In this document: piece after piece, positions 1 to 64,000 of the stretch
How the letters are laid out: each line of letters opens with the position of its first letter
Numbering within the stretch: position 1 is the first letter of the stretch
Virus record (IMG/VR): IMGVR_UViG_3300032116_000004
Span: 62,001 to 126,000 of that record
Length of the DNA: 64,000 nucleotides
Strand: one strand, 5' to 3'
Origin: a virus
Notes under the pieces: model-generated
Databases searched by the model: none
What the model saw: the letters and a program-made list of their open reading frames with translations, nothing else
Told to the model about the DNA's origin: nothing
Program-made: the position numbers and the translations under genes

Positions 1-504
1 CAGTTACAAAAACACGGCATCCGGAATTCTACCTTGATGGCCTTGATGCCAGCAGAGACGTCAGCACAGATATCTAACTCTACCAATGGTGTGGAACCTC
101 CTCGCAGTTATGTTTCCATCAAGCAGAGCAAAGATGGTGTGCTCAAACAAGTAGTGCCCGAATATCGCAAACTCAAAAATAAGTATGAACTGCTGTGGGA
201 TCAGAAAAGCCCCGAAGGCTATCTACGCATCATGGCTATCTTGCAGAAGTATATCGACCAAGGCATCTCTGTGAATACATCATACAATCCACAGCACTTT
301 GAAGATGAGAAGATCCCTATGAGTGACATGCTCAAGCACATGATCATGTTCTATAAGTATGGTGGCAAGCAGTTGTATTATTTCAACACCTATGATGGCT
401 CGGGGGAGATCGACGCAGATCGGATGAACAGACAGGAAATCCTGATCGAAGCCCCCGACACTTCGATACAAGCAGATGAAGACTGCGACAGTTGCAAAAT
501 ATAA
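1..504 (+). CDS. nrdA: Ribonucleoside-diphosphate reductase class Ia, large subunit (3' end only)
   Basis: The frame is open from the first base, so this is the C-terminal 167 residues of a gene that begins upstream. The protein reduces ribonucleotides to deoxyribonucleotides with NrdB. The conserved ALMPAETS and NGVEPPR segments are near the start, the paired tyrosines of the radical-transfer path are in QLYYFNT, and the tail ends in CDSCKI, the redox-active cysteine pair reduced by thioredoxin or glutaredoxin. nrdB follows 12 bp later and glutaredoxin after that, giving a complete dNTP-supply operon as in T4-like phages. Confidence 0.95.
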   Translation, partial: QLQKHGIRNSTLMALMPAETSAQISNSTNGVEPPRSYVSIKQSKDGVLKQVVPEYRKLKNKYELLWDQKSPEGYLRIMAILQKYIDQGISVNTSYNPQHFEDEKIPMSDMLKHMIMFYKYGGKQLYYFNTYDGSGEIDADRMNRQEILIEAPDTSIQADEDCDSCKI

Positions 505-516
505 AGAGAATAATAA

Positions 517-1644
517 ATGAGCGTATTGAATCTAAAAAAGAATCGTGACCACACCAAGAGCTTGGCTTTTCTTGATCCTCAAGGCGGACTAGGCATGCAA
601 AGATATGACACACTGAAGTATCGTCAGTTTGACAAACTCACCGACAAGCAGTTGGGATTTTTCTGGCGTCCAGAAGAAATAGATGTGCTACGTGACTCCA
701 AGGATTTCAAGGATCTCACACCATGGGAACAGCACATCTTTACCAGCAATCTCAAACGCCAGATATTGCTGGATTCTGTGCAAGGTCGTTCACCCAATCT
801 GGCCTTCTTGCCTTTGGTTACACTGCCTGAATTAGAAACCTGGATAGAGACCTGGGCTTTCAATGAGACCATACACAGCCGTAGTTACACACACATCATC
901 CGCAACATCTATTCCGACCCCGGCAAGATATTTGATGAGATGTTGGACATCGAAGATATCGTGACCTGCGGAACAGACTGTTCCAAATACTATGATGACC
1001 TCATACAATACTCCACTGCCTATCAACTGTTGGGAGTTGGCCGGCACACTGTCAACGGCAAGACACTGGAAATCACTGAATATGAACTGAAGAAACGACT
1101 ATGGTTGGCTGTGGCCTCGGTCAATGTGTTGGAAGGCATAAGATTTTATGTTTCGTTCGCTTGCTCGTGGGCATTTGCTGAGTTGAAAAAGATGGAAGGC
1201 AATGCCAAGATCATCAAACTGATCGCACGTGATGAAAACGTCCATCTAGGATTCACACAGACTCTGCTTAAACTGTTGCCACAAGACGATCCAGATTACG
1301 TGAAAATCAAACAAGAAACACAGGCCGACATGATCACCATGTATGAGTCAGCTGTAGAACAAGAAGAACGGTGGGCTGAGTATCTTTTCCGTGACGGAAG
1401 CATGATCGGTCTCAACAAACAGTTGTTGTGCGATTACGTAGAGTGGATCGCCCACAAGCGCATGACAGCCATTGGTTTGCCCAATCGCTATCGCGGCGGA
1501 TCCAACCCTTTGCCATGGACGGCCAAATGGATCGCAGGTGCTGAAGTGCAGGTAGCACCTCAAGAAACTGAGATCACTTCCTATGTGATCGGCGGCACCA
1601 AACAGGATGTCACAGATGCTACTTTTTCTGGTATGAGTCTATGA
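517..1644 (+). CDS. nrdB: Ribonucleoside-diphosphate reductase class Ia, small (radical) subunit
   Basis: The product is 375 residues, almost exactly the length of E. coli NrdB. It houses the di-iron tyrosyl radical for NrdA. Ligands can be placed by comparison: Asp in LLDSVQGRSPN (about 86), Glu and His in NETIHSRSY (about 117 and 120), the radical Tyr in the same segment (about 124), Glu in LEGIRFYVSF, and Glu/His in RDENVHLGF. The C-terminal tail that docks onto NrdA ends in FSGMSL, unlike the E. coli tail. It lies 12 bp after nrdA, and its stop overlaps the glutaredoxin start. Confidence 0.96.
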   Translation: MSVLNLKKNRDHTKSLAFLDPQGGLGMQRYDTLKYRQFDKLTDKQLGFFWRPEEIDVLRDSKDFKDLTPWEQHIFTSNLKRQILLDSVQGRSPNLAFLPLVTLPELETWIETWAFNETIHSRSYTHIIRNIYSDPGKIFDEMLDIEDIVTCGTDCSKYYDDLIQYSTAYQLLGVGRHTVNGKTLEITEYELKKRLWLAVASVNVLEGIRFYVSFACSWAFAELKKMEGNAKIIKLIARDENVHLGFTQTLLKLLPQDDPDYVKIKQETQADMITMYESAVEQEERWAEYLFRDGSMIGLNKQLLCDYVEWIAHKRMTAIGLPNRYRGGSNPLPWTAKWIAGAEVQVAPQETEITSYVIGGTKQDVTDATFSGMSL

Positions 1645-1910
1645 TGTTGACTGTGTATTCAAAAACCGTTTGCCCGTTTTGTGTCAATGCTAAAAATTAC
1701 TTGAAAAGCAAAGACATACCCTTCGAAGAAATCAACATCGAAAAGGATGAGCAAGCACGCCAGTTCATCCAGGAAAAAGGTCATCGCACGGTGCCGCAGA
1801 TCTATTTTGAAGGCAAATTATTTGTGGAAGGTGGGTTCCAAGGTTTAAGTAAGTTGACGCGAACGGACATCCGCGAGCGCATGAATCTTACAGACCTAGG
1901 AACCATATGA
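1641..1910 (+). CDS. Glutaredoxin
   Basis: This 89-residue thioredoxin-fold protein has the active-site CPFC at residues 11-14 and the cis-proline segment TVPQIYF, both typical of glutaredoxins. It probably supplies electrons to the phage ribonucleotide reductase, matching the NrdC role in T4. The ATG overlaps the nrdB stop codon, so the two are translationally coupled. The length is standard for a monothiol/dithiol Grx domain with no extra domains. Confidence 0.92.
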   Translation: MMLTVYSKTVCPFCVNAKNYLKSKDIPFEEINIEKDEQARQFIQEKGHRTVPQIYFEGKLFVEGGFQGLSKLTRTDIRERMNLTDLGTI

Positions 1911-2212
1911 ACGTATTCCAAAGAAGCCAAATATACACTCTAAAATTAATCAGCGGTGAAGAAATCACCGCCAAAGTCGTAGAAATCTGCGGCGATGTGA
2001 TAGAAGTTACCCAACCCATCAGCATGGTCCTGGGCCCACAAGGGCTTCAGATGATGCCCAGTTTGTTTTCAGCAAATCAGGACAAAACTGTGCATATAAA
2101 TACTGCTACGATAGTGATGCAGGCAGAAACACGCGAAGACGTCAAGTCCAAATACATTGAGGCTACCACAGGAATCGCCACTCCGCCTGCTAAACAAATC
2201 ATAACAGGATAA
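1907..2212 (+). CDS. Sm-like phage protein (uncharacterised)
   Basis: The 101-residue product begins with a short beta-barrel-like segment (YTLKLISGEEITAKVVEICGD) recalling the Sm/LSm fold, then a VTQPISMVLGPQG stretch. Similar small proteins occur in T4-like phages of marine and freshwater bacteria, where they sit near virion genes. The start overlaps the glutaredoxin stop (ATGA). It precedes the PAAR gene by 4 bp, which hints at a virion or assembly role. RNA binding is possible from the fold alone but is not shown. Confidence 0.6.
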   Translation: MNVFQRSQIYTLKLISGEEITAKVVEICGDVIEVTQPISMVLGPQGLQMMPSLFSANQDKTVHINTATIVMQAETREDVKSKYIEATTGIATPPAKQIITG

Positions 2213-2216
2213 CATC

Positions 2217-2507
2217 ATGCCACCATCAGTAAGAATCGGAGACCCAAACATAGCCGGGGGTCTCGCAGTATTCCCCGGCGCTCTCAGCGTGCTGATCAAC
2301 GGTCGTCCGGCCTGCACCACAGGCACTTTAGTCACACCTCATCCTTGTTGCGGTGCACCTGGTTGCGAGATTCATTGCGCCGCTTTGACCACACTGGGCA
2401 GTCTTTCTGTGCTGGCCGAAGGCAAACCCATTGTTTATGTTGGGTCACCTGACACCTGTTTTCATCCTCGGGCATTTGGAAGTCTCGATGTTATAGTAGG
2501 AATCTAA
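2217..2507 (+). CDS. PAAR-motif spike-tip protein
   Basis: This 96-residue protein is rich in Gly, Pro and Cys and carries the PAAR signature layout: VRIGDPN at the N-terminus, a central TGTLVTPHPCCGAPGC segment, and a repeat ending near VYVGSPDTCFHP. PAAR proteins form the metal-stabilised sharp tip on the central tail spike of contractile tails. Position next to a large structural candidate fits the baseplate hub region. Start chosen for its ATG just after the upstream stop. Confidence 0.8.
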   Translation: MPPSVRIGDPNIAGGLAVFPGALSVLINGRPACTTGTLVTPHPCCGAPGCEIHCAALTTLGSLSVLAEGKPIVYVGSPDTCFHPRAFGSLDVIVGI

Positions 2508-4712
2508 ATGGCCTGCGCAGGCGCACTCACCTCGATCATAATGACTGCGGTTGGCGCATTTATCGCCAACGGAGGCCTCGCAGAAGTGTTTGGTGGAGCA
2601 CCTGTGGCCGGCGCAGCCGGTAGTGCGGCCGAAGGTTTAGTCACTGTGTATACTCCATCGGGTGAAATCTTTTCCATGAGCACTGCTGAAGCAGTGGCGT
2701 CGGGCATCATTGAAAATACTGCGAGCCAATCGTGGTTCAGCGGTCTCGGAGGTCTGGGAGACACTCTCAATTCCATGACCAACAGTTTTTTAGAATTCAC
2801 TGCGCCCATGAGAGAAGCCTGGAGCAATCTAGCCACCGCCCCGGCCGCAGCCGGCAAACAAGTATTCAATTCAGTTTCTGGAACCTGGGGACCAAAAACA
2901 GCACAATTTTTGTCATCGGTCACAGAAGGGGTGTTCAAGACCGCTATCCAAGAAAGTATCACTTGGGCTAGCCAAACTCTTGGGGGCACTGGTACATTGG
3001 TCGCAGGGGCGTTGGTTGGCGATCCCAAGATCCTAGGTCAGGCTTTCAATGCTGCCAATTCTTTCGCGCAGACAGCCAATGGCTTTATCAACGCAGCCGA
3101 GTCGGCCGGAACCTATCTCAACAAAACCTTCACCAACATGGAAAATACCATCACTGCCGGCGTGGATGGAGTCAGCAAATGGTTTGAAGGTCTGGGCGAT
3201 GACATCAGCAAACTAGGCAACACCGTGGACTGGGCCAAACTTGATTTCCTTGGCTATCCAGGACAACTGATCGCCAACCTTGAAAACAGTGGAACACTGG
3301 GCCCATTCTATGACAAACTGGGCAACATCCAGGTAGATCCCCGCACCGCACAGCAGTTGGGAGTGAACATAACCAATGCTTTATTGGGCCGTGAAGAATT
3401 GCGTCTCAAGGATCTCGGCATTGATCTCAATCAGATAGCGCGACAAGGTGCAAATCTGCCCGCCGGCATACAAAAAGAAATATACACAGAACTGACCAAA
3501 CTCACGCCCACTGAAGTCACACAGGTCAAAGGCATATTGAACAACACACAGGTCGCTGTGCAGAAAGGTCAAGACCTACTTGATCCACAAAAACTTTTTG
3601 CCTCCAGCTCCAGCACACTGACCACGCCTATCCGTGTGGGGTCTGTTGGCTTCCGTGGTATCTATGAAGCAAGTGGCAGCATCAATCCTGAACTCAATGA
3701 CTTAGGAGAAAATCTCAAAGGTATCATACCCGATGACCTGGCAGTGGCCAATTCCGCATTGGGCCGCAGTTTCCTACAGGTCAAGGGTATTTCAAATACC
3801 AGCAGTGATTCATTGGCCGCAAGTGTCCTGGAATTGGAAAACCTCAGAGATTTGCCTTTGATAGCCGGTCAGGAAGAATATGTGACCCAACCGGTGATTG
3901 ACTATTGGAAAAATTACTATGGCGAAGATTTTGGCATACAGTTGACCACTGGCAACAATGGGTCATATGTAGTTTCAGACATCGTGGGATTTGCCGCAGG
4001 TTATAATTCAGGACAGCCTCTCCAGGACAATGGCCCGCTGTTGACCAGCCTCAACGCCAATGGTGCCTTTGCGGAATTCACACAAAGCCAGGGCATCTAC
4101 GAAACCATCCAGCAATTCTGTCTAGGCACATTTGGTCCAACTGCCAACCCCACACCAGTGGATCCGCCCAATGATGATTACCAGATAGAGATCCCTGTGG
4201 GATGGGCAGCCGCGGGCATTTATTATGGCGCTACAGGCAATATTGCCTTTCAAGATGCATGGCTAAATGGAATCATTCCTTATACCGCTGTGGCGTCAAC
4301 AGACATCTACGAAAACTATCCAGATGCGCAAACAGTAAACGCCAACGAAACAATCTGGCAAGAGCAGTATGGCAGAGAATATCTCAACAGACAACGTGCA
4401 GATCTCATCGTCACAGATATCAGAGCGTCTGACACAACTGCCATCAATTTTGGACAGTCCTTGCCTCAATTTGGTAGAAACACTGAATTCGGCGGACCGG
4501 CCATGTGGTTAGAGCGTGTGGCCAATGCCAACAGCCTAGGAGGGCAGGCCTTGATCGCTGCCATGCGCGAGGGTCGCAATCAAGCTAGATTGGATGATGC
4601 AGGCATCAAGACGGACACAGCACTGGCCACAGAACAACCGCAGTTCCCAGGAACGCTGGCGCCGAACACTTTGACCAAAGAAGAAGCCGACGCCCTGGTG
4701 ATTCGTTCCTAG
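2508..4712 (+). CDS. Large putative virion structural protein (baseplate/tail region)
   Basis: The product has 734 residues, is rich in Ala, Gly, Asn and Thr, and starts directly after the PAAR stop codon. The N-terminus has hydrophobic Ala/Gly stretches (about residues 1-45 and 160-175). The rest is acidic to neutral with no enzyme motif that I recognise. Size, composition and direct linkage to PAAR suggest a baseplate or spike-associated structural protein. A phage-delivered effector is the main alternative. The stop codon lies at the start of a palindromic cassette. Confidence 0.6.
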   Translation: MACAGALTSIIMTAVGAFIANGGLAEVFGGAPVAGAAGSAAEGLVTVYTPSGEIFSMSTAEAVASGIIENTASQSWFSGLGGLGDTLNSMTNSFLEFTAPMREAWSNLATAPAAAGKQVFNSVSGTWGPKTAQFLSSVTEGVFKTAIQESITWASQTLGGTGTLVAGALVGDPKILGQAFNAANSFAQTANGFINAAESAGTYLNKTFTNMENTITAGVDGVSKWFEGLGDDISKLGNTVDWAKLDFLGYPGQLIANLENSGTLGPFYDKLGNIQVDPRTAQQLGVNITNALLGREELRLKDLGIDLNQIARQGANLPAGIQKEIYTELTKLTPTEVTQVKGILNNTQVAVQKGQDLLDPQKLFASSSSTLTTPIRVGSVGFRGIYEASGSINPELNDLGENLKGIIPDDLAVANSALGRSFLQVKGISNTSSDSLAASVLELENLRDLPLIAGQEEYVTQPVIDYWKNYYGEDFGIQLTTGNNGSYVVSDIVGFAAGYNSGQPLQDNGPLLTSLNANGAFAEFTQSQGIYETIQQFCLGTFGPTANPTPVDPPNDDYQIEIPVGWAAAGIYYGATGNIAFQDAWLNGIIPYTAVASTDIYENYPDAQTVNANETIWQEQYGREYLNRQRADLIVTDIRASDTTAINFGQSLPQFGRNTEFGGPAMWLERVANANSLGGQALIAAMREGRNQARLDDAGIKTDTALATEQPQFPGTLAPNTLTKEEADALVIRS

Positions 4713-4729
4713 GTCAGTGGGCACTAACC
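4712..4729. repeat. 18-bp palindromic element, copy 1
   Basis: GGTCAGTGGGCACTAACC is a near-perfect inverted repeat. The upstream gene's TAG stop ends on its first base. Five further copies lie at 39732, 42103, 54177, 54518 and 57122, each in front of the same type of promoter. Here the promoter -35 is 36 bp downstream, with an intrinsic terminator between. Confidence 0.85.
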
Positions 4730-4733
4730 TACG

Positions 4734-4761
4734 AAAACCCTACAAACAGTAGGGTTTTTTT
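4734..4761 (+). terminator. Rho-independent terminator after the structural gene
   Basis: A 10-bp stem AAAACCCTAC / GTAGGGTTTT with a 5-nt AAACA loop is followed by a T run. It separates the structural operon from the next promoter. Confidence 0.9.
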
Positions 4762-4765
4762 GTGG

Positions 4766-4794
4766 TTGACCAAAAATCGCCATTTTGCTATAAT
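4766..4794 (+). promoter_or_regulatory. Sigma70-like early promoter
   Basis: TTGACC and TATAAT are separated by 17 bp, with an extended -10 (TGC before TATAAT). The sequence around it is nearly identical to promoters at 39767, 54201 and 54554, so it is a repeated phage promoter family probably read by host RNA polymerase. Confidence 0.9.
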
Positions 4795-4826
4795 ATGAGT
4801 TATAGTAAACAACTTGGAGCCACAGT

Positions 4827-5000
4827 ATGTCTAAGAAACACTTTGAACTACTCGCCAAATACATCGATTCTATCATGGATCCGCATTGCCGTTTGCAAGC
4901 GGCTATCGCGGTGGCATCTGCTTGTAAAGAAGCCAATCGCAGATTTGACTCGGATCGATTCTTTGCCGCTTGCAACATCGGCGCCGCCGAGGTCAAATAA
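4827..5000 (+). CDS. Small conserved phage protein
   Basis: A 57-residue protein starts MSKKHFELLAKYID and ends with RFDSDRFFAACNIG, a layout I associate with a common short phage family of unknown function. It is the first gene after the promoter at 4766, with GGAG a few bases upstream of the ATG. No membrane segment or enzyme motif is visible. Confidence 0.75.
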   Translation: MSKKHFELLAKYIDSIMDPHCRLQAAIAVASACKEANRRFDSDRFFAACNIGAAEVK

Positions 5001-5001
5001 C

Positions 5002-5202
5002 ATGGCCTATCACGTTTTCCGACACAACCAGGACTATGGTCCACGATCGGGGCTGGAAGGTCCGTTCCACTATCCCAATGGCCGGGTGCTGTATTATGAT
5101 CCCAAGGCCGGTGAATACTGGGATCCACGCACAGATTTTTATGTGCCAAGAGATGAAGTCGCTGAATTACAGCAAAGCATTTTTGATCAGGTGGCGGCAT
5201 GA
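5002..5202 (+). CDS. Hypothetical phage protein
   Basis: This 66-residue protein has a C-terminal half with GRVLYYDPKAGEYWDPRTDFY, rich in Tyr and Asp. An ATG one base after the upstream stop is the best start, since an in-frame extension upstream would overlap the previous gene completely. Its stop overlaps the next ATG (ATGA). Function is unknown. Confidence 0.7.
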   Translation: MAYHVFRHNQDYGPRSGLEGPFHYPNGRVLYYDPKAGEYWDPRTDFYVPRDEVAELQQSIFDQVAA

Positions 5203-5375
5203 CACAACGAGATGTCACCTTATCGATCACGTTCACACTGGATGACATCGAGGTGCTCCAGCGCATCTGGAATCGGTATGGTTATGTCATGGACGAGACC
5301 GGCATCATCTCTCACATATTAAACGAATATGAAATGAAGACTGCTGACAGTCTAAATACAAAGGTAAAGGCATGA
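5199..5375 (+). CDS. Hypothetical phage protein
   Basis: The product has 58 residues, with alternating Thr/Ile at the N-terminus (VTLSITFTLDDIEVL) and a helical C-terminal half. It is coupled on both sides: its ATG overlaps the previous stop, and its own stop overlaps the ligase ATG. A TAAATA motif lies at 5353-5358, just before the ligase start. Function is unknown. Confidence 0.65.
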   Translation: MTQRDVTLSITFTLDDIEVLQRIWNRYGYVMDETGIISHILNEYEMKTADSLNTKVKA

Positions 5376-6754
5376 CACAGGCACGCGATTGGCACAATGA
5401 TGAATTCAATGGATTAAAAGTGGCGGCAGATTGGATACAAGATCTCGAAGGCTCAGACTCTAGGCTACACAAAGAAGCAGTGATCGAAAAGGCTCTGGTA
5501 GCGGCTCGATTAGGGTCGGCAGGGGCGCAGTGTTTTTTATACAACTGCTACCTGACCTACAATCCTTATTTCGTCTATGGTGTGAAGAAGGTTCCAGAAA
5601 CCCAAGGACTCACAGGAAAAGACAATCCCTGGACTGAGTTCTGGGCTCTCACAGAAGGCCTCCGAACCCGTAGCATCACTGGCAACAAGGCACGTGATAG
5701 GATCGACGAACTGGCCGGTCGTTTTGACTCAGACGAGTGGAACGGCCTGGCCCGTCGTGTGCTGATCAAAGATCTCCGCTGTGGTATTTCAGAAAAGACC
5801 TTAAACAAAGTGCTGGGTAACTCGGAATGGAAGATACCGGTGTTCACTTGCCAACTGGCGCAAGACTCGGGCGATCATCCGGCCAAGATGAAAGGTCGAA
5901 AACGTATCGAATGTAAACTGGATGGTGTGCGTGTGCTGGCAGTGGTCAGCGGTAGCACAGTGAACCTCTACAGCCGCAACGGCAAACCCTTTGACAACTT
6001 TCCGCAGATCGCTGAAGCCATAGAAGATTGCAGGGCTGTGTTCCGTCACGGACTGAACTCAGGTGGTAGATTTGTGTTGGATGGTGAGATCGTGGGAGAG
6101 TCATTCCAGAAACTCATGCGTCAAGCACATCGTAAAAGCGATGCCCAAACTGATGGCATGGTTTATCATATCTTTGATATCATTCCTCTGGAAGATTTTG
6201 AGCGTGGGTTCTGGAACGCACAACAGCACAAGAGACTGGACATACTTAACCGGGCAATGGAACCGCTACAAGAGCAGACCGATTGCCTCCGTATCATGCC
6301 CGGACTGGAAGTGGATCTCGACACCGGAGAAGGTCATGACATCATGGATCGATTCGCCCAAGATGCTGTCACGGCCGGCTATGAAGGTATCATGATCAAG
6401 TCGGTGGATGCGCCCTATGAGTGCAAGCGAACGTCTTTTTGGATGAAGTGGAAACCCACCATAACAGTGGATTTGGAAATCGTGGGTTTCGAACAAGGAA
6501 CTGGTCGCAACGAAAAGCGATTGGGTGCTATAATTTGTGAAGGAGATGACAATGGCAGAAATATTCGTGTTAATGTTGGCAGTGGTTTGTCTGATAGCGA
6601 TAGGGATGACTTCTGGACCGCTCGCGATGACCTACTTGGTCGATTGGTTGAAATCCAAGCGGACGCAGTCACACAAAACCAAGACGGATCATACTCACTG
6701 AGATTTCCACGATTCGTGAGATTCCGTGGGTTTGAACCTGGAGAAAAAATTTGA
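5372..6754 (+). CDS. ATP-dependent DNA ligase (T4 gp30 type)
   Basis: The 460-residue product seals nicks in DNA using ATP. An N-terminal helical DNA-binding domain (about 1-165) precedes the nucleotidyltransferase core. The adenylated lysine is in ECKLDGVR (about 187). Motifs that follow include SRNGKPFDNF, FVLDGEIV, EGIMIKS and WMKWKP. The C-terminal OB domain has VGSGLSDSDR and ends with LRFPRFVRFR. The length is close to T4 gp30. It acts in phage replication and repair. Its 3' part may also encode an overlapping small protein in another frame (6552-6701). Confidence 0.94.
   Translation: MTQARDWHNDEFNGLKVAADWIQDLEGSDSRLHKEAVIEKALVAARLGSAGAQCFLYNCYLTYNPYFVYGVKKVPETQGLTGKDNPWTEFWALTEGLRTRSITGNKARDRIDELAGRFDSDEWNGLARRVLIKDLRCGISEKTLNKVLGNSEWKIPVFTCQLAQDSGDHPAKMKGRKRIECKLDGVRVLAVVSGSTVNLYSRNGKPFDNFPQIAEAIEDCRAVFRHGLNSGGRFVLDGEIVGESFQKLMRQAHRKSDAQTDGMVYHIFDIIPLEDFERGFWNAQQHKRLDILNRAMEPLQEQTDCLRIMPGLEVDLDTGEGHDIMDRFAQDAVTAGYEGIMIKSVDAPYECKRTSFWMKWKPTITVDLEIVGFEQGTGRNEKRLGAIICEGDDNGRNIRVNVGSGLSDSDRDDFWTARDDLLGRLVEIQADAVTQNQDGSYSLRFPRFVRFRGFEPGEKI
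6552..6701 (+). CDS. Possible overlapping small membrane protein inside the ligase gene
   Basis: In the +1 frame relative to ligase lies a 49-codon frame starting ATG GCA GAA. It has a hydrophobic N-terminal segment (VLMLAVVCLIAIGM) and a basic tail (LKSKRTQSHKTK). AAGGAG lies 8 bp before its ATG, and a TGCTATAAT sequence is at 6526-6534, a combination unusual inside a conserved coding region. Overlap may be accidental, as nothing here proves expression. Confidence 0.35.
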   Translation: MAEIFVLMLAVVCLIAIGMTSGPLAMTYLVDWLKSKRTQSHKTKTDHTH

Positions 6755-6759
6755 ATCTG

Positions 6760-6882
6760 ATGATTTGGTTCGCAGTGGTCATATTATCAATGGAGTCATT
6801 GATATCTGGCAACGGTGCGGCATTGGTGGCCGGTTTGACACTGGCTGTAATTGGTATTGTCGTGGAGGCAAGACGAGCATGA
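6760..6882 (+). CDS. Tiny membrane protein
   Basis: The product has 40 residues and is mostly one or two hydrophobic helices (MIWFAVVIL and ALVAGLTLAVIGIVV) with a basic end. A TTG at 6751 that overlaps the ligase stop (TTGA) would add three residues and could be the true start. Its stop overlaps the next ATG. Function is unknown. Confidence 0.55.
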   Translation: MIWFAVVILSMESLISGNGAALVAGLTLAVIGIVVEARRA

Positions 6883-6965
6883 GACATATTCCCCGTTCTG
6901 AGTGGTGGGCTTACATCAAATGGCGCATCCGTAAAATGTTTGCCCGACAGAGATATGAAGTTTAG
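6879..6965 (+). CDS. Tiny basic phage protein
   Basis: This 28-residue, Arg/Lys/Trp-rich peptide (MRHIPRSEWWAYIKWRIRKM at its start) sits between two tiny membrane-protein genes with ATGA-type overlaps on both sides. The tight coupling is the main reason to think it is translated. Confidence 0.45.
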   Translation: MRHIPRSEWWAYIKWRIRKMFARQRYEV

Positions 6966-7104
6966 GATCTATTGGCGCATACTGAGCCCGTGGTTATTGA
7001 TTCCAGCGGCCTTGGTGGCCGTTCCCGTTATTGTAGCCTGGATGTGGATACGTCATCCCCGTCAGTGCTTTGAGGCATGGCGTAACGGCAAAGGAATCTA
7101 TTGA
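6955..7104 (+). CDS. Tiny membrane protein
   Basis: A 49-residue product has one membrane helix (about residues 12-31, PWLLIPAALVAVPVIVAW) flanked by basic residues. It overlaps the previous gene by 11 bp and ends at TGATG with the next gene. Function is unknown. Confidence 0.6.
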   Translation: MKFRIYWRILSPWLLIPAALVAVPVIVAWMWIRHPRQCFEAWRNGKGIY

Positions 7105-7391
7105 TGATAGAACTCGATATACGGCTTCGCAATCCATGGCCGCCAAGGCCTTTCCGCAATATTGCCTGTTGGTCTTGGCAGATGTTCCGCAATAAAACCT
7201 TTGAATTGCAGTTCAGCCACTATGCATTTAATTGGCTAGAAGCCAAACTAGATCTCAACTGGCGACAGACTGATCATGCAGGTCCGTGGCTCATGATCAA
7301 TGTTTTTGGGTGGACCATGGATGTCAGGATCTATGATCGTCGTCATTGGGATGATGTTACCAACACCTGGAGAGATGATGCAACCCTGTAA
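7104..7391 (+). CDS. Conserved phage protein
   Basis: The 95-residue protein is rich in Trp and aromatic residues, with ELQFSHYAFNWLEAKLDLNW and a central DHAGPWLMINVFGW segment. I associate that layout with small phage proteins found beside DNA-metabolism genes. The ATG at 7104 overlaps the upstream stop (TGATG). Function is unknown. Confidence 0.7.
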   Translation: MIELDIRLRNPWPPRPFRNIACWSWQMFRNKTFELQFSHYAFNWLEAKLDLNWRQTDHAGPWLMINVFGWTMDVRIYDRRHWDDVTNTWRDDATL

Positions 7392-7665
7392 AACTGACTA
7401 TTATACCTGTTCGTGCCATTCGGCCGAGCACACTTTGAGATTTGACTATGACCCTGATGATGGTGAACTCTACACCACGGTGTATCTGCTTGCATACAGA
7501 CCCTGGTATCAGCGTGTGTGGTTGGCTGTGAAATATGTGTTTGGACGCAATCGCCGCTATGGTGACTTTGACTGTTTCACTTTGGATCCTCGAGATCGCG
7601 ATCGTTTCGTGAACATGGCAGTGACGTTCCAACGATTCCATGATCGCAACAGCACAGCGGTGTGA
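7375..7665 (+). CDS. Conserved phage protein with an N-terminal CSC motif
   Basis: The likely protein is 96 residues from ATG 7375 (7378 is an alternative) and overlaps the preceding gene by 17 bp. It has YTCSCHSAEHTLRFDYD near the start and AVKYVFGRNRRYGDFD later, a recognisable small phage family. The cysteines could bind metal. A longer in-frame extension upstream would lie wholly inside the previous gene and is less likely. Confidence 0.7.
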   Translation: MMQPCKTDYYTCSCHSAEHTLRFDYDPDDGELYTTVYLLAYRPWYQRVWLAVKYVFGRNRRYGDFDCFTLDPRDRDRFVNMAVTFQRFHDRNSTAV

Positions 7666-7880
7666 TGCGAGAAGTTTGGCTAGATGACGGCGGTATAGGA
7701 TACGAGCAGGCTGGACAGCGTTTTGAATCAGCGCATCGCTGGGCCAAAAAAAATTGTGTCAGTTATCAAAAACATGAGGTAGTAGACGTGACGGATGTGT
7801 CTCATACCCATGATTTGATCGCTCGGTATTTGTTCCGTGACGAACGGGATGTAATTATGTTTGAATTGAAATGGTCCTGA
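7665..7880 (+). CDS. Hypothetical phage protein
   Basis: A 71-residue protein starts at the ATG that overlaps the upstream stop (TGATG). The C-terminal part (IARYLFRDERDVIMFELKWS) resembles the end of the protein at 50276-50542 (YIFYFDSDQDYFAFTLKWS), so the two may be distant paralogues. Function is unknown. Confidence 0.65.
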   Translation: MREVWLDDGGIGYEQAGQRFESAHRWAKKNCVSYQKHEVVDVTDVSHTHDLIARYLFRDERDVIMFELKWS

Positions 7881-8380
7881 TGAAAGCATTGGAAGATCCC
7901 GATCTCTCTGCTGAACAAAAGCAGTTACTTAATGAAATACAAGGCATCCGCTATGTTGTGATCAACAAACAACATGGCGGTTTTGGTCTCAGTCCAGACG
8001 CTATCAAACGCTATTTAGAAATCAAGGGCATAGAATACTACGTCGAGGAAAATGATCGATTTGGTGGACTCGTAGGACCCAAACACTGGTTGGTGCCCAA
8101 ACAACAGCAACTACAAGAACCTGATGCTGAAACTTGGCATTCGATGACCATGGCCCAAAGACAACAGCATAATCAACTCTATGATCAACAGGTATTTTCT
8201 GATCGTGACGTAGATAGAGATGACCCTGTGCTGGTGCAAGTGGTGCAGGAAATGGGCGCTGATGCCGGTGGCAGATTTGCGGCATTAAAGGTAGTTGAGA
8301 TCCCCGCCGATGTAGAATGGCAAATAGAAGAATACGACGGTCTGGAGTGGGTGGCCGAAAAGCATAGAACTTGGGATTGA
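7871..8380 (+). CDS. Conserved phage protein
   Basis: This 169-residue protein has IRYVVINKQHGGFGLSPDAI at about 26-45 and a C-terminal DPVLVQVVQEMG...ALKVVEIPADVEWQIEEYDG pattern. The pattern is that of a widespread phage family of unknown function that occurs in many T4-like and other tailed phages. It overlaps the previous gene by 10 bp. Confidence 0.8.
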   Translation: MVLMKALEDPDLSAEQKQLLNEIQGIRYVVINKQHGGFGLSPDAIKRYLEIKGIEYYVEENDRFGGLVGPKHWLVPKQQQLQEPDAETWHSMTMAQRQQHNQLYDQQVFSDRDVDRDDPVLVQVVQEMGADAGGRFAALKVVEIPADVEWQIEEYDGLEWVAEKHRTWD

Positions 8381-8399
8381 ATTGTGCTATAATAATATC

Positions 8400-8669
8400 A
8401 TGGAACCAGGACTACATCGAATCTACGTCAGCGTCACCACACAAGAGCAATGGTATTCGATCATGCGAGAGTGCCGAGATTGGTTTGGAAAAAACTGGCG
8501 CACACAACCTCGAGTAAAGAGAAAACTCACGGAAAACTCTCGCTACGGGAAAAATCGTCCTGGAGTATCCGTATGGTTTGAAGTGCCTGATCTGCGTTTT
8601 GCTACCTGGATCTCGGTCAAAATGAGTCTACAAGTGGCTGGGGAGGACAAGCATAAAGCCGGTAAATAG
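8400..8669 (+). CDS. Hypothetical phage protein
   Basis: An 89-residue basic product starts MEPGLHRIYVSVTTQEQWY. A TTG 18 bp upstream is in frame, but the ATG is preferred. A TGCTATAAT string lies just before the ATG (8385-8393), though no good -35 was seen. Function is unknown. Confidence 0.6.
   Translation: MEPGLHRIYVSVTTQEQWYSIMRECRDWFGKNWRTQPRVKRKLTENSRYGKNRPGVSVWFEVPDLRFATWISVKMSLQVAGEDKHKAGK
8663..8668 (+). promoter_or_regulatory. TAAATA late-promoter-like motif
   Basis: TAAATA lies 5 bp before the ATG of the membrane coiled-coil gene and overlaps the previous stop codon. It is listed because the same motif precedes other genes in this region. Confidence 0.3.
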
Positions 8670-8673
8670 TTCT

Positions 8674-10233
8674 ATGTTTCTCACATACTTGATGCTGGCT
8701 GTGGCGCTGTGCCTCAGCGCCATCGCCGCATTCTATTCGATCATAGGTCTCACTGCCATATTTGCCGCGGCTGTGATTCCTGTGGCCGTCATGGGAACCA
8801 TATTGGAGATAGCCAAACTAACGGTCACTGTATGGTTGCATGAATACTGGCATCGTTGTAAACGAGCCATGAAAATATACTTGGTGCCTGCGGTGGGTAT
8901 GCTGATGTTGATCACTTCCATGGGCATCTTTGGCTTCCTGTCAAAGGCCCATCTAGATCAAGCAGTTCCCACTGGGGATGTGGCCGCACAAGTGGCCTTG
9001 CTAGACGAAAAGATAAAGACACAGCGAGACAACATCGAAGCCGCCCGACGTGCCCTGGCCCAGATGGATGCGGCTGTGGACCAAACACTCAGCAGATCAT
9101 CTGACGAGAAGGGTGCTGACAAAGCCGCGGCACTGCGCCGTGCTCAGGCCCGTGAGCGTGGCAACCTGCAAGGAGACATCTCTCGCGCACAGACCGAGAT
9201 AGCAAAATTAAACGAACAACGGGCACCCATAGCCGCAAATCTACGCAAAGTAGAAGCCGAGGTAGGTCCAATCAAATACATAGCGGCCTTGATCTATGGA
9301 GACAATCCTGATGCCAACTTACTGGAAAAGGCCGTGCGTTGGGTGATCATAATACTTGTGGTAGTGTTTGATCCCTTGGCCATATTCATGTTGTTGGCCG
9401 CCACTGAGAGTTACAAGTGGGAAAAATACGGTGCTCGAGATGATCCCGATGAACCAGAAAATCCGCCACCTGACAGCCCAGTGATGGATCGCATAAACGA
9501 ATGGCGCGACAAAATAAAAAAATGGAGGCAACCCAATGGTACCAATGCTGATGATGGCCAACCTATTGCCCAGGATCTGGCTAGACAACCTGACAGAGAT
9601 GATGCTGATGTTCAACCCACCGCTCCGATGGTGGCTATCCCACCTACGCAATGGGGCGGGCAAGATCTAACAAAACAAATCGTTGAAAATAATCGGCCCG
9701 GTGAACCTGTTTATGTCGACATGCCGGACATTGTCACTGTGCGTCCGGATGTGCAGTATGTAGGTGATGCCGATGAAGAAGAAACTCCTGAAGAAAAAGA
9801 TCCTGTAAAAAGGGCCAAGCGCCAATGGAAAGCGGACAATCCTGATGACACTTTACACAGACACGAAAAATTGTTGGCACAGGGCAAGATAGAACGACTA
9901 CCATGGGAACAGAGTCTACAACTGCAGGCAGATGATCAAGAACAATATGCCAATGTTGATTTTGGAACACGATTCCCTACAACTCCCGGTCGTGGGGATG
10001 CGTTTATCCGTGTAGATTTCCTGCCAACTAAACTGTTCAAATGGAATGGTGCGAAATGGATTGAAGTGGACAAAGAAATCACTGATTCATTCACCTACAA
10101 TGATGAGTATATCGAATATCTAATCGCCAAGATCGGTTCTGGTGAGTATGATGCTGATCTGCTCAACGAAAACGAAAGACAACAAATAGAAGCTAGGCTA
10201 CGAGATGATCCCAAATTCAACGGTCCAGCATGA
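8674..10233 (+). CDS. Membrane protein with periplasmic coiled coil
   Basis: The 519-residue product has two or three membrane helices at about 1-45 and 67-90, a long Ala/Arg/Glu-rich coiled coil at about 100-195, a further helix at about 220-245 (WVIIILVVVFDPLAIFMLL), and a long acidic Pro/Asp-rich tail. The tail ends in a folded segment (FKWNGAKWIEVDKE). I associate this architecture with uncharacterised proteins of large aquatic myophages. It could be a virion or host-envelope protein. Its stop overlaps the clpX start, so it may share an operon with the protease genes. Confidence 0.7.
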   Translation: MFLTYLMLAVALCLSAIAAFYSIIGLTAIFAAAVIPVAVMGTILEIAKLTVTVWLHEYWHRCKRAMKIYLVPAVGMLMLITSMGIFGFLSKAHLDQAVPTGDVAAQVALLDEKIKTQRDNIEAARRALAQMDAAVDQTLSRSSDEKGADKAAALRRAQARERGNLQGDISRAQTEIAKLNEQRAPIAANLRKVEAEVGPIKYIAALIYGDNPDANLLEKAVRWVIIILVVVFDPLAIFMLLAATESYKWEKYGARDDPDEPENPPPDSPVMDRINEWRDKIKKWRQPNGTNADDGQPIAQDLARQPDRDDADVQPTAPMVAIPPTQWGGQDLTKQIVENNRPGEPVYVDMPDIVTVRPDVQYVGDADEEETPEEKDPVKRAKRQWKADNPDDTLHRHEKLLAQGKIERLPWEQSLQLQADDQEQYANVDFGTRFPTTPGRGDAFIRVDFLPTKLFKWNGAKWIEVDKEITDSFTYNDEYIEYLIAKIGSGEYDADLLNENERQQIEARLRDDPKFNGPA

Positions 10234-11429
10234 AAGAAGATACTTCATACGAACTTTGCAGTTTCTGCAACAAACACAAAGACGATGTTAAAAAACTCAT
10301 AGTGGCCAATGATGTGGCCATCTGCAACGATTGCGTGGATCTTTGCCAAAAACTCTTGCAAGAGGATCCGGTAACGAGAGAACACAATCACACAGACATT
10401 GATCCTCAAGAACTCAAACGTTATCTAGATCAGTATGTGATAGGGCAGGACCGTGCCAAGGTTGTCTTGGCAGTGGCCATCGCCAATCATTACAAACGCA
10501 TACAGAATCGCGATCCTGAAATAGAACTAGACAAGGCCAATATCCTGATGCTGGGCCCCACAGGATCGGGCAAGACCCTGCTGGCTCGCACCGTGGCACG
10601 TTATCTCGACGTGCCTTTTGCCATCGCAGATGCCACTAGCATAACCGAAGCCGGATATGTGGGCGATGATGTAGAAAGTCTCATACAGCGATTGCTCACT
10701 GCCGCTGGTGGCGATGTGGAAAAATGTCGTCGTGGTATAATATTTGTTGATGAAATTGACAAGATCGCTCGAAAAAGCGAATCAACATCTATCACCAGAG
10801 ATGTGAGTGGTGAAGGTGTGCAACAGGCCCTGTTGAAGCTGGTAGAAGGCACAGTATGCCGAGTTCCGGCTGGTGGCGGCCGCAAACACCCTGGTGGCGA
10901 AATGATCGAAATAGACACTGCCAATATACTGTTCATTGCCGGCGGCGCATTCGTGGGCCTAGACCAGATAGTGAAGAAACGACTGTTCGGGTCCTCCATG
11001 GGATTCAATGCTGAAGTCAAAGTATCAGGTGACGTGGATCTACAAAAGACCATGCCCGATGATCTGGTAAAATTTGGTCTGATACCTGAATTCGTCGGCC
11101 GTTTCCCTAGTTGGGTCAGCCTAGATGAACTGACCACGGATGATCTGGTGCATGTGCTCACAGATACCAAGAATTCATTGATACGTCAATATCAACACCT
11201 GTTTGCTTCAGACAGCATAGATCTTGATTTCGAGAACGAGGCCTTGACCACCATAGCACAGCGTTCTGCAGATTTCGGTACTGGTGCCCGCGCCTTGCAC
11301 AGCGAACTTGAGCGTGTGTTGATGCCACACATGTTCGCTATCAAACGCTATCGTGATCGGGGGATAAACCGCGTAGTTATTAACCGAGAGCAAATAAATA
11401 ACCCACAACCCGTTTACAAGGAGGAATAG
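10230..11429 (+). CDS. clpX: ClpX, ATP-dependent protease unfoldase
   Basis: This 399-residue AAA+ ATPase unfolds substrates for ClpP. An N-terminal C4 zinc finger has cysteines at 10, 13, 32 and 35. The Walker A GPTGSGKT is at about 110 and Walker B with sensor is IIFVDEIDKIA. The loop that contacts ClpP in bacterial ClpX (IGF) is here SSMGFNAEVK, retaining GF. It pairs naturally with the phage ClpP at 37103. The start overlaps the preceding stop, and the bS21 gene follows 1 bp after its stop. The zinc finger implies retained substrate or adaptor recognition. Confidence 0.95.
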   Translation: MKEDTSYELCSFCNKHKDDVKKLIVANDVAICNDCVDLCQKLLQEDPVTREHNHTDIDPQELKRYLDQYVIGQDRAKVVLAVAIANHYKRIQNRDPEIELDKANILMLGPTGSGKTLLARTVARYLDVPFAIADATSITEAGYVGDDVESLIQRLLTAAGGDVEKCRRGIIFVDEIDKIARKSESTSITRDVSGEGVQQALLKLVEGTVCRVPAGGGRKHPGGEMIEIDTANILFIAGGAFVGLDQIVKKRLFGSSMGFNAEVKVSGDVDLQKTMPDDLVKFGLIPEFVGRFPSWVSLDELTTDDLVHVLTDTKNSLIRQYQHLFASDSIDLDFENEALTTIAQRSADFGTGARALHSELERVLMPHMFAIKRYRDRGINRVVINREQINNPQPVYKEE

Positions 11430-11430
11430 T

Positions 11431-11643
11431 TTGGGTAAAACAGTGATCGTTCCGGATGGCAATGTAGAAAAGGCCCTGCGCCGATTCAAAAAAAAGATAC
11501 AGAATTCAGGTCTGTTGTTCGAACTCAAAGAACGTGAGACCTATGTCAAACCCACTACCCGCCGTAAACTCAAAGCCTCTGCCGCTAAAAAACGTTGGCA
11601 AAAATATCTACGTAGCCAGCAACTGCCTCCCAAAAAGTTCTAA
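11431..11643 (+). CDS. rpsU: Ribosomal protein bS21 homologue
   Basis: The 70-residue basic protein carries the bS21 core, VEKALRRFKKKIQNSGLL, then RETYVKPTTRRKLKASAAKKR. bS21 sits on the 30S platform near the anti-SD of 16S rRNA and is the ribosomal protein most often found in phages. The start is a TTG at 11431, preceded by AAGGAGG six bases earlier, an ideal RBS that overlaps the clpX stop. Incorporation into host ribosomes could bias translation to phage mRNAs; that role is inferred. Confidence 0.9.
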   Translation: MGKTVIVPDGNVEKALRRFKKKIQNSGLLFELKERETYVKPTTRRKLKASAAKKRWQKYLRSQQLPPKKF

Positions 11644-11894
11644 TGTATATCCGGTTCCGGTTGCCACAACACGGCGACTATCACCGCACCCTGGAATTCA
11701 TCAAACAGCAGGTGCAAAGTTGGGCTGAACAATATGGTGTGAGATACACGCAAAAAACCATAAAATACGAACATCGTGTGGCTTTTGATCACGACGAAAC
11801 CTATACCATGTGGGCCATGACATGGAACCCACCAGAACAGTTCCGGCGCTGGTTGGAATATGAATTGGTTAATGTGGCCGGCGAGCGATATTGA
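11643..11894 (+). CDS. Hypothetical protein
   Basis: An 83-residue protein with many aromatic and charged residues (MYIRFRLPQHGDYHRTLEF at its start) starts at an ATG overlapping the bS21 stop codon (TAATG). No domain is recognised. Its 3' end overlaps the -35 of the hsp20 promoter. Confidence 0.6.
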   Translation: MYIRFRLPQHGDYHRTLEFIKQQVQSWAEQYGVRYTQKTIKYEHRVAFDHDETYTMWAMTWNPPEQFRRWLEYELVNVAGERY

Positions 11895-11921
11895 CAACTC
11901 TCAAAAAATCCTGTATAAATA
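11891..11921 (+). promoter_or_regulatory. Promoter for hsp20 (sigma70-like, overlapping late-like TATAAATA)
   Basis: TTGACA at 11891-11896 and TATAAA at 11914-11919 are separated by 17 bp. The -10 reads TATAAATA (11914-11921), which is also the T4 late-promoter consensus, so the gene could be read both early and late. The expected transcription start is about 11926-11927. Confidence 0.75.
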
Positions 11922-11926
11922 TATTT

Positions 11927-11984
11927 GTAGGTGCCGATGGTCGGGCCTACATAGTCAACTTGCTTAAAAAAGGAGAATGTTATG
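11927..11984 (+). promoter_or_regulatory. Candidate ROSE-like RNA thermometer in the hsp20 leader
   Basis: The predicted leader is about 55 nt and holds two hairpins. The first pairs GTAGG (11927-11931) with CCTAC (11946-11950), with an inner CCG/CGG pairing. The second pairs CTTGCT (11959-11964) with the Shine-Dalgarno AGGAG (11971-11975) across a 6-nt loop, leaving a bulged G. A UUGCU segment with a bulged G masking AGGA is the hallmark of ROSE thermometers that control bacterial small heat-shock genes. GTCA (11954-11957) could also pair with TGAC over the start codon. Confidence 0.6.
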
Positions 11985-12419
11985 ACTAAAATCACATCTT
12001 TTGATCTCACCCCCTTCTATCGTAATACCATTGGCGTCGACCGCTTGTTCGACCGTATCATGGATCAGTTTGACCATGCCGCGCAAAGCCAGAACTACCC
12101 GCCTTACAACATCCTGAAAACAGGAGAAGACACCTATGAAATCCAGGTGGCAGTGGCTGGGTTTGCCGAAGGTGAAGTGAATGTAGATTTCCATGAAGGA
12201 CAGTTGGTGATCACCGGTGAAAAGAACACCGATGACTCAGAATTGAACTATCTACATCGCGGTATCTCGGCTCGCAAGTTCCTGCGCACATTCCAACTGG
12301 CTGATTATGTAGAGGTTCGCGATGCTGTGATGAAAGACGGCATCTTGAACGTGCATCTACAGCGCATCGTGCCCGAAGAAATGAAGCCAAAGCGTATTGC
12401 AATCTCATACGCAAAATAA
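11982..12419 (+). CDS. Small heat-shock protein, Hsp20/alpha-crystallin family
   Basis: The 145-residue chaperone has the alpha-crystallin core (YEIQVAVAGF, GEVNVDFHEGQLVITGEK) and a C-terminal IxI-type motif in KRIAIS. It binds unfolding proteins without ATP. Phage Hsp20 proteins are known from cyanophages and T4-like phages. It has its own promoter and a leader that may act as a thermosensor. It lies between the clpX-rpsU and clpS genes, consistent with a protein quality-control module. Confidence 0.93.
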   Translation: MTKITSFDLTPFYRNTIGVDRLFDRIMDQFDHAAQSQNYPPYNILKTGEDTYEIQVAVAGFAEGEVNVDFHEGQLVITGEKNTDDSELNYLHRGISARKFLRTFQLADYVEVRDAVMKDGILNVHLQRIVPEEMKPKRIAISYAK

Positions 12420-12429
12420 TATAATAGCG

Positions 12430-12461
12430 TAAATACAGTGGAGGGCACCCGCCCTCTACTG
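12430..12461 (+). promoter_or_regulatory. TAAATA motif and strong hairpin upstream of clpS
   Basis: TAAATA (12430-12435) is followed by an 11-bp hairpin, CAGTGGAGGGC / GCCCTCTACTG with an ACCC loop (12436-12461, one G-T pair). There is no T run, so it is less likely to be a terminator than a leader structure or mRNA-stabilising 5' hairpin for clpS. Confidence 0.5.
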
Positions 12462-12478
12462 AGGACAAAGGGAACGAC

Positions 12479-12799
12479 ATGTCAGAAACTGCTACACAAC
12501 CCAAAACTAAAACAACCGTCAGGCCCAGAGAGGTGCTCAAAGAACCTCCCATGTTCAAAGTTATCTACATCAATGACAATAAAACTGCCATGGAATTCGT
12601 GATTGAAAGCCTGGTAGAACATTTTGATTACAGCCCCTCAACAGCAGAAAAAATCACTTTCGACATCCATGAAGCAGGATCTGCAGTGGTGGCCGTGTTG
12701 CCCTATGAGATAGCCGAACAAAAAGGCATCGAAGTCACTGTGATGGCACGTGGTGCCGGGTATCCTTTACAGGTCAAACTAGAGCCAGATTCGGCCTAG
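12479..12799 (+). CDS. clpS: ClpS, N-end-rule adaptor
   Basis: The 106-residue protein matches the ClpS core: a Pro-rich N-terminal extension, FKVIYINDNKTAMEFVIESL (ClpS usually has NDD here), FDIHEAGSAVVAVLPYEIAEQKG, and GYPLQVKLEPD at the end. ClpS delivers N-degron proteins to ClpA, not ClpX, and no clpA is in this window. It therefore probably acts on the host ClpAP or has an altered partner. The 3' end overlaps the convergent phosphoesterase gene by 4 bp. Confidence 0.88.
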   Translation: MSETATQPKTKTTVRPREVLKEPPMFKVIYINDNKTAMEFVIESLVEHFDYSPSTAEKITFDIHEAGSAVVAVLPYEIAEQKGIEVTVMARGAGYPLQVKLEPDSA

Positions 12800-13587
12800 A
12801 GACTTATTTCAATCCTACGAGGGTAATACACAGGCTTGCACCAAGGTGTGTTGCCTCTTCCTCTACAGTTGTTGACATATCTGATGCCTTGTATGGTGGT
12901 ATCAACATCGCCGTGGTAGTGTCCAAAACACCAAGTAGAGATCTTGCTCTCGGTGTCCTCGCCCAATACCTGCGTCATATAACTGTTGCCTGAACAGTTG
13001 ATCCTATAGCTGTCGGCTATCTCGATGTCATGATGTATGAGATCCAAACGCGGTGGAGTATGGGTGATCAACACTATTTTTTTCACGTCTTGATGCGTCT
13101 GCAATCTACGCACTGATCTGGCCAGATAAGCGAAATCCTGCATGCTCATGGATTCTATGGCATCCGAAACTGTCCTATCAACTTGGTATCTGTCTTGGAA
13201 CCACAACCGCGTCTGATCATAGTCCACTCCAGGTTCAAAATCGAAACTCCACCAACCATTGGTACCCAGGAATGCTACACCATCAACGATGACTACATTG
13301 TCTTGGAGATAGGTAACATTGGGTATGTCGCTTATTTCTTCCACTAGACTGCGATAACTGTCCCCAAGATCGTTCAAGGTCCATCGATGCTCGTCGTTGC
13401 CATCTATGAACATCACTGCACGATATCGTTGGCTGAGTTTTTCCAAAGCATCTTTGACCAAGGCACGGTCTCGAGACACATCTCCGGCCACCACACAAAG
13501 AGTAGCAGTGGCCTGTCCTTCCCAATCAAATGGTTGATCCCAAGTTTCCACATGGAGGTCTGAAATTAAATCAAATGCTATTGGCAT
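12796..13587 (-). CDS. Metallophosphoesterase (calcineurin-like)
   Basis: This 263-residue protein has all the metal-binding motifs in order: SDLH (about 9-12), AGDVS (about 34), GNDEH (GN[D/H]E, about 63), THTPP (about 180) and FGHYHG (about 222). The substrate is unknown, though phage members are often cyclic or dinucleotide phosphodiesterases. It is the only reverse-strand gene in this region. A TAAATA on the minus strand (13594-13599) lies 6 bp before the ATG. A second family member is at 44979-45860. Confidence 0.88.
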   Translation of the reverse strand: MPIAFDLISDLHVETWDQPFDWEGQATATLCVVAGDVSRDRALVKDALEKLSQRYRAVMFIDGNDEHRWTLNDLGDSYRSLVEEISDIPNVTYLQDNVVIVDGVAFLGTNGWWSFDFEPGVDYDQTRLWFQDRYQVDRTVSDAIESMSMQDFAYLARSVRRLQTHQDVKKIVLITHTPPRLDLIHHDIEIADSYRINCSGNSYMTQVLGEDTESKISTWCFGHYHGDVDTTIQGIRYVNNCRGRGNTPWCKPVYYPRRIEISL

Positions 13588-13593
13588 GATACA

Positions 13594-13599
13594 TATTTA
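13594..13599 (-). promoter_or_regulatory. Reverse-strand TAAATA late-promoter-like motif
   Basis: The minus strand reads TTTTAAATATG just ahead of the phosphoesterase start. It has the same motif as other late-like sites, on the right strand for the gene. Transcription from it would give a very short leader. Confidence 0.35.
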
Positions 13600-13611
13600 A
13601 AAGGATTTTTT

Positions 13612-13986
13612 ATGCACATAATATTTGGCAAAGAAACAGCAGAGGGGTTGAAGGACAAATACACGGTGTTGGAACTGGATCAGATACAGATACAATCCAA
13701 TGGTCCGATTTTGGACAGTTTCTGTGTGTTGGACACTGATGCAGTGAGATTGGAAGAAATAGGTACCATGCCTAATATCATCAATCTCCATGCCAAACTC
13801 ATGGAAAACTATCGCAAGCGGAATTGGGGTTTCTGCGAACAGGCCATAGAACACCTACACGGACGCTGGGGCGGCACGCTGAACAGCTTCTATGATGAAA
13901 TTTCTCAGAGAATCGCTAAGTATAAACACAAGGACCCAGGTCCGGATTGGAACGGCGTATATGAAAAATTTAGTAGCGACCGTTAG
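13612..13986 (+). CDS. Conserved hypothetical phage protein
   Basis: The 124-residue product starts MHIIFGKETAEGL and has a central KLMENYRKRNWGFCEQAIEHL and WGGTLNSFYDEISQRI. This pattern is familiar from uncharacterised genes of aquatic T4-like phages, but no function is known. AAAAGGA lies before the ATG. Its end overlaps the start of the lipoprotein gene by 26 bp. Confidence 0.7.
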   Translation: MHIIFGKETAEGLKDKYTVLELDQIQIQSNGPILDSFCVLDTDAVRLEEIGTMPNIINLHAKLMENYRKRNWGFCEQAIEHLHGRWGGTLNSFYDEISQRIAKYKHKDPGPDWNGVYEKFSSDR

Positions 13987-14353
13987 TGTCGCTTTTTTAC
14001 TGTCGGCTTGTGCTTTATTCCCTAGTTATTTTGACTATAATGAGCAAGCCCGTTTGGTAGACATCATCGAACTGACCAAGACAGATGCAGTATGTGCCAC
14101 TGAAGAAATCAGAACAGTGAGCAGAGATATACGCCACAAAGTAGATTGGCTGACCACATACAGTGCCAGCTTGCCTGACAATTCCAAGATACAAGAGATG
14201 AATCGTAATCTCAGTGAAATAGTGGGAGATTTTGATCAACGCTATCGTGGAGACCGACCACCTAGTAAATTTTTCTGTAGTGCCAAAATTAAAAACATAA
14301 ACGAAGCCGCTCGCAAGATGTTGTCAGTGAGTGGAAGGAGACCTCGAGCATGA
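13961..14353 (+). CDS. Putative lipoprotein
   Basis: A 130-residue protein starts with a lipoprotein signal peptide (MKNLVATVSVAFLLSAC, Cys at about 17 as the lipidation site). The mature part is helical, Arg/Asp-rich and has three further cysteines. The in-frame extension upstream would lie inside the previous gene, and the signal peptide supports this ATG. It overlaps the previous gene by 26 bp and contains a terminator-like hairpin over its first codons. An outer-membrane or periplasmic role such as superinfection exclusion or spanin function is possible but unproven. Confidence 0.75.
   Translation: MKNLVATVSVAFLLSACALFPSYFDYNEQARLVDIIELTKTDAVCATEEIRTVSRDIRHKVDWLTTYSASLPDNSKIQEMNRNLSEIVGDFDQRYRGDRPPSKFFCSAKIKNINEAARKMLSVSGRRPRA
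13975..13998 (+). terminator. Terminator-like hairpin inside the lipoprotein start
   Basis: AGCGAC / GTCGCT with a 7-nt loop is followed directly by six T residues. It spans the stop codon of the upstream gene and codons 5-12 of the lipoprotein gene, so it could attenuate lipoprotein expression. Confidence 0.5.
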
Positions 14354-14592
14354 ACATTCAACAAGTGGTAGAAAATTTCTGCAGACAAAACAATGCCTTG
14401 GGATATCGAGTGCAAAAAGCCTTGGAATATCGTGATGCATTGTCGCGAGGTGATGTCAACTCAGCAGAATTCCAGGAACTCATGGAAGATCTGCAACGCC
14501 TTGACAACATCCAACTGTCAGCAGATGAACTGGATCAACAGATACTGTTCAACGACTGCATCAATCTGCTAAAAAATATACCAATCTCTTAG
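14350..14592 (+). CDS. Hypothetical helical protein
   Basis: An 80-residue, mostly helical, acidic protein starts MNIQQVVENFCRQNNALGY. Its ATG overlaps the lipoprotein stop (ATGA), indicating translational coupling. It has no membrane helix or known motif. Confidence 0.65.
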   Translation: MNIQQVVENFCRQNNALGYRVQKALEYRDALSRGDVNSAEFQELMEDLQRLDNIQLSADELDQQILFNDCINLLKNIPIS

Positions 14593-14633
14593 TAACAAAT
14601 AAAACTACCGCTTATTTTTTGTCTTGGCTCCGT

Positions 14634-14639
14634 TAAATA
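14634..14639 (+). promoter_or_regulatory. TAAATA late-promoter-like motif
   Basis: GTTAAATAT lies 28 bp upstream of the exported-protein gene at 14668, within the longest non-coding gap of this segment. Its position suits a phage late promoter. Confidence 0.45.
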
Positions 14640-14667
14640 TTATGTCGCCTAAGGAGCTAGACAAAAG

Positions 14668-15285
14668 ATGTTTTATAACTATAAAAAACTCTGGGCGGGC
14701 GTAGTTTTATCACTATCTATGACCGCAGTAGTTGCACAGACCGATCCAATCATCACAGATTCCACCAGCAGGTCTACGTCGACTACCAATTCCAGTTCTA
14801 CAACCACTATCAAAAGTCCGCCACCAACGGCAGTGGCACCCGCTGTGACCACCATCAACAATGATGTGTGTGCCGTGGCCGCGTCAGGTGCTGTGCAGAC
14901 TCAGATCCTGGGTATCTCCATGGGGGGAACCATGCGTGACATGAACTGCGAACGCATCAAACTGTCAAAGAATTTATATGACATGGGCATGAAGGTCGCC
15001 GCAGTGGCCACGCTGTGTCAAGATGAACGTATATTTACTGCCATGATGGCCGCTGGCACACCCTGCCCAGTAGAAGGTAAAATTGGCGCCGATGCTCGTG
15101 CTGAGTGGGAACGTAGAGGTGTGCTAGATTCTACCAAGAAAGAAAACGTGGGGCATTATGCTACCAAGCCGCCCGTGATTGACTTGAGCAAGCCCGCAGA
15201 AAAATCTCCACGCCGAGACGATTTTGCCTGTAAAGATTACGCCGGTAACGACCCTACAATCAAAGAAAGAATGGGTTGCAAATAA
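14668..15285 (+). CDS. Exported Ser/Thr-rich protein
   Basis: This 205-residue protein has a cleavable signal peptide (about 1-23, ending VVAQ) and then a Ser/Thr linker (about 28-60). A conserved-looking domain follows, with VQTQILGISMGGT, KLSKNLYDMGMKVAAVATLCQ and MMAAGTPCPVEGKIG, and four to five cysteines that could form disulfides. I associate this domain with secreted proteins of aquatic myophages of unknown role. It starts a cassette of envelope-directed genes running to 19.1 kb. Confidence 0.75.
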   Translation: MFYNYKKLWAGVVLSLSMTAVVAQTDPIITDSTSRSTSTTNSSSTTTIKSPPPTAVAPAVTTINNDVCAVAASGAVQTQILGISMGGTMRDMNCERIKLSKNLYDMGMKVAAVATLCQDERIFTAMMAAGTPCPVEGKIGADARAEWERRGVLDSTKKENVGHYATKPPVIDLSKPAEKSPRRDDFACKDYAGNDPTIKERMGCK

Positions 15286-16827
15286 ATGAACATCTGGTTG
15301 CGGTTCTGGATCTTCTGGTCAGTGGCCACGTTTGCGCTATGGTTGCACCAGCCGGCACGGGCACAAACAGCTACATCTAATCTGATCAATCCTGCGGGCA
15401 CAGCCTGGGGTATACCTAGTGCCCAGGTCCTGAACACAGCAGGTATCACTGCTGTGGAAGGTGGTGGTGTGTATGTGCCAGGCAGTCCTTACTACAACAG
15501 TGACACCAACACCATTAGATTCAGTTATATCATGGGCACAGTGGCACAGAGCATTGCCATCAACTCGGCTTTGGCCGGCACCGGCATCAAATGGGTGGGC
15601 TATGACTATTCTTGGGAGATACAAAATTCTCCGGGACAGTATGGAGGGACTCTGTTCAGCACTATCTCGCTAAATGGCAACAATGGTAAGGCCTTGGAAT
15701 CATATACTTACAACTATCCGCAAGGTATCACACCAGCATCCTCATGGTTGCTGGATTCAGGACGCAAATTGTTTTCTCAGAGCGGCGGCTATACTACCGG
15801 ACAGGTAACCAGTCTCGACGTTACCTGGACTGGCAAGGACAGTCTTTTCTGGATGGGTCTTTATGGTCCGCGTGTGCGCAACACTGATGTGAGACTGTTG
15901 TATGATGCGGACCAGTGTGCGATCAATCCCATCAGTGATCCCACTTGCCCTGGCTACCAGACTGCGATGTGTAGCGCCAATCCTCTTTTCAGTGCTTCTT
16001 GTCCGGGATATGCCCAGGCATTTCTCACACAACAATGTAGCATCTCTGCCTTGTATGATCCTTCATGTCCGGGCTATCAACAGGCCTATTTTACGCAACA
16101 ATGCACGGCCAATCCCTTGTATGATCGTTCCTGTCCTGGTTACAACACAGCCTACGTCACGCAACAAAACACACAGGCCGCATCAACGACCACGACAACC
16201 ACATCTACGACCACCAGCTCGGTATCATTGACTGGAACTGTATCTACCACAGAACCTACCTTGACCATAGCCACTGACGGCTCGGTATCTACCGGCGTGG
16301 CAGTTGTACCTGACAGCCAAGTCAACACTGTGGTTACCAAGAAAGTTGAAACCACTGCCAGCCCTACTGGCACATTGAGCATACAGATCCAGACCAAACC
16401 CTCTGCCGAGTCAGAACAGCAGAAAAAAGGTCGAGAAGCCACTGCGGCCGAGCGTGAACTCGCACTGAAAGAAGAAAAGAAACGCGAAGAAGAATCTAGC
16501 GACCGACGCAAACAATTGGCCGAACGCCAGCGTCGTGCTGCCATGGAAAATGCTGTGGCACGTGGTCGCGAAGCCATACGTGAAGCCGATTCGGCCAAGA
16601 CCTTGGATGAGCAGATGGCCAATCAATCTTATGTAGTGGCCACCATGAGTTTTGTGCCGGGCTTTGAAGCCTATGGTCAGGCTCGCCTACCAGATGCACA
16701 ATTTTACGCACCTAGAGAAATCTATCGTGGACAACAGAACGTGGATAACCGCAGATTGTTGCAGGGACTCACTGGTGCTTCGGACCGACGCCATGCAGAC
16801 ATGGTCGACAGACAGTATGCGAGATGA
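15286..16827 (+). CDS. Exported protein with CPGY repeats and coiled-coil tail
   Basis: The 513-residue product has a signal peptide (about 1-27, ending ARA). A beta-rich domain (about 30-205) contains DVTWTGKDSLFWMGLYGPRVRN. Four Cys repeats follow (about 211-294), then a Thr-rich linker, a charged Glu/Arg coiled coil (about 365-440) and a C-terminal segment. It starts directly after the previous stop and probably acts with it in the periplasm or outside the cell. Function is unknown. A virion-exposed or host-surface role is plausible. Confidence 0.75.
   Translation: MNIWLRFWIFWSVATFALWLHQPARAQTATSNLINPAGTAWGIPSAQVLNTAGITAVEGGGVYVPGSPYYNSDTNTIRFSYIMGTVAQSIAINSALAGTGIKWVGYDYSWEIQNSPGQYGGTLFSTISLNGNNGKALESYTYNYPQGITPASSWLLDSGRKLFSQSGGYTTGQVTSLDVTWTGKDSLFWMGLYGPRVRNTDVRLLYDADQCAINPISDPTCPGYQTAMCSANPLFSASCPGYAQAFLTQQCSISALYDPSCPGYQQAYFTQQCTANPLYDRSCPGYNTAYVTQQNTQAASTTTTTTSTTTSSVSLTGTVSTTEPTLTIATDGSVSTGVAVVPDSQVNTVVTKKVETTASPTGTLSIQIQTKPSAESEQQKKGREATAAERELALKEEKKREEESSDRRKQLAERQRRAAMENAVARGREAIREADSAKTLDEQMANQSYVVATMSFVPGFEAYGQARLPDAQFYAPREIYRGQQNVDNRRLLQGLTGASDRRHADMVDRQYAR
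15916..16167 (+). repeat. Four tandem CPGY protein repeats
   Basis: About four copies of a 19-27 residue unit occur with the pattern C-x2-NP(L/I)-x-D/A-x-(S/T)-CPGY-x2-A, usually ending TQQ. The unit length varies from 19 to 27 residues. The paired cysteines suggest one disulfide per repeat. Confidence 0.8.
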
Positions 16828-17267
16828 TCATGGAGATACCCAAAGATTTATCCGGTGGCCTGAATGCCTTGAAACAGGCCAAGAAACTGGGAGATGACAC
16901 CAGTAAATTTGTTGGCGAAATACAAGGCGACATGGAGAAAACTGTTCAGAATGAACAGAAAAAGCGAGTCCAGGAACGGCGCCAACAAGAACAACTCTTG
17001 ATCAATGCAGAACTCACAGCCATACGTAAATTTGAAGAAGAACTACAACGAGAAGAGTTAGTAAAAAAATTAAAAACAGATTTGACTGCGAAGCATGGCA
17101 AGGATGCTTGGAATCAAGTGCAGAAGATCAAGACGGAGATACAGACGCAGAATGCACAAGACATGAAGTTTATTGACAGAGATCGCCATCGGGTGCAGGA
17201 TCTGTTCTGGTACTGCGTGGGCGTGGCTGCTTTGCTCACATATTTTTTCAAACTATATAAGGTATGA
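16824..17267 (+). CDS. Coiled-coil protein with C-terminal membrane anchor
   Basis: The 147-residue protein is strongly charged and helical (about 25-120, Gln/Glu/Lys/Arg-rich) and ends with one membrane helix (about 125-143, LFWYCVGVAALLTYFF). It would be a tail-anchored cytoplasmic coiled coil. The ATG overlaps the previous stop. An inner-membrane partner for the exported proteins upstream is an inference from order only. Confidence 0.7.
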   Translation: MIMEIPKDLSGGLNALKQAKKLGDDTSKFVGEIQGDMEKTVQNEQKKRVQERRQQEQLLINAELTAIRKFEEELQREELVKKLKTDLTAKHGKDAWNQVQKIKTEIQTQNAQDMKFIDRDRHRVQDLFWYCVGVAALLTYFFKLYKV

Positions 17268-17380
17268 TCGTGGCCAAATTATTTGCCGTGGTAGCAGTGC
17301 TAGTGGGTTTGTTGGGCATCTGGTTGGAGCATCAGAGCATAGCAATAAAACAAGGCACGATACAGAATAGATCTCAATGA
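17264..17380 (+). CDS. Tiny single-span membrane protein
   Basis: The 38-residue product has one helix (about 3-21, VAKLFAVVAVLVGLLGIWL). ATGA overlap with the previous gene supports translation. Its size and topology recall small phage membrane regulators. A further 31-codon frame starting in its stop (17377-17472) is possible but weak. Confidence 0.55.
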   Translation: MIVAKLFAVVAVLVGLLGIWLEHQSIAIKQGTIQNRSQ

Positions 17381-17447
17381 ACAGAGGTCTGATCAAGTCG
17401 CTAAAAAATTACAACGCCAACGAGGCGTGCAATAAAAGGAGAAGGAA

Positions 17448-17927
17448 ATGGGAGAAGAAATCAAAGACGTAAACAAAAAGATCGATGACATGGATGCGGC
17501 GGTGAAAAAATACGCCAGCAAAGACACAGTGATCTCCATTGGAGGTTATGAGTTTACGCCAGCTAAACTCATGGTGGCTGCCACCATAGTATCGTCTGTG
17601 TTGGGCGGATTGTATGGAGCTTTTGAAGTATACAAAGACTACCAGAGCATGAAGAAAAAGATCGCTGAGTATGTCACGCCAGATCTAACAGAAATTTACA
17701 AGAAACTGGAACTGGTGCAACAGAGTTCAGAAAAAGGCACACAGTATACGCAAGACATCAAGAACGATCTCAAGCAAGATATCCGCAGGCTAGAAAATGT
17801 GGTAGAACAAGTAGAGCGCAGTAGCAAACAAAGCCAGCGCGAAACTGAAAAAGATGTGCGCGAACTGCGACGAGAAGTAGACGACAAGATCAAAAAAGCC
17901 CTAGATAATCCCTTGGCAGGCAAATAA
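17448..17927 (+). CDS. Membrane-anchored coiled-coil protein
   Basis: This 159-residue protein has a helical N-terminus, one membrane segment (about 38-58, KLMVAATIVSSVLGGLYGAF), and a long Lys/Glu/Asp coiled coil to the C-terminus. AAAAGGAGAAGG gives a strong RBS. It ends the first part of the membrane cassette, since a terminator follows. Function is unknown. Confidence 0.7.
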   Translation: MGEEIKDVNKKIDDMDAAVKKYASKDTVISIGGYEFTPAKLMVAATIVSSVLGGLYGAFEVYKDYQSMKKKIAEYVTPDLTEIYKKLELVQQSSEKGTQYTQDIKNDLKQDIRRLENVVEQVERSSKQSQRETEKDVRELRREVDDKIKKALDNPLAGK

Positions 17928-17935
17928 GCGCTCGA

Positions 17936-17955
17936 CCCGCTTCGGCGGGTTTTTT
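17936..17955 (+). terminator. Rho-independent terminator
   Basis: CCCGC / GCGGG with a TTCG tetraloop and a T6 tail gives a textbook intrinsic terminator. Confidence 0.93.
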
Positions 17956-17957
17956 GT

Positions 17958-17963
17958 TAAATA
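17958..17963 (+). promoter_or_regulatory. TAAATA late-promoter-like motif
   Basis: GTTAAATAC follows the terminator at 17936 immediately and lies about 26 bp before the next ATG, with AGGAG between. This is the expected place for a promoter restarting transcription. Confidence 0.5.
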
Positions 17964-17989
17964 CAGCAAACAATAAACTAGGAGCTCGA

Positions 17990-18259
17990 ATGAACGATCG
18001 TAAACTGTTCAAATGGTTGGCCTTGCTGATTTTCATGCCCTTGATGCTGGCCATATTTGGCGGTGATAGATTCCGCTATCCCTGCCAAGATCCTGCCAAC
18101 TGGGACAAAGACATGTGTAAGTTACCCGCTTGTGATGTCACAAGGACCTGCCCAGATCACATATTCAAAGGTGGCCGCGATCCACGTCTAGGCCCGCCCA
18201 GTGCTGGAACTACGACTGCATCGGCACCCCAAACAACTCTAGGAGCGAATTGCAAATGA
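17990..18259 (+). CDS. Small membrane protein with Cys-rich exterior
   Basis: The 89-residue protein has one N-terminal membrane helix (about 8-24, WLALLIFMPLMLAIFGG). A periplasmic part follows with CQDPANWDKDMCKLPACDVTRTC, four or five cysteines in a short span, and a Thr/Ala tail. AGGAG precedes the ATG at 17990. It resembles small proteins of aquatic phages without known function. Confidence 0.65.
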   Translation: MNDRKLFKWLALLIFMPLMLAIFGGDRFRYPCQDPANWDKDMCKLPACDVTRTCPDHIFKGGRDPRLGPPSAGTTTASAPQTTLGANCK

Positions 18260-18792
18260 TTTTTAAATTTTTCAAAGAAAAAGATCAAGAAGATCCATTT
18301 ATCTACACCGAAGATCAGCTCATGGCCCGCCTGCGTTTTTTCATAGGTGTTTGCTTGGCGCTGACACTGACAGGCATAGTGTTTGTGGTGCTGTATTCAA
18401 TCATATTCGTCACCCAGCCACTCAACGCTATGAGCCCCATAGATCAGAAGTTTTTTGAACTGATCATACCCATTGCTACGTTCCTTACCGGTACGCTGTC
18501 GGGCATCATGTTGGCCGGCAAAGACGATAAAGAAGCCAAGATGAAAGCCCTGGAAGCGGCCACGAGATCTACTCCTGTGAGTGGTAATCCCAGCAACAGC
18601 GGCACCAGTGGCATGGGAGGCCTGAGTGCATCTGCCAGTTTTGGCGGAGCATCAATGAGTTTTAACAAGCCCATGGGCGGATTCGGCGCACCCGGTGCCG
18701 CACCTACAGCACCCAGTTTTGGAGCACCTGCACCATTTGTAGCATCCTCGGGCAAGATGGGACCAGCACAGGATCCACACCCTGAGATCTGA
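18256..18792 (+). CDS. Two-span membrane protein with Gly/Ala/Pro-rich tail
   Basis: The protein is 178 residues from ATG 18256 (ATGA overlap with the previous gene). It has an acidic N-terminus, two membrane helices (about 27-52 and 68-89) and a low-complexity Gly/Ser/Ala/Pro tail with FGAP and GGFGAP motifs. The topology would suit a holin-like or membrane-organising protein, but nothing decisive is visible. Confidence 0.65.
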   Translation: MIFKFFKEKDQEDPFIYTEDQLMARLRFFIGVCLALTLTGIVFVVLYSIIFVTQPLNAMSPIDQKFFELIIPIATFLTGTLSGIMLAGKDDKEAKMKALEAATRSTPVSGNPSNSGTSGMGGLSASASFGGASMSFNKPMGGFGAPGAAPTAPSFGAPAPFVASSGKMGPAQDPHPEI

Positions 18793-18822
18793 TGAGCTGG
18801 TTCAAACACAGCCCTCACAGAT

Positions 18823-19143
18823 ATGAAAAAAATCATCGCCCTCATCCTCGCCATCCTACCGATCTCAGCGATGGCGAGCGAGTGGACCGAGCGGGACAAA
18901 CCAGTGACCTGCGGCCCATTCCGGGAGATAGTGGAAACTTTGATGAAAGACAAGTATCGAGAGTTTCCACTGTGGATCGGAAAAAGTAGTCAAGACACCA
19001 GCCAATTCAGTCTTTTTCTCAATGAAACCACCGGAGCCTGGACTCTGGTGCAGTATGGTCGCGTCACCGGTTGTATCTTGGGCGTGGGTGAATCCTCTGA
19101 CATCGTAAATGGGAATTTTCTTCCAAAATCTCAGCGATTTTGA
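18823..19143 (+). CDS. Small periplasmic protein
   Basis: A 106-residue product has a clear signal peptide (MKKIIALILAILPISAMAS, about 1-19). The mature part contains KPVTCGPFREIVETLM and WTLVQYGRVTGCILGVGE, with two cysteines. The pattern is familiar from aquatic phage and virus contigs; function is unknown. A competing frame from ATG 18792 overlaps it and was not preferred. Confidence 0.65.
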   Translation: MKKIIALILAILPISAMASEWTERDKPVTCGPFREIVETLMKDKYREFPLWIGKSSQDTSQFSLFLNETTGAWTLVQYGRVTGCILGVGESSDIVNGNFLPKSQRF

Positions 19144-19160
19144 TTCTGAAGAAACTTTTT

Positions 19161-19189
19161 TTGACAACCACCAAAAAATACCATAAAAT
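19161..19189 (+). promoter_or_regulatory. Sigma70-like promoter upstream of the hydrolase
   Basis: TTGACA and TAAAAT are separated by 17 bp. The resulting leader would be about 125 nt. Confidence 0.6.
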
Positions 19190-19224
19190 AAACCTTGTAT
19201 GAGACAAATTCAGGGCCGGTTGGT

Positions 19225-19230
19225 TAAATA
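19225..19230 (+). promoter_or_regulatory. TAAATA late-promoter-like motif
   Basis: GGTTAAATATAG lies in the leader of the cell-wall hydrolase gene, about 90 bp before its ATG. A lysis gene is where a late promoter is expected. Confidence 0.4.
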
Positions 19231-19319
19231 TAGCCCATTTTGTAATATACGCCGATATCTGTGGTAATATTGGATTTACATATTACTACGGTTCGAAACC
19301 TGTAAACAAGGAGGAAGTT

Positions 19320-19925
19320 ATGACAGAGACAACATCAAAGTCAAGAACGCACCAAGTTGACATGGCCAAACTTTTTGTAAGTCTGCCCCGTGTGATCGGC
19401 CTAATGATCGTAGCATCGATCTTGATCACAGTCACCAATTTGCGTCTGGATGCTCTTGCATCTGACAACGAAGCGGCCTCATGGCGCCAAGGCTTCGTGT
19501 CCACAGCGGATCGCTCCAAGCAACTAGAATGCTTGGCCCGCAATATCTATTGGGAAGCCGCCTCTGAGCCTTTTGAAGGCAAAGTGGGTGTGGCCCAAGT
19601 CACTATCAATCGCGTAGAAGACGGTCGTTTTGGCAAGGACGTCTGTGGAGTGGTTTATCAAAAGAACGTGGTATACGAAAAGGTCGTATGCCAATTCTCT
19701 TGGTACTGTGAACCACATCACAAGGTCCGACCCATACACCCTGCACTATGGGATGAGAGCATGGAAGTGGCCAAGAAGGTCCTATTAGAGGGATTCCGAC
19801 TGCCCAGCCTCAAGGAGGCCCTGTATTTCCATGCTGACTATGTAAATCCGGGTTGGCCCAACATGCAATACGTGGGCAAGTTTGGAGCACACAGATTCTA
19901 CAAGAAGAAGGAGAAGGGCGCATGA
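19320..19925 (+). CDS. Cell-wall hydrolase, SleB/Hydrolase_2 family (putative endolysin)
   Basis: The product is 201 residues. An N-terminal signal-anchor helix (about 22-45) is followed by a Hydrolase_2 domain with LECLARNIYWEAASEPFEG (catalytic Glu in YWEA), VAQVTINRVEDGRFGKDVCGVV, FSWYCE and a C-terminal ALYFHADYVNPGW. The family cleaves peptidoglycan, with SleB acting as a lytic transglycosylase. The anchor suggests a SAR-type or membrane-tethered endolysin. CAAGGAGGAAG is a strong RBS. It overlaps the holin-like gene by 4 bp. Confidence 0.88.
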   Translation: MTETTSKSRTHQVDMAKLFVSLPRVIGLMIVASILITVTNLRLDALASDNEAASWRQGFVSTADRSKQLECLARNIYWEAASEPFEGKVGVAQVTINRVEDGRFGKDVCGVVYQKNVVYEKVVCQFSWYCEPHHKVRPIHPALWDESMEVAKKVLLEGFRLPSLKEALYFHADYVNPGWPNMQYVGKFGAHRFYKKKEKGA

Positions 19926-20245
19926 GCAAGTTTTTCCAATTCATAGGAAATGTCCGAGCAGGATTCAGCCAATATCTCGCCAATCAGTTACACACGGTCT
20001 CAGCCGAAACACTGGGATGGCTGGCAGTGATCCTGATCCACTCGGCCACCATACCCACATTGCTGGCCATACTCACGGGACTCAGTGATCGCACTCCTTC
20101 TGTAGACGTGGTGCTGTTTATGTGGGCTGGTCTGGTGCTGTTGTTTGGACGAGCAGTGGTGCTCAAGGATACGTTAAACATTGTCACAATTGGTGCCGGA
20201 TTCATCATCCAGGCTGTGATCATGGCGCTGATATTGTTCAAGTGA
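19922..20245 (+). CDS. Three-span membrane protein, candidate holin
   Basis: A 107-residue protein has three hydrophobic segments (about 33-52, 60-80 and 85-106) and a basic N-terminus. Its ATG overlaps the stop of the peptidoglycan hydrolase, the usual pairing for a holin. No family is recognised, so the holin call rests on size, topology and neighbour. Confidence 0.6.
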   Translation: MSKFFQFIGNVRAGFSQYLANQLHTVSAETLGWLAVILIHSATIPTLLAILTGLSDRTPSVDVVLFMWAGLVLLFGRAVVLKDTLNIVTIGAGFIIQAVIMALILFK

Positions 20246-21475
20246 CCCTTGGTTGAGTCGTAGATGTCTGACCAGGTGCAAGGTGTATTTGTTAGATCGC
20301 GGACTCTGAGGCAAGTGTTGCTTTCGCCATTGACGCACATACCACCAGTATGAAGGATCCAATTTGTTCTGGGTCCTTCCATATGCTTGCATGACGTTAT
20401 GGTAAAGTTCATCTTTTATGAATTTCAGGAAATTATCCGAAAAGAACCGTTGTTTATTTCTCTGGGCCACGGCCCAGCAATGAGCAAGTATTTCATTGAG
20501 TTGTTCGGGAGCCATTGAAGACAACCTGTCAACCTCTTTGAGTATGAGATCAAGGCGGGTGGAATGATCGGACTCATGATCGTATGACTCATCAATCCAA
20601 GGGCTAAAAGTCTCAAATCCATAGTATTTTAACACTGCCAGGGCGCCGGGTCCGGCAGCCAAGATAAATGGATGTCCGCAGGCTATGGGCCTGAGTGTTT
20701 TCTCAGTCAAGTGTATCCTTGGATCTTCAAACAGAGTTTCCAAGATCAGGCTTATACCAGTCTTGCAAAAATCTTCACTGTTATAATAGGCGCTGGCCAT
20801 GGCATCTGCTGTTGTAGGATTTGCAAAATCACATTGTCCATTGTGTTTTAGATGATCCATGACCTGTTGGCGATATTGTCTGGTACCAGTCTGATCTCTG
20901 CAATATATCAAAAATATTTTTTTGATCTTTTTTCTCTCGAGACTTTGATCATGTTGGGCAAATCTATACCAATCACGGGCAATCAACGCATGGCTCCACC
21001 AGTAAGCGCCGCAATAACGACCAGTGGATTCATATTTTTGCAGTTGAGGGGAATTGATTTCAGAATGCAATAGGATCCATTGTTTTTGCCAAGACCATAC
21101 TATGGTGTTTCTGAGATTTTGATCCTGCACAGGAAAGTTATAATCCTGTCGATTGAACTCTTCGGTTTTGTGTAACAACGGCTGTCCATCTTGATACAGT
21201 TCATAATTCAGTGGTTCTTGATCATGACAAAACAATACCGGTTGGAAATTCCTAGCCAATGAAAATCTGCTTAGTCCTATCTGATCTGGATCTAAGAAGG
21301 TTTCTCCCAGCAGATTATCTATGCCATTGGGTCCTTTTGTGTGTTCATAGTCCTTTTGGTAGTCCAAAACGTTCTTGAGATCTTTATTACCCCATTGGTA
21401 AAAATACAACAACCAGAAACGTTTTTCTGTGACCTGATGTATAAAATCGTATAAATTATGAGCAGGCACTGTCAT
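20174..21475 (-). CDS. Glycosyltransferase-like protein
   Basis: This 433-residue reverse-strand protein contains LTEKTLRPIACGHPFILAAGPGALAVLKYYGFETF, split here as LTEKTLRPIACGHPF and ILAAGPGALAVLKYYGFETF, then DESYD. That is the nucleotide-sugar-binding style C-terminal pattern found in many aquatic phage glycosyltransferase-like proteins. The N-terminal half (CHDQEPLNYELY) is also recurrent in that group. It overlaps the candidate holin by 72 bp, tail to tail, and is divergent from the sugar-nucleotide dehydrogenase, so the two may serve one glycan pathway. Confidence 0.65.
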   Translation of the reverse strand: MTVPAHNLYDFIHQVTEKRFWLLYFYQWGNKDLKNVLDYQKDYEHTKGPNGIDNLLGETFLDPDQIGLSRFSLARNFQPVLFCHDQEPLNYELYQDGQPLLHKTEEFNRQDYNFPVQDQNLRNTIVWSWQKQWILLHSEINSPQLQKYESTGRYCGAYWWSHALIARDWYRFAQHDQSLERKKIKKIFLIYCRDQTGTRQYRQQVMDHLKHNGQCDFANPTTADAMASAYYNSEDFCKTGISLILETLFEDPRIHLTEKTLRPIACGHPFILAAGPGALAVLKYYGFETFSPWIDESYDHESDHSTRLDLILKEVDRLSSMAPEQLNEILAHCWAVAQRNKQRFFSDNFLKFIKDELYHNVMQAYGRTQNKLDPSYWWYVRQWRKQHLPQSPRSNKYTLHLVRHLRLNQGSLEQYQRHDHSLDDESGTNCDNV

Positions 21476-21490
21476 TTAATGGAGGAAACA

Positions 21491-22735
21491 ATGAATATAG
21501 GTTTTATTGGTCTAGGAAAACTGGGTCTAGACTGTGCAGAGGTATTTGCTGAACGTTACACAGTCCGAGGGTATGATATATATCCGAGGTATAGTGATAC
21601 CGTTGAAGTTTGTGGCATTGACGAAGTGGTCAAAAAAAGCGACTGGATCTTTATCGCTGTGCCAACTCCACACGCCGAGGGCTATGATGGATCAGTGCCC
21701 AGCTCGCACATGGAGCCTCGAGACTTTGGGCATGATGCGGTGAAAGACGCTATTAGTCAGATCAATGAACATGCTGACACACCCAAGCGTGTGGTATTGA
21801 TCTCTACAGTGTTGCCGGGAACCACACGCAGACATTTTGCCAACTTGTTGGGTCCACAGCATCAGTTCCTTTATAATCCTTACCTCATAGCCATGGGCTC
21901 GGTCAAATGGGATATGGCCAATCCCGAAATGGTCATGATCGGGACAGAAACTGGTGATGCATCTGAGATGCGTGATCTAATCGATCTATATCGCCCGTTG
22001 ATGAAAAACAATCCCCGTTATGTCACAGGTACCTGGGACGAGTGCGAAGCCATCAAGATTTTCTACAACACATTCATTTCTGCCAAGGTTGGACTGGTGA
22101 ACATGATACAGGATTTTGCGCTGAAGATTGGCAACATCAATGTGGATGTTGTGACCGATGCCCTTGCCCAATCAACCATGCGTATCATGGGACCCAAATA
22201 CATGACCGCGGGCATGGGCGATGCAGGTGCTTGCCATCCTCGAGACAACATCGCCTTGCGTTGGTTGGCCGAAGAGTATGACATTGGCTATGACTTGTTT
22301 GACACCATCATGCATGCTCGAGAAATACAAGCAAAAAATCTAGCACACTTTTTAGTAGACCAAGCCAAAGAAAAGAATTTGCCTATAGTCATACATGGCA
22401 AGGCATACAAGCCTGATGTTGCCTACTGTATCGGTAGCTACTCCACGTTGATAGGATTCTATATCAAGGAGGCCGGTTATTCTGTGAAATACTTAGATCC
22501 CTTGGCAGATGACAGCGACGATGTAGTCCAATCGATCACTGGTCCTTGTGTATTGTTGCTGGCACACAATCGACAAATCACCTATGGATACACTGGTGAT
22601 GTGAGAGATGACACGTTCTATTCTCCCATAGCCTATGGTTCTGTCATTGTTGATCCTTGGCGGAAAATGCCTTCTACACCACAATATAATGTGATCCATT
22701 ATGGCAACACACGAGATGGCCGGACTGGATTATAA
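21491..22735 (+). CDS. UDP-glucose/GDP-mannose dehydrogenase family protein
   Basis: The protein is 414 residues from ATG 21491, preceded by GGAGG. The Rossmann motif GFIGLGKLG is at residues 4-12, AVPTP at about 61, STVLPGTT at about 112, and the catalytic cysteine in GACHPRDNIAL (about 243-253). The C-terminal domain has KAYKPDVAY. The family oxidises a nucleotide sugar to the uronic acid with two NAD molecules. Substrate cannot be read off. An in-frame extension upstream has no RBS. Confidence 0.9.
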   Translation: MNIGFIGLGKLGLDCAEVFAERYTVRGYDIYPRYSDTVEVCGIDEVVKKSDWIFIAVPTPHAEGYDGSVPSSHMEPRDFGHDAVKDAISQINEHADTPKRVVLISTVLPGTTRRHFANLLGPQHQFLYNPYLIAMGSVKWDMANPEMVMIGTETGDASEMRDLIDLYRPLMKNNPRYVTGTWDECEAIKIFYNTFISAKVGLVNMIQDFALKIGNINVDVVTDALAQSTMRIMGPKYMTAGMGDAGACHPRDNIALRWLAEEYDIGYDLFDTIMHAREIQAKNLAHFLVDQAKEKNLPIVIHGKAYKPDVAYCIGSYSTLIGFYIKEAGYSVKYLDPLADDSDDVVQSITGPCVLLLAHNRQITYGYTGDVRDDTFYSPIAYGSVIVDPWRKMPSTPQYNVIHYGNTRDGRTGL

Positions 22736-23234
22736 AATTTACAGTTTGGATGTTTTTTGGGATGATGAATTCAAGCATCTAGATTACATCCAAGAGCCGT
22801 TCAACGATTCAGAAGATGTGAGACGATGGATGGCCCAAGGATATCAACCCAAAATATGTGGATCCATGGCAGACATGAAAGGACGTCAACCCAGTTGGAA
22901 TCATCTTTTCGTAGACTATTTTTCTGCCATGGGGTGGAAAGATATTGGAACATCTTACTATAGAATGACTTCCGGAACAGTGATGCCAGTGCATCAAGAT
23001 CGTTATGTAAAGTATGTAAAATTGTTTGGACTGGAAGGTCAAGAATACAACATACGCCGGGCATTGGTGATGTTGGAAGATTGGCAGTCGGGACACTATC
23101 TAGAAGTGCAGGGCGATCCTGTGGTCAAATGGCATGCAGGCACAGTGGCAGAATGGATTTATGATGTGCCGCACATGGCAGCCAACATCGGTCTTGAAGA
23201 TCGTTACACTCTACAAATAACAGGACATCTGTGA
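22701..23234 (+). CDS. 2-oxoglutarate/Fe(II) dioxygenase-like protein
   Basis: This 177-residue protein shows a double-stranded beta-helix pattern with metal triad candidates: HQD at about 94-96 (PVHQDRYVKY) and a distal His near about 154 (PHMAANIG), followed by Arg in EDRYTLQITGH for 2-oxoglutarate. It overlaps the dehydrogenase gene by 35 bp and is GTGA-coupled to the amidinotransferase. Phages carry many uncharacterised enzymes of this type. Substrate is unknown. Confidence 0.7.
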   Translation: MATHEMAGLDYKIYSLDVFWDDEFKHLDYIQEPFNDSEDVRRWMAQGYQPKICGSMADMKGRQPSWNHLFVDYFSAMGWKDIGTSYYRMTSGTVMPVHQDRYVKYVKLFGLEGQEYNIRRALVMLEDWQSGHYLEVQGDPVVKWHAGTVAEWIYDVPHMAANIGLEDRYTLQITGHL

Positions 23235-24151
23235 AAATATCTAGCTACAATGAATGGGATCCTTTGCGATCCATAGTGATAGGATCTGCCAAGCATGCCA
23301 ATTGGCCTAGCCAAGATCCTGTGTTTGCCCTGGAAAGTGAAAAGACCTTGTGGAAAGAAACACCAGTTCCATCAGGTCCTGTGCCACAATGGATAGTGGA
23401 TGAAGCAGAATCTGAACTGGATGATCTCGCACACAAACTCACTGGGCTAGGTGTAGAAGTATACCGTCCACAAGAAATAGATTTTGTTGCCTTGGGAGGG
23501 ATGTATAACTATTGCCCCAGAGATAGATTATTGGTAGCCGGCGAAACCATAGTGGATCCTGCCATGATGTATCCTTGCAGAGACATGGAATTGGCGGCCT
23601 ATCATGATGTAGTTGATTCTTGTGAAAGATATCTGCACATGCCGCGCAACGAAGGCATGATATTGGACGCAGCCAATGTGTGCAGACTTGGCGATACTTG
23701 GCTATATCTAGAAAGTGCATCGGGCAATCGTAAAGCCTATGAATGGCTGTGCGAACAATTTCCACATATCACGATAGAACTTTGCAATTTTTATTCTGGC
23801 GTGCATATAGATTCTACCATAGTCCCGATCAGAGAAGGATTGGTCATTGTCAATGCCGCACGAGTCACACCAGAAAATCTGCCTAGGGCCTTGAAAGATT
23901 GGGAAGTGCTCTACGTTGACTATGTCAAAGAACAGGGATTTTATCAATACCCCTATGCTTCTAAATGGATAGCCTTAAATATGCTCGTGGTAGATCCTAA
24001 CACAGTGATCATGGACAGTGATCAACGGGTGCTACAAAGAGAGTTAGAAAAACACGGTATCACAGTGATAGGACACCGATTGAGTCACAGTCGCACCTTG
24101 GGCGGTGGTTTCCATTGCGTGACGCTGGACCTATGGAGAGAGCATGCTTGA
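23231..24151 (+). CDS. Amidinotransferase-family protein (GATM-like)
   Basis: The 306-residue product begins with YNEWDPLRSIVIGSA, the usual start of glycine/inosamine amidinotransferases. It has the catalytic His in YSGVHIDSTI (about 197) and the catalytic Cys in LGGGFHCVTLD (about 296). These enzymes move an amidino group from arginine to an amine. The GTG start overlaps the previous stop. Role in infection is unknown; modification of glycan, host metabolite or phage DNA precursor are all possible. Confidence 0.85.
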   Translation: MKISSYNEWDPLRSIVIGSAKHANWPSQDPVFALESEKTLWKETPVPSGPVPQWIVDEAESELDDLAHKLTGLGVEVYRPQEIDFVALGGMYNYCPRDRLLVAGETIVDPAMMYPCRDMELAAYHDVVDSCERYLHMPRNEGMILDAANVCRLGDTWLYLESASGNRKAYEWLCEQFPHITIELCNFYSGVHIDSTIVPIREGLVIVNAARVTPENLPRALKDWEVLYVDYVKEQGFYQYPYASKWIALNMLVVDPNTVIMDSDQRVLQRELEKHGITVIGHRLSHSRTLGGGFHCVTLDLWREHA

Positions 24152-25436
24152 CGCACAACAACTGGCACACATAGTCGAACAAGAAATACGCAACGAAGCA
24201 CGACTGCAGGTGCAACAGGCAGTGAGTCAACCCGAATGGCTCCAGGATCTCGAACAGCAGATCATTGGGTTCGTGCAGGATCGTATCACGGCTAGATTCA
24301 GCAATATCGGAACCTTGCCTGATCTCGTGACCACTGTGGAACACAAAGTAGGCGAAATGTTTGCCAGCGGATTTGTTCCTGATTTGAATTCCTATGTTGA
24401 TCAGGACAAGATCCGCCAGACAGTGGATCTAGCCGTAGAACGTTTTGTTGAAAATACCATCAACAATCTGTCTGTGGATCCGCAATGGGTTACCAAAATT
24501 GAAACGCTGATAGCACAGCGCACAGAAGATCGCCTACGCAATCTCTTGAGAGATATAGATCTAAATGCCAAGATTTCTCAGGCCATAATGGAAAACAAAG
24601 ACCAGTTGATCACTGCTATCAAGAGAGATTTCCGCACTGCGGGCATAGTTGATCAATCCGGCTCCACCCAACTCACAGTCATGGACGGAGTGGTGGTCAT
24701 CGAGCACGAAACTGTCACACACGATCTCACAGTGGAACATAACGTGAAGATCAACGGAGATGTCTTGGTCCAAGGTGACCTGGGCATACAAGGTCGCATC
24801 AACACTGACAACCAAACCTGGCAGGATCTCAGCCGCCATGTGGGCAATGTTACCTATGACCGCATCAAACAGGATTTCGCCAGCGAATTGATCGCCACAG
24901 TGATTGATTCTACCAAATCCGGCATTGAAATCGAAAACATCACAGTGGATGGGCACCCATTGGTCACGGGCAACACTCTCAGTGCCGGAGTGGTCAATAG
25001 CAATATCAAGAAACTAGGCACAGTGGAAAATCTCGAAGTATCGGGGACCACAAATCTAGCCAAGACTTTAACTGTGCAAAAAAATCGCGTTGGCGTCAAC
25101 ACACAAGAACCTGACAGCGCACTCAGCGTATGGGACGAAGAAACCAATCTCGCTCTGGGCAAATACAGCAAGAACACCAGTTTCATTGGCAGCAATCGAA
25201 AACAAAATTTGGTGATCGGTGTCAATCGCCAGAATCACATAGAAGTAGACAGTGATGGCATGGTCACTGTGCAACAACTGCGGATAGCACGTAATCGCTT
25301 GTCATGGAGCACTGAAGTGCCCGGTTACAGTGGCACCAAGGGTGACATAGTGTTTAATACCAATGCCAGTGATGGTATCTTTGCATGGGTATGTCTTGGT
25401 GCATTCCGTTGGCAAACTGTGAGGATGTCACAGTGA
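24144..25436 (+). CDS. Tail-fibre/appendage-like protein
   Basis: The 430-residue product has a long helical N-terminal third (about 1-165), then repeated beta-strand segments typical of phage fibres. These include LTVEHNVKINGDVLVQGDL, LEVSGTTNLAKTLTVQKNRVG and VNTQEPDSALSVWD, and a late segment GYSGTKGDIVFNT. This is the style of T4-like fibre proteins with a 'label' domain near the C-terminus. It overlaps the amidinotransferase stop by 8 bp. Likely on the virion surface and involved in host recognition. Confidence 0.8.
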   Translation: MLDAQQLAHIVEQEIRNEARLQVQQAVSQPEWLQDLEQQIIGFVQDRITARFSNIGTLPDLVTTVEHKVGEMFASGFVPDLNSYVDQDKIRQTVDLAVERFVENTINNLSVDPQWVTKIETLIAQRTEDRLRNLLRDIDLNAKISQAIMENKDQLITAIKRDFRTAGIVDQSGSTQLTVMDGVVVIEHETVTHDLTVEHNVKINGDVLVQGDLGIQGRINTDNQTWQDLSRHVGNVTYDRIKQDFASELIATVIDSTKSGIEIENITVDGHPLVTGNTLSAGVVNSNIKKLGTVENLEVSGTTNLAKTLTVQKNRVGVNTQEPDSALSVWDEETNLALGKYSKNTSFIGSNRKQNLVIGVNRQNHIEVDSDGMVTVQQLRIARNRLSWSTEVPGYSGTKGDIVFNTNASDGIFAWVCLGAFRWQTVRMSQ

Positions 25437-25981
25437 GGATAGTGTGTGTGCTGGCCGACGAGTTCTCGGCAACTCATATCGAGCCTGGGCAACTCAAAGA
25501 CATAGGGGCTCTCTGGGGATCTTGGCGCACATGGCGTGCCTGGCAGACAGACAATGTTCTGTGCCACGATTTTTCCAAGGCCGACGAATTGATAAAAAGA
25601 GCGTTCCATGCTGTGTGCAATCTCTACATACCCAACAAGAACTATGGTGCGTTGAACAGACCTTCCAAGGTAAATCTATATGATGGAGATTTTCCAGGAG
25701 AGTTCGACCACCCTGAAGAGATCGTGTCCATGCATCTCGTGGCTGACTCCGCAGATTTGGTTTTGCTTTTTGGTTACGATGTCAGCAAGATTACCGAAAC
25801 AGACAAGTTCCAAAAGCATAAGAAAACCAATTACCTTAATGCTTTTCGGGCCACCCTAAATACCTATCCTCAAACCCAATTTGTCTTGATTGATCATGCC
25901 AATGATTTGGATGCAAGCCTGACCAAAATCCCCAATCTCACTTGCGATAAATTTGAAGCCGTGTTACAATTACTTAATTGA
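25433..25981 (+). CDS. Conserved phage protein
   Basis: The protein has 182 residues from a GTG that overlaps the fibre stop (GTGA). It has WGSWRTWRAWQTDNVLCHDF and ELIKRAFHAVCNLYIPN near the N-terminus and VLLFGYDV in the middle. I associate this with cyanophage-like conserved genes that follow fibres. It could be a fibre chaperone or a small enzyme, but no catalytic motif is clear. Confidence 0.65.
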   Translation: MRIVCVLADEFSATHIEPGQLKDIGALWGSWRTWRAWQTDNVLCHDFSKADELIKRAFHAVCNLYIPNKNYGALNRPSKVNLYDGDFPGEFDHPEEIVSMHLVADSADLVLLFGYDVSKITETDKFQKHKKTNYLNAFRATLNTYPQTQFVLIDHANDLDASLTKIPNLTCDKFEAVLQLLN

Positions 25982-25999
25982 TAACTCTTCTAGGCTTTC

Positions 26000-27019
26000 A
26001 TGACTGCTCGAATTGGTTTTTGTTGTAAATGGTTAGACGATCCCAGTGAAACTGCTGGCATGAAAGTCAATGCCAAGAATCGTGAACTCAATGGGCGGAG
26101 CACTACCATGCGTTGGTTGCGTGAGCATGCAGACCAAGCAGAACAGCGCCAGTGGGACATCATGAATCACAATGCACAGGCCGCTCTCAACATGGTAGAA
26201 CGTGTGGGCAGTCTACCTCATCATCTACGCATGGTTCGACTGGGGTCTGAAATGCTACAAGGCTACACAGAACCCAACTGGATTGACTGGTGGCAACAAG
26301 CAGACATCCAACGACACCTAGAAAAGATCTTTGCTCCTGTGGGTGCCCGTGCCCGAGAGTTGGGAGTAAGACTTTCATTCCATCCTGGACAGTTCTGTGT
26401 GTTAGCATCAGAGAACGACGGCATCGTGGAACGTAGCATCCAAGAGTTTGAATATCATGCAGACATGGCCCGCTGGATGGGCTATGGCGCCACCTGGCAT
26501 GATCATGGCTTCAAGATCAATGTTCACCTGTCGGGCAAGGGTGGGCCTGAAAAATTCTTGCGTAGCCTGGGCAAACTTAGCCCCGAGGCACGCAATCTCA
26601 TAACTATCGAAAACGACGAGATATCAAATGGTTTGGACCTTACTTTGCTTGTGGCTGATAACGTGGCTCTTGTGCTGGACATTCATCACCATTGGGTCAA
26701 AACAGGAGAATACATCGATCCCCAAGATGATCGTGTTCAGCGTGTGGTTGAGTCTTGGCGTGACGTTCGCCCTGCTATGCATTACAGTGTTAGTCGCGAA
26801 GATATTCTTGTTGATCATGATCCCCGAGTTCGCCCAGATCTTGCTGGACTTCTTGCACGAGGTCATAAAAAACAGCAACTCCGCGCCCACTCGGATTTCT
26901 ATTGGAATTCGGCTGTGAACGACTGGGCCGCTGGTTTCTCCGATCAGTTTGACATCCAGTGCGAGGCCAAAGGTAAAAATCTAGCAAGAGATGGTTTCGC
27001 CAAGCACGTCACTGTGTGA
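26000..27019 (+). CDS. uvsE: UV-damage endonuclease, UvsE/UvdE family
   Basis: This 339-residue TIM-barrel nuclease nicks DNA 5' to UV photoproducts. Family motifs are present: IGFCCKW at the start, SFHPGQFCVL (about 128), GFKINVHLSGKGG, ITIENDE (metal Glu, about 205), DIHHHW (about 228) and RAHSDFYWN (about 298). A C-terminal EAKGKNLA is also typical. It would let the phage repair its DNA in sunlit water. Codons become visibly richer in CTT/GTT around 26.62-26.85 kb. Confidence 0.93.
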   Translation: MTARIGFCCKWLDDPSETAGMKVNAKNRELNGRSTTMRWLREHADQAEQRQWDIMNHNAQAALNMVERVGSLPHHLRMVRLGSEMLQGYTEPNWIDWWQQADIQRHLEKIFAPVGARARELGVRLSFHPGQFCVLASENDGIVERSIQEFEYHADMARWMGYGATWHDHGFKINVHLSGKGGPEKFLRSLGKLSPEARNLITIENDEISNGLDLTLLVADNVALVLDIHHHWVKTGEYIDPQDDRVQRVVESWRDVRPAMHYSVSREDILVDHDPRVRPDLAGLLARGHKKQQLRAHSDFYWNSAVNDWAAGFSDQFDIQCEAKGKNLARDGFAKHVTV

Positions 27020-27785
27020 TATCCCTTTTGATGTAGAAGTTCCCTATGCCATGCGGCCGCACATGCGACCTTGGCAACCCGGTGAGTCCATACTGACCAC
27101 GGACAGGGATTTTGATCGATATCAAGACGCCAAACTCAACAACTACAATCCGGTATATGGAGATTCAGCCAGTCGTGAACTGGTTTATCAAGCCGTAGAT
27201 GCACTGAGAAAATATGATCCCACTGCACCTGTGATCCAAGGAGATGCTCCTGTGTGGCAACTAACTCGGGCACTACAGGAAGACTTTGTGATATGGGCAC
27301 CCAATCGTGCCGGCGAACTCTCTGCACAGATACTGAGTGTGTGCTTGCCATCGGGGTGGGATCCTCAAACCAAAGTCAACAAGACTTTCCTTGAAATACA
27401 TGAACCCGTGCCAGACTTTGACATAGTCAACAAGGCATCTGGACACATCGCACGTATGATCACTACCCGGGGTCCTTTCATAAGATCAGTGTGGAGTATA
27501 GCCAACCGTCCTGCGTTGAGCAGACATCCCAGTGGTGTAGAAGCATGGTCCACGGAGACAATAGATGACATGTGGTTCAGATCGGAACGCCAGACCACTA
27601 TACCCATACACAGTCAAGCCGCGCTGTTTTTGATCAGAGTCTACATGATACCACTACGGGATGTGTTCCAAGACGCAGATAAAAAACAAAGGATCATCAG
27701 CAGTGTGATGAGCATGACTGATGCTGTGATCGAATACAAAGGCCTAGGATACTTGCGGAGTTATTTCGCTAATCGGCGTGTCTAG
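26991..27785 (+). CDS. DUF3445 / heme-dependent N-demethylase-like protein
   Basis: The 264-residue product matches the DUF3445 layout: IPFDVEVPYAMRPHMRPW near the start, LPSGWDPQTKVNKTFLEIHEPVP in the middle (two halves of one motif), and SERQTTIPIHSQAALFLIRVY toward the end. Family members resemble the alpha subunit of a heme-dependent oxidative N-demethylase. It overlaps uvsE by 29 bp and converges with the reverse-strand speD by 17 bp. I know of no established phage role. Confidence 0.7.
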   Translation: MVSPSTSLCDIPFDVEVPYAMRPHMRPWQPGESILTTDRDFDRYQDAKLNNYNPVYGDSASRELVYQAVDALRKYDPTAPVIQGDAPVWQLTRALQEDFVIWAPNRAGELSAQILSVCLPSGWDPQTKVNKTFLEIHEPVPDFDIVNKASGHIARMITTRGPFIRSVWSIANRPALSRHPSGVEAWSTETIDDMWFRSERQTTIPIHSQAALFLIRVYMIPLRDVFQDADKKQRIISSVMSMTDAVIEYKGLGYLRSYFANRRV

Positions 27786-28131
27786 TCAGGAAATTGACAC
27801 GCATCTTTCTGGGATGGAAATATTCATCGACCACGGCCTTGGCAGTTTCAATATCAAAAGTTCTGCAACTGAACACATCAAAATAGGCCGTGCCATCTAG
27901 TTCCATGAAATGGCCACAGATATTTGATGTGGTGATCAACTGCATGAGGCTGTAGCCCTGTTTGGGGTCTCCGGGCAGGAGATGTTCGATCACGGGTTCT
28001 CCGTGTGCTGTCATATCGATACGATCCACTAGATCCTTGACGAATCTATAGATGTTGTCGCGGTTGGATATAGATTCAATATCACAACCACTACAATCCA
28101 ACATCAGATGATAACCCCAGTGGGAACTCAT
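27769..28131 (-). CDS. speD: S-adenosylmethionine decarboxylase-like protein
   Basis: A 120-residue product fits the class I bacterial SpeD fold. GYHLMLDC is near the start, the likely pyruvoyl-forming Ser is in LITTSNICGHF (about 68), His follows in the same segment and Cys in YFDVFSC (about 88). The enzyme makes decarboxylated AdoMet for polyamine synthesis. speD genes are known in cyanophages. The motif around the Ser is divergent (TTSN rather than SESH), so activity needs testing. It is ATGA-coupled to the gene upstream. Confidence 0.75.
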   Translation of the reverse strand: MSSHWGYHLMLDCSGCDIESISNRDNIYRFVKDLVDRIDMTAHGEPVIEHLLPGDPKQGYSLMQLITTSNICGHFMELDGTAYFDVFSCRTFDIETAKAVVDEYFHPRKMRVNFLTRHAD

Positions 28132-28361
28132 TTGGCAGCAGGTTTCTTGGCTCTCACTGCTTTGGCACGGACAGCAGGTTTCTTTTCCCCAGCAGGTTTT
28201 TTGGCAGCCGGTTTTTTCTTAGGCGCCGCAGCCTCGGAGTATTGTGTGGACATAGGTATCACACCAGGTGTGGTCTGTGGTGCTTCAACTTTGTAAGGGG
28301 CCTCTGGGCAAGGACTTACGGTGGGCTTGGAACCAAAAAACTTTTTTAAAAATGCGAGCAT
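28128..28361 (-). CDS. Small protein with histone H1-like Lys/Ala/Pro tail
   Basis: The product has 77 residues. The N-terminus ([13 protein letters not shown]) is amphipathic. The second half is a low-complexity AAK/PAAKKP/RAK tail like histone H1 C-termini, which bind DNA non-specifically. AAAGGAG lies upstream on the minus strand. It is divergent from isocitrate lyase and coupled to speD. A polyamine enzyme plus a DNA-condensing tail would fit DNA compaction; that link is inference. Confidence 0.65.
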
Positions 28362-28418
28362 TGCAGTCTCCTTTGTTTTATATAGTGTATTTACACAGCA
28401 TATTATCGAAACCTAGCA

Positions 28419-28443
28419 TATTGCACTGCAATGTAACTAAATA
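28419..28443 (+). promoter_or_regulatory. Inverted-repeat operator and TAAATA motif upstream of isocitrate lyase
   Basis: ATTGCACTGCAAT (28420-28432) is a 13-bp palindrome. The 12 bases TATTGCACTGCA (28419-28430) recur on the minus strand at 32439-32450 in the phasin promoter. TAAATA follows at 28438-28443. Confidence 0.55.
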
Positions 28444-28468
28444 TCCTGGCTCAACAGGAGGAAACACC

Positions 28469-29746
28469 ATGCAAGACCGTAGATGGAAGGTATACAAACT
28501 GCAACAAGAATGGACAGAAAACCCGCGCTGGACCGGAATCAAACGTGATTATTCAGCCGAGGACGTGGTGCGTTTGCAAGGTTCCAACCCCATAGAATAC
28601 AGTCTGGCACGGCGTGGCGCCGAAAAATTGTGGCGTTTGCTACATGAACAAGATTATGTCAACACCCTGGGAGCACTCACGGGCATGCAAGCCCTGCAAC
28701 AGGTCAAGGCCGGTTTGAAGGCTATATATTTGAGTGGGTGGCAAGTGGCCGCTGATGCCAACTTGGCTGGCGCCATGTATCCTGATCAGAGCCTGTATCC
28801 CGCAGACTCTGTGCCAGCAGTGGTGCGTAGGATCAACAATGCTTTTACCAGAGCAGATCAGATCGCCTGGATGGAAGACCAAGAAGATCGAGATTTTTTC
28901 GCACCCATCGTGGCTGACGCAGAGGCAGGATTTGGTGGTGTGCTCAATGCGTTCGAACTCATGAAGGCCATGATCGAAGCCGGGGCCGCAGGTGTGCATT
29001 TTGAAGATCAATTAGCGTCCGTAAAGAAATGCGGACACATGGGAGGAAAAGTCCTTGTTCCAACACGAGAAGCCATCAATAAACTTATTGCCGCTCGTCT
29101 CGCTTCTGATGTTATGGGAGTGCCTAGTCTTGTTATTGCTAGAACAGATGCCGAAGCCGGCGATCTTATCACTTCAGATATTGATCCTAACGACGTTCCT
29201 TTTCTTACTGGTGAAAGAACTGTGGAGGGTTTCTATCGGACCCGAGCAGGATTCGACCAAGCAGTCAGTAGAGCCCTGGCCTACTGTCCTTACGCAGATC
29301 TCGTATGGTGCGAAACAGGCAAACCCGACCTCGACTTCGCCAAGCGATTCGCCGAAGCCATACACCGACAGTTTCCGGGCAAGATGTTAGCCTACAACTG
29401 CTCACCATCATTCAACTGGAGGAAGAACCTAGATGCAGACACAATTGGCCGTTTCCAACGTGAACTTGGAGCAATGGGTTACCGTTTTCAATTCATCACA
29501 CTTGCTGGATTCCATGCTCTTAATCATGGCATGTTTGACCTTGCTCATGGCTATGCTAGGGACGGCATGTCTGCTTTCGTGGAGTTACAAGAGCGTGAGT
29601 TCGCGGATGCGAGCCGTGGTTTCGAAGCTGTCAAACATCAGAGAGAAGTAGGAACCAGTTACTTTGACCGCGTGACTACCACAGTGGAGGCTGATGCTTC
29701 CACCCAGGCTCTCAAAGGCTCAACAGAAGAAGAACAGTTCCACTGA
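28469..29746 (+). CDS. aceA: Isocitrate lyase
   Basis: The protein is 425 residues from ATG 28469, with AGGAGG upstream. It cleaves isocitrate into glyoxylate and succinate, the first glyoxylate-shunt step. Signatures are [11 protein letters not shown] (about 89), the catalytic KKCGHMGGK (about 190), [17 protein letters not shown] and NCSPSFNW. Length is close to E. coli AceA. No malate synthase is in the window. Between about 29.05 and 29.21 kb codons switch to CTT/GTT-rich, unlike flanking parts, suggesting a mosaic gene. Rare or new for phages as far as I know. Confidence 0.95.
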
Positions 29747-29856
29747 TGGCAAGCACTTGGTCTAGAGTATCTCGACGCAAAAAGATCAAATACGCTGTGA
29801 TCTCGGTATTATGGTGTGCAGGTCTGGCCATTGCGATATGGATCAATCTGCAATGA
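29746..29856 (+). CDS. Tiny membrane protein
   Basis: A 36-residue basic-then-hydrophobic protein has SRRKKIKYAVISVLWCAGLA followed by IAIWI. Its ATG overlaps the isocitrate lyase stop (TGATG). One membrane helix is present. Function is unknown. Confidence 0.55.
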   Translation: MASTWSRVSRRKKIKYAVISVLWCAGLAIAIWINLQ

Positions 29857-30047
29857 TGCGTAGCATTGAACGCATCTGGGCTCGAGCCACAGGTCATGTC
29901 ATGGGCAACACTGACGAAGACCGCCCTAGAGTGCCCATCTTGACCATGAGAGAAGCAAGGGTAGCACTCTGCCTCAAAACGTTCTGGATAGTGATCCATG
30001 TGATCACTTGCGGATTCATAATAGCAAATGTCATAAGGCACTGGTAA
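29853..30047 (+). CDS. Small membrane protein
   Basis: The 64-residue product starts MMRSIERIWARATGHVMGN and ends with one membrane helix (about 43-62). The ATG overlaps the previous stop. It resembles small proteins found next to metabolic genes in aquatic phages. Function is unknown. Confidence 0.6.
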   Translation: MMRSIERIWARATGHVMGNTDEDRPRVPILTMREARVALCLKTFWIVIHVITCGFIIANVIRHW

Positions 30048-30048
30048 A

Positions 30049-30678
30049 ATGTTAGAAACCATATGTGAAACATTAGTAGAGGCATACCGCCGCAACTGGA
30101 TCACCAGTCGAGACGGCAACGTCAGCATTCGGCATCATGATCGAGATCATTTCTACATCACACCATCAGGAGTGAGAAAGCAGACCCTACAACCAGACCA
30201 GTTCAAGAAGATCATGATTCTTGAAAATGGTCCAGTGTCTCTCTGGCGAGAAGATTATTACACTGACATCAGCGCCAATCTCAAACCCAGCGGCGAGATT
30301 CCTTTGCACTTTGGACTGCAACGACGCATGGGACAACATGCCTCGGAGGTGCGTGTGGTAGTTCACTTGCATCCAACATACTGTGTGGCGGCCATGCACC
30401 GTGGCATCAATTTAGGCGACATTGTTGCGGACTTTCCAGAACTCAGTAGATATACCAAGGTAGCACCCAATGTGGGAGATGTGCCGCCTATAAGCCAAGA
30501 ACTGGCAGATCGTTGCCACGAAAATTTACAATTAGATCAACAAGGCAACATCGCCTTTGACATCGTGGGCATCCGTGGACATGGTGTGGTTGCTATCGAT
30601 ACCTCACCGTGGCGTGCGTTTGAACACATAGAACGGCTGGAACATATCTGCAAGATAGTGTTGGCCTCGGGAGCGTGA
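30049..30678 (+). CDS. Class II aldolase/adducin-family enzyme
   Basis: This 209-residue enzyme has RDGNVSIR (about 21), ITPSGVRK (about 38), PSGEIPLH (catalytic Glu, about 84), the metal-binding VVHLHPTY (about 105) and a C-terminal VGIRGHGVVA His (about 183). The family includes fuculose-1-phosphate aldolase and methylthioribulose-1-phosphate dehydratase. Substrate cannot be assigned. With speD nearby, a role in methylthioadenosine salvage is one option. Confidence 0.85.
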   Translation: MLETICETLVEAYRRNWITSRDGNVSIRHHDRDHFYITPSGVRKQTLQPDQFKKIMILENGPVSLWREDYYTDISANLKPSGEIPLHFGLQRRMGQHASEVRVVVHLHPTYCVAAMHRGINLGDIVADFPELSRYTKVAPNVGDVPPISQELADRCHENLQLDQQGNIAFDIVGIRGHGVVAIDTSPWRAFEHIERLEHICKIVLASGA

Positions 30679-31289
30679 TGCAGTTCGTCAGCGATCGCGA
30701 CGTGTATGACTCATGCCCACCACAGTGGTTGTGGGTCTATGACAAACTCATAGTGGCACGAAGACAGGGCATCGCCGCTGGACCGGCTGGTATTCCCGTA
30801 CCATGGTCCGGAGAATATGTGATAAGACCTATCACCAACATCCGCATGATGAGTCGAGGTGCGCAGATCGTGTGGATGGAAAAAGGTGACAGTGACACAG
30901 TGCCCGATGGATTTTTCTGGACCCAGGTGCTCGAAGGTCCGCATGTGTCAGTGGACTACCATTGGGGCCAACAGCATCTCACGGTGCAAGGTTTCAGAGA
31001 TGATCCTCGGAGATTGGATCGTTTTTCACGGTGGTGTCGAACGGATTTAGATCGGCCTTTTCCTGGGATGTTGCACGATCTCAAGTATTATCAGGAATGG
31101 ATCAACGTAGAATACATCGGCGATACAGTGATCGAAGTGCATCTACGATACAATGATGATTTCGCCAATCATGATAGTGATGAGATCTGGCCTGTATGGC
31201 CCGAATCCAGCCAACAACAGCCTCCCGGTACACAGTGGTATCACAGCCCTGCTGGTAGTAGATTGGGCTTCTGGATCAAGGATAAGTAA
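30678..31289 (+). CDS. ATP-grasp-like protein (tentative)
   Basis: A 203-residue product has PWSGEYVIRPITNIRMMSRG with a WMEKGD segment, and near the end WINVEYIGDTVIEVHLRYN. An E-x-x-(L)R-x-N pattern is typical of the Mg-ATP site of ATP-grasp ligases. The ATG overlaps the aldolase stop. The call rests on weak motif similarity. Otherwise it is a conserved phage protein of unknown role. Confidence 0.5.
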   Translation: MQFVSDRDVYDSCPPQWLWVYDKLIVARRQGIAAGPAGIPVPWSGEYVIRPITNIRMMSRGAQIVWMEKGDSDTVPDGFFWTQVLEGPHVSVDYHWGQQHLTVQGFRDDPRRLDRFSRWCRTDLDRPFPGMLHDLKYYQEWINVEYIGDTVIEVHLRYNDDFANHDSDEIWPVWPESSQQQPPGTQWYHSPAGSRLGFWIKDK

Positions 31290-31293
31290 TTTG

Positions 31294-32004
31294 ATGCTCC
31301 TATTCATATACATCCTGGTGATGACACACATCACCATAGCTTGTGTCACACTTTACTTGCATCGTAGCCAGGCACATAGAGGTGTGACATTTGATCCACG
31401 TGTGGCACATTTCATGAGATTTTGGCTGTGGCTCACCACAGGCATGGTCACCAAACAGTGGGTGGCCACACACAGAAAACATCACAGATTCACTGACGCG
31501 GAAGGTGATCCGCACAGTCCGCAAAATGAAGGAATTTGGCAGATTTTATTAGGCGGTGCTTTTTACTATGCCTGGGCCGCAAAAGACAAAGCCATGGTCA
31601 ACCAGTATGGTGTGGGCACGCCCGATGACTGGGTAGAGCGTCACATCTATGCACCATTCAACTGGTTGGGGGTGACCTTGATGTTCTTTATCAACTGCAT
31701 GATTTGGGGCTGGGACTGGGGTTGGTTGCCTTGGCTATGGCAGATGATTTGGATCCCACTGTGGGCAGCCGGCGTCATAAACGGCCTGGGACACTGGTGG
31801 GGTTATAGGAACACTCAAACCAAAGACTATTCCACTAATATTGTGCCCTGGGCATTCTTCATCGGTGGTGAAGAACTACACAACAATCATCATGCTGATC
31901 CAGCTTCGCCTAAACTCAGCCAAAAACCCTGGGAATGGGATCTAGGATGGACTTATATCAAAGGGCTAGAACGATTTGGTTTGGCCTACAACATCAAGTC
32001 TTAG
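31294..32004 (+). CDS. Fatty acid desaturase (delta-9 type)
   Basis: This 236-residue integral membrane protein has the three histidine boxes of the membrane di-iron desaturases: HRSQAHR (about 23-29), HRKHHR (about 61-66) and HNNHH (about 195-199). Multiple helices separate them. It introduces a double bond into acyl chains and could fluidise host membranes. Phage desaturases are known in aquatic phages. The 3' end overlaps the reverse-strand gene by 11 bp. An in-frame extension upstream lies inside the previous gene. Confidence 0.93.
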   Translation: MLLFIYILVMTHITIACVTLYLHRSQAHRGVTFDPRVAHFMRFWLWLTTGMVTKQWVATHRKHHRFTDAEGDPHSPQNEGIWQILLGGAFYYAWAAKDKAMVNQYGVGTPDDWVERHIYAPFNWLGVTLMFFINCMIWGWDWGWLPWLWQMIWIPLWAAGVINGLGHWWGYRNTQTKDYSTNIVPWAFFIGGEELHNNHHADPASPKLSQKPWEWDLGWTYIKGLERFGLAYNIKS

Positions 32005-32374
32005 AAAACTTCATATTGATCGTGCCACCGGATTCAAATCCGTTCCAAGGCACCACAGTGGCTCCACCGTTTTGGGTCTGTGAGAATCCTGTGCCATTGA
32101 CATCGGCATCCAAGCGGATGGTCTGATCCGTGGGTGCCATCCAGCCACGGTCCATGTATACTCCGGCCATGGGACCATAGGCCACTGAACCTTGCATATA
32201 CCACTGTTCCGGAACTGTCCAAAAACGCAAGGCGTTGGTATTGTTTGGATCAGATGTGGTCCAGGACCATGACTGACCAGGTGCGATAGTAGTTAAATCA
32301 CCCACTGTGTTGTGGTTAACGGTTAGGTTATATTGGGTGTTGTTGACGATGTTGAGTGTAGCAGTCCAAGCCAT
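31994..32374 (-). CDS. Small beta-rich protein, unknown
   Basis: The 126-residue product starts MAWTATLNIVNNTQYNLTV, with GGAGG six bases upstream on the minus strand. It is rich in Thr, Asn, Trp and Gly, has alternating strand-like sequence and no signal peptide. This resembles small beta-sandwich proteins, but no family is recognised. It is transcribed toward the desaturase and overlaps its last codons. Confidence 0.6.
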   Translation of the reverse strand: MAWTATLNIVNNTQYNLTVNHNTVGDLTTIAPGQSWSWTTSDPNNTNALRFWTVPEQWYMQGSVAYGPMAGVYMDRGWMAPTDQTIRLDADVNGTGFSQTQNGGATVVPWNGFESGGTINMKFSKT

Positions 32375-32429
32375 GCAGTCCTCCATTTTGATAAAATTAC
32401 TTAGCCAAAACACTATTATCTGGGTAGAT

Positions 32430-32465
32430 TAATTATTGTGCAGTGCAATAATTATCATATATAAT
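32430..32465 (+). promoter_or_regulatory. Phasin promoter with large inverted-repeat operator
   Basis: A 9-bp inverted repeat, TAATTATTG / CAATAATTA, around TGCAGTG spans 32430-32454. TATAAT lies at 32460-32465 and a weak -35 falls inside the repeat. The core is the same 12-bp sequence (on the other strand) found before isocitrate lyase. Confidence 0.6.
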
Positions 32466-32533
32466 AGTTCAAAGGAGATGCCGCATGGGGCGGGTCTCTA
32501 GCAGTAAACTCGCTTAACTCAAGGAGAAACACT

Positions 32534-32809
32534 ATGTTTACATTAGACGCGACCATCGATGCAGTCCAGACCGGCAAGAAGCAATTTGTCAAGACTTTCG
32601 TAACTGACGAAAAGATTGCCACAGCATTGAATGAGTTCATTGACAACCAATCCGAATATACCAAAAAAGCCGCCAAGGCCACTTTGGATGCTGGCACCAC
32701 GGTTGTGCAAGAAACCATCAAGCATGCCCAGGAAGCCGCTAAATTTGACTATGTCAAATTCGGTGAGGGTATCATGAAAGCCTACACATCCCAGACCAAA
32801 ACCAAGTAA
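32534..32809 (+). CDS. Phasin-like protein
   Basis: A 91-residue helical amphipathic protein with repeated Ala/Lys/Gln (TKKAAKATLDAGTTVVQETI) resembles phasins, which coat polyhydroxyalkanoate granules in proteobacteria. CAAGGAG lies before the ATG. The leader after 32470 contains a short 10-codon frame with its own AAAGGAG. Similar short phasin-like genes occur in aquatic phages. The PHA link is inferred from family resemblance and the shared operator. Confidence 0.65.
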   Translation: MFTLDATIDAVQTGKKQFVKTFVTDEKIATALNEFIDNQSEYTKKAAKATLDAGTTVVQETIKHAQEAAKFDYVKFGEGIMKAYTSQTKTK

Positions 32810-32843
32810 TTTGGTAAAAAAACGGTTAACCGGTCACTAGACC

Positions 32844-32887
32844 AAAAATCCTACTTGTGTAATAATACACACATAGTAGGATTTTTT
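32844..32887 (+). terminator. Rho-independent terminator after the phasin gene
   Basis: AAAAATCCTACT pairs with AGTAGGATTTTT around an inner TGTGTA/TACACA hairpin. Its A-run and T-run on opposite sides would allow termination in both directions. Confidence 0.85.
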
Positions 32888-32911
32888 ATGACCAATCTTT
32901 AAGGAGTTCGC

Positions 32912-33037
32912 ATGAAGCACTTGGTTTTTGCAGTATTGGTGGCCAGCCTTTTGGTTGGTTGTGGCACGATCGGTGGCGCGGTTTCCGGCGCCGGCCAAGA
33001 TCTTTCCAAAGCCGGAGAATGGATCAAAAACAAATGA
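32912..33037 (+). CDS. Entericidin-like small lipoprotein
   Basis: This 41-residue lipoprotein has signal peptide MKHLVFAVLVASLLVGC (lipid Cys at about 17). The mature part, GTIGGAVSGAGQDLSKAGEW, matches the entericidin A/B pattern (T-I-x-G-x-G-x-D). Chromosomal entericidins are an outer-membrane toxin/antidote pair involved in stress-linked lysis. AAGGAG precedes the ATG. It is ATGA-coupled to the next lipoprotein gene. Confidence 0.8.
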   Translation: MKHLVFAVLVASLLVGCGTIGGAVSGAGQDLSKAGEWIKNK

Positions 33038-33714
33038 ACAAGTCAATCCTAGCCATGGCCTTGATCGCCGCCCTGGGTCTTTCGGCCTGTAGTTCTACCA
33101 AGACCACAGACGTAGGTCCCAATCGCACAGTGAACCCAGGCCCACAACAGGCTATCTCTGAGCAACGTGCCGCATCGGACTTCAAACGTGAAGGTGTCAA
33201 AGTCATCTATTCACTGTTGGGTGACCTGGATGCTGTAGAAGCCACTGGCTATGCTCCAGTTCAAGGCAACTCGGAACGTGCAGTGCAATCGGCCACCGAA
33301 GCGGCCTATGTGCTGGCCAAAGATCGCATGAGTTCGTTCTTGCATCCTGAGACCATCAATTCCAAAAGGTTCCTGGACACAGTGACCAAGAATTTAGAAA
33401 AGGCTCGCGACAACAAGACCAACAAGTTCGCCACAAACAAGAATCAGGATTTCGCTTTTGAAACATCTGATGAAGAAGCCGCTCGATCTGGCGAGATCAA
33501 TCGCGAAGAGAACACAGCCGTGCGCAACGATGCTGTGAACATCCAGAGCAATCTACGCAAAACAGTATCTATCCAGCGTTCAGGTATCTTGGGCGGTGTG
33601 GTATTCAAAGAAGGCCGCATCATCAATGATGGTCGCAACGTGCAGGTAACAGTGCGTTGGGATAGGAAAGACAACAGCCAGCGCCGGATCATACTCAATG
33701 AAATGATGCGATAA
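33034..33714 (+). CDS. Lipoprotein
   Basis: The protein is 226 residues from the ATG overlapping the entericidin stop. The signal is MNKSILAMALIAALGLSAC (lipid Cys at about 19). The mature part has a central helical region and a strand-rich end (QVTVRWDRKDNSQRRI). It would sit in the inner or outer membrane. A four-base overlap at its end couples it to the next exported protein. Confidence 0.75.
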   Translation: MNKSILAMALIAALGLSACSSTKTTDVGPNRTVNPGPQQAISEQRAASDFKREGVKVIYSLLGDLDAVEATGYAPVQGNSERAVQSATEAAYVLAKDRMSSFLHPETINSKRFLDTVTKNLEKARDNKTNKFATNKNQDFAFETSDEEAARSGEINREENTAVRNDAVNIQSNLRKTVSIQRSGILGGVVFKEGRIINDGRNVQVTVRWDRKDNSQRRIILNEMMR

Positions 33715-34814
33715 TGCGTATTGTCGCTCTAGCACTGGCCACTACCTTGTTGGTCAGTGCGCCAGTGGTGGCACAGAGTGCCCCTGATTCGCTGAAGCCC
33801 AATCCTGTCAGCATCATCATACAGGTGGTTCCTTGGTTGCTCAAAGATGGCCATCCACATTACTTCGTGACCGCACGAGGGCATGGGCGCACCACAGAAG
33901 AAGCCCGCATACAGGCCCTGAGAGCCGCGGTGGATCAAGCAGTGGGGTCGGTCATAGCATCCGAACGCGAAGTGCAAGATCGAACACTGACAAGATCTGA
34001 AGTGGTAGCCCATGCGGCCGGTTTCGTGGACAGTTATGAAGTCAAAAGCGTAGAGCAACAAAACGGTCTAGTGGTCATGACCGTGGATGTGTGGGTGCGC
34101 CGCAGCCGATTGGCTGATCGTTTGTTGGGCGAACATCGAAAACCCGGACACATAGACAACGATCGTTTGACTGCCCAGGCCCAAACTCTAGATCACAGCC
34201 GCAAAAATGGCGATGCTCTGTTGCGCCAGGTCTTGGTGGATTTTCCGCACCGGGCCTATGACATAGAAAAACTGCCATCCAGGGTGTATTACAGTGACGA
34301 TCGCCAGAAGAAACTGGAGTTGAATTTCGTGGTGCGCTGGCGCCCCACCTATGTGCAAAGCCTCAACGAAGCACTGGGCCAGGTGAGCCAAAACGCCAAT
34401 GCCGGAGACTGCCTGGGCAGATATCGCCGTGATTGCCAATATCAAGGCTACGTCACTATCAAGGCCCGACCGGGCACACATGGATGGAGCCGGACCGCGG
34501 CTTTTGATGATTCCATAACGCTGGCCTTGGTGCGCCAACACTTGATACACAGCAGACCCGCGGTGTTGTTTACTTTTTGGGACCAAAATCGCAACATGAT
34601 CTGGCGTGGATGCCATCGTTATTCGGATCTGGACAATCAGCAAGCGGGCATGCTGAACAATGAACGCTTGGCGCAACCCACGGATCAAGGGGTGCAGATC
34701 AATACCTATATTGGATGGGCGGGCCGAGCAGGATTTAACCTTGACAGCGCCAACCCACCCGCTTTAGATCGCTACGAAATCGCAGTGGTGCGCGGAGATC
34801 AGTGCCCTAATTAA
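33714..34814 (+). CDS. Exported protein with FlgT/LPP20-like N-terminal domain
   Basis: The 366-residue product has a signal peptide (about 1-21). Its N-terminal region has TARGHGRTTEEARIQALRAA and an SYEVKSVEQQNGLVVMTVDV pattern, similar to FlgT N-terminal and LPP20-type domains that bind at the outer membrane. The rest (about 140-366) has two cysteines in CLGRYRRDC and a late CHRY/CPN pair, with no known match. It is coupled to the lipoprotein, so the three may form an envelope complex. Confidence 0.65.
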   Translation: MRIVALALATTLLVSAPVVAQSAPDSLKPNPVSIIIQVVPWLLKDGHPHYFVTARGHGRTTEEARIQALRAAVDQAVGSVIASEREVQDRTLTRSEVVAHAAGFVDSYEVKSVEQQNGLVVMTVDVWVRRSRLADRLLGEHRKPGHIDNDRLTAQAQTLDHSRKNGDALLRQVLVDFPHRAYDIEKLPSRVYYSDDRQKKLELNFVVRWRPTYVQSLNEALGQVSQNANAGDCLGRYRRDCQYQGYVTIKARPGTHGWSRTAAFDDSITLALVRQHLIHSRPAVLFTFWDQNRNMIWRGCHRYSDLDNQQAGMLNNERLAQPTDQGVQINTYIGWAGRAGFNLDSANPPALDRYEIAVVRGDQCPN

Positions 34815-34867
34815 ACTAGCCTATTTTGGATTTGCTCATAAGTAGTATGCAATCCAAAAAAATTTGT

Positions 34868-34873
34868 TATAAT
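34868..34873 (+). promoter_or_regulatory. TATAAT -10 element upstream of the ClpP-like gene
   Basis: TATAAT lies 33 bp before the ATG, but there is no convincing -35. An imperfect hairpin with TTTTGGAT and ATCCAAAA lies just upstream (34824-34859). Confidence 0.35.
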
Positions 34874-34905
34874 ATGCGTATATAACGAATTCACTACTCA
34901 AAAAT

Positions 34906-35487
34906 ATGTCGACCATGATCCAAGACAAAGACGATGTTGCATACTCGCCAGGTGACGATCTCAAAAAAAGTGGCATCTACACTTTTATGGGTGAAGTAGA
35001 CGCTGAGTCCATGTTGCCCATCATTGAGTGGATCTTGCATGAAAACTACATAGTCAAGAAAAAGAAAAAAGAACTCATACTGATGATCTGCAGTCGTGGC
35101 GGAGACATGGAAGAGGCCTTTGCGCTGATCGATGTCATGAACAGCAGTTCGATCCCCATCAAAACCGTGGGCCTGGGTCAGATAGCCAGTTGTGGTCTGT
35201 TGATATTCCTGGCAGGCACCAAAACTCGCAGAGTGCTCACGCCCAACACTTCCATACTCAGCCACCAGTATTCATGGGGCAGTGATGGCAAGCATCACGA
35301 ACTGTTTGCTATAACCAAGGAATTTGGATTGGCCCAACAACGGATGATCGATCACTACAGTGCTACCACTGGGCTGGATGAAGATACCATCAAAACCAAA
35401 TTGTTGCCTGCCAATGATGTTTGGCTCAGCGCCGAGGAAGCACTGGCACTGGGCATCTGTGATCACATAGCCAACGTCAGCCGTTAG
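34906..35487 (+). CDS. Divergent ClpP-like protease
   Basis: A 193-residue ClpP/crotonase-fold protease retains the catalytic triad: Ser in GQIASCGLLIF (about 103), His in SHQYSWG (about 128) and Asp in NDVWLSAEEA (about 170). The strand usually reading SPGG is CSRGGDMEEAF. The N-terminus lacks the usual YDIYSRLL axial and ClpX-docking segment. It could be an inactive-ring partner, a stand-alone protease or a ClpPR-like subunit. A canonical ClpP lies 1.6 kb downstream. Confidence 0.85.
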   Translation: MSTMIQDKDDVAYSPGDDLKKSGIYTFMGEVDAESMLPIIEWILHENYIVKKKKKELILMICSRGGDMEEAFALIDVMNSSSIPIKTVGLGQIASCGLLIFLAGTKTRRVLTPNTSILSHQYSWGSDGKHHELFAITKEFGLAQQRMIDHYSATTGLDEDTIKTKLLPANDVWLSAEEALALGICDHIANVSR

Positions 35488-37040
35488 AAGTTCTTGCGGC
35501 GTTTTCTTCCTAGACCTCGTTCATCACCCACTGCCACTGTGTCTGACGCTTTGATGTCGGATCTTGGCGCTTGATAATCGGCGATGTCCTGATCGCTACC
35601 GGGTTCAGTGCCGCCTGATGTGTCTGCGTTGGCCACGGCCTTGGGTTCTTTGTTGATGTTGAACACCAACTTGCCACCCGAACTTGAAGTAGAACTGTAA
35701 CTCTTCTCTGCTTCTATGGTCACTTGTGTGAACAATTTGCTGGGCCACACAGTGCGGAAACCCTTGATGATGATGTCCGTGCCTTTCTTGGCAGCTTCAG
35801 TATACATCTGCACAAAGGCCGAATTGTTGAGGATGTCTGCGGCCGCGTCAGAGAAATTGGTTCTTGTGTTGATCTCGTTGCAGACTTTGTATGCCAGGCT
35901 GGCCACCATGTGCTCCAAAGGAACCACCTTGCTGGCATCTTTGACGGTTCTGTCATTGTAGATCTGGCGTAGATTGTCAGTCAATCCTTGGACCTTGCGG
36001 ATGTCCACAGACTGGGTCAAAGGCGTGAGCGTGGGTATGATGGCACCGGCTTCGGCTTCGTCGATGATACCCAACTGTGTGGCCAGTTCAATGGGTCCGC
36101 TCCAGTGATTGCCTTGTTCTATGGTTTCCAAGATATCTATCACTGATTGATATTGATCCACTATGTCTCCAAGGCCTGCATCGCGCAGTTCTCGGGCAGA
36201 CTTCAACAAGTTGATCACTGATGCCATGGCGCCTTTGGCGCCTTTGGAACTGAGTTTGATCTGCTTGCCATTGGGAGCGATCAACAGACTGTCAAACAGG
36301 CCACCACTCACGCCTTCGTTGAACGATACCACGCAATCAGAATAATTTCCACCCAAGAACACTTCGGCGGCTTTGCCAGCGTTGCCTGTGATGGGTTTGC
36401 CCTGGATCAAGGCCACGGGCTGTAGCATCTCGCAGAAGTAGTCCCGGAATCCGTTGAAATCAATGCCTTCGCCGGGCACGATGATGGGAAAGTCTGTGGC
36501 TTGGTAGAATATGCGAGTGGCTTGACCAATGGGGCTGTCTTCTCCGAACTTGGCCATGATCTGTTGATAGATAGATTCTGGTGTTTGGCTCCGGAATTCC
36601 GTGAGCACTTGGCTGGGCTTGTAACCCACAGTTTCTTTTTCGCCACGTGCTGTCTTGTAGGTAAACTCTCCAGGTATGTCTGCGGTCTGGAAAAATGTGT
36701 TCTTGGTCCGTATTGGGTTGATCTCTTTGGCAAATTTTACCAGGTATCTGCGGCCCACTGCTGTATCAAAAGTGGCCAAGCCAAATGCTTTGGTGCCGGC
36801 TGTGGGGCGATTTATGGGCTCTACACCGGGTTTTAGTTTGGCCTTGAGTTTGTCAAAAACCTGCATCATTTCTTCAGAACTGTCATAGGCACCAGATTCG
36901 GGATAGAATTGCAGGCCCTGGAACACTATGAGATCGTCTTGCTCTTTGCTCCCGGTGCGCACGAATTCCTCACCGGGATTCCTGGCGCTGAGTCCACGTG
37001 ATTCTTCTAGGTTTTCTATGATATCGATTAGGTTTCTCAT
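35484..37040 (-). CDS. Large uncharacterised phage protein
   Basis: The 518-residue reverse-strand product has no motif I can name. Its N-terminus (MRNLIDIIENLEE) and very basic C-terminus (GLGRKRRKNF) are typical of proteins I associate with T4-like aquatic phages. It is flanked by the two ClpP-type genes and read against them. Its stop overlaps the ClpP-like stop region by 4 bp. A substrate or a structural protein is possible; neither is shown. Confidence 0.6.
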   Translation of the reverse strand: MRNLIDIIENLEESRGLSARNPGEEFVRTGSKEQDDLIVFQGLQFYPESGAYDSSEEMMQVFDKLKAKLKPGVEPINRPTAGTKAFGLATFDTAVGRRYLVKFAKEINPIRTKNTFFQTADIPGEFTYKTARGEKETVGYKPSQVLTEFRSQTPESIYQQIMAKFGEDSPIGQATRIFYQATDFPIIVPGEGIDFNGFRDYFCEMLQPVALIQGKPITGNAGKAAEVFLGGNYSDCVVSFNEGVSGGLFDSLLIAPNGKQIKLSSKGAKGAMASVINLLKSARELRDAGLGDIVDQYQSVIDILETIEQGNHWSGPIELATQLGIIDEAEAGAIIPTLTPLTQSVDIRKVQGLTDNLRQIYNDRTVKDASKVVPLEHMVASLAYKVCNEINTRTNFSDAAADILNNSAFVQMYTEAAKKGTDIIIKGFRTVWPSKLFTQVTIEAEKSYSSTSSSGGKLVFNINKEPKAVANADTSGGTEPGSDQDIADYQAPRSDIKASDTVAVGDERGLGRKRRKNF

Positions 37041-37068
37041 TGCAGATATTTTCAGTGTATGCTATACT
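37040..37068 (+). promoter_or_regulatory. Promoter for clpP
   Basis: TTGCAG and TATACT are separated by 17 bp, with an extended TGC before the -10. It divides the reverse-strand gene from clpP. Confidence 0.65.
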
Positions 37069-37102
37069 TATCTAGGATACTTACTTACAACAAGGAGAAA
37101 CA

Positions 37103-37693
37103 ATGCCCAATCTAGTGCCTATCGTGCTGGAACAGACTAGCCGTGGAGAACGCAGTTATGACATCTACAGCCGCCTGCTGAGAGATCGCATCATCATGCT
37201 GGATACAGACGTAAACTCACATTCAGCCAGCCTCATAGTGGCGCAGATGCTGTTCCTAGAAGCGGAAAATCCTGACAGAGACATCTTGTTCTATATCAAC
37301 TCACCAGGCGGGTCAATCACAGCGGGCATGAGCATCTATGATACCATGCAGTTCATCAAGTGTGATGTTTCTACCATAGTGTGTGGATTGGCCGCGTCGA
37401 TGGGCTCCATGCTGGCCTGCGCCGGCACTGCTGGCAAGCGGTTCATCCTGCCACACAGCCAGCACATGATCCATCAACCTCTGGGTGGAGCTGAAGGACA
37501 GGTCACTGAAGTGGAGATCCGTTACAAAGAACTCATGCGCTGGAAGAAGACCTTGACTGAACTCTATGTCCAGCACACCGGCAAAGACTATGCGACTCTG
37601 GAGAAAGATATGGATCGAGACAACTGGATGACAGCACAACAGGCCGTGGAGTATGGCCTAGCTGATCGCATCATCACCCAACGAGATGTCTAA
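37103..37693 (+). CDS. clpP: ClpP, ATP-dependent protease proteolytic subunit
   Basis: The 196-residue protein is a canonical ClpP. It has [16 protein letters not shown] near the start, SPGGSITAG, the Ser in [10 protein letters not shown] (about 97), His in MIHQPLGG (about 122) and Asp in DMDRDNWM (about 171). It forms the barrel that degrades substrates delivered by ClpX. CAAGGAG lies before the ATG. It could pair with phage or host ClpX/ClpA, and with the divergent ClpP upstream. Confidence 0.96.
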
Positions 37694-39008
37694 TCAAAGA
37701 ATATTCTGCAACAGCCCGTGGTATGAATTACATATCTACTGGGACGGCGCTTTGGCGTTTTGCTGTCATGCCACTCCCAATGTTCCCTATGATACATCGC
37801 TGAAACAGCGATACAACATCAGGAACATGTCCATAAAGGAGTGGTATGATTCTGTGCCCATGCGTGAAGCTAGATTACAAGTGCTAGGGGATCAGCAATG
37901 GAATCATTGTGCTAGATGCTGGCACGAAGAACAGGTCAGTGACACCAGTCGTCGGCATCGTAGCAATCAGAAATCAGTGATATTCACCAAGCAGAATTTT
38001 GCAGAAAGTTACCAGCAAAGTCCTGGGTTCGAAAAATTTGAACACAGTCGATCCAACGCAGGTGCATATGATGGCATGCCAATCGATCTGCACATTGATC
38101 TTGGCAACTACTGCAATCTCGCCTGCAAGATGTGTAACCCGTCAGCATCCAGCCGCATCGCCAGCCAACATCGTCAATGGAACATGATCAGTGCTGTATC
38201 ACAGGATTGGACCGCTGATCCAGAAGTATGGAATAGATTCCGCGAGGAGTTAGTATCAATATCCAAACTCAAGAACATACATTTCATGGGCGGGGAGACC
38301 ATAATACAACCTCGGTTCCATGATCTAGTGGATTTCCTGATCGATCATGGTCGCACAGATGTGTGCATGAGTTTCGTGACCAATGGCACTTCCTTTGACA
38401 AAAAGATCATCGAAAAACTCAAACGGTTCCCCAGGGTGGGTCTTGAGATCAGCATAGAAACTCTGGACACGCTCAATGAATACACTCGCCAGGGCACAGA
38501 TAATAGCATGGTGCTGGCCAACATCGAGAATTACATCAATGAGTGCAATGGCACCACGATCACAGTGACCTTGAGACCAGCACCGGGATTGCTGACAGTG
38601 CGCAGTTATTGGCAAGTCATTGAGTTGGCTTTGCAAAAGGGGTTGTTGATCAAAAGCAATCTCTGCACAGATCCAGATTTCCTTGATATCACTGTGGTAC
38701 CCAAAAACATAAGAGATCAGTATCGACTGCCATATCTTGATTTGTTGACAAGATATGCACTGGATGAAGCCGATGTGTGGTCTGACTATAACGAAAGTGA
38801 CCCCAACAACTTCCGCAGGGTGGCCAAAAATCAGATATTACAAATACTGCGGATATTGGATCTACCAGAACCTGATGATCGAGATCGTCGTTGGTCAGCA
38901 TTGGTACAGCATCTCGATCGCTGGGATCGTGTGTTTGGATTTGACGCTCGTGTGTTGTATCCAGAATTTGCCCACATACTTGACAAGCATGGCTACCTAC
39001 AGAACTAA
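37686..39008 (+). CDS. Radical SAM protein, twitch/SPASM-like
   Basis: This 440-residue protein has the radical SAM cluster motif CNLACKMC (about 142-149) in [16 protein letters not shown], plus FMGGE (about 201). An N-terminal region with FCCHATPN and a CARCWHEE pair (about 78) suggests auxiliary cluster binding. Members of this style occur in cyanophages and aquatic phages with unknown substrate. It starts inside the clpP stop region. A second radical SAM gene is at 62313. Confidence 0.85.
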
Positions 39009-39456
39009 GATCGATATCGAAATCGATTCTGTGTGGCATGAGGAACTGCCTGAGATAATCGTGAAGATAGGCCCAGAATGGCGCTGGGCCGGCCCTCTCG
39101 AAAAAGCCACCCATTTTTCCCATACATGGGAATCCGGCAAAGGTGATGCCAAAGTTTCAGTTGAATTGCTCAACAAACAAGATTCAGACACAGTGGGGAA
39201 CAAAGACAAAGCCGTGGTAATAAAGGGTGTGAGATTAAACGATATCAGCACTGACAAATTACTATGGCAAGGACGTTATCGTCCTCGATACCCAGAACCC
39301 TGGGCCACTGAACAACGGAAGTCTGGACAGGATCTACCAGAATATCTATCTGCTCACACTTACCTGGGATGGAATGGAATCTGGACACTGGATTTCGACA
39401 TCCCAGTGTTTACTTGGATACACCGGATCGAGGATCTGGGTTGGATCTACGATTAG
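38989..39456 (+). CDS. Conserved phage protein
   Basis: A 155-residue protein with EWRWAGPLEKATHFSHTW and a C-terminal LGWNGIWTLDFDIPVFTWIH pattern resembles a small family in aquatic T4-like phages. The ATG overlaps the radical SAM gene by 20 bp. An in-frame extension upstream would be inside that gene. Function is unknown. Confidence 0.7.
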   Translation: MATYRTKIDIEIDSVWHEELPEIIVKIGPEWRWAGPLEKATHFSHTWESGKGDAKVSVELLNKQDSDTVGNKDKAVVIKGVRLNDISTDKLLWQGRYRPRYPEPWATEQRKSGQDLPEYLSAHTYLGWNGIWTLDFDIPVFTWIHRIEDLGWIYD

Positions 39457-39527
39457 TTAGGTTTGCGACTGGGATAGTTCAATTGTTCCCACTCTTCGTC
39501 GGTGTAAGGCCACCAATTTAACAGCAT
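39453..39527 (-). CDS. Tiny reverse-strand protein
   Basis: A 24-codon frame (MLLNWWPYTDEEWEQLNYPS at its start) overlaps the stop of the reverse-strand gene upstream of it. Coupling and a Trp/Tyr-rich content suggest it is real, but it is too short to be sure. Confidence 0.45.
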   Translation of the reverse strand: MLLNWWPYTDEEWEQLNYPSRKPN

Positions 39528-39652
39528 TGGCTTTTTTCTCCCATTATACGCTGAGCCGTTTTGTAATTTCCTTGTCGGGCGTGGAAGCTGGCCGCTCTGG
39601 CCCGTGCTATGGATTCAAAAAAACAATATACAGAATTCCAAAAATTTTTCAT
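39518..39652 (-). CDS. Small phage protein
   Basis: The 44-residue product includes ESIARARAASFHARQGNYKT, close to a short RARAAxxARxGxYxxA pattern common in phage minigenes. AAGGAAATAAAG precedes the ATG on the minus strand. A possible minus-strand promoter (TTAACA, 18 bp, TATAAA) lies just upstream. Together with the 24-codon gene it explains the apparent gap 39457-39824; the rest of the gap holds the palindrome and promoter. Confidence 0.65.
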   Translation of the reverse strand: MKNFWNSVYCFFESIARARAASFHARQGNYKTAQRIMGEKSQCC

Positions 39653-39731
39653 CTTTATTTCCTTTCTCATGGTTTCTACTGATATTTATATGTTGCACTA
39701 CCACAAAATGTTAAAATATTATGACAACCAA

Positions 39732-39749
39732 GGTTAGTGCGCACTAACC
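39732..39749. repeat. 18-bp palindromic element, copy 2 (perfect)
   Basis: GGTTAGTGCGCACTAACC is a perfect palindrome. It is the only copy not adjoining the stop codon of a plus-strand gene. It is followed by CCAGTGTTTTTGCCCAG and the promoter 17 bp away. Confidence 0.9.
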
Positions 39750-39766
39750 CAGTGTTTTTGCCCAGG

Positions 39767-39795
39767 TTGACCAGAAATCGCCATTTTGCTATAAT
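39767..39795 (+). promoter_or_regulatory. Sigma70-like early promoter
   Basis: TTGACC, 17 bp, TGCTATAAT. Same family as 4766, and upstream of the small-gene region. Confidence 0.9.
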
Positions 39796-39824
39796 TTGGG
39801 TATAGTGATACACAAGGAGCAACA

Positions 39825-40199
39825 ATGAGCGACTTTAAATCTTGGGAAGAAATGTCAGATCTAGAACGTGCATCATGCACTTTCTGGGACATGTATAAAG
39901 ACGCCTACGGTGTGCGCCCACGTGGCATCGACACCAGCGGCTGGACCTTGGCGGATTTCGACCGCGAGTTTGCATCCCTAGGTCAGGTCATCGAAGCCGA
40001 AGAAGCCCAACGCCGCGAAAGCGAAGCCGAGGCCACGGCCCGGGTGGAGAAAGCCATTGACACCCTGATGCGTTCAGGTGCCCGGGATCGTGCGACAGCG
40101 ATACGTTGGTTGCATGAATCACACGATACCCAGGGAGACGATGAGTATCTCTGTTTCCAACTGGGCCTGCCTTACGGTTATTTCCGTAAGGCGGCTTGA
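39825..40199 (+). CDS. Conserved phage protein
   Basis: This 124-residue acidic protein has FWDMYKDAYGVRPRGIDTSG, then a charged helix (EAEEAQRRESEAEATARVEK) and a C-terminal GDDEYLCFQLGLPYGYF. I recognise the pattern as a widespread tailed-phage family without known function. It is the first gene after the promoter at 39767; AAGGAG precedes it. Confidence 0.8.
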   Translation: MSDFKSWEEMSDLERASCTFWDMYKDAYGVRPRGIDTSGWTLADFDREFASLGQVIEAEEAQRRESEAEATARVEKAIDTLMRSGARDRATAIRWLHESHDTQGDDEYLCFQLGLPYGYFRKAA

Positions 40200-40291
40200 T
40201 GTTTGAGGCCGTGATAGGCAGGTGCCTGCCTTGGGGAGCCTTGATACCCCAGAACCCGAAGCAGTCTATTTTTGCTGATTATAGACTATAA
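40199..40291 (+). CDS. Possible 30-residue peptide
   Basis: A frame MFEAVIGRCLPWGALIPQNP (start) begins at an ATG overlapping the upstream stop (TGATG). It lies within a region rich in hairpins, so it may be coincidental or a leader peptide. Confidence 0.3.
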   Translation: MFEAVIGRCLPWGALIPQNPKQSIFADYRL

Positions 40292-40316
40292 AGAAAAATC
40301 AGCACTTATTATATCA
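40213..40316 (+). promoter_or_regulatory. Structured intergenic RNA with alternative hairpins
   Basis: The RNA can fold as GGCAG-GTGC-CTGCC, then TGGGG / CCCCA, and then either GTCTAT / ATAGAC (40264-40286) or TGCTGATT / AATCAGCA, which exclude each other. It lies in front of the gene at 40330, whose RBS is CAAGGAG. It might be an attenuator-like leader or a small RNA. Confidence 0.4.
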
Positions 40317-40329
40317 CAAGGAGATACAC

Positions 40330-40605
40330 ATGCCCACAATCAGCGAAGTCAATCACGAAATCATGCACGGCGATTTCACCAATGATCAACTCAATGCCAT
40401 CGCCCTGGCCATCAAGTATCGCCGGCGCCAGATTGGACAAGAAGTAAAAGTCACCATCCGTGTGGGCACTCCGGTGAAGTTCTATCATCCCAAACTGGGC
40501 CAGGACATCTTTGGCACCGTGGACCGTGTGAAGCAGAAATTTATCCTGGTGCAGACACTGGGTGGTCGCTACAATGTTCCGGCCAACCTTTTGGAACGAG
40601 TATGA
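40330..40605 (+). CDS. Conserved small phage protein
   Basis: A 91-residue protein has VGTPVKFYHPKLGQDIFGTV, which resembles a KOW/SH3-like RNA or protein-binding barrel, after a short helical start. Similar proteins are frequent in T4-like phages. Function is unknown. It is ATGA-coupled to the next gene. Confidence 0.7.
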   Translation: MPTISEVNHEIMHGDFTNDQLNAIALAIKYRRRQIGQEVKVTIRVGTPVKFYHPKLGQDIFGTVDRVKQKFILVQTLGGRYNVPANLLERV

Positions 40606-41057
40606 AACAGCAGATCCGATACGATCATACCTTTGAGTTTGACCTCACGGGCCGGGTGCAGTTTGGTGATCTGCCCATAGATACCGTGCATGACTTGTTC
40701 CAGGATGGTCGTGTGGCCAGCAAGTTCCTGGAGAACATCTTGCCAGTATGGTTCGAAGATCTAGAATACGTGGATCAAGACGGCTATGATCATGTGCAGA
40801 CATCCACTGGTCGCAGGCTGGACCTCAAAGGCTTCACCCGCGGTGGTGCCAGTTATGCTCCCAGCAACATGCTGGGTGCCGGGCGCAAGATCGATAGAGA
40901 GAAATTGCATGAGCATGCTCTCACCATCGACTACATACTGAGTGATATCACAGAATTCCCCCGGGTGCGCATCGTGTTCAAACGTGGAACCGAATTGGTA
41001 GAAAACTATCCTGCGGGCAAGATACCCACACAAGAACGAGAACGACTGTTTGGATAA
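40602..41057 (+). CDS. Possible PD-(D/E)XK nuclease partner of the methyltransferase
   Basis: The 151-residue protein has a VDQDGYDHVQTSTGRRLDLK segment (about 57-76) that could supply the D...(D)xK catalytic pattern, followed by FTRGGASYAPSNMLGAGR. It overlaps the start of an N4/N6 methyltransferase gene by 8 bp. A restriction-type endonuclease with its own protecting methylase is a reasonable reading. The motif is short, so a general phage protein remains possible. Confidence 0.4.
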   Translation: MKQQIRYDHTFEFDLTGRVQFGDLPIDTVHDLFQDGRVASKFLENILPVWFEDLEYVDQDGYDHVQTSTGRRLDLKGFTRGGASYAPSNMLGAGRKIDREKLHEHALTIDYILSDITEFPRVRIVFKRGTELVENYPAGKIPTQERERLFG

Positions 41058-41844
41058 AAATAACATCATATTGCAGGACTGCGTTACAGGCATGCAGGCC
41101 TTGCCCGAAGCCAGTGTCGATATCTGCGTGACTTCTCCGCCCTACAACCTGGGCATTGGTTACAGCACCTATCGCGACGACCGGCCACGGCAGGACTATC
41201 TCCGATGGCTGGGGTCGGTGTTCGGCGAGATCAAAAGAGTGCTGACCGATGACGGACACTTCTGGCTCAACGTAGGTTACAGCAATCAAGATCCCTGGGT
41301 GGCACAAGACGTGGCGCAGGTGGCTCGTGATCATTTCGTGCTCCAGAATTCCGTGATGTGGGTCAAATCGATCTATGTCAACGGAAAGACATCGGGACAC
41401 TTCAAACCAGTGAACTCCGAACGTTACATCGCTCCCACATGGGAGCATGTGTTCCATTTCACCAAGGCAGGTCGGAGCCCATTGGACAAACTCACCATTG
41501 GTGTGCCCTACGAATACTATGCGGAGAATCTACGCAATCCCAAGACTGCCGGAACCAAACCCAATCTACGCTGTCGTGGCAACACCTGGTTCATACCCTA
41601 TGAGACCATCAGCAACCGGGCCAAGCATCGAGGCGATCATCCGGCCACTTTTCCTGTGGCCTTGGCCGAAAATTGCATCCGTGTGTCAGGCATCACATCA
41701 GGCACTGTGCTGGACCCATTCATGGGATCAGGCACTACTGCCATCGCGGCCCATCGCTGTGGTCTGTCATGGATGGGCTTTGAAATTGATGCAAACTACA
41801 GGGACTTTGCCCTGGATCGCATAGCCGCAGAAACCGCTGGTTGA
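41050..41844 (+). CDS. DNA methyltransferase, SPPY type
   Basis: The 264-residue enzyme has SPPYNLG (about 29, the catalytic motif of N4-cytosine or some N6-adenine beta-class enzymes) and DPFMGSGTT (about 219, AdoMet binding). The start is a TTG overlapping the previous stop by 8 bp. It may protect phage DNA from restriction or mark it; the neighbouring protein could be a matching nuclease. Confidence 0.9.
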   Translation: MDKNNIILQDCVTGMQALPEASVDICVTSPPYNLGIGYSTYRDDRPRQDYLRWLGSVFGEIKRVLTDDGHFWLNVGYSNQDPWVAQDVAQVARDHFVLQNSVMWVKSIYVNGKTSGHFKPVNSERYIAPTWEHVFHFTKAGRSPLDKLTIGVPYEYYAENLRNPKTAGTKPNLRCRGNTWFIPYETISNRAKHRGDHPATFPVALAENCIRVSGITSGTVLDPFMGSGTTAIAAHRCGLSWMGFEIDANYRDFALDRIAAETAG

Positions 41845-41870
41845 CCAGAAATAGTGATTTCGGTTATAAT
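41841..41870 (+). promoter_or_regulatory. Sigma70-like promoter giving a leaderless start
   Basis: TTGACC and TATAAT are separated by 18 bp. The expected transcription start is the A of the next ATG (41877), seven bases after the -10. Confidence 0.8.
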
Positions 41871-41876
41871 ATGGGT

Positions 41877-42107
41877 ATGCTAAGAAATGACCGAATCACC
41901 TGGGGCCTCAAATGGGCCGGAACTATCGTAACCCTGGCTGGAGCACTCTGCACCAGCCTCCGCATTGATCCTTTGAACGTATATCTGCTGAATCTAGGCA
42001 GTTTGGTTTTTGTGCTATGGGCCGTGCGTATCCGCGACCGTGCCATGATCACTGTGAACGTGGGCTTATTGTCCATATACCTTGTAGGGTTATTTTTCAC
42101 TAGGTAA
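41877..42107 (+). CDS. Small membrane protein
   Basis: The 76-residue protein has three hydrophobic segments (about 10-28, 33-50 and 56-74). There is no Shine-Dalgarno, and the ATG coincides with the predicted +1 of the upstream promoter, so translation would be leaderless. Its TAA stop lies within the next palindrome. Function is unknown. Confidence 0.65.
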   Translation: MLRNDRITWGLKWAGTIVTLAGALCTSLRIDPLNVYLLNLGSLVFVLWAVRIRDRAMITVNVGLLSIYLVGLFFTR

Positions 42108-42120
42108 GTGCGCACTAACC
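42103..42120. repeat. 18-bp palindromic element, copy 3
   Basis: GGTAAGTGCGCACTAACC includes the TAA stop of the upstream gene. The promoter -35 is 6 bp downstream. Confidence 0.9.
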
Positions 42121-42126
42121 TAGCGG

Positions 42127-42156
42127 TTGACCAAAAAAGCCATTTTCGGTTATAAT
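42127..42156 (+). promoter_or_regulatory. Sigma70-like early promoter
   Basis: TTGACC, 18 bp, TATAAT, followed by the conserved TAGGTATAGTAAA start region. Confidence 0.88.
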
Positions 42157-42185
42157 ATAGGTATAGTAAACATCAAGGAGCAGAT

Positions 42186-42464
42186 ATGTCATATTACATC
42201 ATAGTCAAAGCCACAGGACTCATCGTTTCGGATGGCCCAAATCGCACTCGTGCCTATCGCACTCAAGGTGCCGCCAAGGCCACCATCACTAGATTGGTCA
42301 AGAAAGCCGGTTGGAAGGGCAACGAGTTTGAAATCACTCACACCCGCGATTACCAACCACGCATGGTCACTCGTCGGAATTTGATGTCAGGCCAGGAGTT
42401 CCAAGAAGATGTGAACACTCCTTACTTCTGCTCGCCTGCATCCGAATCCTACTGGAGCATGTGA
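42186..42464 (+). CDS. Small phage protein
   Basis: A 92-residue basic protein starts MSYYIIVKATGLIVSDGPNR, with AAGGAG upstream. A helix with Lys/Arg (KATITRLVKKAGWKG) follows. Function is unknown. It is GTGA-coupled to a SWIM-zinc-finger gene. Confidence 0.65.
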   Translation: MSYYIIVKATGLIVSDGPNRTRAYRTQGAAKATITRLVKKAGWKGNEFEITHTRDYQPRMVTRRNLMSGQEFQEDVNTPYFCSPASESYWSM

Positions 42465-42862
42465 TCGTGGCGCTGAAGATCATGCGCGAAGTCACTGAAT
42501 GGAAGGGCGTGGAATATCGCCTGCCCAACCATGTGTATCTCATGGATGGCGACAAGGTCTATGCCTACTCCAAATGGGGTCAAAGCGAGCCCCAATACAT
42601 GAAGACCTTTCTCCGCATGGATCGCAGGGGCAGAAAGTTTGAAGAAGTCAAAAAGAACACCTGGAAGTTCGATCTATCAATACAGACCGAAGCCCCTGCC
42701 AAAGAGCCAGAACCTCAAGGTGAGATCTGGACTGTGCAAGGGAGCAAAGGCAACCAATATTTTGTCAATCTTTCGGCCGGACACTGGTCATGCACCTGTC
42801 CCGGATTTGGATTCCGACGCCATTGTCGGCATGTGGACGAACTGCAAACTGCCCAAAAATAA
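42461..42862 (+). CDS. SWIM-type zinc-finger protein
   Basis: The 133-residue product ends in WSCTCPGFGFRRHCRHV, the CxC...CxH SWIM zinc-binding pattern (about 109-123), after a basic N-terminal domain. SWIM domains bind DNA or proteins. The GTG start overlaps the previous stop. It might be a transcription regulator or an adaptor to a nuclease. Confidence 0.75.
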   Translation: MIVALKIMREVTEWKGVEYRLPNHVYLMDGDKVYAYSKWGQSEPQYMKTFLRMDRRGRKFEEVKKNTWKFDLSIQTEAPAKEPEPQGEIWTVQGSKGNQYFVNLSAGHWSCTCPGFGFRRHCRHVDELQTAQK

Positions 42863-42881
42863 ACCGCCTCAAGGGCGGTTT
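42861..42881 (+). terminator. Stem-loop after the SWIM gene, probable terminator
   Basis: AAACCGCC / GGCGGTTT with a TCAAG loop sits at the stop codon. The T-rich tail is weak (ATCCTTTC). Confidence 0.6.
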
Positions 42882-42909
42882 ATCCTTTCGAAAACCCGGT
42901 GAGCCTGGA

Positions 42910-43068
42910 TTACTTCTTGGCTTCTTTCTTTTCGTCTTTCTTGTCCTTCTTTTCTTCTTTCTTCACTTCGGCTTTTTTTGGCTCTTCTTTCTTAGCAGGA
43001 GCGGGTGTCTGGGCGACGGCCACACCAGCGGCAAAAAGACCAGCGATAAGAGTTGCGATTGCTTTCAT
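42910..43068 (-). CDS. Exported Lys/Glu-rich small protein
   Basis: The 52-residue protein has a signal peptide (MKAIATLIAGLFAAGVAVAQ, about 1-20), then a low-complexity KKEE/KK tail with Pro/Ala. GGAGG is upstream on the minus strand. Short proteins of this type are common in betaproteobacterial chromosomes, so it may be host-derived. Function is unknown. Confidence 0.75.
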   Translation of the reverse strand: MKAIATLIAGLFAAGVAVAQTPAPAKKEEPKKAEVKKEEKKDKKDEKKEAKK

Positions 43069-43163
43069 GATTCCTCCAATTGGATAAAAGCGGTGTGAGC
43101 AAGACCATCCTGCCCACAATGCTATATATCACGTTTCAATGATACAAGATGGGTAAACTCACA

Positions 43164-43219
43164 GCAGTAATTCTACCAAAATCGTAGATCTTACTGCCGA
43201 CATAGTGTATTATTATAAC
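43164..43219 (+). promoter_or_regulatory. Promoter with inverted-repeat operator for the HTH gene
   Basis: GCAGTAA / TTACTGC with inner TCTAC / GTAGA forms a hairpin or dyad (43164-43197). TTACTG (43191) and TATAAC (43214) are separated by 17 bp. Thus the dyad overlaps the -35. Another hairpin, CGCTGT / ACAGCG, is at 43221-43237. Confidence 0.5.
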
Positions 43220-43260
43220 ACGCTGTAAAACACAGCGACTTACTATAGAAAGGTAATACT

Positions 43261-43530
43261 GTGAAATTTATCAATCCCGAAACCAAGACGTTCCGTGTGC
43301 TCAAAGCACTGCAAAATGGTCAACCCGTGACCGAATCCAAGGCCAAGAAAATGGGCATCGGCAATCTCAACGCCGAAATCCATCGCATCCGCCAGCATGG
43401 ATTCGCTGTCTACACCAACCGTCGCACCGCAGGTAATGGTGTGAACGTGACTGAGTATGTGTTGGGCAAACCAAGCCGTAACATGGTTGCTTTGGCATAC
43501 AAAGCACAGGCCATGGGTATCACGGTCTAA
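43261..43530 (+). CDS. Winged-helix-like small protein
   Basis: An 89-residue product with TFRVLKALQNGQPVTESKAKK, IHRIRQHGFAVYTN and VNVTEYVLGKPSR has the helix-turn-helix plus wing layout of small phage DNA-binding proteins. The start is a GTG, with AAAGG upstream. An inverted repeat overlaps its promoter, so it may regulate itself. Confidence 0.7.
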   Translation: MKFINPETKTFRVLKALQNGQPVTESKAKKMGIGNLNAEIHRIRQHGFAVYTNRRTAGNGVNVTEYVLGKPSRNMVALAYKAQAMGITV

Positions 43531-43571
43531 TCAAAGGTTCGCTGGCCAACCCAAATTGGTCACCCTTGTCC

Positions 43572-43601
43572 AAAAGGCTACCACGGTAGCCTTTTTTTTT
43601 T
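43572..43601 (+). terminator. Rho-independent terminator
   Basis: AAAAGGCTACC / GGTAGCCTTTT with a 2-nt gap and a long T run. Confidence 0.93.
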
Positions 43602-43603
43602 GA

Positions 43604-43632
43604 TTGACCGGTAATTTCTTTTTTGCTATAAT
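43604..43632 (+). promoter_or_regulatory. Sigma70-like early promoter, leaderless product
   Basis: TTGACC, 17 bp, TGCTATAAT. The next ATG begins six bases after the -10, so the mRNA is expected to start at or near the start codon. Confidence 0.85.
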
Positions 43633-43637
43633 TAGAT

Positions 43638-44102
43638 ATGCTAAAAAAACTCATGCAACGATTAGGACGACATCGGGTGATCATGGATCGCCAGGACGAC
43701 GAACCTTATCTGGAAAGATATTATCTATTCCTCAAGGATCGCCAACGGTTTCCGTTCAATGTGTTCTTGCACCGATTCCTCAAGGGTGATCCCCACGATG
43801 TGCATGATCATCCCTGGCCCTATGCCACTCTGATATTGAAAGGCGGATACTATGAATGGGTTCCACAGTTTGATAGCCAAGGGCGCAAATCCAGTGAGAT
43901 TCGTCACTGGCGTGGCCCCGGACATTTCCGCATCTGTGGTGCTGGCAGTTACCATCGCATTGAACTCAAACCGGGTGTGACTGCCTGGACCTTGTTCATG
44001 CCCGGACCACATCGACGCGAATGGGGATTTTTGTTTAACAACAAGTGGATCCCCCACAACGAATATTTCCAACTGAGACGTTTGCTAAACAACAAGGAGT
44101 AA
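43638..44102 (+). CDS. Cupin-like protein
   Basis: The 154-residue protein has YYLFLKDRQRFPFNVFLHRF, then DPHDVHDHPWPYATLILKGGY with an H-D-H metal-site pattern (about 51-59), and WRGPGHFRICGAGSYHRIEL. This is the conserved cupin family of unknown function found in many phages. No Shine-Dalgarno is present; the ATG is at +1 of the promoter, suggesting leaderless translation. ATG 43653 is a less likely start. Confidence 0.8.
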   Translation: MLKKLMQRLGRHRVIMDRQDDEPYLERYYLFLKDRQRFPFNVFLHRFLKGDPHDVHDHPWPYATLILKGGYYEWVPQFDSQGRKSSEIRHWRGPGHFRICGAGSYHRIELKPGVTAWTLFMPGPHRREWGFLFNNKWIPHNEYFQLRRLLNNKE

Positions 44103-44106
44103 GGCC

Positions 44107-44640
44107 ATGCCCAACTGGTGTTCCAACACTTTGACCCTGTCGCACGAAGATCCTGCACAAATACGTCGCGCGGCCGATGCGTTCCAACGCGGAGAACTCC
44201 TACAAGAATTGGTGCCCAATCCCAGCAGTGAATGGAACTATGAATGGTCATGCGAACATTGGGGAACCAAATGGGACGTGGGCGGCAAAGATTATGGTGA
44301 ACCTGACATCTCTGATGATGGTCGAAGCATGACCGTGAACTTTGATTCGGCTTGGGCACCGCCCACAGCGGCCTATGATGTCATGCTCGATCAAGGATTT
44401 GATGTGGAAGCCATGTATTATGAGCCTGGTTGTGCGTTCGCAGGGATCTACTCTGGCGGTTCAGACGACAACTACGATCTCACAGACATGGACAGCAAGG
44501 CCGCCAAAGAAGCCTTGCCCCCGGATCTAGACGATTGGTTCGCCATCTCAGAAACCATGGCCGAATACGAAGACGAAGAGCCCTTGACAGAATGGTATAT
44601 ACAAGGTGCCAAAGACAAAGGACTGATCAAAGATGAGTGA
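44107..44640 (+). CDS. DUF1281/YubB-like protein
   Basis: This 177-residue acidic product starts MPNWCSNTLTL, with WSCEHWGTKWDVG and VNFDSAWAPP, the hallmarks of the DUF1281/YubB ferredoxin-like family found on plasmids and phages. Function is unknown. CAAGGAG precedes it. The end overlaps the next gene by 8 bp. Confidence 0.8.
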   Translation: MPNWCSNTLTLSHEDPAQIRRAADAFQRGELLQELVPNPSSEWNYEWSCEHWGTKWDVGGKDYGEPDISDDGRSMTVNFDSAWAPPTAAYDVMLDQGFDVEAMYYEPGCAFAGIYSGGSDDNYDLTDMDSKAAKEALPPDLDDWFAISETMAEYEDEEPLTEWYIQGAKDKGLIKDE

Positions 44641-45001
44641 TTTTATTGTAGGTGGTATCCTGGGCATGCTCCTGGGCATATGGCTGTTCTATCTTGTGAT
44701 GAAAATGGCCGTGCATATCACTGTGGCCCGAGCCAGCAAAGAATTACAGGACCTAGAGAAGGCCATAGAGCAATATCACGAAGAAGACATGATACCGTGC
44801 CGTGTGGAGTCGCATCAAGGCATGTTTTTCGTGTATAATGATCAAACCAATGAATTTATGGCACAAGGCAATACCTTGACCGAACTGAGAGAGCGCATCA
44901 AAGCCCGCTGGTCCAACATACGTGTGAGCGTGGTGGCCGGTGACGAAGCAGTTCTCCAACAACTGAAAGAGCAATTAAATGAAAGTAGCAGTAGCCAGTG
45001 A
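44633..45001 (+). CDS. Single-span membrane protein
   Basis: A 122-residue protein has an N-terminal membrane helix (about 4-28, IVGGILGMLLGIWLFYLVM) and a cytoplasmic domain with HQGMFFVYNDQTNEFMAQGN, a pattern seen in phage proteins of unknown role. It overlaps both neighbours. Confidence 0.65.
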   Translation: MSDFIVGGILGMLLGIWLFYLVMKMAVHITVARASKELQDLEKAIEQYHEEDMIPCRVESHQGMFFVYNDQTNEFMAQGNTLTELRERIKARWSNIRVSVVAGDEAVLQQLKEQLNESSSSQ

Positions 45002-45860
45002 TGTGCATCTGGAATTTGGAGATTGTGATATCCCCAACACAGAGTCAGCCGATGTGCTGATCCTATCGGGCGATATCTGTGTAGCCCGCGACATCGGTCG
45101 CCCGGATACCACCAATTTCATGGAAGGTGCTCGTAGCCAACGCATACGAGATTTCTTCCAGCGTGTAAGCGAGGCATTCCCTCATGTGATTTTTGTCATG
45201 GGCAATCATGAACACTATCACGGAGACTTTGCAAAGAGTTACAGCATCCTGAAAAACATGTTGGCCGACACCCATCTCCACAATGTTTACCTTTTGGAAA
45301 AAGCGTGCCGGGATATAGATGGTTGGACATTCATCGGTGGCACCTTGTGGACAGACTTTAACGGAGCCGATCTTCAGACCATGCAACATGCGTCATGGGG
45401 CATGAACGATTATCACGGAATCCGCAATTCTAATTCTGGGCATGCTTCGGGCATCTGGAAACTGATCCCCGAGCATACCTTGCGAGACCATTATGCCATG
45501 CGAGATTACATCCGGGTGGTGCTGGACAACCGCAGAGATCAAGGTCTGCGCGATCGCCGGGTGGTAGTGGTTGGACATCATGCGCCCAGCCGTTCCTCAA
45601 CACACCCACGCTATCGACATGACATCCTGATGAATGGTTGCTACTCCACACCCATGGACGAGTTCATCCTAACACACCCGGAGATCGTGTTATGGACACA
45701 TGGTCACACTCACGAAGATTTTGATTACATGATCGGATCAACCCGTGTGGTATGCAACCCACGCGGCTACATTGGACACGAAGAAAGGGCCGACCGATGG
45801 CAGGCAAAATACATAGATTTGGACAGTATGTCCGCTACAGCGGAGTCAGTGTCATTGTAG
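44979..45860 (+). CDS. Metallophosphoesterase (calcineurin-like)
   Basis: The 293-residue enzyme has SDVH (about 8-11), SGDIC (about 30), GNHEHY (about 74), GHHAPS (about 199) and HGHTHED (about 246), the full set of metal ligands. Substrate is unknown. It is a second family member with the reverse-strand protein at 12796. Its start overlaps the previous gene by 23 bp. Confidence 0.9.
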   Translation: MKVAVASDVHLEFGDCDIPNTESADVLILSGDICVARDIGRPDTTNFMEGARSQRIRDFFQRVSEAFPHVIFVMGNHEHYHGDFAKSYSILKNMLADTHLHNVYLLEKACRDIDGWTFIGGTLWTDFNGADLQTMQHASWGMNDYHGIRNSNSGHASGIWKLIPEHTLRDHYAMRDYIRVVLDNRRDQGLRDRRVVVVGHHAPSRSSTHPRYRHDILMNGCYSTPMDEFILTHPEIVLWTHGHTHEDFDYMIGSTRVVCNPRGYIGHEERADRWQAKYIDLDSMSATAESVSL

Positions 45861-46000
45861 CACTAAATCCACTGTGGTGGAAGGTGTTACCCTGGGCCAG
45901 GAATGAAACGGTAGCAGAATGGGGAGCCGCAGAACACACCTACGCCTGCGGCTTCCTTGGTGTTACTATTCGGGTTTGGATCGACTCGGGAGATTGGTAA
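45797..46000 (+). CDS. Small phage protein
   Basis: A 67-residue product (MAGKIHRFGQYVRYSG at the start) overlaps the end of the phosphoesterase by 64 bp in a different frame. It ends with AACGFLGVTIRVW-like strands. Coupling and familiar small-protein style suggest it is real. Function is unknown. Confidence 0.5.
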   Translation: MAGKIHRFGQYVRYSGVSVIVALNPLWWKVLPWARNETVAEWGAAEHTYACGFLGVTIRVWIDSGDW

Positions 46001-46070
46001 TGGCCACAGAGATCACAGTGGCAAAGAAAAATATTTTAGACTATTTGATTTTAATTGGATATACTGAGAG

Positions 46071-46099
46071 TTGACAATAATAAATATCTTTGCTATACT
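46071..46099 (+). promoter_or_regulatory. Strong sigma70 promoter
   Basis: TTGACA, 17 bp, TGCTATACT. It lies at the start of a 140-nt leader for the ParB-like gene. Confidence 0.85.
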
Positions 46100-46104
46100 A
46101 ATGG

Positions 46105-46180
46105 CATAGTATTAAAAATCAGTTTGATACTATTATTTTATTACATCTGAAGATGTAATCTAGCTAGGTCTGAAGATTTA
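46105..46180 (+). promoter_or_regulatory. Structured leader with three hairpins
   Basis: The first hairpin pairs ATAGTATTAAA with TTTGATACTAT (46105-46132, one G-T pair) and is followed by a T-rich stretch. The second is ATTACATC-TGAA-GATGTAAT (46141-46160). The third is CTAGGTC-TGAA-GATTTAG with two G-T pairs. The last two share a CTGAAG loop. The set could be a regulatory leader or a terminator-antiterminator. Confidence 0.5.
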
Positions 46181-46214
46181 GTTAGTGATACAAGCATTCT
46201 ACAAAGGAGAAATG

Positions 46215-47225
46215 ATGCTTACTAAAACTACCCCACAATCGTGGCATGCCCACACACCTATCCCGCAAACTCGCATAGTTGATCCTATCGAACTCGACGA
46301 TGAACTGAAATCATTGCCGCTGTTTGGTGCACCTCCGAGAGGAGTTATGGCCGGTTACGAACGAGTATCAGTTAATGCTCCAATGGCAATAGCTCAGCGA
46401 CCTTTTCATCCAAAAAATGTTCGCAAAAACATTATAAAAACTAAAGGCCAGATTGATTGGAATTTGTTTGGTGTAGCTACTGCTGTTCGAAACAAAAAAA
46501 CAGGCGAAACATGCATTATCAACGGGCAACATCGTATTAGTCTTATTAAGACTTTGGATCCCAGCATTAAAGATGTTCCAGCACACATCATCGAAGAAGA
46601 TGACGAAGTTTATGTAGCCAAATTATTTGGTTATATGAACGGTGGAGCCAGTGATGCGGTTACTCGTGAAGAAAGACTTTGGGCAGATATTGTTGCTCAA
46701 GACCCACAGGCCTTGAATATTGAGCGTATATTAGTTAAATGTGGTCTTGGATGCGGAATTGTAAATGAGCTCGACTCCAAAGGAAATAGAAATATACAAG
46801 TCAATGTCGCAGGATTTGAAAAATGTATTGCTATAGGAGAGGACGAAACAATCAGAGCACTTGCTTTGATACGCAAAGCCTACCCACAGGAGAAAAAAAA
46901 TATTGATCAACAACTTCTGGGATTGACTACGTTTCTTGGTATTAGAGAATACGACAAGATCATGGACCCAACAACTAAACTAAGTCAAAGATTTGATGAG
47001 TGGTTTATCAACGTAGTTCCTCAAAGTTTATCTTTTGACAAAGGTTTAAAGTTTTTTGCCAACAGAAATTGGGCACCAAGTTGGGAAGATGCGATAGCAT
47101 ACGGTATTGCTAAAAAGTTTAGATTTTGGTTAGGAGTTCGTGGATTCCCTCAAATCGGAATGACTACGTTAAACGATCTTAAACGCCGTCATAGCAAGAA
47201 ATTTGAAGACGAGGATGAAGAATAA
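46215..47225 (+). CDS. ParB/Srx-fold protein
   Basis: The product has about 336 residues from ATG 46215 (46212 also possible; AAAGGAG is upstream). It has FHPKNVRKNII and TCIINGQHRISLIKTL, the G-Q-H-R signature of the ParB/sulfiredoxin nuclease fold at about 98-113. The rest is helical with an acidic end. The gene is clearly more AT-rich and uses more TTA/AAA codons than neighbours, a sign of separate origin. Role may be DNA binding or nuclease; not a known partition system. Confidence 0.7.
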   Translation: MLTKTTPQSWHAHTPIPQTRIVDPIELDDELKSLPLFGAPPRGVMAGYERVSVNAPMAIAQRPFHPKNVRKNIIKTKGQIDWNLFGVATAVRNKKTGETCIINGQHRISLIKTLDPSIKDVPAHIIEEDDEVYVAKLFGYMNGGASDAVTREERLWADIVAQDPQALNIERILVKCGLGCGIVNELDSKGNRNIQVNVAGFEKCIAIGEDETIRALALIRKAYPQEKKNIDQQLLGLTTFLGIREYDKIMDPTTKLSQRFDEWFINVVPQSLSFDKGLKFFANRNWAPSWEDAIAYGIAKKFRFWLGVRGFPQIGMTTLNDLKRRHSKKFEDEDEE

Positions 47226-47409
47226 TACCAACGATCCATGTTGGAAAAGCCCGGGTCACGAAATGCGTGCCTGGGCCGAAGAATGGGAAAAAGAGATAGG
47301 TAATCAAGGTCACGGCCTTGGGGATTTATCTCAACCTTGTCAGGCAAAACCAGGAGAAATTTGTCCAGCCTGCGACAAAGAATGGCAATGGCCGCAACAA
47401 TTACCTTGA
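47215..47409 (+). CDS. Small Cys-rich protein
   Basis: A 64-residue product starts MKNNTNDPCWKSPGHEMRAW and ends with CQAKPGEICPACDKEW, a CxxC pair that could bind zinc. It overlaps the ParB-like gene by 11 bp. Function is unknown. Confidence 0.6.
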   Translation: MKNNTNDPCWKSPGHEMRAWAEEWEKEIGNQGHGLGDLSQPCQAKPGEICPACDKEWQWPQQLP

Positions 47410-47585
47410 CAAGAAAACAGTTAGAACGTATAATAACACACATGGCTCTTGATGATGGCATTGAGAGTGTGACTATTTTTGAAACTAACACATCCGGCAT
47501 TGGTGCTAGCCATCATGCCTTGTTTAATAAAAGTCAGATCGAACGCAGTTTCGAAGATGATATAACAGACGTGGAGGTGTGGTAA
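47382..47585 (+). CDS. Small phage protein
   Basis: The 67-residue protein from ATG 47382 (or 47388) has ITLTRKQLERIITHM and a SGIGASHHA segment, features of a common short phage protein. A perfect TTGACA/TATAAT pair lies inside it and could express a shorter form from ATG 47442. It overlaps both neighbours. Confidence 0.6.
   Translation: MAMAATITLTRKQLERIITHMALDDGIESVTIFETNTSGIGASHHALFNKSQIERSFEDDITDVEVW
47406..47434 (+). promoter_or_regulatory. Internal consensus promoter
   Basis: TTGACA, 17 bp, TATAAT matches the sigma70 consensus completely but lies within a coding region. The predicted start is next to an in-frame ATG at 47442. Confidence 0.55.
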
Positions 47586-47785
47586 TGCACGAAAGATTTA
47601 AGCAACTTAGTTTGATGGCAGGCGGCAGCCATTATCCTAGTATCAACCCAGATCTACAGCAACGATTTGGCGAGTTGATCGTGCAGGAGTGCATTGAGCA
47701 ACTGCTAGAGTGGAAGAACGAACCTTTTCCATTTGATGAGAAAACCGCTGTGTGGATTTTAAAAGAACATTTTGGAGTCAAATGA
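47585..47785 (+). CDS. Small conserved phage protein, paralogue A
   Basis: The 66-residue protein starts MHERFKQLSLMAGGSHY, has an FGELIVQECIEQLLEW helix and ends ILKEHFGVK. It matches a short phage family (RFxELIVxEC...IKxHFGV). The next gene is a tandem paralogue, sharing the C-terminal DNA almost exactly. Confidence 0.75.
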   Translation: MHERFKQLSLMAGGSHYPSINPDLQQRFGELIVQECIEQLLEWKNEPFPFDEKTAVWILKEHFGVK

Positions 47786-47994
47786 ACCAACGGATTAGAG
47801 AACTTGCTGAACAGGCCAATCTGACTATCGCGACCAGTCCACTGTGGGAACACAAAGTTCAAGAATTCGCCCAGTTGATTGTTAAAGAGTGTGCTGAGAT
47901 TGCCGATGTAGAACGACCTAGTTCGCTTGGATGTGGATATATCACCAAGACCAAAGGCATGTTGATCAAAGAACATTTTGGAGTCAAAGAATGA
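47782..47994 (+). CDS. Small conserved phage protein, paralogue B
   Basis: A 70-residue protein, MNQRIRELAEQANLTIAT at the start, with FAQLIVKECAEIADVERP and IKEHFGVKE at the end. This is the more typical form of the NxRIRELAEQA family present in many tailed phages. It overlaps paralogue A by 4 bp and the next gene by 4 bp. Confidence 0.8.
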   Translation: MNQRIRELAEQANLTIATSPLWEHKVQEFAQLIVKECAEIADVERPSSLGCGYITKTKGMLIKEHFGVKE

Positions 47995-48716
47995 AAGTTT
48001 ACATTTCTAACTATCGCCATCACTGGTATAGTCCTTACAAGATCCTAGAATATACATTTTTCTGGACTGACTGGAGCCGTTGTGGTCGCTGGAATCTCAC
48101 GCAAACTCTTGAAGACGAAAAGAGAGAAAAGAGCCAGTGGGTGGACCATCCTGAGTGGGTGGACCGCTGGGCGGATAGGATCGAACCCATGAGCCGCGCC
48201 ATCCAGTGGGTGTTGGACAAGATCCATCCGCCCGTGAACTATGTCAAGATCGATCACTGGGATACCTGGTCCATGGATTCCACCCTGGCCCAGATCGTGT
48301 TGCCCATGTTGCGACAACTGCAAGACACCAAGCATGGTGCTCCGTTTGTGGATGATGCAGACGTGCCTGAGCATCTGCGTAGCACTGCCGCTCCGCCCCG
48401 AGAAAACGAGTATGACACTGATGCCAATCACTTCCTGCGTTGGGACTGGGCTATTGGTGAAATGATCTATGCATTTGAAATGAAGAACAAAGATGATTGG
48501 GCCTCAGAGTTTCATTCAGGCGAGATTGATATGCTGTGGGTGCCAGTGGACAAAGATGGCAACGAAGTCGCCAAAGGCGAACACAAATATATGGAGATGC
48601 GCCGTGGTCCCAAGGACACACATGAAATCGACATGGACGGCATGAAGGCTGTGCAGGATCGCATCTCCAACGGATTCCGATTGTTTGGCAAATACTATGA
48701 GGCACTATGGGACTGA
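47991..48716 (+). CDS. Conserved phage protein
   Basis: The 241-residue product has NYRHHWYSPYKILEYTFFW at the start, VNYVKIDHWDTWSMDSTLAQ and HFLRWDWAIGEMIYAFEM. I recognise it as one of the most common uncharacterised phage families. It is ATGA-coupled to the gene before it. Function is unknown. Confidence 0.85.
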   Translation: MKVYISNYRHHWYSPYKILEYTFFWTDWSRCGRWNLTQTLEDEKREKSQWVDHPEWVDRWADRIEPMSRAIQWVLDKIHPPVNYVKIDHWDTWSMDSTLAQIVLPMLRQLQDTKHGAPFVDDADVPEHLRSTAAPPRENEYDTDANHFLRWDWAIGEMIYAFEMKNKDDWASEFHSGEIDMLWVPVDKDGNEVAKGEHKYMEMRRGPKDTHEIDMDGMKAVQDRISNGFRLFGKYYEALWD

Positions 48717-49420
48717 CCGCAAACGCACCCCGCACCATCCATGAATTGCTGTCAGAATGGGTGGATGATGTGCGAGATAAAAAACCCGTGCAAGAACTGG
48801 CCTTTGCCGATGATCCCATCGCTCTAAGCTGGGCCAGTTATCATGTATGGCAGAAATTTCCTACCAGACGCTGGGTCAATCTCAACGAAGTGGATGCCCA
48901 TCAACATGATCGTGAGATAGCGGCAGTGACTCGCAGATACTATAGAGATCGCTTTACCATGCAGGTGCTTAGAGGCAAACCATTGACAGCGTTCCAGACC
49001 GTGCTGTATGGCATCGTGTCGGGCGAACAGTCTATCATGTCAGACCAGATGGGTGCGCTGATGAAGATTCCATATTTTTACATAGAGGATGTGGCGCTGG
49101 ACGCCATGGTAACCCAGACCCAAAGCGTTGATCTCCCGGGTGGTTATGCAGTGACCGCCCACGAACAGACTATCACGCCTCTGACCTATGTGTTCGCCAG
49201 TCGCAAGAACCAGGAAAGCCATCAATGGTGGTGGACTGATCCCGAAGGTCATGCAGTGCAGTGGTCCGTGAACACTGCAAATCCCTTGGCCAGCGTGGTG
49301 CGCAGTCTCTATGAGCGAGGTCAGCCCGTCGGTGTGCGAGCGTCTTGGCATCCCACTCGCCATCGCGGCACCCGGCAGAGCACAGTGTATTTCAGGATCA
49401 GCAACGTGGAGTTGATATGA
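48707..49420 (+). CDS. Hypothetical phage protein
   Basis: This 237-residue protein has LLSEWVDDVRDKKPVQEL near the start and a VVSGEQS-like middle (GIVSGEQSIMSDQMGALMKI). It contains no motif I recognise. It overlaps both neighbours. Confidence 0.65.
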   Translation: MGLTANAPRTIHELLSEWVDDVRDKKPVQELAFADDPIALSWASYHVWQKFPTRRWVNLNEVDAHQHDREIAAVTRRYYRDRFTMQVLRGKPLTAFQTVLYGIVSGEQSIMSDQMGALMKIPYFYIEDVALDAMVTQTQSVDLPGGYAVTAHEQTITPLTYVFASRKNQESHQWWWTDPEGHAVQWSVNTANPLASVVRSLYERGQPVGVRASWHPTRHRGTRQSTVYFRISNVELI

Positions 49421-49656
49421 GTTTGAAACATGCCGTGGATGAACTCACACTGGCACTGCATGGTAGAACAGCCCGGCAGACTCTGACACGAGATACATAC
49501 CAACAATGGGACAGAGGATTCATCTTCGATGCCATGCGCGATCAGCGATATGGCCAGGCGTTCTGCAACGAGTTTGGAATCACGGACAATTTCTTGTATT
49601 ATGAACGAGACATACAACGTGCCCGAGAGCGCATACACCGGCACTATCTGCTGTGA
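49417..49656 (+). CDS. Hypothetical helical protein
   Basis: A 79-residue product (MSLKHAVDELTLALHGRTAR start), helical and charged, is ATGA-coupled to the previous gene and GTGA-coupled to the next. Function is unknown. Confidence 0.65.
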   Translation: MSLKHAVDELTLALHGRTARQTLTRDTYQQWDRGFIFDAMRDQRYGQAFCNEFGITDNFLYYERDIQRARERIHRHYLL

Positions 49657-49853
49657 AATATCAAGTGAGATTCCGGCAACAACAGCAGAACTGTTGTCCA
49701 CCTAAAAAATATTGGTTGGTAAGGACCGAAGTCGTAGAAGCAGATTCTCCTGAGCAGGCCCAACAACAGGTTGAACATGCATGGAGATACAACCATGCCA
49801 TAGAAATCAAGACAGTAGAGGAAATCAATGACAAGCAACACAAAGGAATCTAA
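49653..49853 (+). CDS. Small phage protein
   Basis: The 66-residue product (GTG start) has KYWLVRTEVVEADSPEQAQQ, resembling small phage proteins with a beta-hairpin followed by a helix. The next gene starts directly after its stop. Function is unknown. Confidence 0.65.
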   Translation: MKYQVRFRQQQQNCCPPKKYWLVRTEVVEADSPEQAQQQVEHAWRYNHAIEIKTVEEINDKQHKGI

Positions 49854-50315
49854 GTGAAACTGTATTTCGCCTATGGTGCCAATCTCAGCCACGAAAGCAT
49901 GGCCCATCGCTGTCCTCGTGCCCGCCCATTCCAATCATTCTATCTGCGTGGTTGGCAACTGGATTTTGCCACGCATGCCACAATACGACCCAACCCAGGA
50001 CGATCGGTGCCCGGTGCGCTGTGGCGCATCACTGACGACTGCGAAGCCAGTTTGGATGCCTTTGAAGGTTACCCTCTCTATTATTCCAAAAGGATCCTGG
50101 CGCAGGACGGCTACGAATTCATGGTCTATATCATGAACCGACCCCAATATGGATCAACCTATTGGAGTTATGTAGACCTCATAGCCCAAGGCTATCAGGA
50201 TTGGAATCTGGATACCGAGCCACTTTGGCAACAGGTTGACCAGATATTGCTTCCTGCGTATAATGAAAAAGAACAGTGGACGAAGTCACCAGACAAAGAT
50301 TCCGTGCCGTTTTAG
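49854..50315 (+). CDS. Gamma-glutamylcyclotransferase-like (AIG2/GGCT) protein
   Basis: The 153-residue protein starts MKLYFAYGANLSHESM, with the YGxNL substrate loop, then PGALWRI and LDAFEGYPLYYSK with the catalytic Glu at about 69. GGCT-fold enzymes release 5-oxoproline from gamma-glutamyl amines. Phage members could reverse glutamyl-type DNA or metabolite modifications, but no such system is visible here. GTG start. Confidence 0.85.
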   Translation: MKLYFAYGANLSHESMAHRCPRARPFQSFYLRGWQLDFATHATIRPNPGRSVPGALWRITDDCEASLDAFEGYPLYYSKRILAQDGYEFMVYIMNRPQYGSTYWSYVDLIAQGYQDWNLDTEPLWQQVDQILLPAYNEKEQWTKSPDKDSVPF

Positions 50316-50542
50316 CGGCCAATGGTTACCAAGTGCGCGACGGGGACAGTTTCCGCCATGCCACCGAAGTGATCAAACCATTTGGTGCCATAGACGACAT
50401 CATACGATGGTGCAAGTCCGAATGCCGCGAAGATTGGCGTTGGCAGATGGTGGATATGAGTTCTGATCATCGTCCGGGTAGATATATTTTTTACTTTGAC
50501 AGCGATCAGGATTATTTTGCTTTTACTTTGAAATGGAGTTGA
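50276..50542 (+). CDS. Small phage protein
   Basis: An 88-residue protein from a GTG that overlaps the previous gene by 40 bp. It has DDIIRWCKSECREDWRWQ, MSSDHRPGRYIFYFDSDQDY and ends FTLKWS, similar to the end of the protein at 7665. The start is uncertain. Function is unknown. Confidence 0.6.
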   Translation: MDEVTRQRFRAVLAANGYQVRDGDSFRHATEVIKPFGAIDDIIRWCKSECREDWRWQMVDMSSDHRPGRYIFYFDSDQDYFAFTLKWS

Positions 50543-50544
50543 CT

Positions 50545-50799
50545 ATGAACATACGAGGTTTTTTACGTTGGCAGTTTGAAGGCACACTGAGCAGTCCCAG
50601 TTTTTATGGCTTTGCGTTGACCATCCTGGCTTTGGTTGCACTAGCGGCCGGATGCCCCAAACCCTGGCCCATGATCATGACGATCCTAGGTGGTGCTATC
50701 GTGGTCATTGACGCGGCCCGTGCTTGGTTTCGTTTCAGTTACACTCTATACGATCTAGAGCAGAAACAGATCGAGCGCGAATTGAAAGGTCGACAATAA
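50545..50799 (+). CDS. Small membrane protein
   Basis: An 84-residue product with two membrane helices (about 21-40 and 44-64) and a basic C-terminus, beginning MNIRGFLRWQFEGTLSSPSF. GGAG precedes the ATG at 50545. Function is unknown. Confidence 0.65.
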   Translation: MNIRGFLRWQFEGTLSSPSFYGFALTILALVALAAGCPKPWPMIMTILGGAIVVIDAARAWFRFSYTLYDLEQKQIERELKGRQ

Positions 50800-50951
50800 T
50801 GAAAATCCTTGCTATCTTGATCGCTGGCTTGTCTGGCGCCATGTTTGCCCTGACCTGGAACACCCCAGCGGCCGTGGCCTGGGCCATAGCCTTCTGTGGA
50901 TGGGTGCCACACTGTTTCAGTTCCGAGGAGAGCATCAATGGCAACTCGTAA
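50799..50951 (+). CDS. Tiny membrane protein
   Basis: The 50-residue protein has one N-terminal helix (MKILAILIAGLSGAMFAL) and a second hydrophobic part (AVAWAIAFCGWV). The ATG overlaps the previous stop (TAATG). Function is unknown. Confidence 0.6.
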   Translation: MKILAILIAGLSGAMFALTWNTPAAVAWAIAFCGWVPHCFSSEESINGNS

Positions 50952-51960
50952 ACAGAAACAAGATTTGATCAATACTTTGAAATTCACCCCTCGCACCTAT
51001 CGTGTGGAGTTGGGTGCCTATGGCGGTGAAGTGTATGCTGGTCGCGTTGATCGCAAAATCTACCAATACTTCCAGAGCCGCAATATTGATTTAGACGAAT
51101 TCGCATCTGACTGGGACAACGAACTAGAAGTGCCCGATGAAATGCAACCTTTTCCTCCTGGATCGCCCTACGAATGCGATGGCTTAGTGCATGCATCAGG
51201 CGCAACCATGGACGATACCAACTATATCACTGTGTATGACGAAAACGGTGAAGAAGTTTGGCGACACAGCCTAGATCTCAATGCCCTGGACGATTCTGAG
51301 ATTCCAGTCAATGAGTGGGAATCATTTACCATGGACGATCTCAAAAACGGTGAAGTGGCCTACTGGGGAGCACAGGGTGAAAAGGGTCTGTTGTTCGGTG
51401 GCGAATTTGAAATCAAGGAACCGTTTGATCCCAAGAAACTCATGTTGAATTTCTCCAATGCTGATGGATGGTATATCTGCAACGGAGTTGACTACGACGG
51501 TGAGTCCATCGACAACAACGATCTCAGCACCACAGGCAAGTGGGGCGAGAACAAATGGATCTTTGGTGGAGACGAAGAAGCCTATGATCCCTCTGATGCT
51601 GTTCCAGAAGGCGAAGAAAACGGTGGTGCGGGTTGGCCAGCCAGTTACTACCCCGATGATGATGAAAAGATTTCTTTCAAGTTTAAAAAACACAAACCGG
51701 TGCATCAAGGCTGGTATGAATGCAACTGGGGCTATGGTAACACCTTTGGCAAACTGTATTGGAACGGCACGGCATTTGTAGATTTTGAATACAACAAAGA
51801 GCAATCCATCGATCAGGATGGTGTGGTTTCATGGACAGGATTGAACTGGGACACGTCTGACTGGAACAACTGTCCACAATCAGATGAGCCAGACGAACCA
51901 TGGGATCCGGCCTTTGAAACTGGCCAAACAGTGGCATCCAAAAAATCCTGGCCTTTTTAA
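50938..51960 (+). CDS. Large acidic phage protein
   Basis: This 340-residue acidic protein starts MATRKQKQDLINTLKFTPR, with GAGGAG upstream. Its later part is rich in Asp, Gly and Trp (GWYECNWGYGNTFGKLYWNG). It resembles conserved proteins of aquatic T4-like phages. Function is unknown; a protein-binding or structural role is possible. It overlaps the previous gene by 14 bp. Confidence 0.65.
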   Translation: MATRKQKQDLINTLKFTPRTYRVELGAYGGEVYAGRVDRKIYQYFQSRNIDLDEFASDWDNELEVPDEMQPFPPGSPYECDGLVHASGATMDDTNYITVYDENGEEVWRHSLDLNALDDSEIPVNEWESFTMDDLKNGEVAYWGAQGEKGLLFGGEFEIKEPFDPKKLMLNFSNADGWYICNGVDYDGESIDNNDLSTTGKWGENKWIFGGDEEAYDPSDAVPEGEENGGAGWPASYYPDDDEKISFKFKKHKPVHQGWYECNWGYGNTFGKLYWNGTAFVDFEYNKEQSIDQDGVVSWTGLNWDTSDWNNCPQSDEPDEPWDPAFETGQTVASKKSWPF

Positions 51961-51981
51961 ACTTCAATTTAATTTCTCATC

Positions 51982-53121
51982 ATGACATCATATTTTAAAA
52001 CTGCAACCAAAGGCACCAATCCATTTGCACCTCCTCCCAAAGACATCCAGACACCTTTGGTATCTACGGGCAATATCTACGAACCTCTGGTACAACGTGC
52101 CATGGGCATCGCCAACGAAGATGTAATTGAAAAAGCCATTGAATCGCTGAAGGCTAGACTTGGTGGTCAGCGATACAAACAGGAACACTTCGGTCGCCTA
52201 GAACTGATTGATCCAAATCTGATTGACATCAACATTGATATCCAACGTCTGCTGGAAAAAGCGCACATCGGTGGCAACATCATTGAACTGTTTGATCCCA
52301 GGATCATGCAACCTTTGAACGTGATCTACATCAAGGCCACTGGTCGCTACAGTGCCTGGGAGGGCCAACAGAGTGGAACAGCCTTTGCACTGATGTTTTA
52401 CTTTGGATTGATCGATCCAGACACACTGATTCAGTGCAAGGTTGTGGATGATGATCTTGAGGTTCCAGGATCCACACTTCGAGGTGAAGCAGTGGGCAAC
52501 TATGGTTTCCGTTGCATCAACTACAAAGGTCGCAAAGAGCCCGATCTGTTCTATATTTTCCGTAGCATGGTCAATGGTGTCAGATTGTATGACAGTGAAC
52601 TTACTGAAGACCTGCAGGCCAATGAGATACAGAACATGCTACAATCGCACAACATGTTTGCCGCTCCCGGAGTAGAAGCACAAGGTCAACGAGCCAAACC
52701 CGGTATGGTAACCCATGTCAGTAGCATGCTCAAGCTGGCCGGACATGGCACTGAACCTGACCACTTTGAAGTGACCAAGGGTGATCTTGACTGGGTGCTC
52801 AAGTGGCATGATCAGTTCTATGCCAGCGAAAAAGGTGTAGATGGCGGCTATCTCATCACGTTTGGTAGATTCGCTGTGCTGTGTCGCAACCAAGGCATAG
52901 AAATCACTCGCGAGCATGAACTAGAATTCTACAAGCACATGAAACGCTATGGGTCGCCTAAAGCGTTCCATCAAGACTGCTGGCAACGCTACAAAAAATG
53001 GGCCGGATCGGGATGGAAGGATGCCTGTCTGTTGCCCATCTGGATCAAAGACTACATGAAAAAAGGAGGCACACTGCCTCTGCCCACAGTGCCAAACTAT
53101 GACGAATACAAGTCTCTCTGA
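51982..53121 (+). CDS. Divergent ParB-like protein
   Basis: The 379-residue product has ELIDPNLIDINIDIQRLLEK and VIYIKATGRYSAWEGQQSGT, where WEGQQSGTA may replace the usual DGQHR of ParB/Srx-fold proteins, so the His is missing. A second ParB-like gene is at 46215. It may bind DNA without nuclease activity. Start overlaps no gene; the next gene overlaps its end by 23 bp. Confidence 0.55.
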   Translation: MTSYFKTATKGTNPFAPPPKDIQTPLVSTGNIYEPLVQRAMGIANEDVIEKAIESLKARLGGQRYKQEHFGRLELIDPNLIDINIDIQRLLEKAHIGGNIIELFDPRIMQPLNVIYIKATGRYSAWEGQQSGTAFALMFYFGLIDPDTLIQCKVVDDDLEVPGSTLRGEAVGNYGFRCINYKGRKEPDLFYIFRSMVNGVRLYDSELTEDLQANEIQNMLQSHNMFAAPGVEAQGQRAKPGMVTHVSSMLKLAGHGTEPDHFEVTKGDLDWVLKWHDQFYASEKGVDGGYLITFGRFAVLCRNQGIEITREHELEFYKHMKRYGSPKAFHQDCWQRYKKWAGSGWKDACLLPIWIKDYMKKGGTLPLPTVPNYDEYKSL

Positions 53122-53467
53122 CGCACATAATTTTTACCTTTGGCGCCATCGTTATGTGGACGATGATACCGAAGCAGTGATCACACGCACCTGTTTTGGT
53201 ATCACTGGCAATCTCGATTCCAGGCAAAATGGCTATGAAGGTCATGTGGGACACGCAGTGCGCTGGGCGGCCACTTGGTCTGGGCCCGAACGCCCTATCC
53301 GAGAACTGGAACATCGTCTCAAGGCAGCCTTCCGTGATTATCTCGTCAGCGGACACAATGACTATGTATATGAGTGGGTGGACGAAACCATACCATTCGA
53401 AACCATCCGCAACTGGGTGGAGTGGGAAGTAGAAAACACATTTTCTGATATCCGCCGTGACACATAG
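53099..53467 (+). CDS. GIY-YIG-like (MUG113/T5orf172 type) protein, tentative
   Basis: A 122-residue protein with FYLWRHRYVDDDT, FGITGNLDSRQNGYEGHVGH and LEHRLKAAFRDYL recalls compact GIY-YIG nucleases of the T5orf172/MUG113 type, in which an ...G.T....R...Y.GH pattern is typical. The standard GIY/YIG is not clear. It overlaps the previous gene and the methyltransferase start. Confidence 0.45.
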   Translation: MTNTSLSDAHNFYLWRHRYVDDDTEAVITRTCFGITGNLDSRQNGYEGHVGHAVRWAATWSGPERPIRELEHRLKAAFRDYLVSGHNDYVYEWVDETIPFETIRNWVEWEVENTFSDIRRDT

Positions 53468-54182
53468 CATCTACCAGCAGGACTGTGTAGTGGGCATGCA
53501 GGAACACGTGGCCGATGGCACAGTAGATCTCATATTCACTGATCCGCCCTATGGCATAGCCGGTGATCAACTAGACACGCACTACAATCGAGACGACAGC
53601 AAGGTCATCGCCGGTTATGTGGATGTGCCCAGAGATCAATATGCCCAATGGTGTCATGCCTGGATCCAGGAATGTGAGCGAGTGTTGCGGCCCGGTGGAT
53701 CCTTGTATATCGTGTCTGGCTATTCAAATCTACATCATATTCTCAACGCCTTGCACTACACACAACTCGAAGAAATCAATCATATCATCGCCCAATACAC
53801 CTTTGGAGTATACACCAAAAAGAAATGGGTCTCGAGCCATTACCATGTGCTGTTCTGGTCCAAGCGAGAACGAGGCCAACAGAAGAGGATCTTCAACACA
53901 CATTGTCGTTTTGCTGATACCACAGAATCATACAACGACCGACTCAGTGTGCAGACCTTGCCTAGAGAATACAAGACGGGCGAGATCCGCAACAACAATC
54001 AGTTGGCCGAATCGTTCATTGAAAAGTTCATCGATTACAGTTCCAATCTAGGAGACTTGGTGCTGGATCCCTTTGGAGGATCGTTCTCCACGGGCCGTGC
54101 CGCTCTCCGGTTGGGACGTAGATTCGTTGGATTCGAACTCAACCCACACGCATACCAACATTTTGGGCAGACCCTAGGTTAG
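53457..54182 (+). CDS. DNA methyltransferase, DPPY type
   Basis: The 241-residue enzyme has TDPPYGIAG (about 29) and DPFGGSFSTG (about 202, AdoMet binding), typical of beta-class N6-adenine methyltransferases. The start is a GTG overlapping the GIY-YIG-like gene by 11 bp. Its stop lies inside palindrome copy 4. It is a second, distinct methyltransferase; recognition sequence unknown. Confidence 0.88.
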   Translation: MTHSIYQQDCVVGMQEHVADGTVDLIFTDPPYGIAGDQLDTHYNRDDSKVIAGYVDVPRDQYAQWCHAWIQECERVLRPGGSLYIVSGYSNLHHILNALHYTQLEEINHIIAQYTFGVYTKKKWVSSHYHVLFWSKRERGQQKRIFNTHCRFADTTESYNDRLSVQTLPREYKTGEIRNNNQLAESFIEKFIDYSSNLGDLVLDPFGGSFSTGRAALRLGRRFVGFELNPHAYQHFGQTLG

Positions 54183-54194
54183 TGCCCACTGACC
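54177..54194. repeat. 18-bp palindromic element, copy 4
   Basis: GGTTAGTGCCCACTGACC contains the TAG stop of the methyltransferase. The promoter -35 is 6 bp downstream. Confidence 0.88.
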
Positions 54195-54200
54195 CCGCGG

Positions 54201-54229
54201 TTGACCAGAAATAGCCATTTTGCTATAAT
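54201..54229 (+). promoter_or_regulatory. Sigma70-like early promoter
   Basis: TTGACC, 17 bp, TGCTATAAT, as in the rest of the family. Confidence 0.9.
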
Positions 54230-54255
54230 TAGGACATACTTTAAAAAGGAGCCCT

Positions 54256-54522
54256 ATGAAACTGGACCCATGGACGCAGTTCAATCTCAGCAGAGAAGAT
54301 CAACAGTTCTTCACAGCATTCGCCAGCCCCACCACAGAATCCAGCCTAGTCAAAGATGTGCCCATTGGCGCCCTGGAACAGGTGCGCCCTATCCTGGCCC
54401 GCATCCGAGCCCTCAGCGGACGCAAGACCTACATCATGTTCCGTGGGCGCAAAAATCGATACCACGGGCAAAGCACCACTTGGAAACAAGATGCCAACCG
54501 TTTTGCGGTGTATTTTAGGTAA
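54256..54522 (+). CDS. Small phage protein
   Basis: The 88-residue product starts MKLDPWTQFNLSREDQQFF and ends with basic, aromatic residues (KNRYHGQSTTWKQDANRF). AAAAAGGAG precedes the ATG. It is a single-gene unit between two promoter cassettes, and its stop lies in palindrome copy 5. Function is unknown. Confidence 0.65.
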   Translation: MKLDPWTQFNLSREDQQFFTAFASPTTESSLVKDVPIGALEQVRPILARIRALSGRKTYIMFRGRKNRYHGQSTTWKQDANRFAVYFR

Positions 54523-54535
54523 GTGGGCACTAACC
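54518..54535. repeat. 18-bp palindromic element, copy 5
   Basis: GGTAAGTGGGCACTAACC includes the TAA stop of the upstream gene. It is followed by GTTTTTGCCCAGG and the promoter 18 bp away. Confidence 0.88.
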
Positions 54536-54553
54536 TACGGGTTTTTGCCCAGG

Positions 54554-54582
54554 TTGACCGAAATTTACCATTTTGCTATAAT
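54554..54582 (+). promoter_or_regulatory. Sigma70-like early promoter
   Basis: TTGACC, 17 bp, TGCTATAAT, followed by TATAGTAAA. Confidence 0.9.
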
Positions 54583-54614
54583 ATAGGTATAGTAAATGAT
54601 AAGGAGTTAGCCCT

Positions 54615-54914
54615 ATGTTAAAAAGAACACTGAAATTCACCAATGCCGCGGACATCGATGACATCATCCGTGCATACGATTTCAAACCCATGGCAGGTCG
54701 TGAAGACTGCTATGTGGAAGGCAAGGTCATCACCAAAGGTTACAATCCTGAAATGGGTTATTCATGTTTCTGCATCAAAGCCACCCGTGACGTGTTCGGT
54801 GGTGAAGACCAGCCCGAAGGAACCCGAGGTAGCCGAGTAGGCAAACTGGTCTACGTGCCTTTTGAAGTTGATTTCCTCGAGCACGATGCTCGTATCATGA
54901 ACCTTTCCAAGTAA
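54615..54914 (+). CDS. Conserved small phage protein
   Basis: A 99-residue protein with IDDIIRAYDFKPMAGREDCYVEG and ATRDVFGGEDQ (read as shorter pieces IDDIIRAYDFK, YVEGKVI) and a closing KLVYVPFEV, a pattern widely shared by tailed phages. AAGGAG precedes the ATG. It is first in a run of genes to 57.1 kb. Function is unknown. Confidence 0.8.
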   Translation: MLKRTLKFTNAADIDDIIRAYDFKPMAGREDCYVEGKVITKGYNPEMGYSCFCIKATRDVFGGEDQPEGTRGSRVGKLVYVPFEVDFLEHDARIMNLSK

Positions 54915-54924
54915 GGAGCCCAAA

Positions 54925-55266
54925 ATGGAATACACTCAAGATCAAGTGAACGCAATCGTGGCCGAAGCCAAAAGCGAAGCATTCAAGGCCGCAGACAATT
55001 TTTTCCAGACTCGTTTGGGCGGCCGAGACCAGATGGCCTGTGGTTTTGCCTGGGTTGACATCTTTGGTATCAAAGGTAATACCCGATTGGGTCGCATGCT
55101 CAAGACAGCAGGTCTGCGCAAGAGTTACTCAGGCGGTCTGCAGATCTGGAACCCAGCCAATTATGGTTGCCAGAACGTTGACACTCTTGAAGCCGGTGCC
55201 GAAGCGGCCGCCAAGATTTTTGAGAAGTATGGTTTCCGTGCCTATGCTGGTAGCCGCTTAGACTAA
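54925..55266 (+). CDS. Conserved small phage protein
   Basis: The 113-residue product has AADNFFQTRLGGRDQMACGF and IFGIKGNTRLGRMLKTAGL, a common tailed-phage family. The Cys in FGACGF-like context is not a known active site. AAGGAG precedes the ATG. Function is unknown. Confidence 0.8.
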   Translation: MEYTQDQVNAIVAEAKSEAFKAADNFFQTRLGGRDQMACGFAWVDIFGIKGNTRLGRMLKTAGLRKSYSGGLQIWNPANYGCQNVDTLEAGAEAAAKIFEKYGFRAYAGSRLD

Positions 55267-55275
55267 GGAGACAGC

Positions 55276-55467
55276 ATGAAATTTGAAGACATCAAAGCCG
55301 AAATCTCCCGTAGCGACATCGTGGTGTTGAAACAAAGATACGAACTGTATCGTGATCTCAAAAGCATGGGAGTGGTTGACATCATGGTGCGAGATTTGCT
55401 AGAATTAGAACTTGCTCGCCGGGGTGTGTTTGAAGACCTTGGCCCTTATCGAACCATCAATAGTTAA
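55276..55467 (+). CDS. Small helical protein
   Basis: A 63-residue helical protein starts MKFEDIKAEISRSDIVVLK, with AAGGAG upstream. Function is unknown. Confidence 0.65.
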   Translation: MKFEDIKAEISRSDIVVLKQRYELYRDLKSMGVVDIMVRDLLELELARRGVFEDLGPYRTINS

Positions 55468-55476
55468 GGAGACAAT

Positions 55477-55944
55477 GTGAACTGTTCACCTACACTGACC
55501 GCAGAAGAATTCAAAGTGTTGCACAACAGCCTCTGTGCTTTGAGCACTATCGACCATCCTCGAGTGTCTGAATTAGTCGAACGCATCCGCGAGGTAGCCC
55601 TCAAAGGTGCCTACGAGCAAGATTCGGCGGCATTCGACCGCAAATGGAAACAATATGATCATTGGCGTGGGCACTACGGGCTGACCAGCACCTGGAGCAT
55701 CTACGAAGTGGACAACATGACCCTATGCCATCCCTACAAGGACGCAGAGTATGTGGTCTATGATCAGCACTGGGGCGACGGTGGTGAAGTGGTTCGCAAG
55801 ATCGAAGGCCGAGATTGGAATGCCTTGTATCGCGCCGCTGACTCTGCCATACAAGCCTCGGGCGATGGCCATCATTGCTTCATCGAATCATTTGAGCCCA
55901 TCGCTGATAAACCCGGGCATCTGCGGTTGAGCACCGGCAGTTGA
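55477..55944 (+). CDS. Conserved phage protein
   Basis: The 155-residue product from a GTG (AAGGAG upstream) has LTAEEFKVLHNSLCALSTID, a helix seen in short phage proteins, followed by WRGHYGLTSTWSIYEVDNM. Function is unknown. Confidence 0.75.
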   Translation: MNCSPTLTAEEFKVLHNSLCALSTIDHPRVSELVERIREVALKGAYEQDSAAFDRKWKQYDHWRGHYGLTSTWSIYEVDNMTLCHPYKDAEYVVYDQHWGDGGEVVRKIEGRDWNALYRAADSAIQASGDGHHCFIESFEPIADKPGHLRLSTGS

Positions 55945-55945
55945 T

Positions 55946-56284
55946 ATGAGCAAGACCGTGGCGCTGATGTGGGATTGTCTGGGCTTGGAGGCCGCTGTGA
56001 ATGTCACTGACATCAATCAGCAAAGAATGTGGGCCGCACTAAAAGGGCAGGATCTGACCAAAGTGCGAACCGAGCCCAACCTCATGCACTGGCGTTTACG
56101 AGCCCAGGCCAACACGCAAAGGCACTACGAGATCTATCTCTTGGAAATAGAGGATGACATCACTGTGGAAGATATCACTCAGGCATTCGAAGATGCTCCA
56201 CAACAGATGGCCGATACTGTGCGGAGGATTGGTCATAAATTTTATTCAGATCGAGCGAGAGAGGATACAATAAAGATTAGGTAA
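55946..56284 (+). CDS. Conserved phage protein
   Basis: A 112-residue protein with VALMWDCLGLEAAVNVTDIN and MHWRLRAQANTQRHYEIYLLE (as two pieces) resembles a recurrent phage family with strand-rich layout. It starts 1 bp after the previous stop. Function is unknown. Confidence 0.7.
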   Translation: MSKTVALMWDCLGLEAAVNVTDINQQRMWAALKGQDLTKVRTEPNLMHWRLRAQANTQRHYEIYLLEIEDDITVEDITQAFEDAPQQMADTVRRIGHKFYSDRAREDTIKIR

Positions 56285-56293
56285 GGAGAAGAT

Positions 56294-56491
56294 ATGCAAG
56301 TGAAACAAGGAAGTCTGTGGAGCAGTAGCGACGGCAAAGAATTCGTGGTGCTCCATGTGGTAGATGTAGATGGACACACCTGGGTGCATTATCGTGACCA
56401 GGAGTGCCCTGAATGTCATGAACATTCATGTTATATAGAAAGTTTCTTAGAACGTTTCACACCAATAATCAATGACCGGAGGACGAGATAA
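56294..56491 (+). CDS. Small phage protein
   Basis: The 65-residue protein has GSLWSSSDGKEFVVLHVVDV, the start of a beta-barrel-like domain common in phages, and a CPECHEHSC motif that could bind metal. AAGGAG precedes the ATG. Its stop overlaps the next gene. Confidence 0.7.
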   Translation: MQVKQGSLWSSSDGKEFVVLHVVDVDGHTWVHYRDQECPECHEHSCYIESFLERFTPIINDRRTR

Positions 56492-56901
56492 TGGGTCTAG
56501 ACATGTATGCTTACGCGGCCGCCCGCGCTGGACAACAAAAAGAATTCTGGGACACGGCTGAGTTGGCCCAAGGTAGCAACGAATATGAGAGCAAGACCGT
56601 GGCCCGACCCAGAGAGATCGCCTACTGGCGCAAGCATCCCAACCTACACGGCTGGTTTCGGGCCGAATGGGAAAGCCTGGGCAACGAAGGTTCGTTCAAT
56701 GGTGATGAACTGGAGATCACCTGGGACATGCTGGAACGCCTGGAATACGATGTGCGGAATGGCGAACTGCCCCAGACACAAGGTTTCTTCTTCGGCAACA
56801 ACTCCGATGCTGACTACTACAACGATGACTTAGAGTTTATCAAAAACGCCCGTGCGGAATTGTTCATGGGTCTCAAAGTATTCTACAATTCATCATGGTA
56901 A
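56491..56901 (+). CDS. Conserved phage protein (MGLDMYA family)
   Basis: This 136-residue product starts MGLDMYAYAAARAGQ and has AYWRKHPNLHGWFRAEWESL, a very widespread phage and plasmid family with unknown function. The GAGG and overlapping stop support the start. Confidence 0.85.
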   Translation: MGLDMYAYAAARAGQQKEFWDTAELAQGSNEYESKTVARPREIAYWRKHPNLHGWFRAEWESLGNEGSFNGDELEITWDMLERLEYDVRNGELPQTQGFFFGNNSDADYYNDDLEFIKNARAELFMGLKVFYNSSW

Positions 56902-57116
56902 AAGAAACCGATTTCAGACTTTGGTTGCGCCACATGTGGTTGGCCAATTGCGAAGAGCATGATGCTTATGGTGAACCACCTTATTCCATGACGGAATACT
57001 GGCGCCAGTATCGATGGTTCTTGCGCACTCAGTATCGCCGACACAAGAATCGCCCGCAGTATATTTCTCCAGAAATCCGGAGCATCATGCGCCCACCGCA
57101 GGACGCAGGGTGCTAG
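56895..57116 (+). CDS. Small phage protein
   Basis: A 73-residue Trp/Arg/Tyr-rich product overlaps the previous gene by 7 bp. Basic pattern RTQYRRHKNRPQY near the C-terminus. Function is unknown. Confidence 0.6.
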   Translation: MVKETDFRLWLRHMWLANCEEHDAYGEPPYSMTEYWRQYRWFLRTQYRRHKNRPQYISPEIRSIMRPPQDAGC

Positions 57117-57121
57117 AACTA

Positions 57122-57139
57122 GGTAAGTGCGCACTAACA
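57122..57139. repeat. 18-bp palindromic element, copy 6
   Basis: GGTAAGTGCGCACTAACA, with one mismatch at the end, lies 6 bp after the previous stop. The promoter -35 is 17 bp downstream. Confidence 0.85.
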
Positions 57140-57156
57140 TAGCGATTTTAGGGTGG

Positions 57157-57186
57157 TTGACCAGAAATGGCATTTTCGGTTATAAT
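57157..57186 (+). promoter_or_regulatory. Sigma70-like early promoter
   Basis: TTGACC, 18 bp, TATAAT, followed by TATAGTAAA. Confidence 0.88.
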
Positions 57187-57215
57187 ATAGGTATAGTAAA
57201 TGATTGGAGCCACTT

Positions 57216-57926
57216 ATGTATAGAACTTATTTCCGCCCAATGACAGCCCGTAGCCGCAAACCTCGCCAACAGCCCGCTGATGCAGTGGTATCAGCTGAAA
57301 CAGTATGGGGTGCCGCGGCTCATGCGGACAGGGTCAACGGTGGTGAGTATCGCAAGGAGCCCGAATATCGTGTGCGCGAAGATGGCACCATCACTGACGA
57401 AGTGGTGCGCCAGCCCAACAAGGTCCACATGTGGGCGGCCATCCGCGACAACTCCCTGATCACTGACGCAGATCGTGATACCGGTCGTGCCGCTTTGGAT
57501 TATGTCCGCAAGAATCTGATTATCAAAGGTCTCAAAGGATCTATGTCAGATTTCGATCGTTCTTTGACCTCAGTGGTTGACATCACTGAATTCCAGACCG
57601 GTGCAGATCGCTATGAAATCGCTCTTGTGACCAGCCAGATCCGTGCATTCCGTGAAGGCACACGCATCGAAGCCGTGATGGACGATGTGAACCGGGCTCC
57701 GTTGGCTGACGTGGGTGCCAAGGTATCGGGACATGCCCGAGTGATCCGCGTGGTCTACAGCACCAATTACAATGTCTACTTCGTCACTGCCAAGACTGAT
57801 ACCAATCACATGGTGTTCTTCAGTTACAGAGAGCGCCTGGCAGTGGACAGTGAGATCGATTTCCGTGGCACCGTGAAAGCACACAGACCGGATGCCACCC
57901 AACTCAATCGTGTGCGTTTGGCATAA
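57216..57926 (+). CDS. Conserved phage protein
   Basis: This 236-residue product starts MYRTYFRPMTARSRKP, with GGAG upstream. A TTG 12 bp before could also start it. It has AETVWGAAAHADRVNGGEYRK and, at the end, VYFVTAKTDTNHMVFFSYRE, a pattern seen in many phage genomes. Function is unknown; nucleic-acid binding is possible. Confidence 0.8.
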   Translation: MYRTYFRPMTARSRKPRQQPADAVVSAETVWGAAAHADRVNGGEYRKEPEYRVREDGTITDEVVRQPNKVHMWAAIRDNSLITDADRDTGRAALDYVRKNLIIKGLKGSMSDFDRSLTSVVDITEFQTGADRYEIALVTSQIRAFREGTRIEAVMDDVNRAPLADVGAKVSGHARVIRVVYSTNYNVYFVTAKTDTNHMVFFSYRERLAVDSEIDFRGTVKAHRPDATQLNRVRLA

Positions 57927-57935
57927 GGAGACCGT

Positions 57936-58061
57936 ATGCAATTCTTGATAGGTATCGTGGTAGGCATCGTGATCGCCACTGCTGGTTTCAGCGGTGTGGC
58001 TCGCATGCTGGACCGTGGAGTAGAAGCAGTGAAAACCCAAACCGAGGAACTTACCAAATGA
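57936..58061 (+). CDS. Small membrane protein
   Basis: A 41-residue protein with one N-terminal helix (MQFLIGIVVGIVIATAGFSG) then RMLDRGVEAVKTQTEEL. I recognise this as a common small phage membrane family. AAGGAG precedes the ATG. It is ATGA-coupled to the next gene. Confidence 0.75.
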   Translation: MQFLIGIVVGIVIATAGFSGVARMLDRGVEAVKTQTEELTK

Positions 58062-58396
58062 GTCTTGACCCTTTGACTGACGCCAACTTTGATCTAGAAC
58101 AACAGATCCTGCGATGCTGGAACATCGTGGATGACATCAGAGAGATCGTGGAAGATCTCCAAAGCGGACACATGGACCAGGCCGAAATGGTAGAGGCACT
58201 GACAGCCTACCGACAGGTCTATGCCAACCGTTTTGAGCGCACCTTCCGCACCTATGAAACCGTGTGTCGTGGCCTGCATGGGCTCAGGGCACAGGTCCGA
58301 GACTTTGAACTTGCCCAAACTGCTGGCCCAAAATCCGGCAAAATGGGCAAATCAAAGAAGCAGAAACCGGTTGACACAAAATCGGAATCTTGCTAA
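58058..58396 (+). CDS. Hypothetical helical protein
   Basis: The 112-residue protein is mostly helical with a Lys-rich tail (GKMGKSKKQKP). Coupled to the previous gene. A promoter sits in its last codons. Function is unknown. Confidence 0.7.
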   Translation: MSLDPLTDANFDLEQQILRCWNIVDDIREIVEDLQSGHMDQAEMVEALTAYRQVYANRFERTFRTYETVCRGLHGLRAQVRDFELAQTAGPKSGKMGKSKKQKPVDTKSESC

Positions 58397-58399
58397 AAT
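58371..58399 (+). promoter_or_regulatory. Sigma70-like promoter
   Basis: TTGACA, 17 bp, TGC-TAAAAT. The predicted start coincides with an ATG at 58406 of a 26-codon frame that ends in the next gene. Confidence 0.8.
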
Positions 58400-58475
58400 A
58401 TGGGTATGCTAAGAAATTGGCATATCAAGTTTAATTTAAATTCAACTTTAGGCAACTTAGAAAGGCAATTTTATT

Positions 58476-58811
58476 ATGGCAACTGAAAAACTCTTTACTG
58501 TAGCAGGCACAGCAACAAACCCAGATGGCACAACCAAGGCTCGTTTCGCCAACGACATGGTAGCCCGCGTCAAGATCTTGACCAAGGCCAAGTGCTCCAA
58601 CATCAACCTCGTGGAACTTCCACGTGCCATGACCAAACTCGAGGCATTGCAGTATCTGCAAGAGCAAGGTCAGACTGGTGATGCTGGCTATGCAGTAGCC
58701 AACAAGTTGGCTGAGAAGACCAAGATCGCCAAGCGTGGCGAGATCAAGGTCGCGGCCAAGCCCAAGGCTGTGAAAGCCAAGCAGACCACTGCTGTGGCCG
58801 ACGAAGCCTAA
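58476..58811 (+). CDS. Conserved phage protein
   Basis: A 111-residue product starts MATEKLFTVAGTATNPDGT, with KARFANDMVARVKILTKA and MTKLEALQYLQEQG, a layout I associate with small conserved phage proteins. A Lys/Ala-rich tail follows. It has its own promoter and terminator, so it forms a single-gene unit, probably highly expressed. Confidence 0.75.
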   Translation: MATEKLFTVAGTATNPDGTTKARFANDMVARVKILTKAKCSNINLVELPRAMTKLEALQYLQEQGQTGDAGYAVANKLAEKTKIAKRGEIKVAAKPKAVKAKQTTAVADEA

Positions 58812-58829
58812 TCGCTGTCAGCGATCTAC

Positions 58830-58859
58830 AAAAGCGGCTCCAGCAGGGCCGCTTTTTTT
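58830..58859 (+). terminator. Rho-independent terminator
   Basis: AAAGCGGC / GCCGCTTT with a 9-nt loop and a T run. Confidence 0.92.
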
Positions 58860-58876
58860 ATGACTTCAAAAAGGAT

Positions 58877-58882
58877 TAAATA
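58877..58882 (+). promoter_or_regulatory. TAAATA late-promoter-like motif
   Basis: GATTAAATAAC follows the terminator and lies 8 bp before the ATG at 58891; the leader would be extremely short. Confidence 0.4.
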
Positions 58883-58890
58883 ACTACACC

Positions 58891-59160
58891 ATGGATCGTC
58901 AAGAAGATCTGGCATTTGAAATACTCAACGAAGAAGCCGTAAGAGAGTTGGTGGTAAACCTCTGTTGGGTCCTTACCGAACATGGCATAACCGAGATCCA
59001 CGTGGGTGGGCTCATGCGGTTGGTAGGAATAGATTGCGAAACTGCCTCCGACTACGATGGTGATGTAATGGTCATCACGGACATACAACAAAAAATAAAA
59101 GAAGAAGGCGAAACCAGCGAGTTGATTGAAACACGCCCAGCCGACAGCACTTTACACTGA
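58891..59160 (+). CDS. Conserved phage protein
   Basis: The 89-residue product has RELVVNLCWVLTEHGITEIHVGGLMRLVG, in two blocks LCWVLTEHGITEIHVGG and LMRLVG, a layout I associate with cyanophage-like proteins. It ends one base before the next ATG's last base (TGATG). Function is unknown. Confidence 0.7.
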   Translation: MDRQEDLAFEILNEEAVRELVVNLCWVLTEHGITEIHVGGLMRLVGIDCETASDYDGDVMVITDIQQKIKEEGETSELIETRPADSTLH

Positions 59161-59384
59161 TGAACGAACCACTTTATATCGTGATCTTCCGTGGATCCGA
59201 TGCCCAGAAGCACCTCTTGTCTTGGGCAAAACAACACGGATTGGATCAACGTCATGTTGACAAAAACCGATTGAATCTCTATAATCAAAACATGCTTGAT
59301 AAATTCCGTATGACCTGGACCCAGACCTGGAGTGCCGTGACCATATGGGATTGCTGGAACAAGCGCCACCTAGAGGTCCGCTGA
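59160..59384 (+). CDS. Small phage protein
   Basis: A 74-residue protein (MNEPLYIVIFRGSDAQKHLL start) coupled to the previous gene. Strand-helix layout. Function is unknown. Confidence 0.6.
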   Translation: MNEPLYIVIFRGSDAQKHLLSWAKQHGLDQRHVDKNRLNLYNQNMLDKFRMTWTQTWSAVTIWDCWNKRHLEVR

Positions 59385-59666
59385 TTGCAACGATTCCGAG
59401 AATTCTGGAGTGCCAGTTTGCACTCAGACCCCCGTGCTTTTGCCTTAGAGATAACCAGTTTCGTGTTCACCGTGATAGCCAGCGTTTGGTTGGCTGTTTC
59501 GGCAGTGGCACCTAACATGGCCTTGATTTATCCAATCTTTTTTATTGGTAGCGCCGCTGGCTGTTGGGGCTACTACCGGCGCCAGTTGATCTGGCCCATG
59601 TTGCTCACGGCTTACTTCATGATCATCAATGTGTATGGTTTTGGTGTGGCTGTGCTCTGGTGGTGA
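59385..59666 (+). CDS. Membrane protein
   Basis: The 93-residue protein begins at a TTG directly after the previous stop. Three hydrophobic helices (about 23-42, 46-60 and 70-92). The C-terminus ends VLWW. Function is unknown. The TTG is chosen because no ATG exists near the start of the hydrophobic region. Confidence 0.65.
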   Translation: MQRFREFWSASLHSDPRAFALEITSFVFTVIASVWLAVSAVAPNMALIYPIFFIGSAAGCWGYYRRQLIWPMLLTAYFMIINVYGFGVAVLWW

Positions 59667-59676
59667 TAAAAACCAC

Positions 59677-59705
59677 TTGACAACCCTGCAACATTCATAC
59701 ATAAT
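59677..59705 (+). promoter_or_regulatory. Sigma70-like promoter
   Basis: TTGACA, 17 bp, CATAAT, followed by AAGGAG and the next ATG. Confidence 0.65.
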
Positions 59706-59725
59706 ATCGCAAGCAAGGAGTTGAA

Positions 59726-59896
59726 ATGGACAACGCACAATTTACCGAACAGATCAAGATATTGCTGGACGAATATCGGTCACTCAGTAGATCACTGGCC
59801 ACGGCCCAAGACCCCGATGCAGTCAAGCAACAGATGCACGACAACGTGCGCAGGCAGAATGCCTTGCGCCAACAAGCAAAAACACAAGGAGAATAG
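59726..59896 (+). CDS. Small helical protein
   Basis: A 56-residue helical protein (MDNAQFTEQIKILLDEYRSL start, then QQAKTQGE end) has AAGGAG upstream. It is followed 1 bp later by a histone-like gene. Function is unknown. Confidence 0.65.
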   Translation: MDNAQFTEQIKILLDEYRSLSRSLATAQDPDAVKQQMHDNVRRQNALRQQAKTQGE

Positions 59897-59897
59897 T

Positions 59898-60086
59898 ATG
59901 AGCAATCACGACGCAATCAAAACCGCTTTTGAAACCTACATCGCCGAGAACGACAAGTTCGCAGGCAAAGGTGTCAAAGCCGCCGCGGCCCGGGCCCGCA
60001 AAGCCCTGCAAGAAATGTCAAAGGCCATCAAGGAACGCCGCAAAGAAATCACGGCTGAAAAAGAGGCCATGGCAGCTACCAAATAA
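59898..60086 (+). CDS. Histone H1-like (Hc1-type) protein
   Basis: The 62-residue product has FETYIAENDKFAGKGVKAAA, RARKALQEMSKAIKERRKEI and a Lys-rich end, the pattern of Hc1/histone-H1-like DNA-condensing proteins (ENxKFxxKGxKAAxxRARKAL). It may coat phage DNA. AAGGAG precedes the ATG. A second H1-like tail is at 28128-28361. Confidence 0.75.
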   Translation: MSNHDAIKTAFETYIAENDKFAGKGVKAAAARARKALQEMSKAIKERRKEITAEKEAMAATK

Positions 60087-60097
60087 GGAGCATCACT

Positions 60098-60766
60098 ATG
60101 TCTACATTATCAGCCGCACAGAGTCTCAACACCGCAGTGGCCGGAGTCTTGGGTCGCATGGCCGGGGGAGTGTTTGCTACCTTGGTATTCGCAGCCTTGG
60201 TTGCTGGCATGGGCCTGGTTCCTGTGCTGTTCTCAGGTATCCTAGGCTACGTGATCATATTCGCACCTTTGCTGATGAGTTTATTTCTCATGTGGAAAGG
60301 TGACAGTCTCACTGAGCAAGGTATCAAACTGTGGTTCTTTGCCTTCGCGGCAGCCATGGGTCTGAGCCTCAGCCTGTTGTTCGCTGTGTATACCACCGGA
60401 TCCATAGTGCAGGCCTTGGTTGGCACCACTGTGAGTTTCACTGCGTTAGCGGGTTGGGGATATTTCACCAAACGAGACATCTCGGGTTGGGGTCCGTTCC
60501 TGTTCGCAGGTGTGATCGGTTTGATCATCGCCAGCGTGATCGGTATGTTCGTGGCATCCACTGCCCTGCAGATGACCATAAATGTATTGACCATCCTGAT
60601 ATTCCTGGGACTCACTGCCTATGACATGAATCGCATCCGTGACATGTTCTGGTCGGCCAGTGAGCAGGAAATAGGTCGCATGCAATGGTTTGGTGCATTG
60701 AGCCTATATATCAACTTCATCAACATCTTCGTGAGCCTGTTGCAACTGTTTGGTAATCGAGAATAG
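60098..60766 (+). CDS. Bax inhibitor-1/YccA-family membrane protein
   Basis: This 222-residue protein has seven hydrophobic segments and the family C-terminal pattern FLGLTAYDMNRIRDM (about 168-182), then SLYINFINIFVSLLQLFG at the end. BI-1 proteins are calcium-leak channels; YccA modulates the FtsH protease. Phage copies are known in large aquatic phages. AAGGAG upstream. It may protect the host membrane or curb FtsH during infection; inference only. Confidence 0.88.
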   Translation: MSTLSAAQSLNTAVAGVLGRMAGGVFATLVFAALVAGMGLVPVLFSGILGYVIIFAPLLMSLFLMWKGDSLTEQGIKLWFFAFAAAMGLSLSLLFAVYTTGSIVQALVGTTVSFTALAGWGYFTKRDISGWGPFLFAGVIGLIIASVIGMFVASTALQMTINVLTILIFLGLTAYDMNRIRDMFWSASEQEIGRMQWFGALSLYINFINIFVSLLQLFGNRE

Positions 60767-60768
60767 CC

Positions 60769-60975
60769 ATGATTTTTCTCACTCCCGAAGAGTGGAAATC
60801 ACTCCGAGATAAAATGATCAAAGCCGCACCCAAGACCCTGCTGGTCTTGGCTGTGCTGGTCATTGGTTATTGGGCAGGATGGTATATGAAGGGCAGTGAC
60901 ATCGCTTTGGATTGCAAGTATGCCAATTCATTTAGAGTGGAAACCAGCGCCTTTACCTGCACCAGGAAAATATGA
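60769..60975 (+). CDS. Small membrane protein
   Basis: A 68-residue single-span protein (helix about 23-42, LLVLAVLVIGYWAGWY) with two cysteines in the exterior part (C and C near the end). Follows the BI-1 gene by 2 bp. Function is unknown. Confidence 0.65.
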   Translation: MIFLTPEEWKSLRDKMIKAAPKTLLVLAVLVIGYWAGWYMKGSDIALDCKYANSFRVETSAFTCTRKI

Positions 60976-61154
60976 CGCAGACAACTTGGTCTGCTGAAGT
61001 GGTAGAAGATCCTGACACCGGAGAACTGATGCTGGACCTTGGTCTGGCGCTGTGCGACCAATTGGGTTGGCAGCCAGGTGATGAGGTGGAATGGGTCGAC
61101 AACAAGGACGGAACATGGACTATACAAAAGAAGACACCTTCTCAATCGATCTAG
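60972..61154 (+). CDS. AbrB/MazE-like small DNA-binding protein
   Basis: The 60-residue protein has VVEDPDTGELMLDLGLALCD, then LGWQPGDEVEWVDNKDGTWT and KKTP, the swapped-hairpin AbrB/SpoVT layout of small phage regulators. Coupled to the previous gene (ATGA) and overlapping the next by 40 bp. Confidence 0.75.
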   Translation: MTQTTWSAEVVEDPDTGELMLDLGLALCDQLGWQPGDEVEWVDNKDGTWTIQKKTPSQSI

Positions 61155-61552
61155 GCAATATTTCTTGCGACACCTCTATGAGTTCCACTGGTATTGCGTG
61201 GGATCCTCATTACGGCGCCATACCTTCCATCACAGTTTCACCCAACACGTGGTCCACAACGTCTGCGGGACAGTGGACCCTGGACGAGTCCAGGTTGGTA
61301 GCACCCAACTCAGCCAAGATACAACTCACAGGCGAAAACGCTGACATAGAGATCAACGGACGCAGTGTCATGCAGATCTTAGACGGCATCGAAAGTCGCC
61401 TGGGCCTGCTACATGCCCGTGAAGATCTAGAAAACGAGTGGTCGGAACTCCGGGTCCTGGGCGATCGCTATCGCGACATGGTGCGCAACATAGAAGAAAA
61501 ATCAAAGATGTGGGACACACTGAAAAAGATGCCACCACCTGAAATCAAATGA
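61115..61552 (+). CDS. Conserved phage protein
   Basis: The 145-residue product from ATG 61115 has SMSSTGIAWDPHYGAIPSI and AKIQLTGENADIEINGRSVM, ending with a helical LHAREDLENEWSELRVLGDR. I associate this family with T4-like aquatic phages, perhaps structural or assembly. Starts inside the AbrB-like gene. Confidence 0.75.
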   Translation: MDYTKEDTFSIDLGNISCDTSMSSTGIAWDPHYGAIPSITVSPNTWSTTSAGQWTLDESRLVAPNSAKIQLTGENADIEINGRSVMQILDGIESRLGLLHAREDLENEWSELRVLGDRYRDMVRNIEEKSKMWDTLKKMPPPEIK

Positions 61553-62316
61553 CACCAAAACAACGTATCAACTACATTACAAAGTGGATTAAAAGTTATG
61601 CCACCAGACACAAAATCAATACCTTGGTGGTGGGTGTATCGGGCGGCATAGATTCGGCCGTGGTATCCACGCTGTGTGCTCGTGCAGGACTGTATGTCAT
61701 TGCTGTGAGCATGCCCATCCGGCAAAGCGAACACACACATGATCTCAGCATGCGGCATGGACAGTGGCTGAAAGACACGTTTGAACTGGTGGATCACTTT
61801 GTTATCGATCTCACATCCGCCTTTGAACAATTTGAACATGCTACCCGTGTGTTCAGCGATGAACTGGCCTATGCCAACAGTCGTGCTAGATTACGCATGA
61901 TGACCTTGTATCAATTAGCGCAAGCCAACTCCGGCATCGTTGTGGGCACAGGCAACAAGGTTGAAGACTTTGGAGTGGGGTTCTTTACCAAGTATGGCGA
62001 CGGTGGTGTGGATATCAGTCCCATTGGAGACTGCATGAAAACTGAAGTGTGGGCCATGGGTCGTGAACTGGGCGTGTTGCAAGATATCATTGATGCCGCT
62101 CCCACTGATGGTTTATGGGCAGATGGTCGCACTGACGAACAACAGTTAGGCATGACCTACGCCGACCTTGAAGTGGCCATGCGCATGGACCAGGGCGAAA
62201 TACAGTGCGATAACAAAGAGCTCAAGAAAAATCTAAAACGATATCGAGAGATCCGTGCTCGCAATCTACACAAGATGCAGGCTATTCCGGTGTGTAAATT
62301 CAAAGATCAAGAATGA
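61549..62316 (+). CDS. nadE: NAD+ synthetase (NadE)
   Basis: This 255-residue ammonia-dependent NAD synthetase has the PP-loop GVSGGIDSA (about 29-37), VGTGNKVEDFGVGFFTKYGD (about 126) and DGLWADGRTDEQQLG (about 184). It amidates nicotinic acid adenine dinucleotide to NAD+. It is ATGA-coupled on both sides. It may counter NAD depletion, either from fast metabolism or from host NADase defences; the window holds no second NAD gene. Confidence 0.93.
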   Translation: MTPKQRINYITKWIKSYATRHKINTLVVGVSGGIDSAVVSTLCARAGLYVIAVSMPIRQSEHTHDLSMRHGQWLKDTFELVDHFVIDLTSAFEQFEHATRVFSDELAYANSRARLRMMTLYQLAQANSGIVVGTGNKVEDFGVGFFTKYGDGGVDISPIGDCMKTEVWAMGRELGVLQDIIDAAPTDGLWADGRTDEQQLGMTYADLEVAMRMDQGEIQCDNKELKKNLKRYREIRARNLHKMQAIPVCKFKDQE

Positions 62317-63719
62317 CGCCTTGGCAGGAATTTTATCTAAGCATAAAAGATTCATCATGGCCGGACTGCGACCATGAACAAGATTTTTTATCTCTACCAC
62401 AGTGGATACAGGATGAGTGTCAACAAGTTCATGGTTATGTGATAGGTAGTTACAGAAATCAGCCTCGATATCAACACAAAACATTTCCCATAAAAACTGC
62501 CACAGCTTGTCAACTCAAATGGAACTGGAGCACAGTTTATCTTACGACAGAAAATACTGCCAGTTGTCATCGCACCAATCATCACAAGTTTGATATCGAT
62601 GTATTTGATTTTCACAACACTCCTAGCAAGTTGGACGATAGATCTCGCATGCTCCAGGGATTTTGGCCCGAAAAAGGTTGTGGTTATTGTCGAGATATAG
62701 AAACGGCCGGAGGACAAAGTGACAGGATAACCAATCTTGATATGCCTGGAATGTTTGCTCCGCCAGAACTGGATGATGATCTTGTTGCTATCCAAGTCAC
62801 TCCTCGTATATTAGAAGTTTACTTTGACAATGTCTGTAATTTGAAATGTGTGTATTGCGGTCCGCATTTCAGCAGTTTATGGGATGCTGAAAACAAAAAA
62901 CATGGTAAGTTTGAAAAAAATGGTTTGATCATCTCGAATACATTTAAGAAAAGTCCTGATATCGCAAAAAATAAAACCAAGATGTTTGAGTGGATATCGC
63001 AACACGGACATAGCCTTACCAACTTTAATTTCCTTGGCGGCGAGCCTTTGTTCCAAAAAGATCTCGATGATTGTCTGGATTTTTTTGATCACAACCCAAT
63101 GCCGGAACTAGAGTTCCAGATTTTTACCAATCTCAATGCTACTCCGGCTCGAGTGTCTGCGGTGGTAAGCAAAATTAAAAATCTCATTGACAAACAACAT
63201 CTCAAAACTTTTGTGGTAACTGCCAGTCTCGATTGCTGGGGACCTGAACAAGAATATGCACGTTTTCCTCTCAAACTAGACATTTGGGAAAAAAATTTCC
63301 GATACCTGCTTGATCAATCTTGGATTAGATTAATAGTAGGTAGCACACTGACTCCTCTCACTATCAAGACTCTGCCTGATCTTATTGAGCGCATCAATCA
63401 ATGGAGAAAGATACGCCATGTATCTCATTACATGAACAGTGCAGAATCACCGTTGCACATGCATGTTGATATTTTAGGCGATGTTTTCGTGGATGATTTT
63501 AATAGAGCTATCCAGATCATGCCCGAGAATGATGCGGAGCAGATCAATATCAAAAAATATCTGCAAGGCATTGCTCAAGAAAGCGCCAGCAAAGGATTTG
63601 ACACAGAGGAAATCATAAAGCTCCGAGAATTTTTAACCGAACTCGATCGGCGTAGAGCAACCAATTGGCAACGAGTTTTTCCTTGGTTAGAGCCTATTTT
63701 TCAGCAGGTTGACCAATAA
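62313..63719 (+). CDS. Radical SAM protein, twitch-type
   Basis: The 468-residue protein has CNLKCVYCGP (about 175-184) for the 4Fe-4S cluster and FLGGEPLF (about 244). N-terminal KGCGYCRD (about 122) may add a cysteine pair. It is more AT-rich and contains many Lys/Asp/Phe. It overlaps nadE by 4 bp. This type occurs in aquatic phages, usually without known substrate. The other radical SAM gene in the window is at 37686. Confidence 0.85.
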   Translation: MTPWQEFYLSIKDSSWPDCDHEQDFLSLPQWIQDECQQVHGYVIGSYRNQPRYQHKTFPIKTATACQLKWNWSTVYLTTENTASCHRTNHHKFDIDVFDFHNTPSKLDDRSRMLQGFWPEKGCGYCRDIETAGGQSDRITNLDMPGMFAPPELDDDLVAIQVTPRILEVYFDNVCNLKCVYCGPHFSSLWDAENKKHGKFEKNGLIISNTFKKSPDIAKNKTKMFEWISQHGHSLTNFNFLGGEPLFQKDLDDCLDFFDHNPMPELEFQIFTNLNATPARVSAVVSKIKNLIDKQHLKTFVVTASLDCWGPEQEYARFPLKLDIWEKNFRYLLDQSWIRLIVGSTLTPLTIKTLPDLIERINQWRKIRHVSHYMNSAESPLHMHVDILGDVFVDDFNRAIQIMPENDAEQINIKKYLQGIAQESASKGFDTEEIIKLREFLTELDRRRATNWQRVFPWLEPIFQQVDQ

Positions 63720-63737
63720 TCCAAAAGGTATTATAAT
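63709..63737 (+). promoter_or_regulatory. Sigma70-like early promoter
   Basis: TTGACC, 17 bp, TATAAT. The -35 lies in the last codons of the radical SAM gene. Confidence 0.8.
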
Positions 63738-63766
63738 AATACAATGATAACATTTTGGAGTCATCA

Positions 63767-64000
63767 ATGACCATGCACTTGGAAGGCCCTTGGTTGACCA
63801 CCACTGGCAAAGTAAAAAGCAAACGCCGCCGGTGGGCATCTGCTGATGCGGCCCGCCGAGCCCGTGATCTCAAAGCCGAGTGGGAGCAACGACAACTGGA
63901 ATGGGCCAAACTGGCTCCTAATTTTTCCGGTAAAAAAGTTTCTGTGACTGTGAGCAAAAAATTTCCATCCTACGGTCCGCCACCCGGACGCGAGACTCCT
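63767..64000 (+). CDS. Conserved phage protein (5' part only)
   Basis: The window ends inside this gene after 78 codons. It starts MTMHLEGPWLTTTGKVKSK, followed by a basic helical part and PSYGPPPGRETP. This is the familiar start of a widespread phage protein that begins M.L.GPWLSTTGK. Function is unknown. The ATG lies 30 bp after the promoter. Confidence 0.8.
   Translation, partial: MTMHLEGPWLTTTGKVKSKRRRWASADAARRARDLKAEWEQRQLEWAKLAPNFSGKKVSVTVSKKFPSYGPPPGRETP

Follow-up and report, generated by a model that had tools for sequence, protein, structure and literature searches.

Palindrome-promoter cassettes at gene boundaries in a T4-type jumbo phage: evidence for a helically phased operator

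Six cassettes in the window and their relatives

The window analysed here is a 64-kb stretch of DNA, positions 62001-126000 of a 315,778-bp virus record, and it carries six copies of a 22-bp palindrome of the form TAGGTNAGTGSSCACTNACCTA, starting at 4710, 39730, 42101, 54175, 54516 and 57120. These are the six sites reported in the first-pass annotation, each 22-mer beginning two bases ahead of the coordinate given there. Dinucleotide shuffles of the window gave a chance expectation of 0 matches. With a weight matrix derived from the wider cassette set (the six window cassettes included), all six sites scored above 30 bits, and the runner-up place in the 64 kb scored -0.05. Downstream of every palindrome, on the + strand, lies the near-consensus GGTTGACC/TATAAT promoter (TTGACC-N17/18-TATAAT) that had been described as near-identical among the copies, and the palindrome-to-TTGACC spacers of cassettes 1-6 measure 34, 15, 4, 4, 16 and 15 bp in order. 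A ribosome site and a gene start follow in all six, and each cassette thus has the strong sigma70-like promoter expected of a PeSL. PeSLs (promoter early stem-loops) are reportedly found in T4-like myoviruses (Arbiol 2010 and Comeau 2014 are said to be the sources), and their exchange is said to yield mini-circles or to proceed by direct recombination between cassettes.

Cassette 1 comprises a putative operator palindrome (4710..4731, +) containing the TAG stop (4710-4712) of gene 2508-4712, a separate hairpin-plus-T-run terminator (ACCCTACAAACAGTAGGGTTTTTTT; approximately 4739..4762, +) within the 34-bp spacer, and a TTGACC-17-TATAAT promoter (4766..4794, +) ahead of gene 4827-5000 (57 aa). 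The palindrome of cassette 2 (39730..39751, +; spacer 15) holds no stop codon, and its TTGACC-17-TATAAT promoter (39767..39795, +) precedes 39825-40199 (124 aa). Cassette 3 encloses the TAA stop (42105-42107) of 41841-42107 in its palindrome (42101..42122, +; spacer 4), followed by a TTGACC-18-TATAAT promoter (42127..42156, +) and gene 42186-42464 (92 aa). A gene for an N6_N4 DNA methylase (53457..54182, +) ends with its TAG (54180-54182) inside palindrome 4 (54175..54196, +; spacer 4), whose promoter, a sequence match to TTGACC-17-TATAAT, lies at 54201..54229 (+). Between cassettes 4 and 5 sits a single 88-aa gene (54256..54522, +) with its TAA stop (54520-54522) inside palindrome 5 (54516..54537, +; spacer 16); the TTGACC-17-TATAAT promoter of that cassette (54554..54582, +) precedes 54615-54914 (99 aa). 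At cassette 6 (57120..57141, +; spacer 15) a TAG at 57114-57116 ends 3 bp ahead of the palindrome, outside the 22-mer, and a TTGACC-18-TATAAT promoter (57157..57186, +) precedes 57216-57926 (236 aa). The genes behind cassettes 1, 2, 3, 5 and 6 are predicted targets. The earlier count of four copies that include or touch an upstream stop codon was right, and the stops lie inside the palindromes at 4710, 42101, 54175 and 54516.

Elsewhere in the record there are two further strong sites, at 186846 (spacer 1) and at 234565, where the 47-bp spacer holds a separate terminator. A degenerate copy lies at 206545 (spacer 16), and some promoters of this class lack a palindrome altogether. Some 60 further cassettes are present in IMG/VR contigs, two scans having yielded 64 distinct palindrome-promoter cassettes after copy removal; contigs 3300031963_000041 and 3300008259_005066, along with a few more, match the window at 100% identity and were left out as relatives. 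The palindrome thus recurs both in the rest of the genome and in relatives, as the earlier reading had anticipated. Named phages and plasmids yielded no cassette in blastn searches with the cassette sequences, and megablast of window positions 50000-64000 found none in named phages. The 57 pattern matches in GTDB contigs were essentially chance, nearly all without a promoter; the one real cassette there is on a contig of 4.6 kb that was assigned to Erysipelotrichaceae UBA6182 and is probably misbinned phage DNA.

The T4-type major capsid protein gp23 (PF07068) was matched in the record and in four large relatives (G000-G004) with E values of 1e-97 or better (4e-100 for this phage). The record is therefore that of a T4-type jumbo phage, which bears out the lineage first proposed and is the lineage that carries PeSLs. 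Porin_4 genes adjoin cassettes in several relatives, and plasmid matches to one such porin were nearly all from Burkholderiales, which suggests that the host is likely a beta-proteobacterium.

Helical phasing and the nature of the palindrome

The spacers between the 22-mer and TTGACC lock to the DNA helix, clustering at about 4-5, 15, 24 and 34-35 bp with a period of about 10.4-10.5. In the first set they fell at 2-6, 12-17, 24 and 34, leaving 7-11 and 18-23 empty; these off-phase windows were named post hoc, and the R test is independent of them. For 65 cassettes with spacers of 0-30, R was 0.847 at a 10.5-bp period, and after collapse to distinct downstream-family/spacer pairs (n = 39) it was 0.843, values reached in 0 of 100,000 uniform draws in each case; the cassettes in these counts are related by descent and not independent.

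Because the search pattern of the first set demanded GTTGACC within 31 bp, a second set was built by the palindrome alone, with 1 mismatch allowed, no promoter demanded and whole relatives scanned. A same-orientation promoter was present at 46 of its 52 palindromes. R was 0.791 for the 42 sites with spacers of at most 39 and 0.744 for the 21 among them that the first set lacked (0/100,000 draws as high for either). Two sites new to this set have a spacer of 7, and site 186846 and the sites of the L084/L092/L097 group lie slightly off phase with spacers of 1-2. As a control, chance matches of the pattern in GTDB contigs had scattered spacings. In families D1, D2, D3, D5 and D8, homologous downstream genes from different contigs stand behind spacers one or more whole turns apart in length, which speaks against simple descent. 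Some single promoters have tandem operators (L194, L305 and L320).

Across the 64 cassettes, the variable palindrome pairs 6/17 were paired in 40 cases against 38.3 expected, giving no covariation, and the central dinucleotide 11/12 was paired in 18 against 28.6 expected, a tendency away from pairing. The invariance of AGTG/CACT/ACC is partly produced by the search pattern and was not used as evidence. A T-rich tract follows the palindrome in 18 of the 64 copies, some of which may have terminator activity; the other 46 are without such a tract and do not have the G+C-rich hairpin followed directly by a U-run of an intrinsic terminator. Separate canonical terminators occur in 11 of the 64 upstream flanks, in the spacer of cassette 1 and in that of 234565. 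Helical phasing, the lack of pair covariation and the usually missing U-tract together argue for a duplex-DNA operator and not a terminator hairpin; most likely, the palindrome is the site of a dimeric regulator that works on RNA polymerase from the upstream side. The first-pass view of the palindrome as a PeSL-type stem-loop, that is, a transcription terminator, finds no support in view of these features and of the separate terminators nearby.

Gene-order breaks at the cassettes

Homology between relatives ends exactly at the cassette, in both directions, which supports the proposal that the cassettes mark module boundaries. The upstream stop codon lies within the palindrome in 32 of 58 cassettes. 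In one pair of relatives (L013/L019) the DNA is about 95% identical downstream of the cassette and at random level upstream; the reverse holds for window cassette 54516 compared with the relative L021, where identity is 72-77% upstream and at random level downstream. In L021, the homologues of 42186-42464 and 54256-54522 are direct neighbours in that order, with a different gene after the second, so that the homologue of 54256-54522 has other neighbours on both sides; 12 kb separate the two genes in the window, where 42186-42464 stands behind a different cassette. This agrees with the suggestion that 54256-54522 is a single-gene shuffling unit. The relative L047 has the end of the methyltransferase gene (window 53457-54182), then a cassette, then a different gene.

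Pairwise synteny counts, in which the pairs are not independent events, gave the same picture: where upstream genes were 60-95% identical, cassettes kept the partner in 10 of 40 pairs, as against 226 of 400 for the remaining junctions in those contigs. The change in gene content between relatives, for which the first-pass annotation had called, was thus found in contig comparisons and counts alike, and in this respect the cassettes behave as PeSLs do.

Behind the 59 loci of a 67-aa gene family stand about 30 kinds of downstream gene. In 7 of these loci the stop codon is supplied by an operator, and several others have their TGA stop within the -35 box. Breaks in gene order thus occur also at operator-less promoters, which shows that the operator is not required for shuffling. 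The boundary proper is therefore the stop-plus-promoter unit, to which the palindrome is an optional addition. The commonest downstream gene at cassettes belongs to a GIY-YIG/SegE-like endonuclease family.

A proposed regulated boundary cassette, its alternatives and its meaning

With TTGACC set at -35 to -30, spacers of 4, 15, 24 and 34-35 place the palindrome centres at -50.5, -61.5, -70.5 and -80.5/-81.5. These centres resemble the active series of CRP class I promoters, in which the CRP-polymerase interaction is strongest at -61.5, then at -71.5 and -81.5/-82.5, with none at -66.5 and -76.5 (PMC6301791). Both have a 22-bp dyad at whole-turn positions upstream of the -35 box. The cassette differs from CRP class I promoters in its recognition sequence, its mobile phage setting and its extra -50.5 position, which is outside the CRP series and counts against the analogy; the likeness would be one of manner of working, and CRP binding at the cassette is not claimed. 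Phage phi29 offers a second parallel: its p4 protein governs early and late promoters across the phage by way of inverted repeats, activating late promoter A3 and repressing early A2b/A2c, although its few sites are built on A-tracts (CTTTTT-N15-AAAATG) (PMC3100819). Since p4 both activates and represses, the regulator at the cassette may act in either direction.

The search for a palindrome-binding protein covered part of the genome and found none. The best lead, an HTH_39 winged-helix protein of 89 aa (43261..43530, +), occurs in 10 of 12 large records; it was rejected as the binder since it is present in palindrome-free records as well (G048-G051), so that the association is not specific. 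An HTH_24 candidate is confined to its own genome, and HTH_3 and RHH_1 proteins were absent from the 12 large records. The binder may be host-encoded.

We propose, at a probability of about 0.73, that the cassette is a module-boundary unit of T4-type jumbo phages that carries a phased operator and promoter and is swapped by recombination. It has five parts: stop codons ending the upstream gene; a 22-bp putative operator with two-fold symmetry; a spacer measuring whole helical turns; a near-consensus promoter of the sigma70 type; and, for the gene that follows, either a short leader bearing a ribosome site or a leaderless start. A homodimeric regulator would bind the operator as duplex DNA and touch the host RNA polymerase from upstream on the same helix face, the likely contact being the alpha-subunit C-terminal domain. 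Recombination between cassettes, or at their ends, would exchange the upstream or downstream gene with reading frames intact, so that a newcomer gene would come under the existing promoter and regulator. Activation is slightly favoured over repression, but near-consensus promoters should work without an activator.

Were the regulator a repressor, it would close strong early promoters from its upstream position, for example through over-stabilised polymerase or loops between cassettes, and the operator would be an early shut-off control. This more specific form of the operator reading overlaps the explanation we prefer, which allows either sign. We hold it as a tentative alternative: the strong near-consensus core promoters, the tandem operators and the dual action of p4 on inverted repeats (repression of A2b/A2c, activation of A3; PMC3100819) speak for it, whereas repressor sites usually overlap the core promoter and the spacer positions look like class I activation. 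If the palindrome were instead an RNA stem-loop terminating upstream transcription beside an early promoter, as in a classical PeSL, the T4-type phage, the palindromes at upstream stop codons (32/58) and the T-rich stretches after 18/64 copies would fit. Such a role is unlikely in view of the helical phasing, the absent covariation with a central dinucleotide tending away from pairing, the lack of a U-tract in most copies, and the separate canonical terminators in 11/64 upstream flanks, one spacer and the 234565 spacer.

Two readings deny the palindrome any part in transcription today, and neither appears at all probable. As a recombination or homing site, the target of a recombinase or endonuclease, it would account for the frequency of GIY-YIG/SegE-like genes downstream and for breaks that fall at the cassette. 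We consider this very improbable, however, for nothing in such a site calls for helical phase with a promoter, operator-less promoters show breaks too, and a same-orientation promoter follows 46/52 palindromes. Least credible is a palindrome now without function, copied by descent from a handful of ancestral cassettes whose spacers were 4 and 15. Sequence sharing among cassettes does extend past the palindrome and some spacer sequences are clearly related, but spacer length has been kept where sequences diverged, homologous downstream genes have different whole-turn spacers, and spacers of 24, 34-35 and 47 occur as well.

Under the preferred reading of a phased operator at a module boundary, the cassette is PeSL-like in its shuffling and, in control, is like an upstream-activated (or upstream-repressed) promoter. 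With PeSLs (summarised in PMC4503421) it shares the T4-type lineage, a sigma70-like promoter with an inverted repeat between genes, and a position at the seams where small accessory genes are shuffled as modules, a process that the cassette apparently mediates. It differs in that its inverted repeat keeps helical phase with the promoter, has no RNA-stem covariation and is mostly without a U-tract, the features of an operator and not a terminator. The equivalence first proposed therefore stands for gene-order shuffling and phage lineage, whereas the stem-loop half fails the sequence-based tests, so we do not claim strict membership among promoter-terminator PeSLs. The TATA-plus-inverted-repeat motif of the archaeal myovirus HGTV-1 is likewise repeated before many genes, with shuffling proposed; it uses an archaeal promoter, and helical phasing does not figure in the excerpted description (PMC3950731).

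If true, this reading would explain how accessory genes of large T4-type phages are reshuffled without loss of control, and would correct the supposed role of the inverted repeat in such cassettes. Its rule of whole turns or nothing lends itself to an easy bench test. The cassette also provides a search handle, as genes behind a conserved early promoter are candidates for host take-over or anti-defence functions; regulatory sequences have served as such a gene-finding handle in archaeal viruses (PMC11065993). More broadly, we see even odds that the cassettes form a portable regulon, in which accessory genes of T4-type jumbo phages would travel with stop codon, operator and promoter under one phage- or host-encoded regulator, and the operator would be gained or lost apart from the genes while keeping its helical phase with the promoter.

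Genes bordering the cassettes

The gene most frequently found downstream of a cassette belongs to a GIY-YIG/SegE-like homing-endonuclease family, with representatives in contigs L016 (from 4398), L017, L009 and others, as well as in L202, a stretch of the phage's own genome (around position 6610). In this family only ~30-36 nt separate the -35 box from the ATG, which makes a leaderless mRNA probable.

On the upstream side, porin-like outer-membrane proteins are encoded immediately 5′ of cassettes in six phage contigs (L019, L031, L040, L065, L070 and L091). The L019 protein, the sole one of these subjected to a domain scan, was identified as Porin_4, and its plasmid matches were nearly all from Burkholderiales.

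Other genes of the phage genome

Across the window and L200-L203, which belong to the same genome, we identified genes for S21, two ClpP proteins, ClpS, an RNA polymerase omega-like (Rpb6) protein, Hc1, Hsp20, NAD synthase, SAM decarboxylase and TctB. This genome also carries a tmRNA (record positions 225566-225893) with the tag ANDELYALAA.

Repeats and stop codons at the promoters

Two or three palindromes stand in tandem upstream of a single promoter at L194, L305 and L320. Among relatives whose promoters lack the palindromic operator, the TGA stop of the 67-aa gene falls within the -35 box (TTGACC/TTGACA) of the next promoter (L435, L441, L471, L474 and L482). In other phages with the 67-aa gene, a different inverted repeat, CCCAAAGGTTGACAATAAATCACTTTGGG, surrounds the -35 box (L446, L449, L460, L461, L465 and L466); this repeat is perhaps the operator of another lineage.
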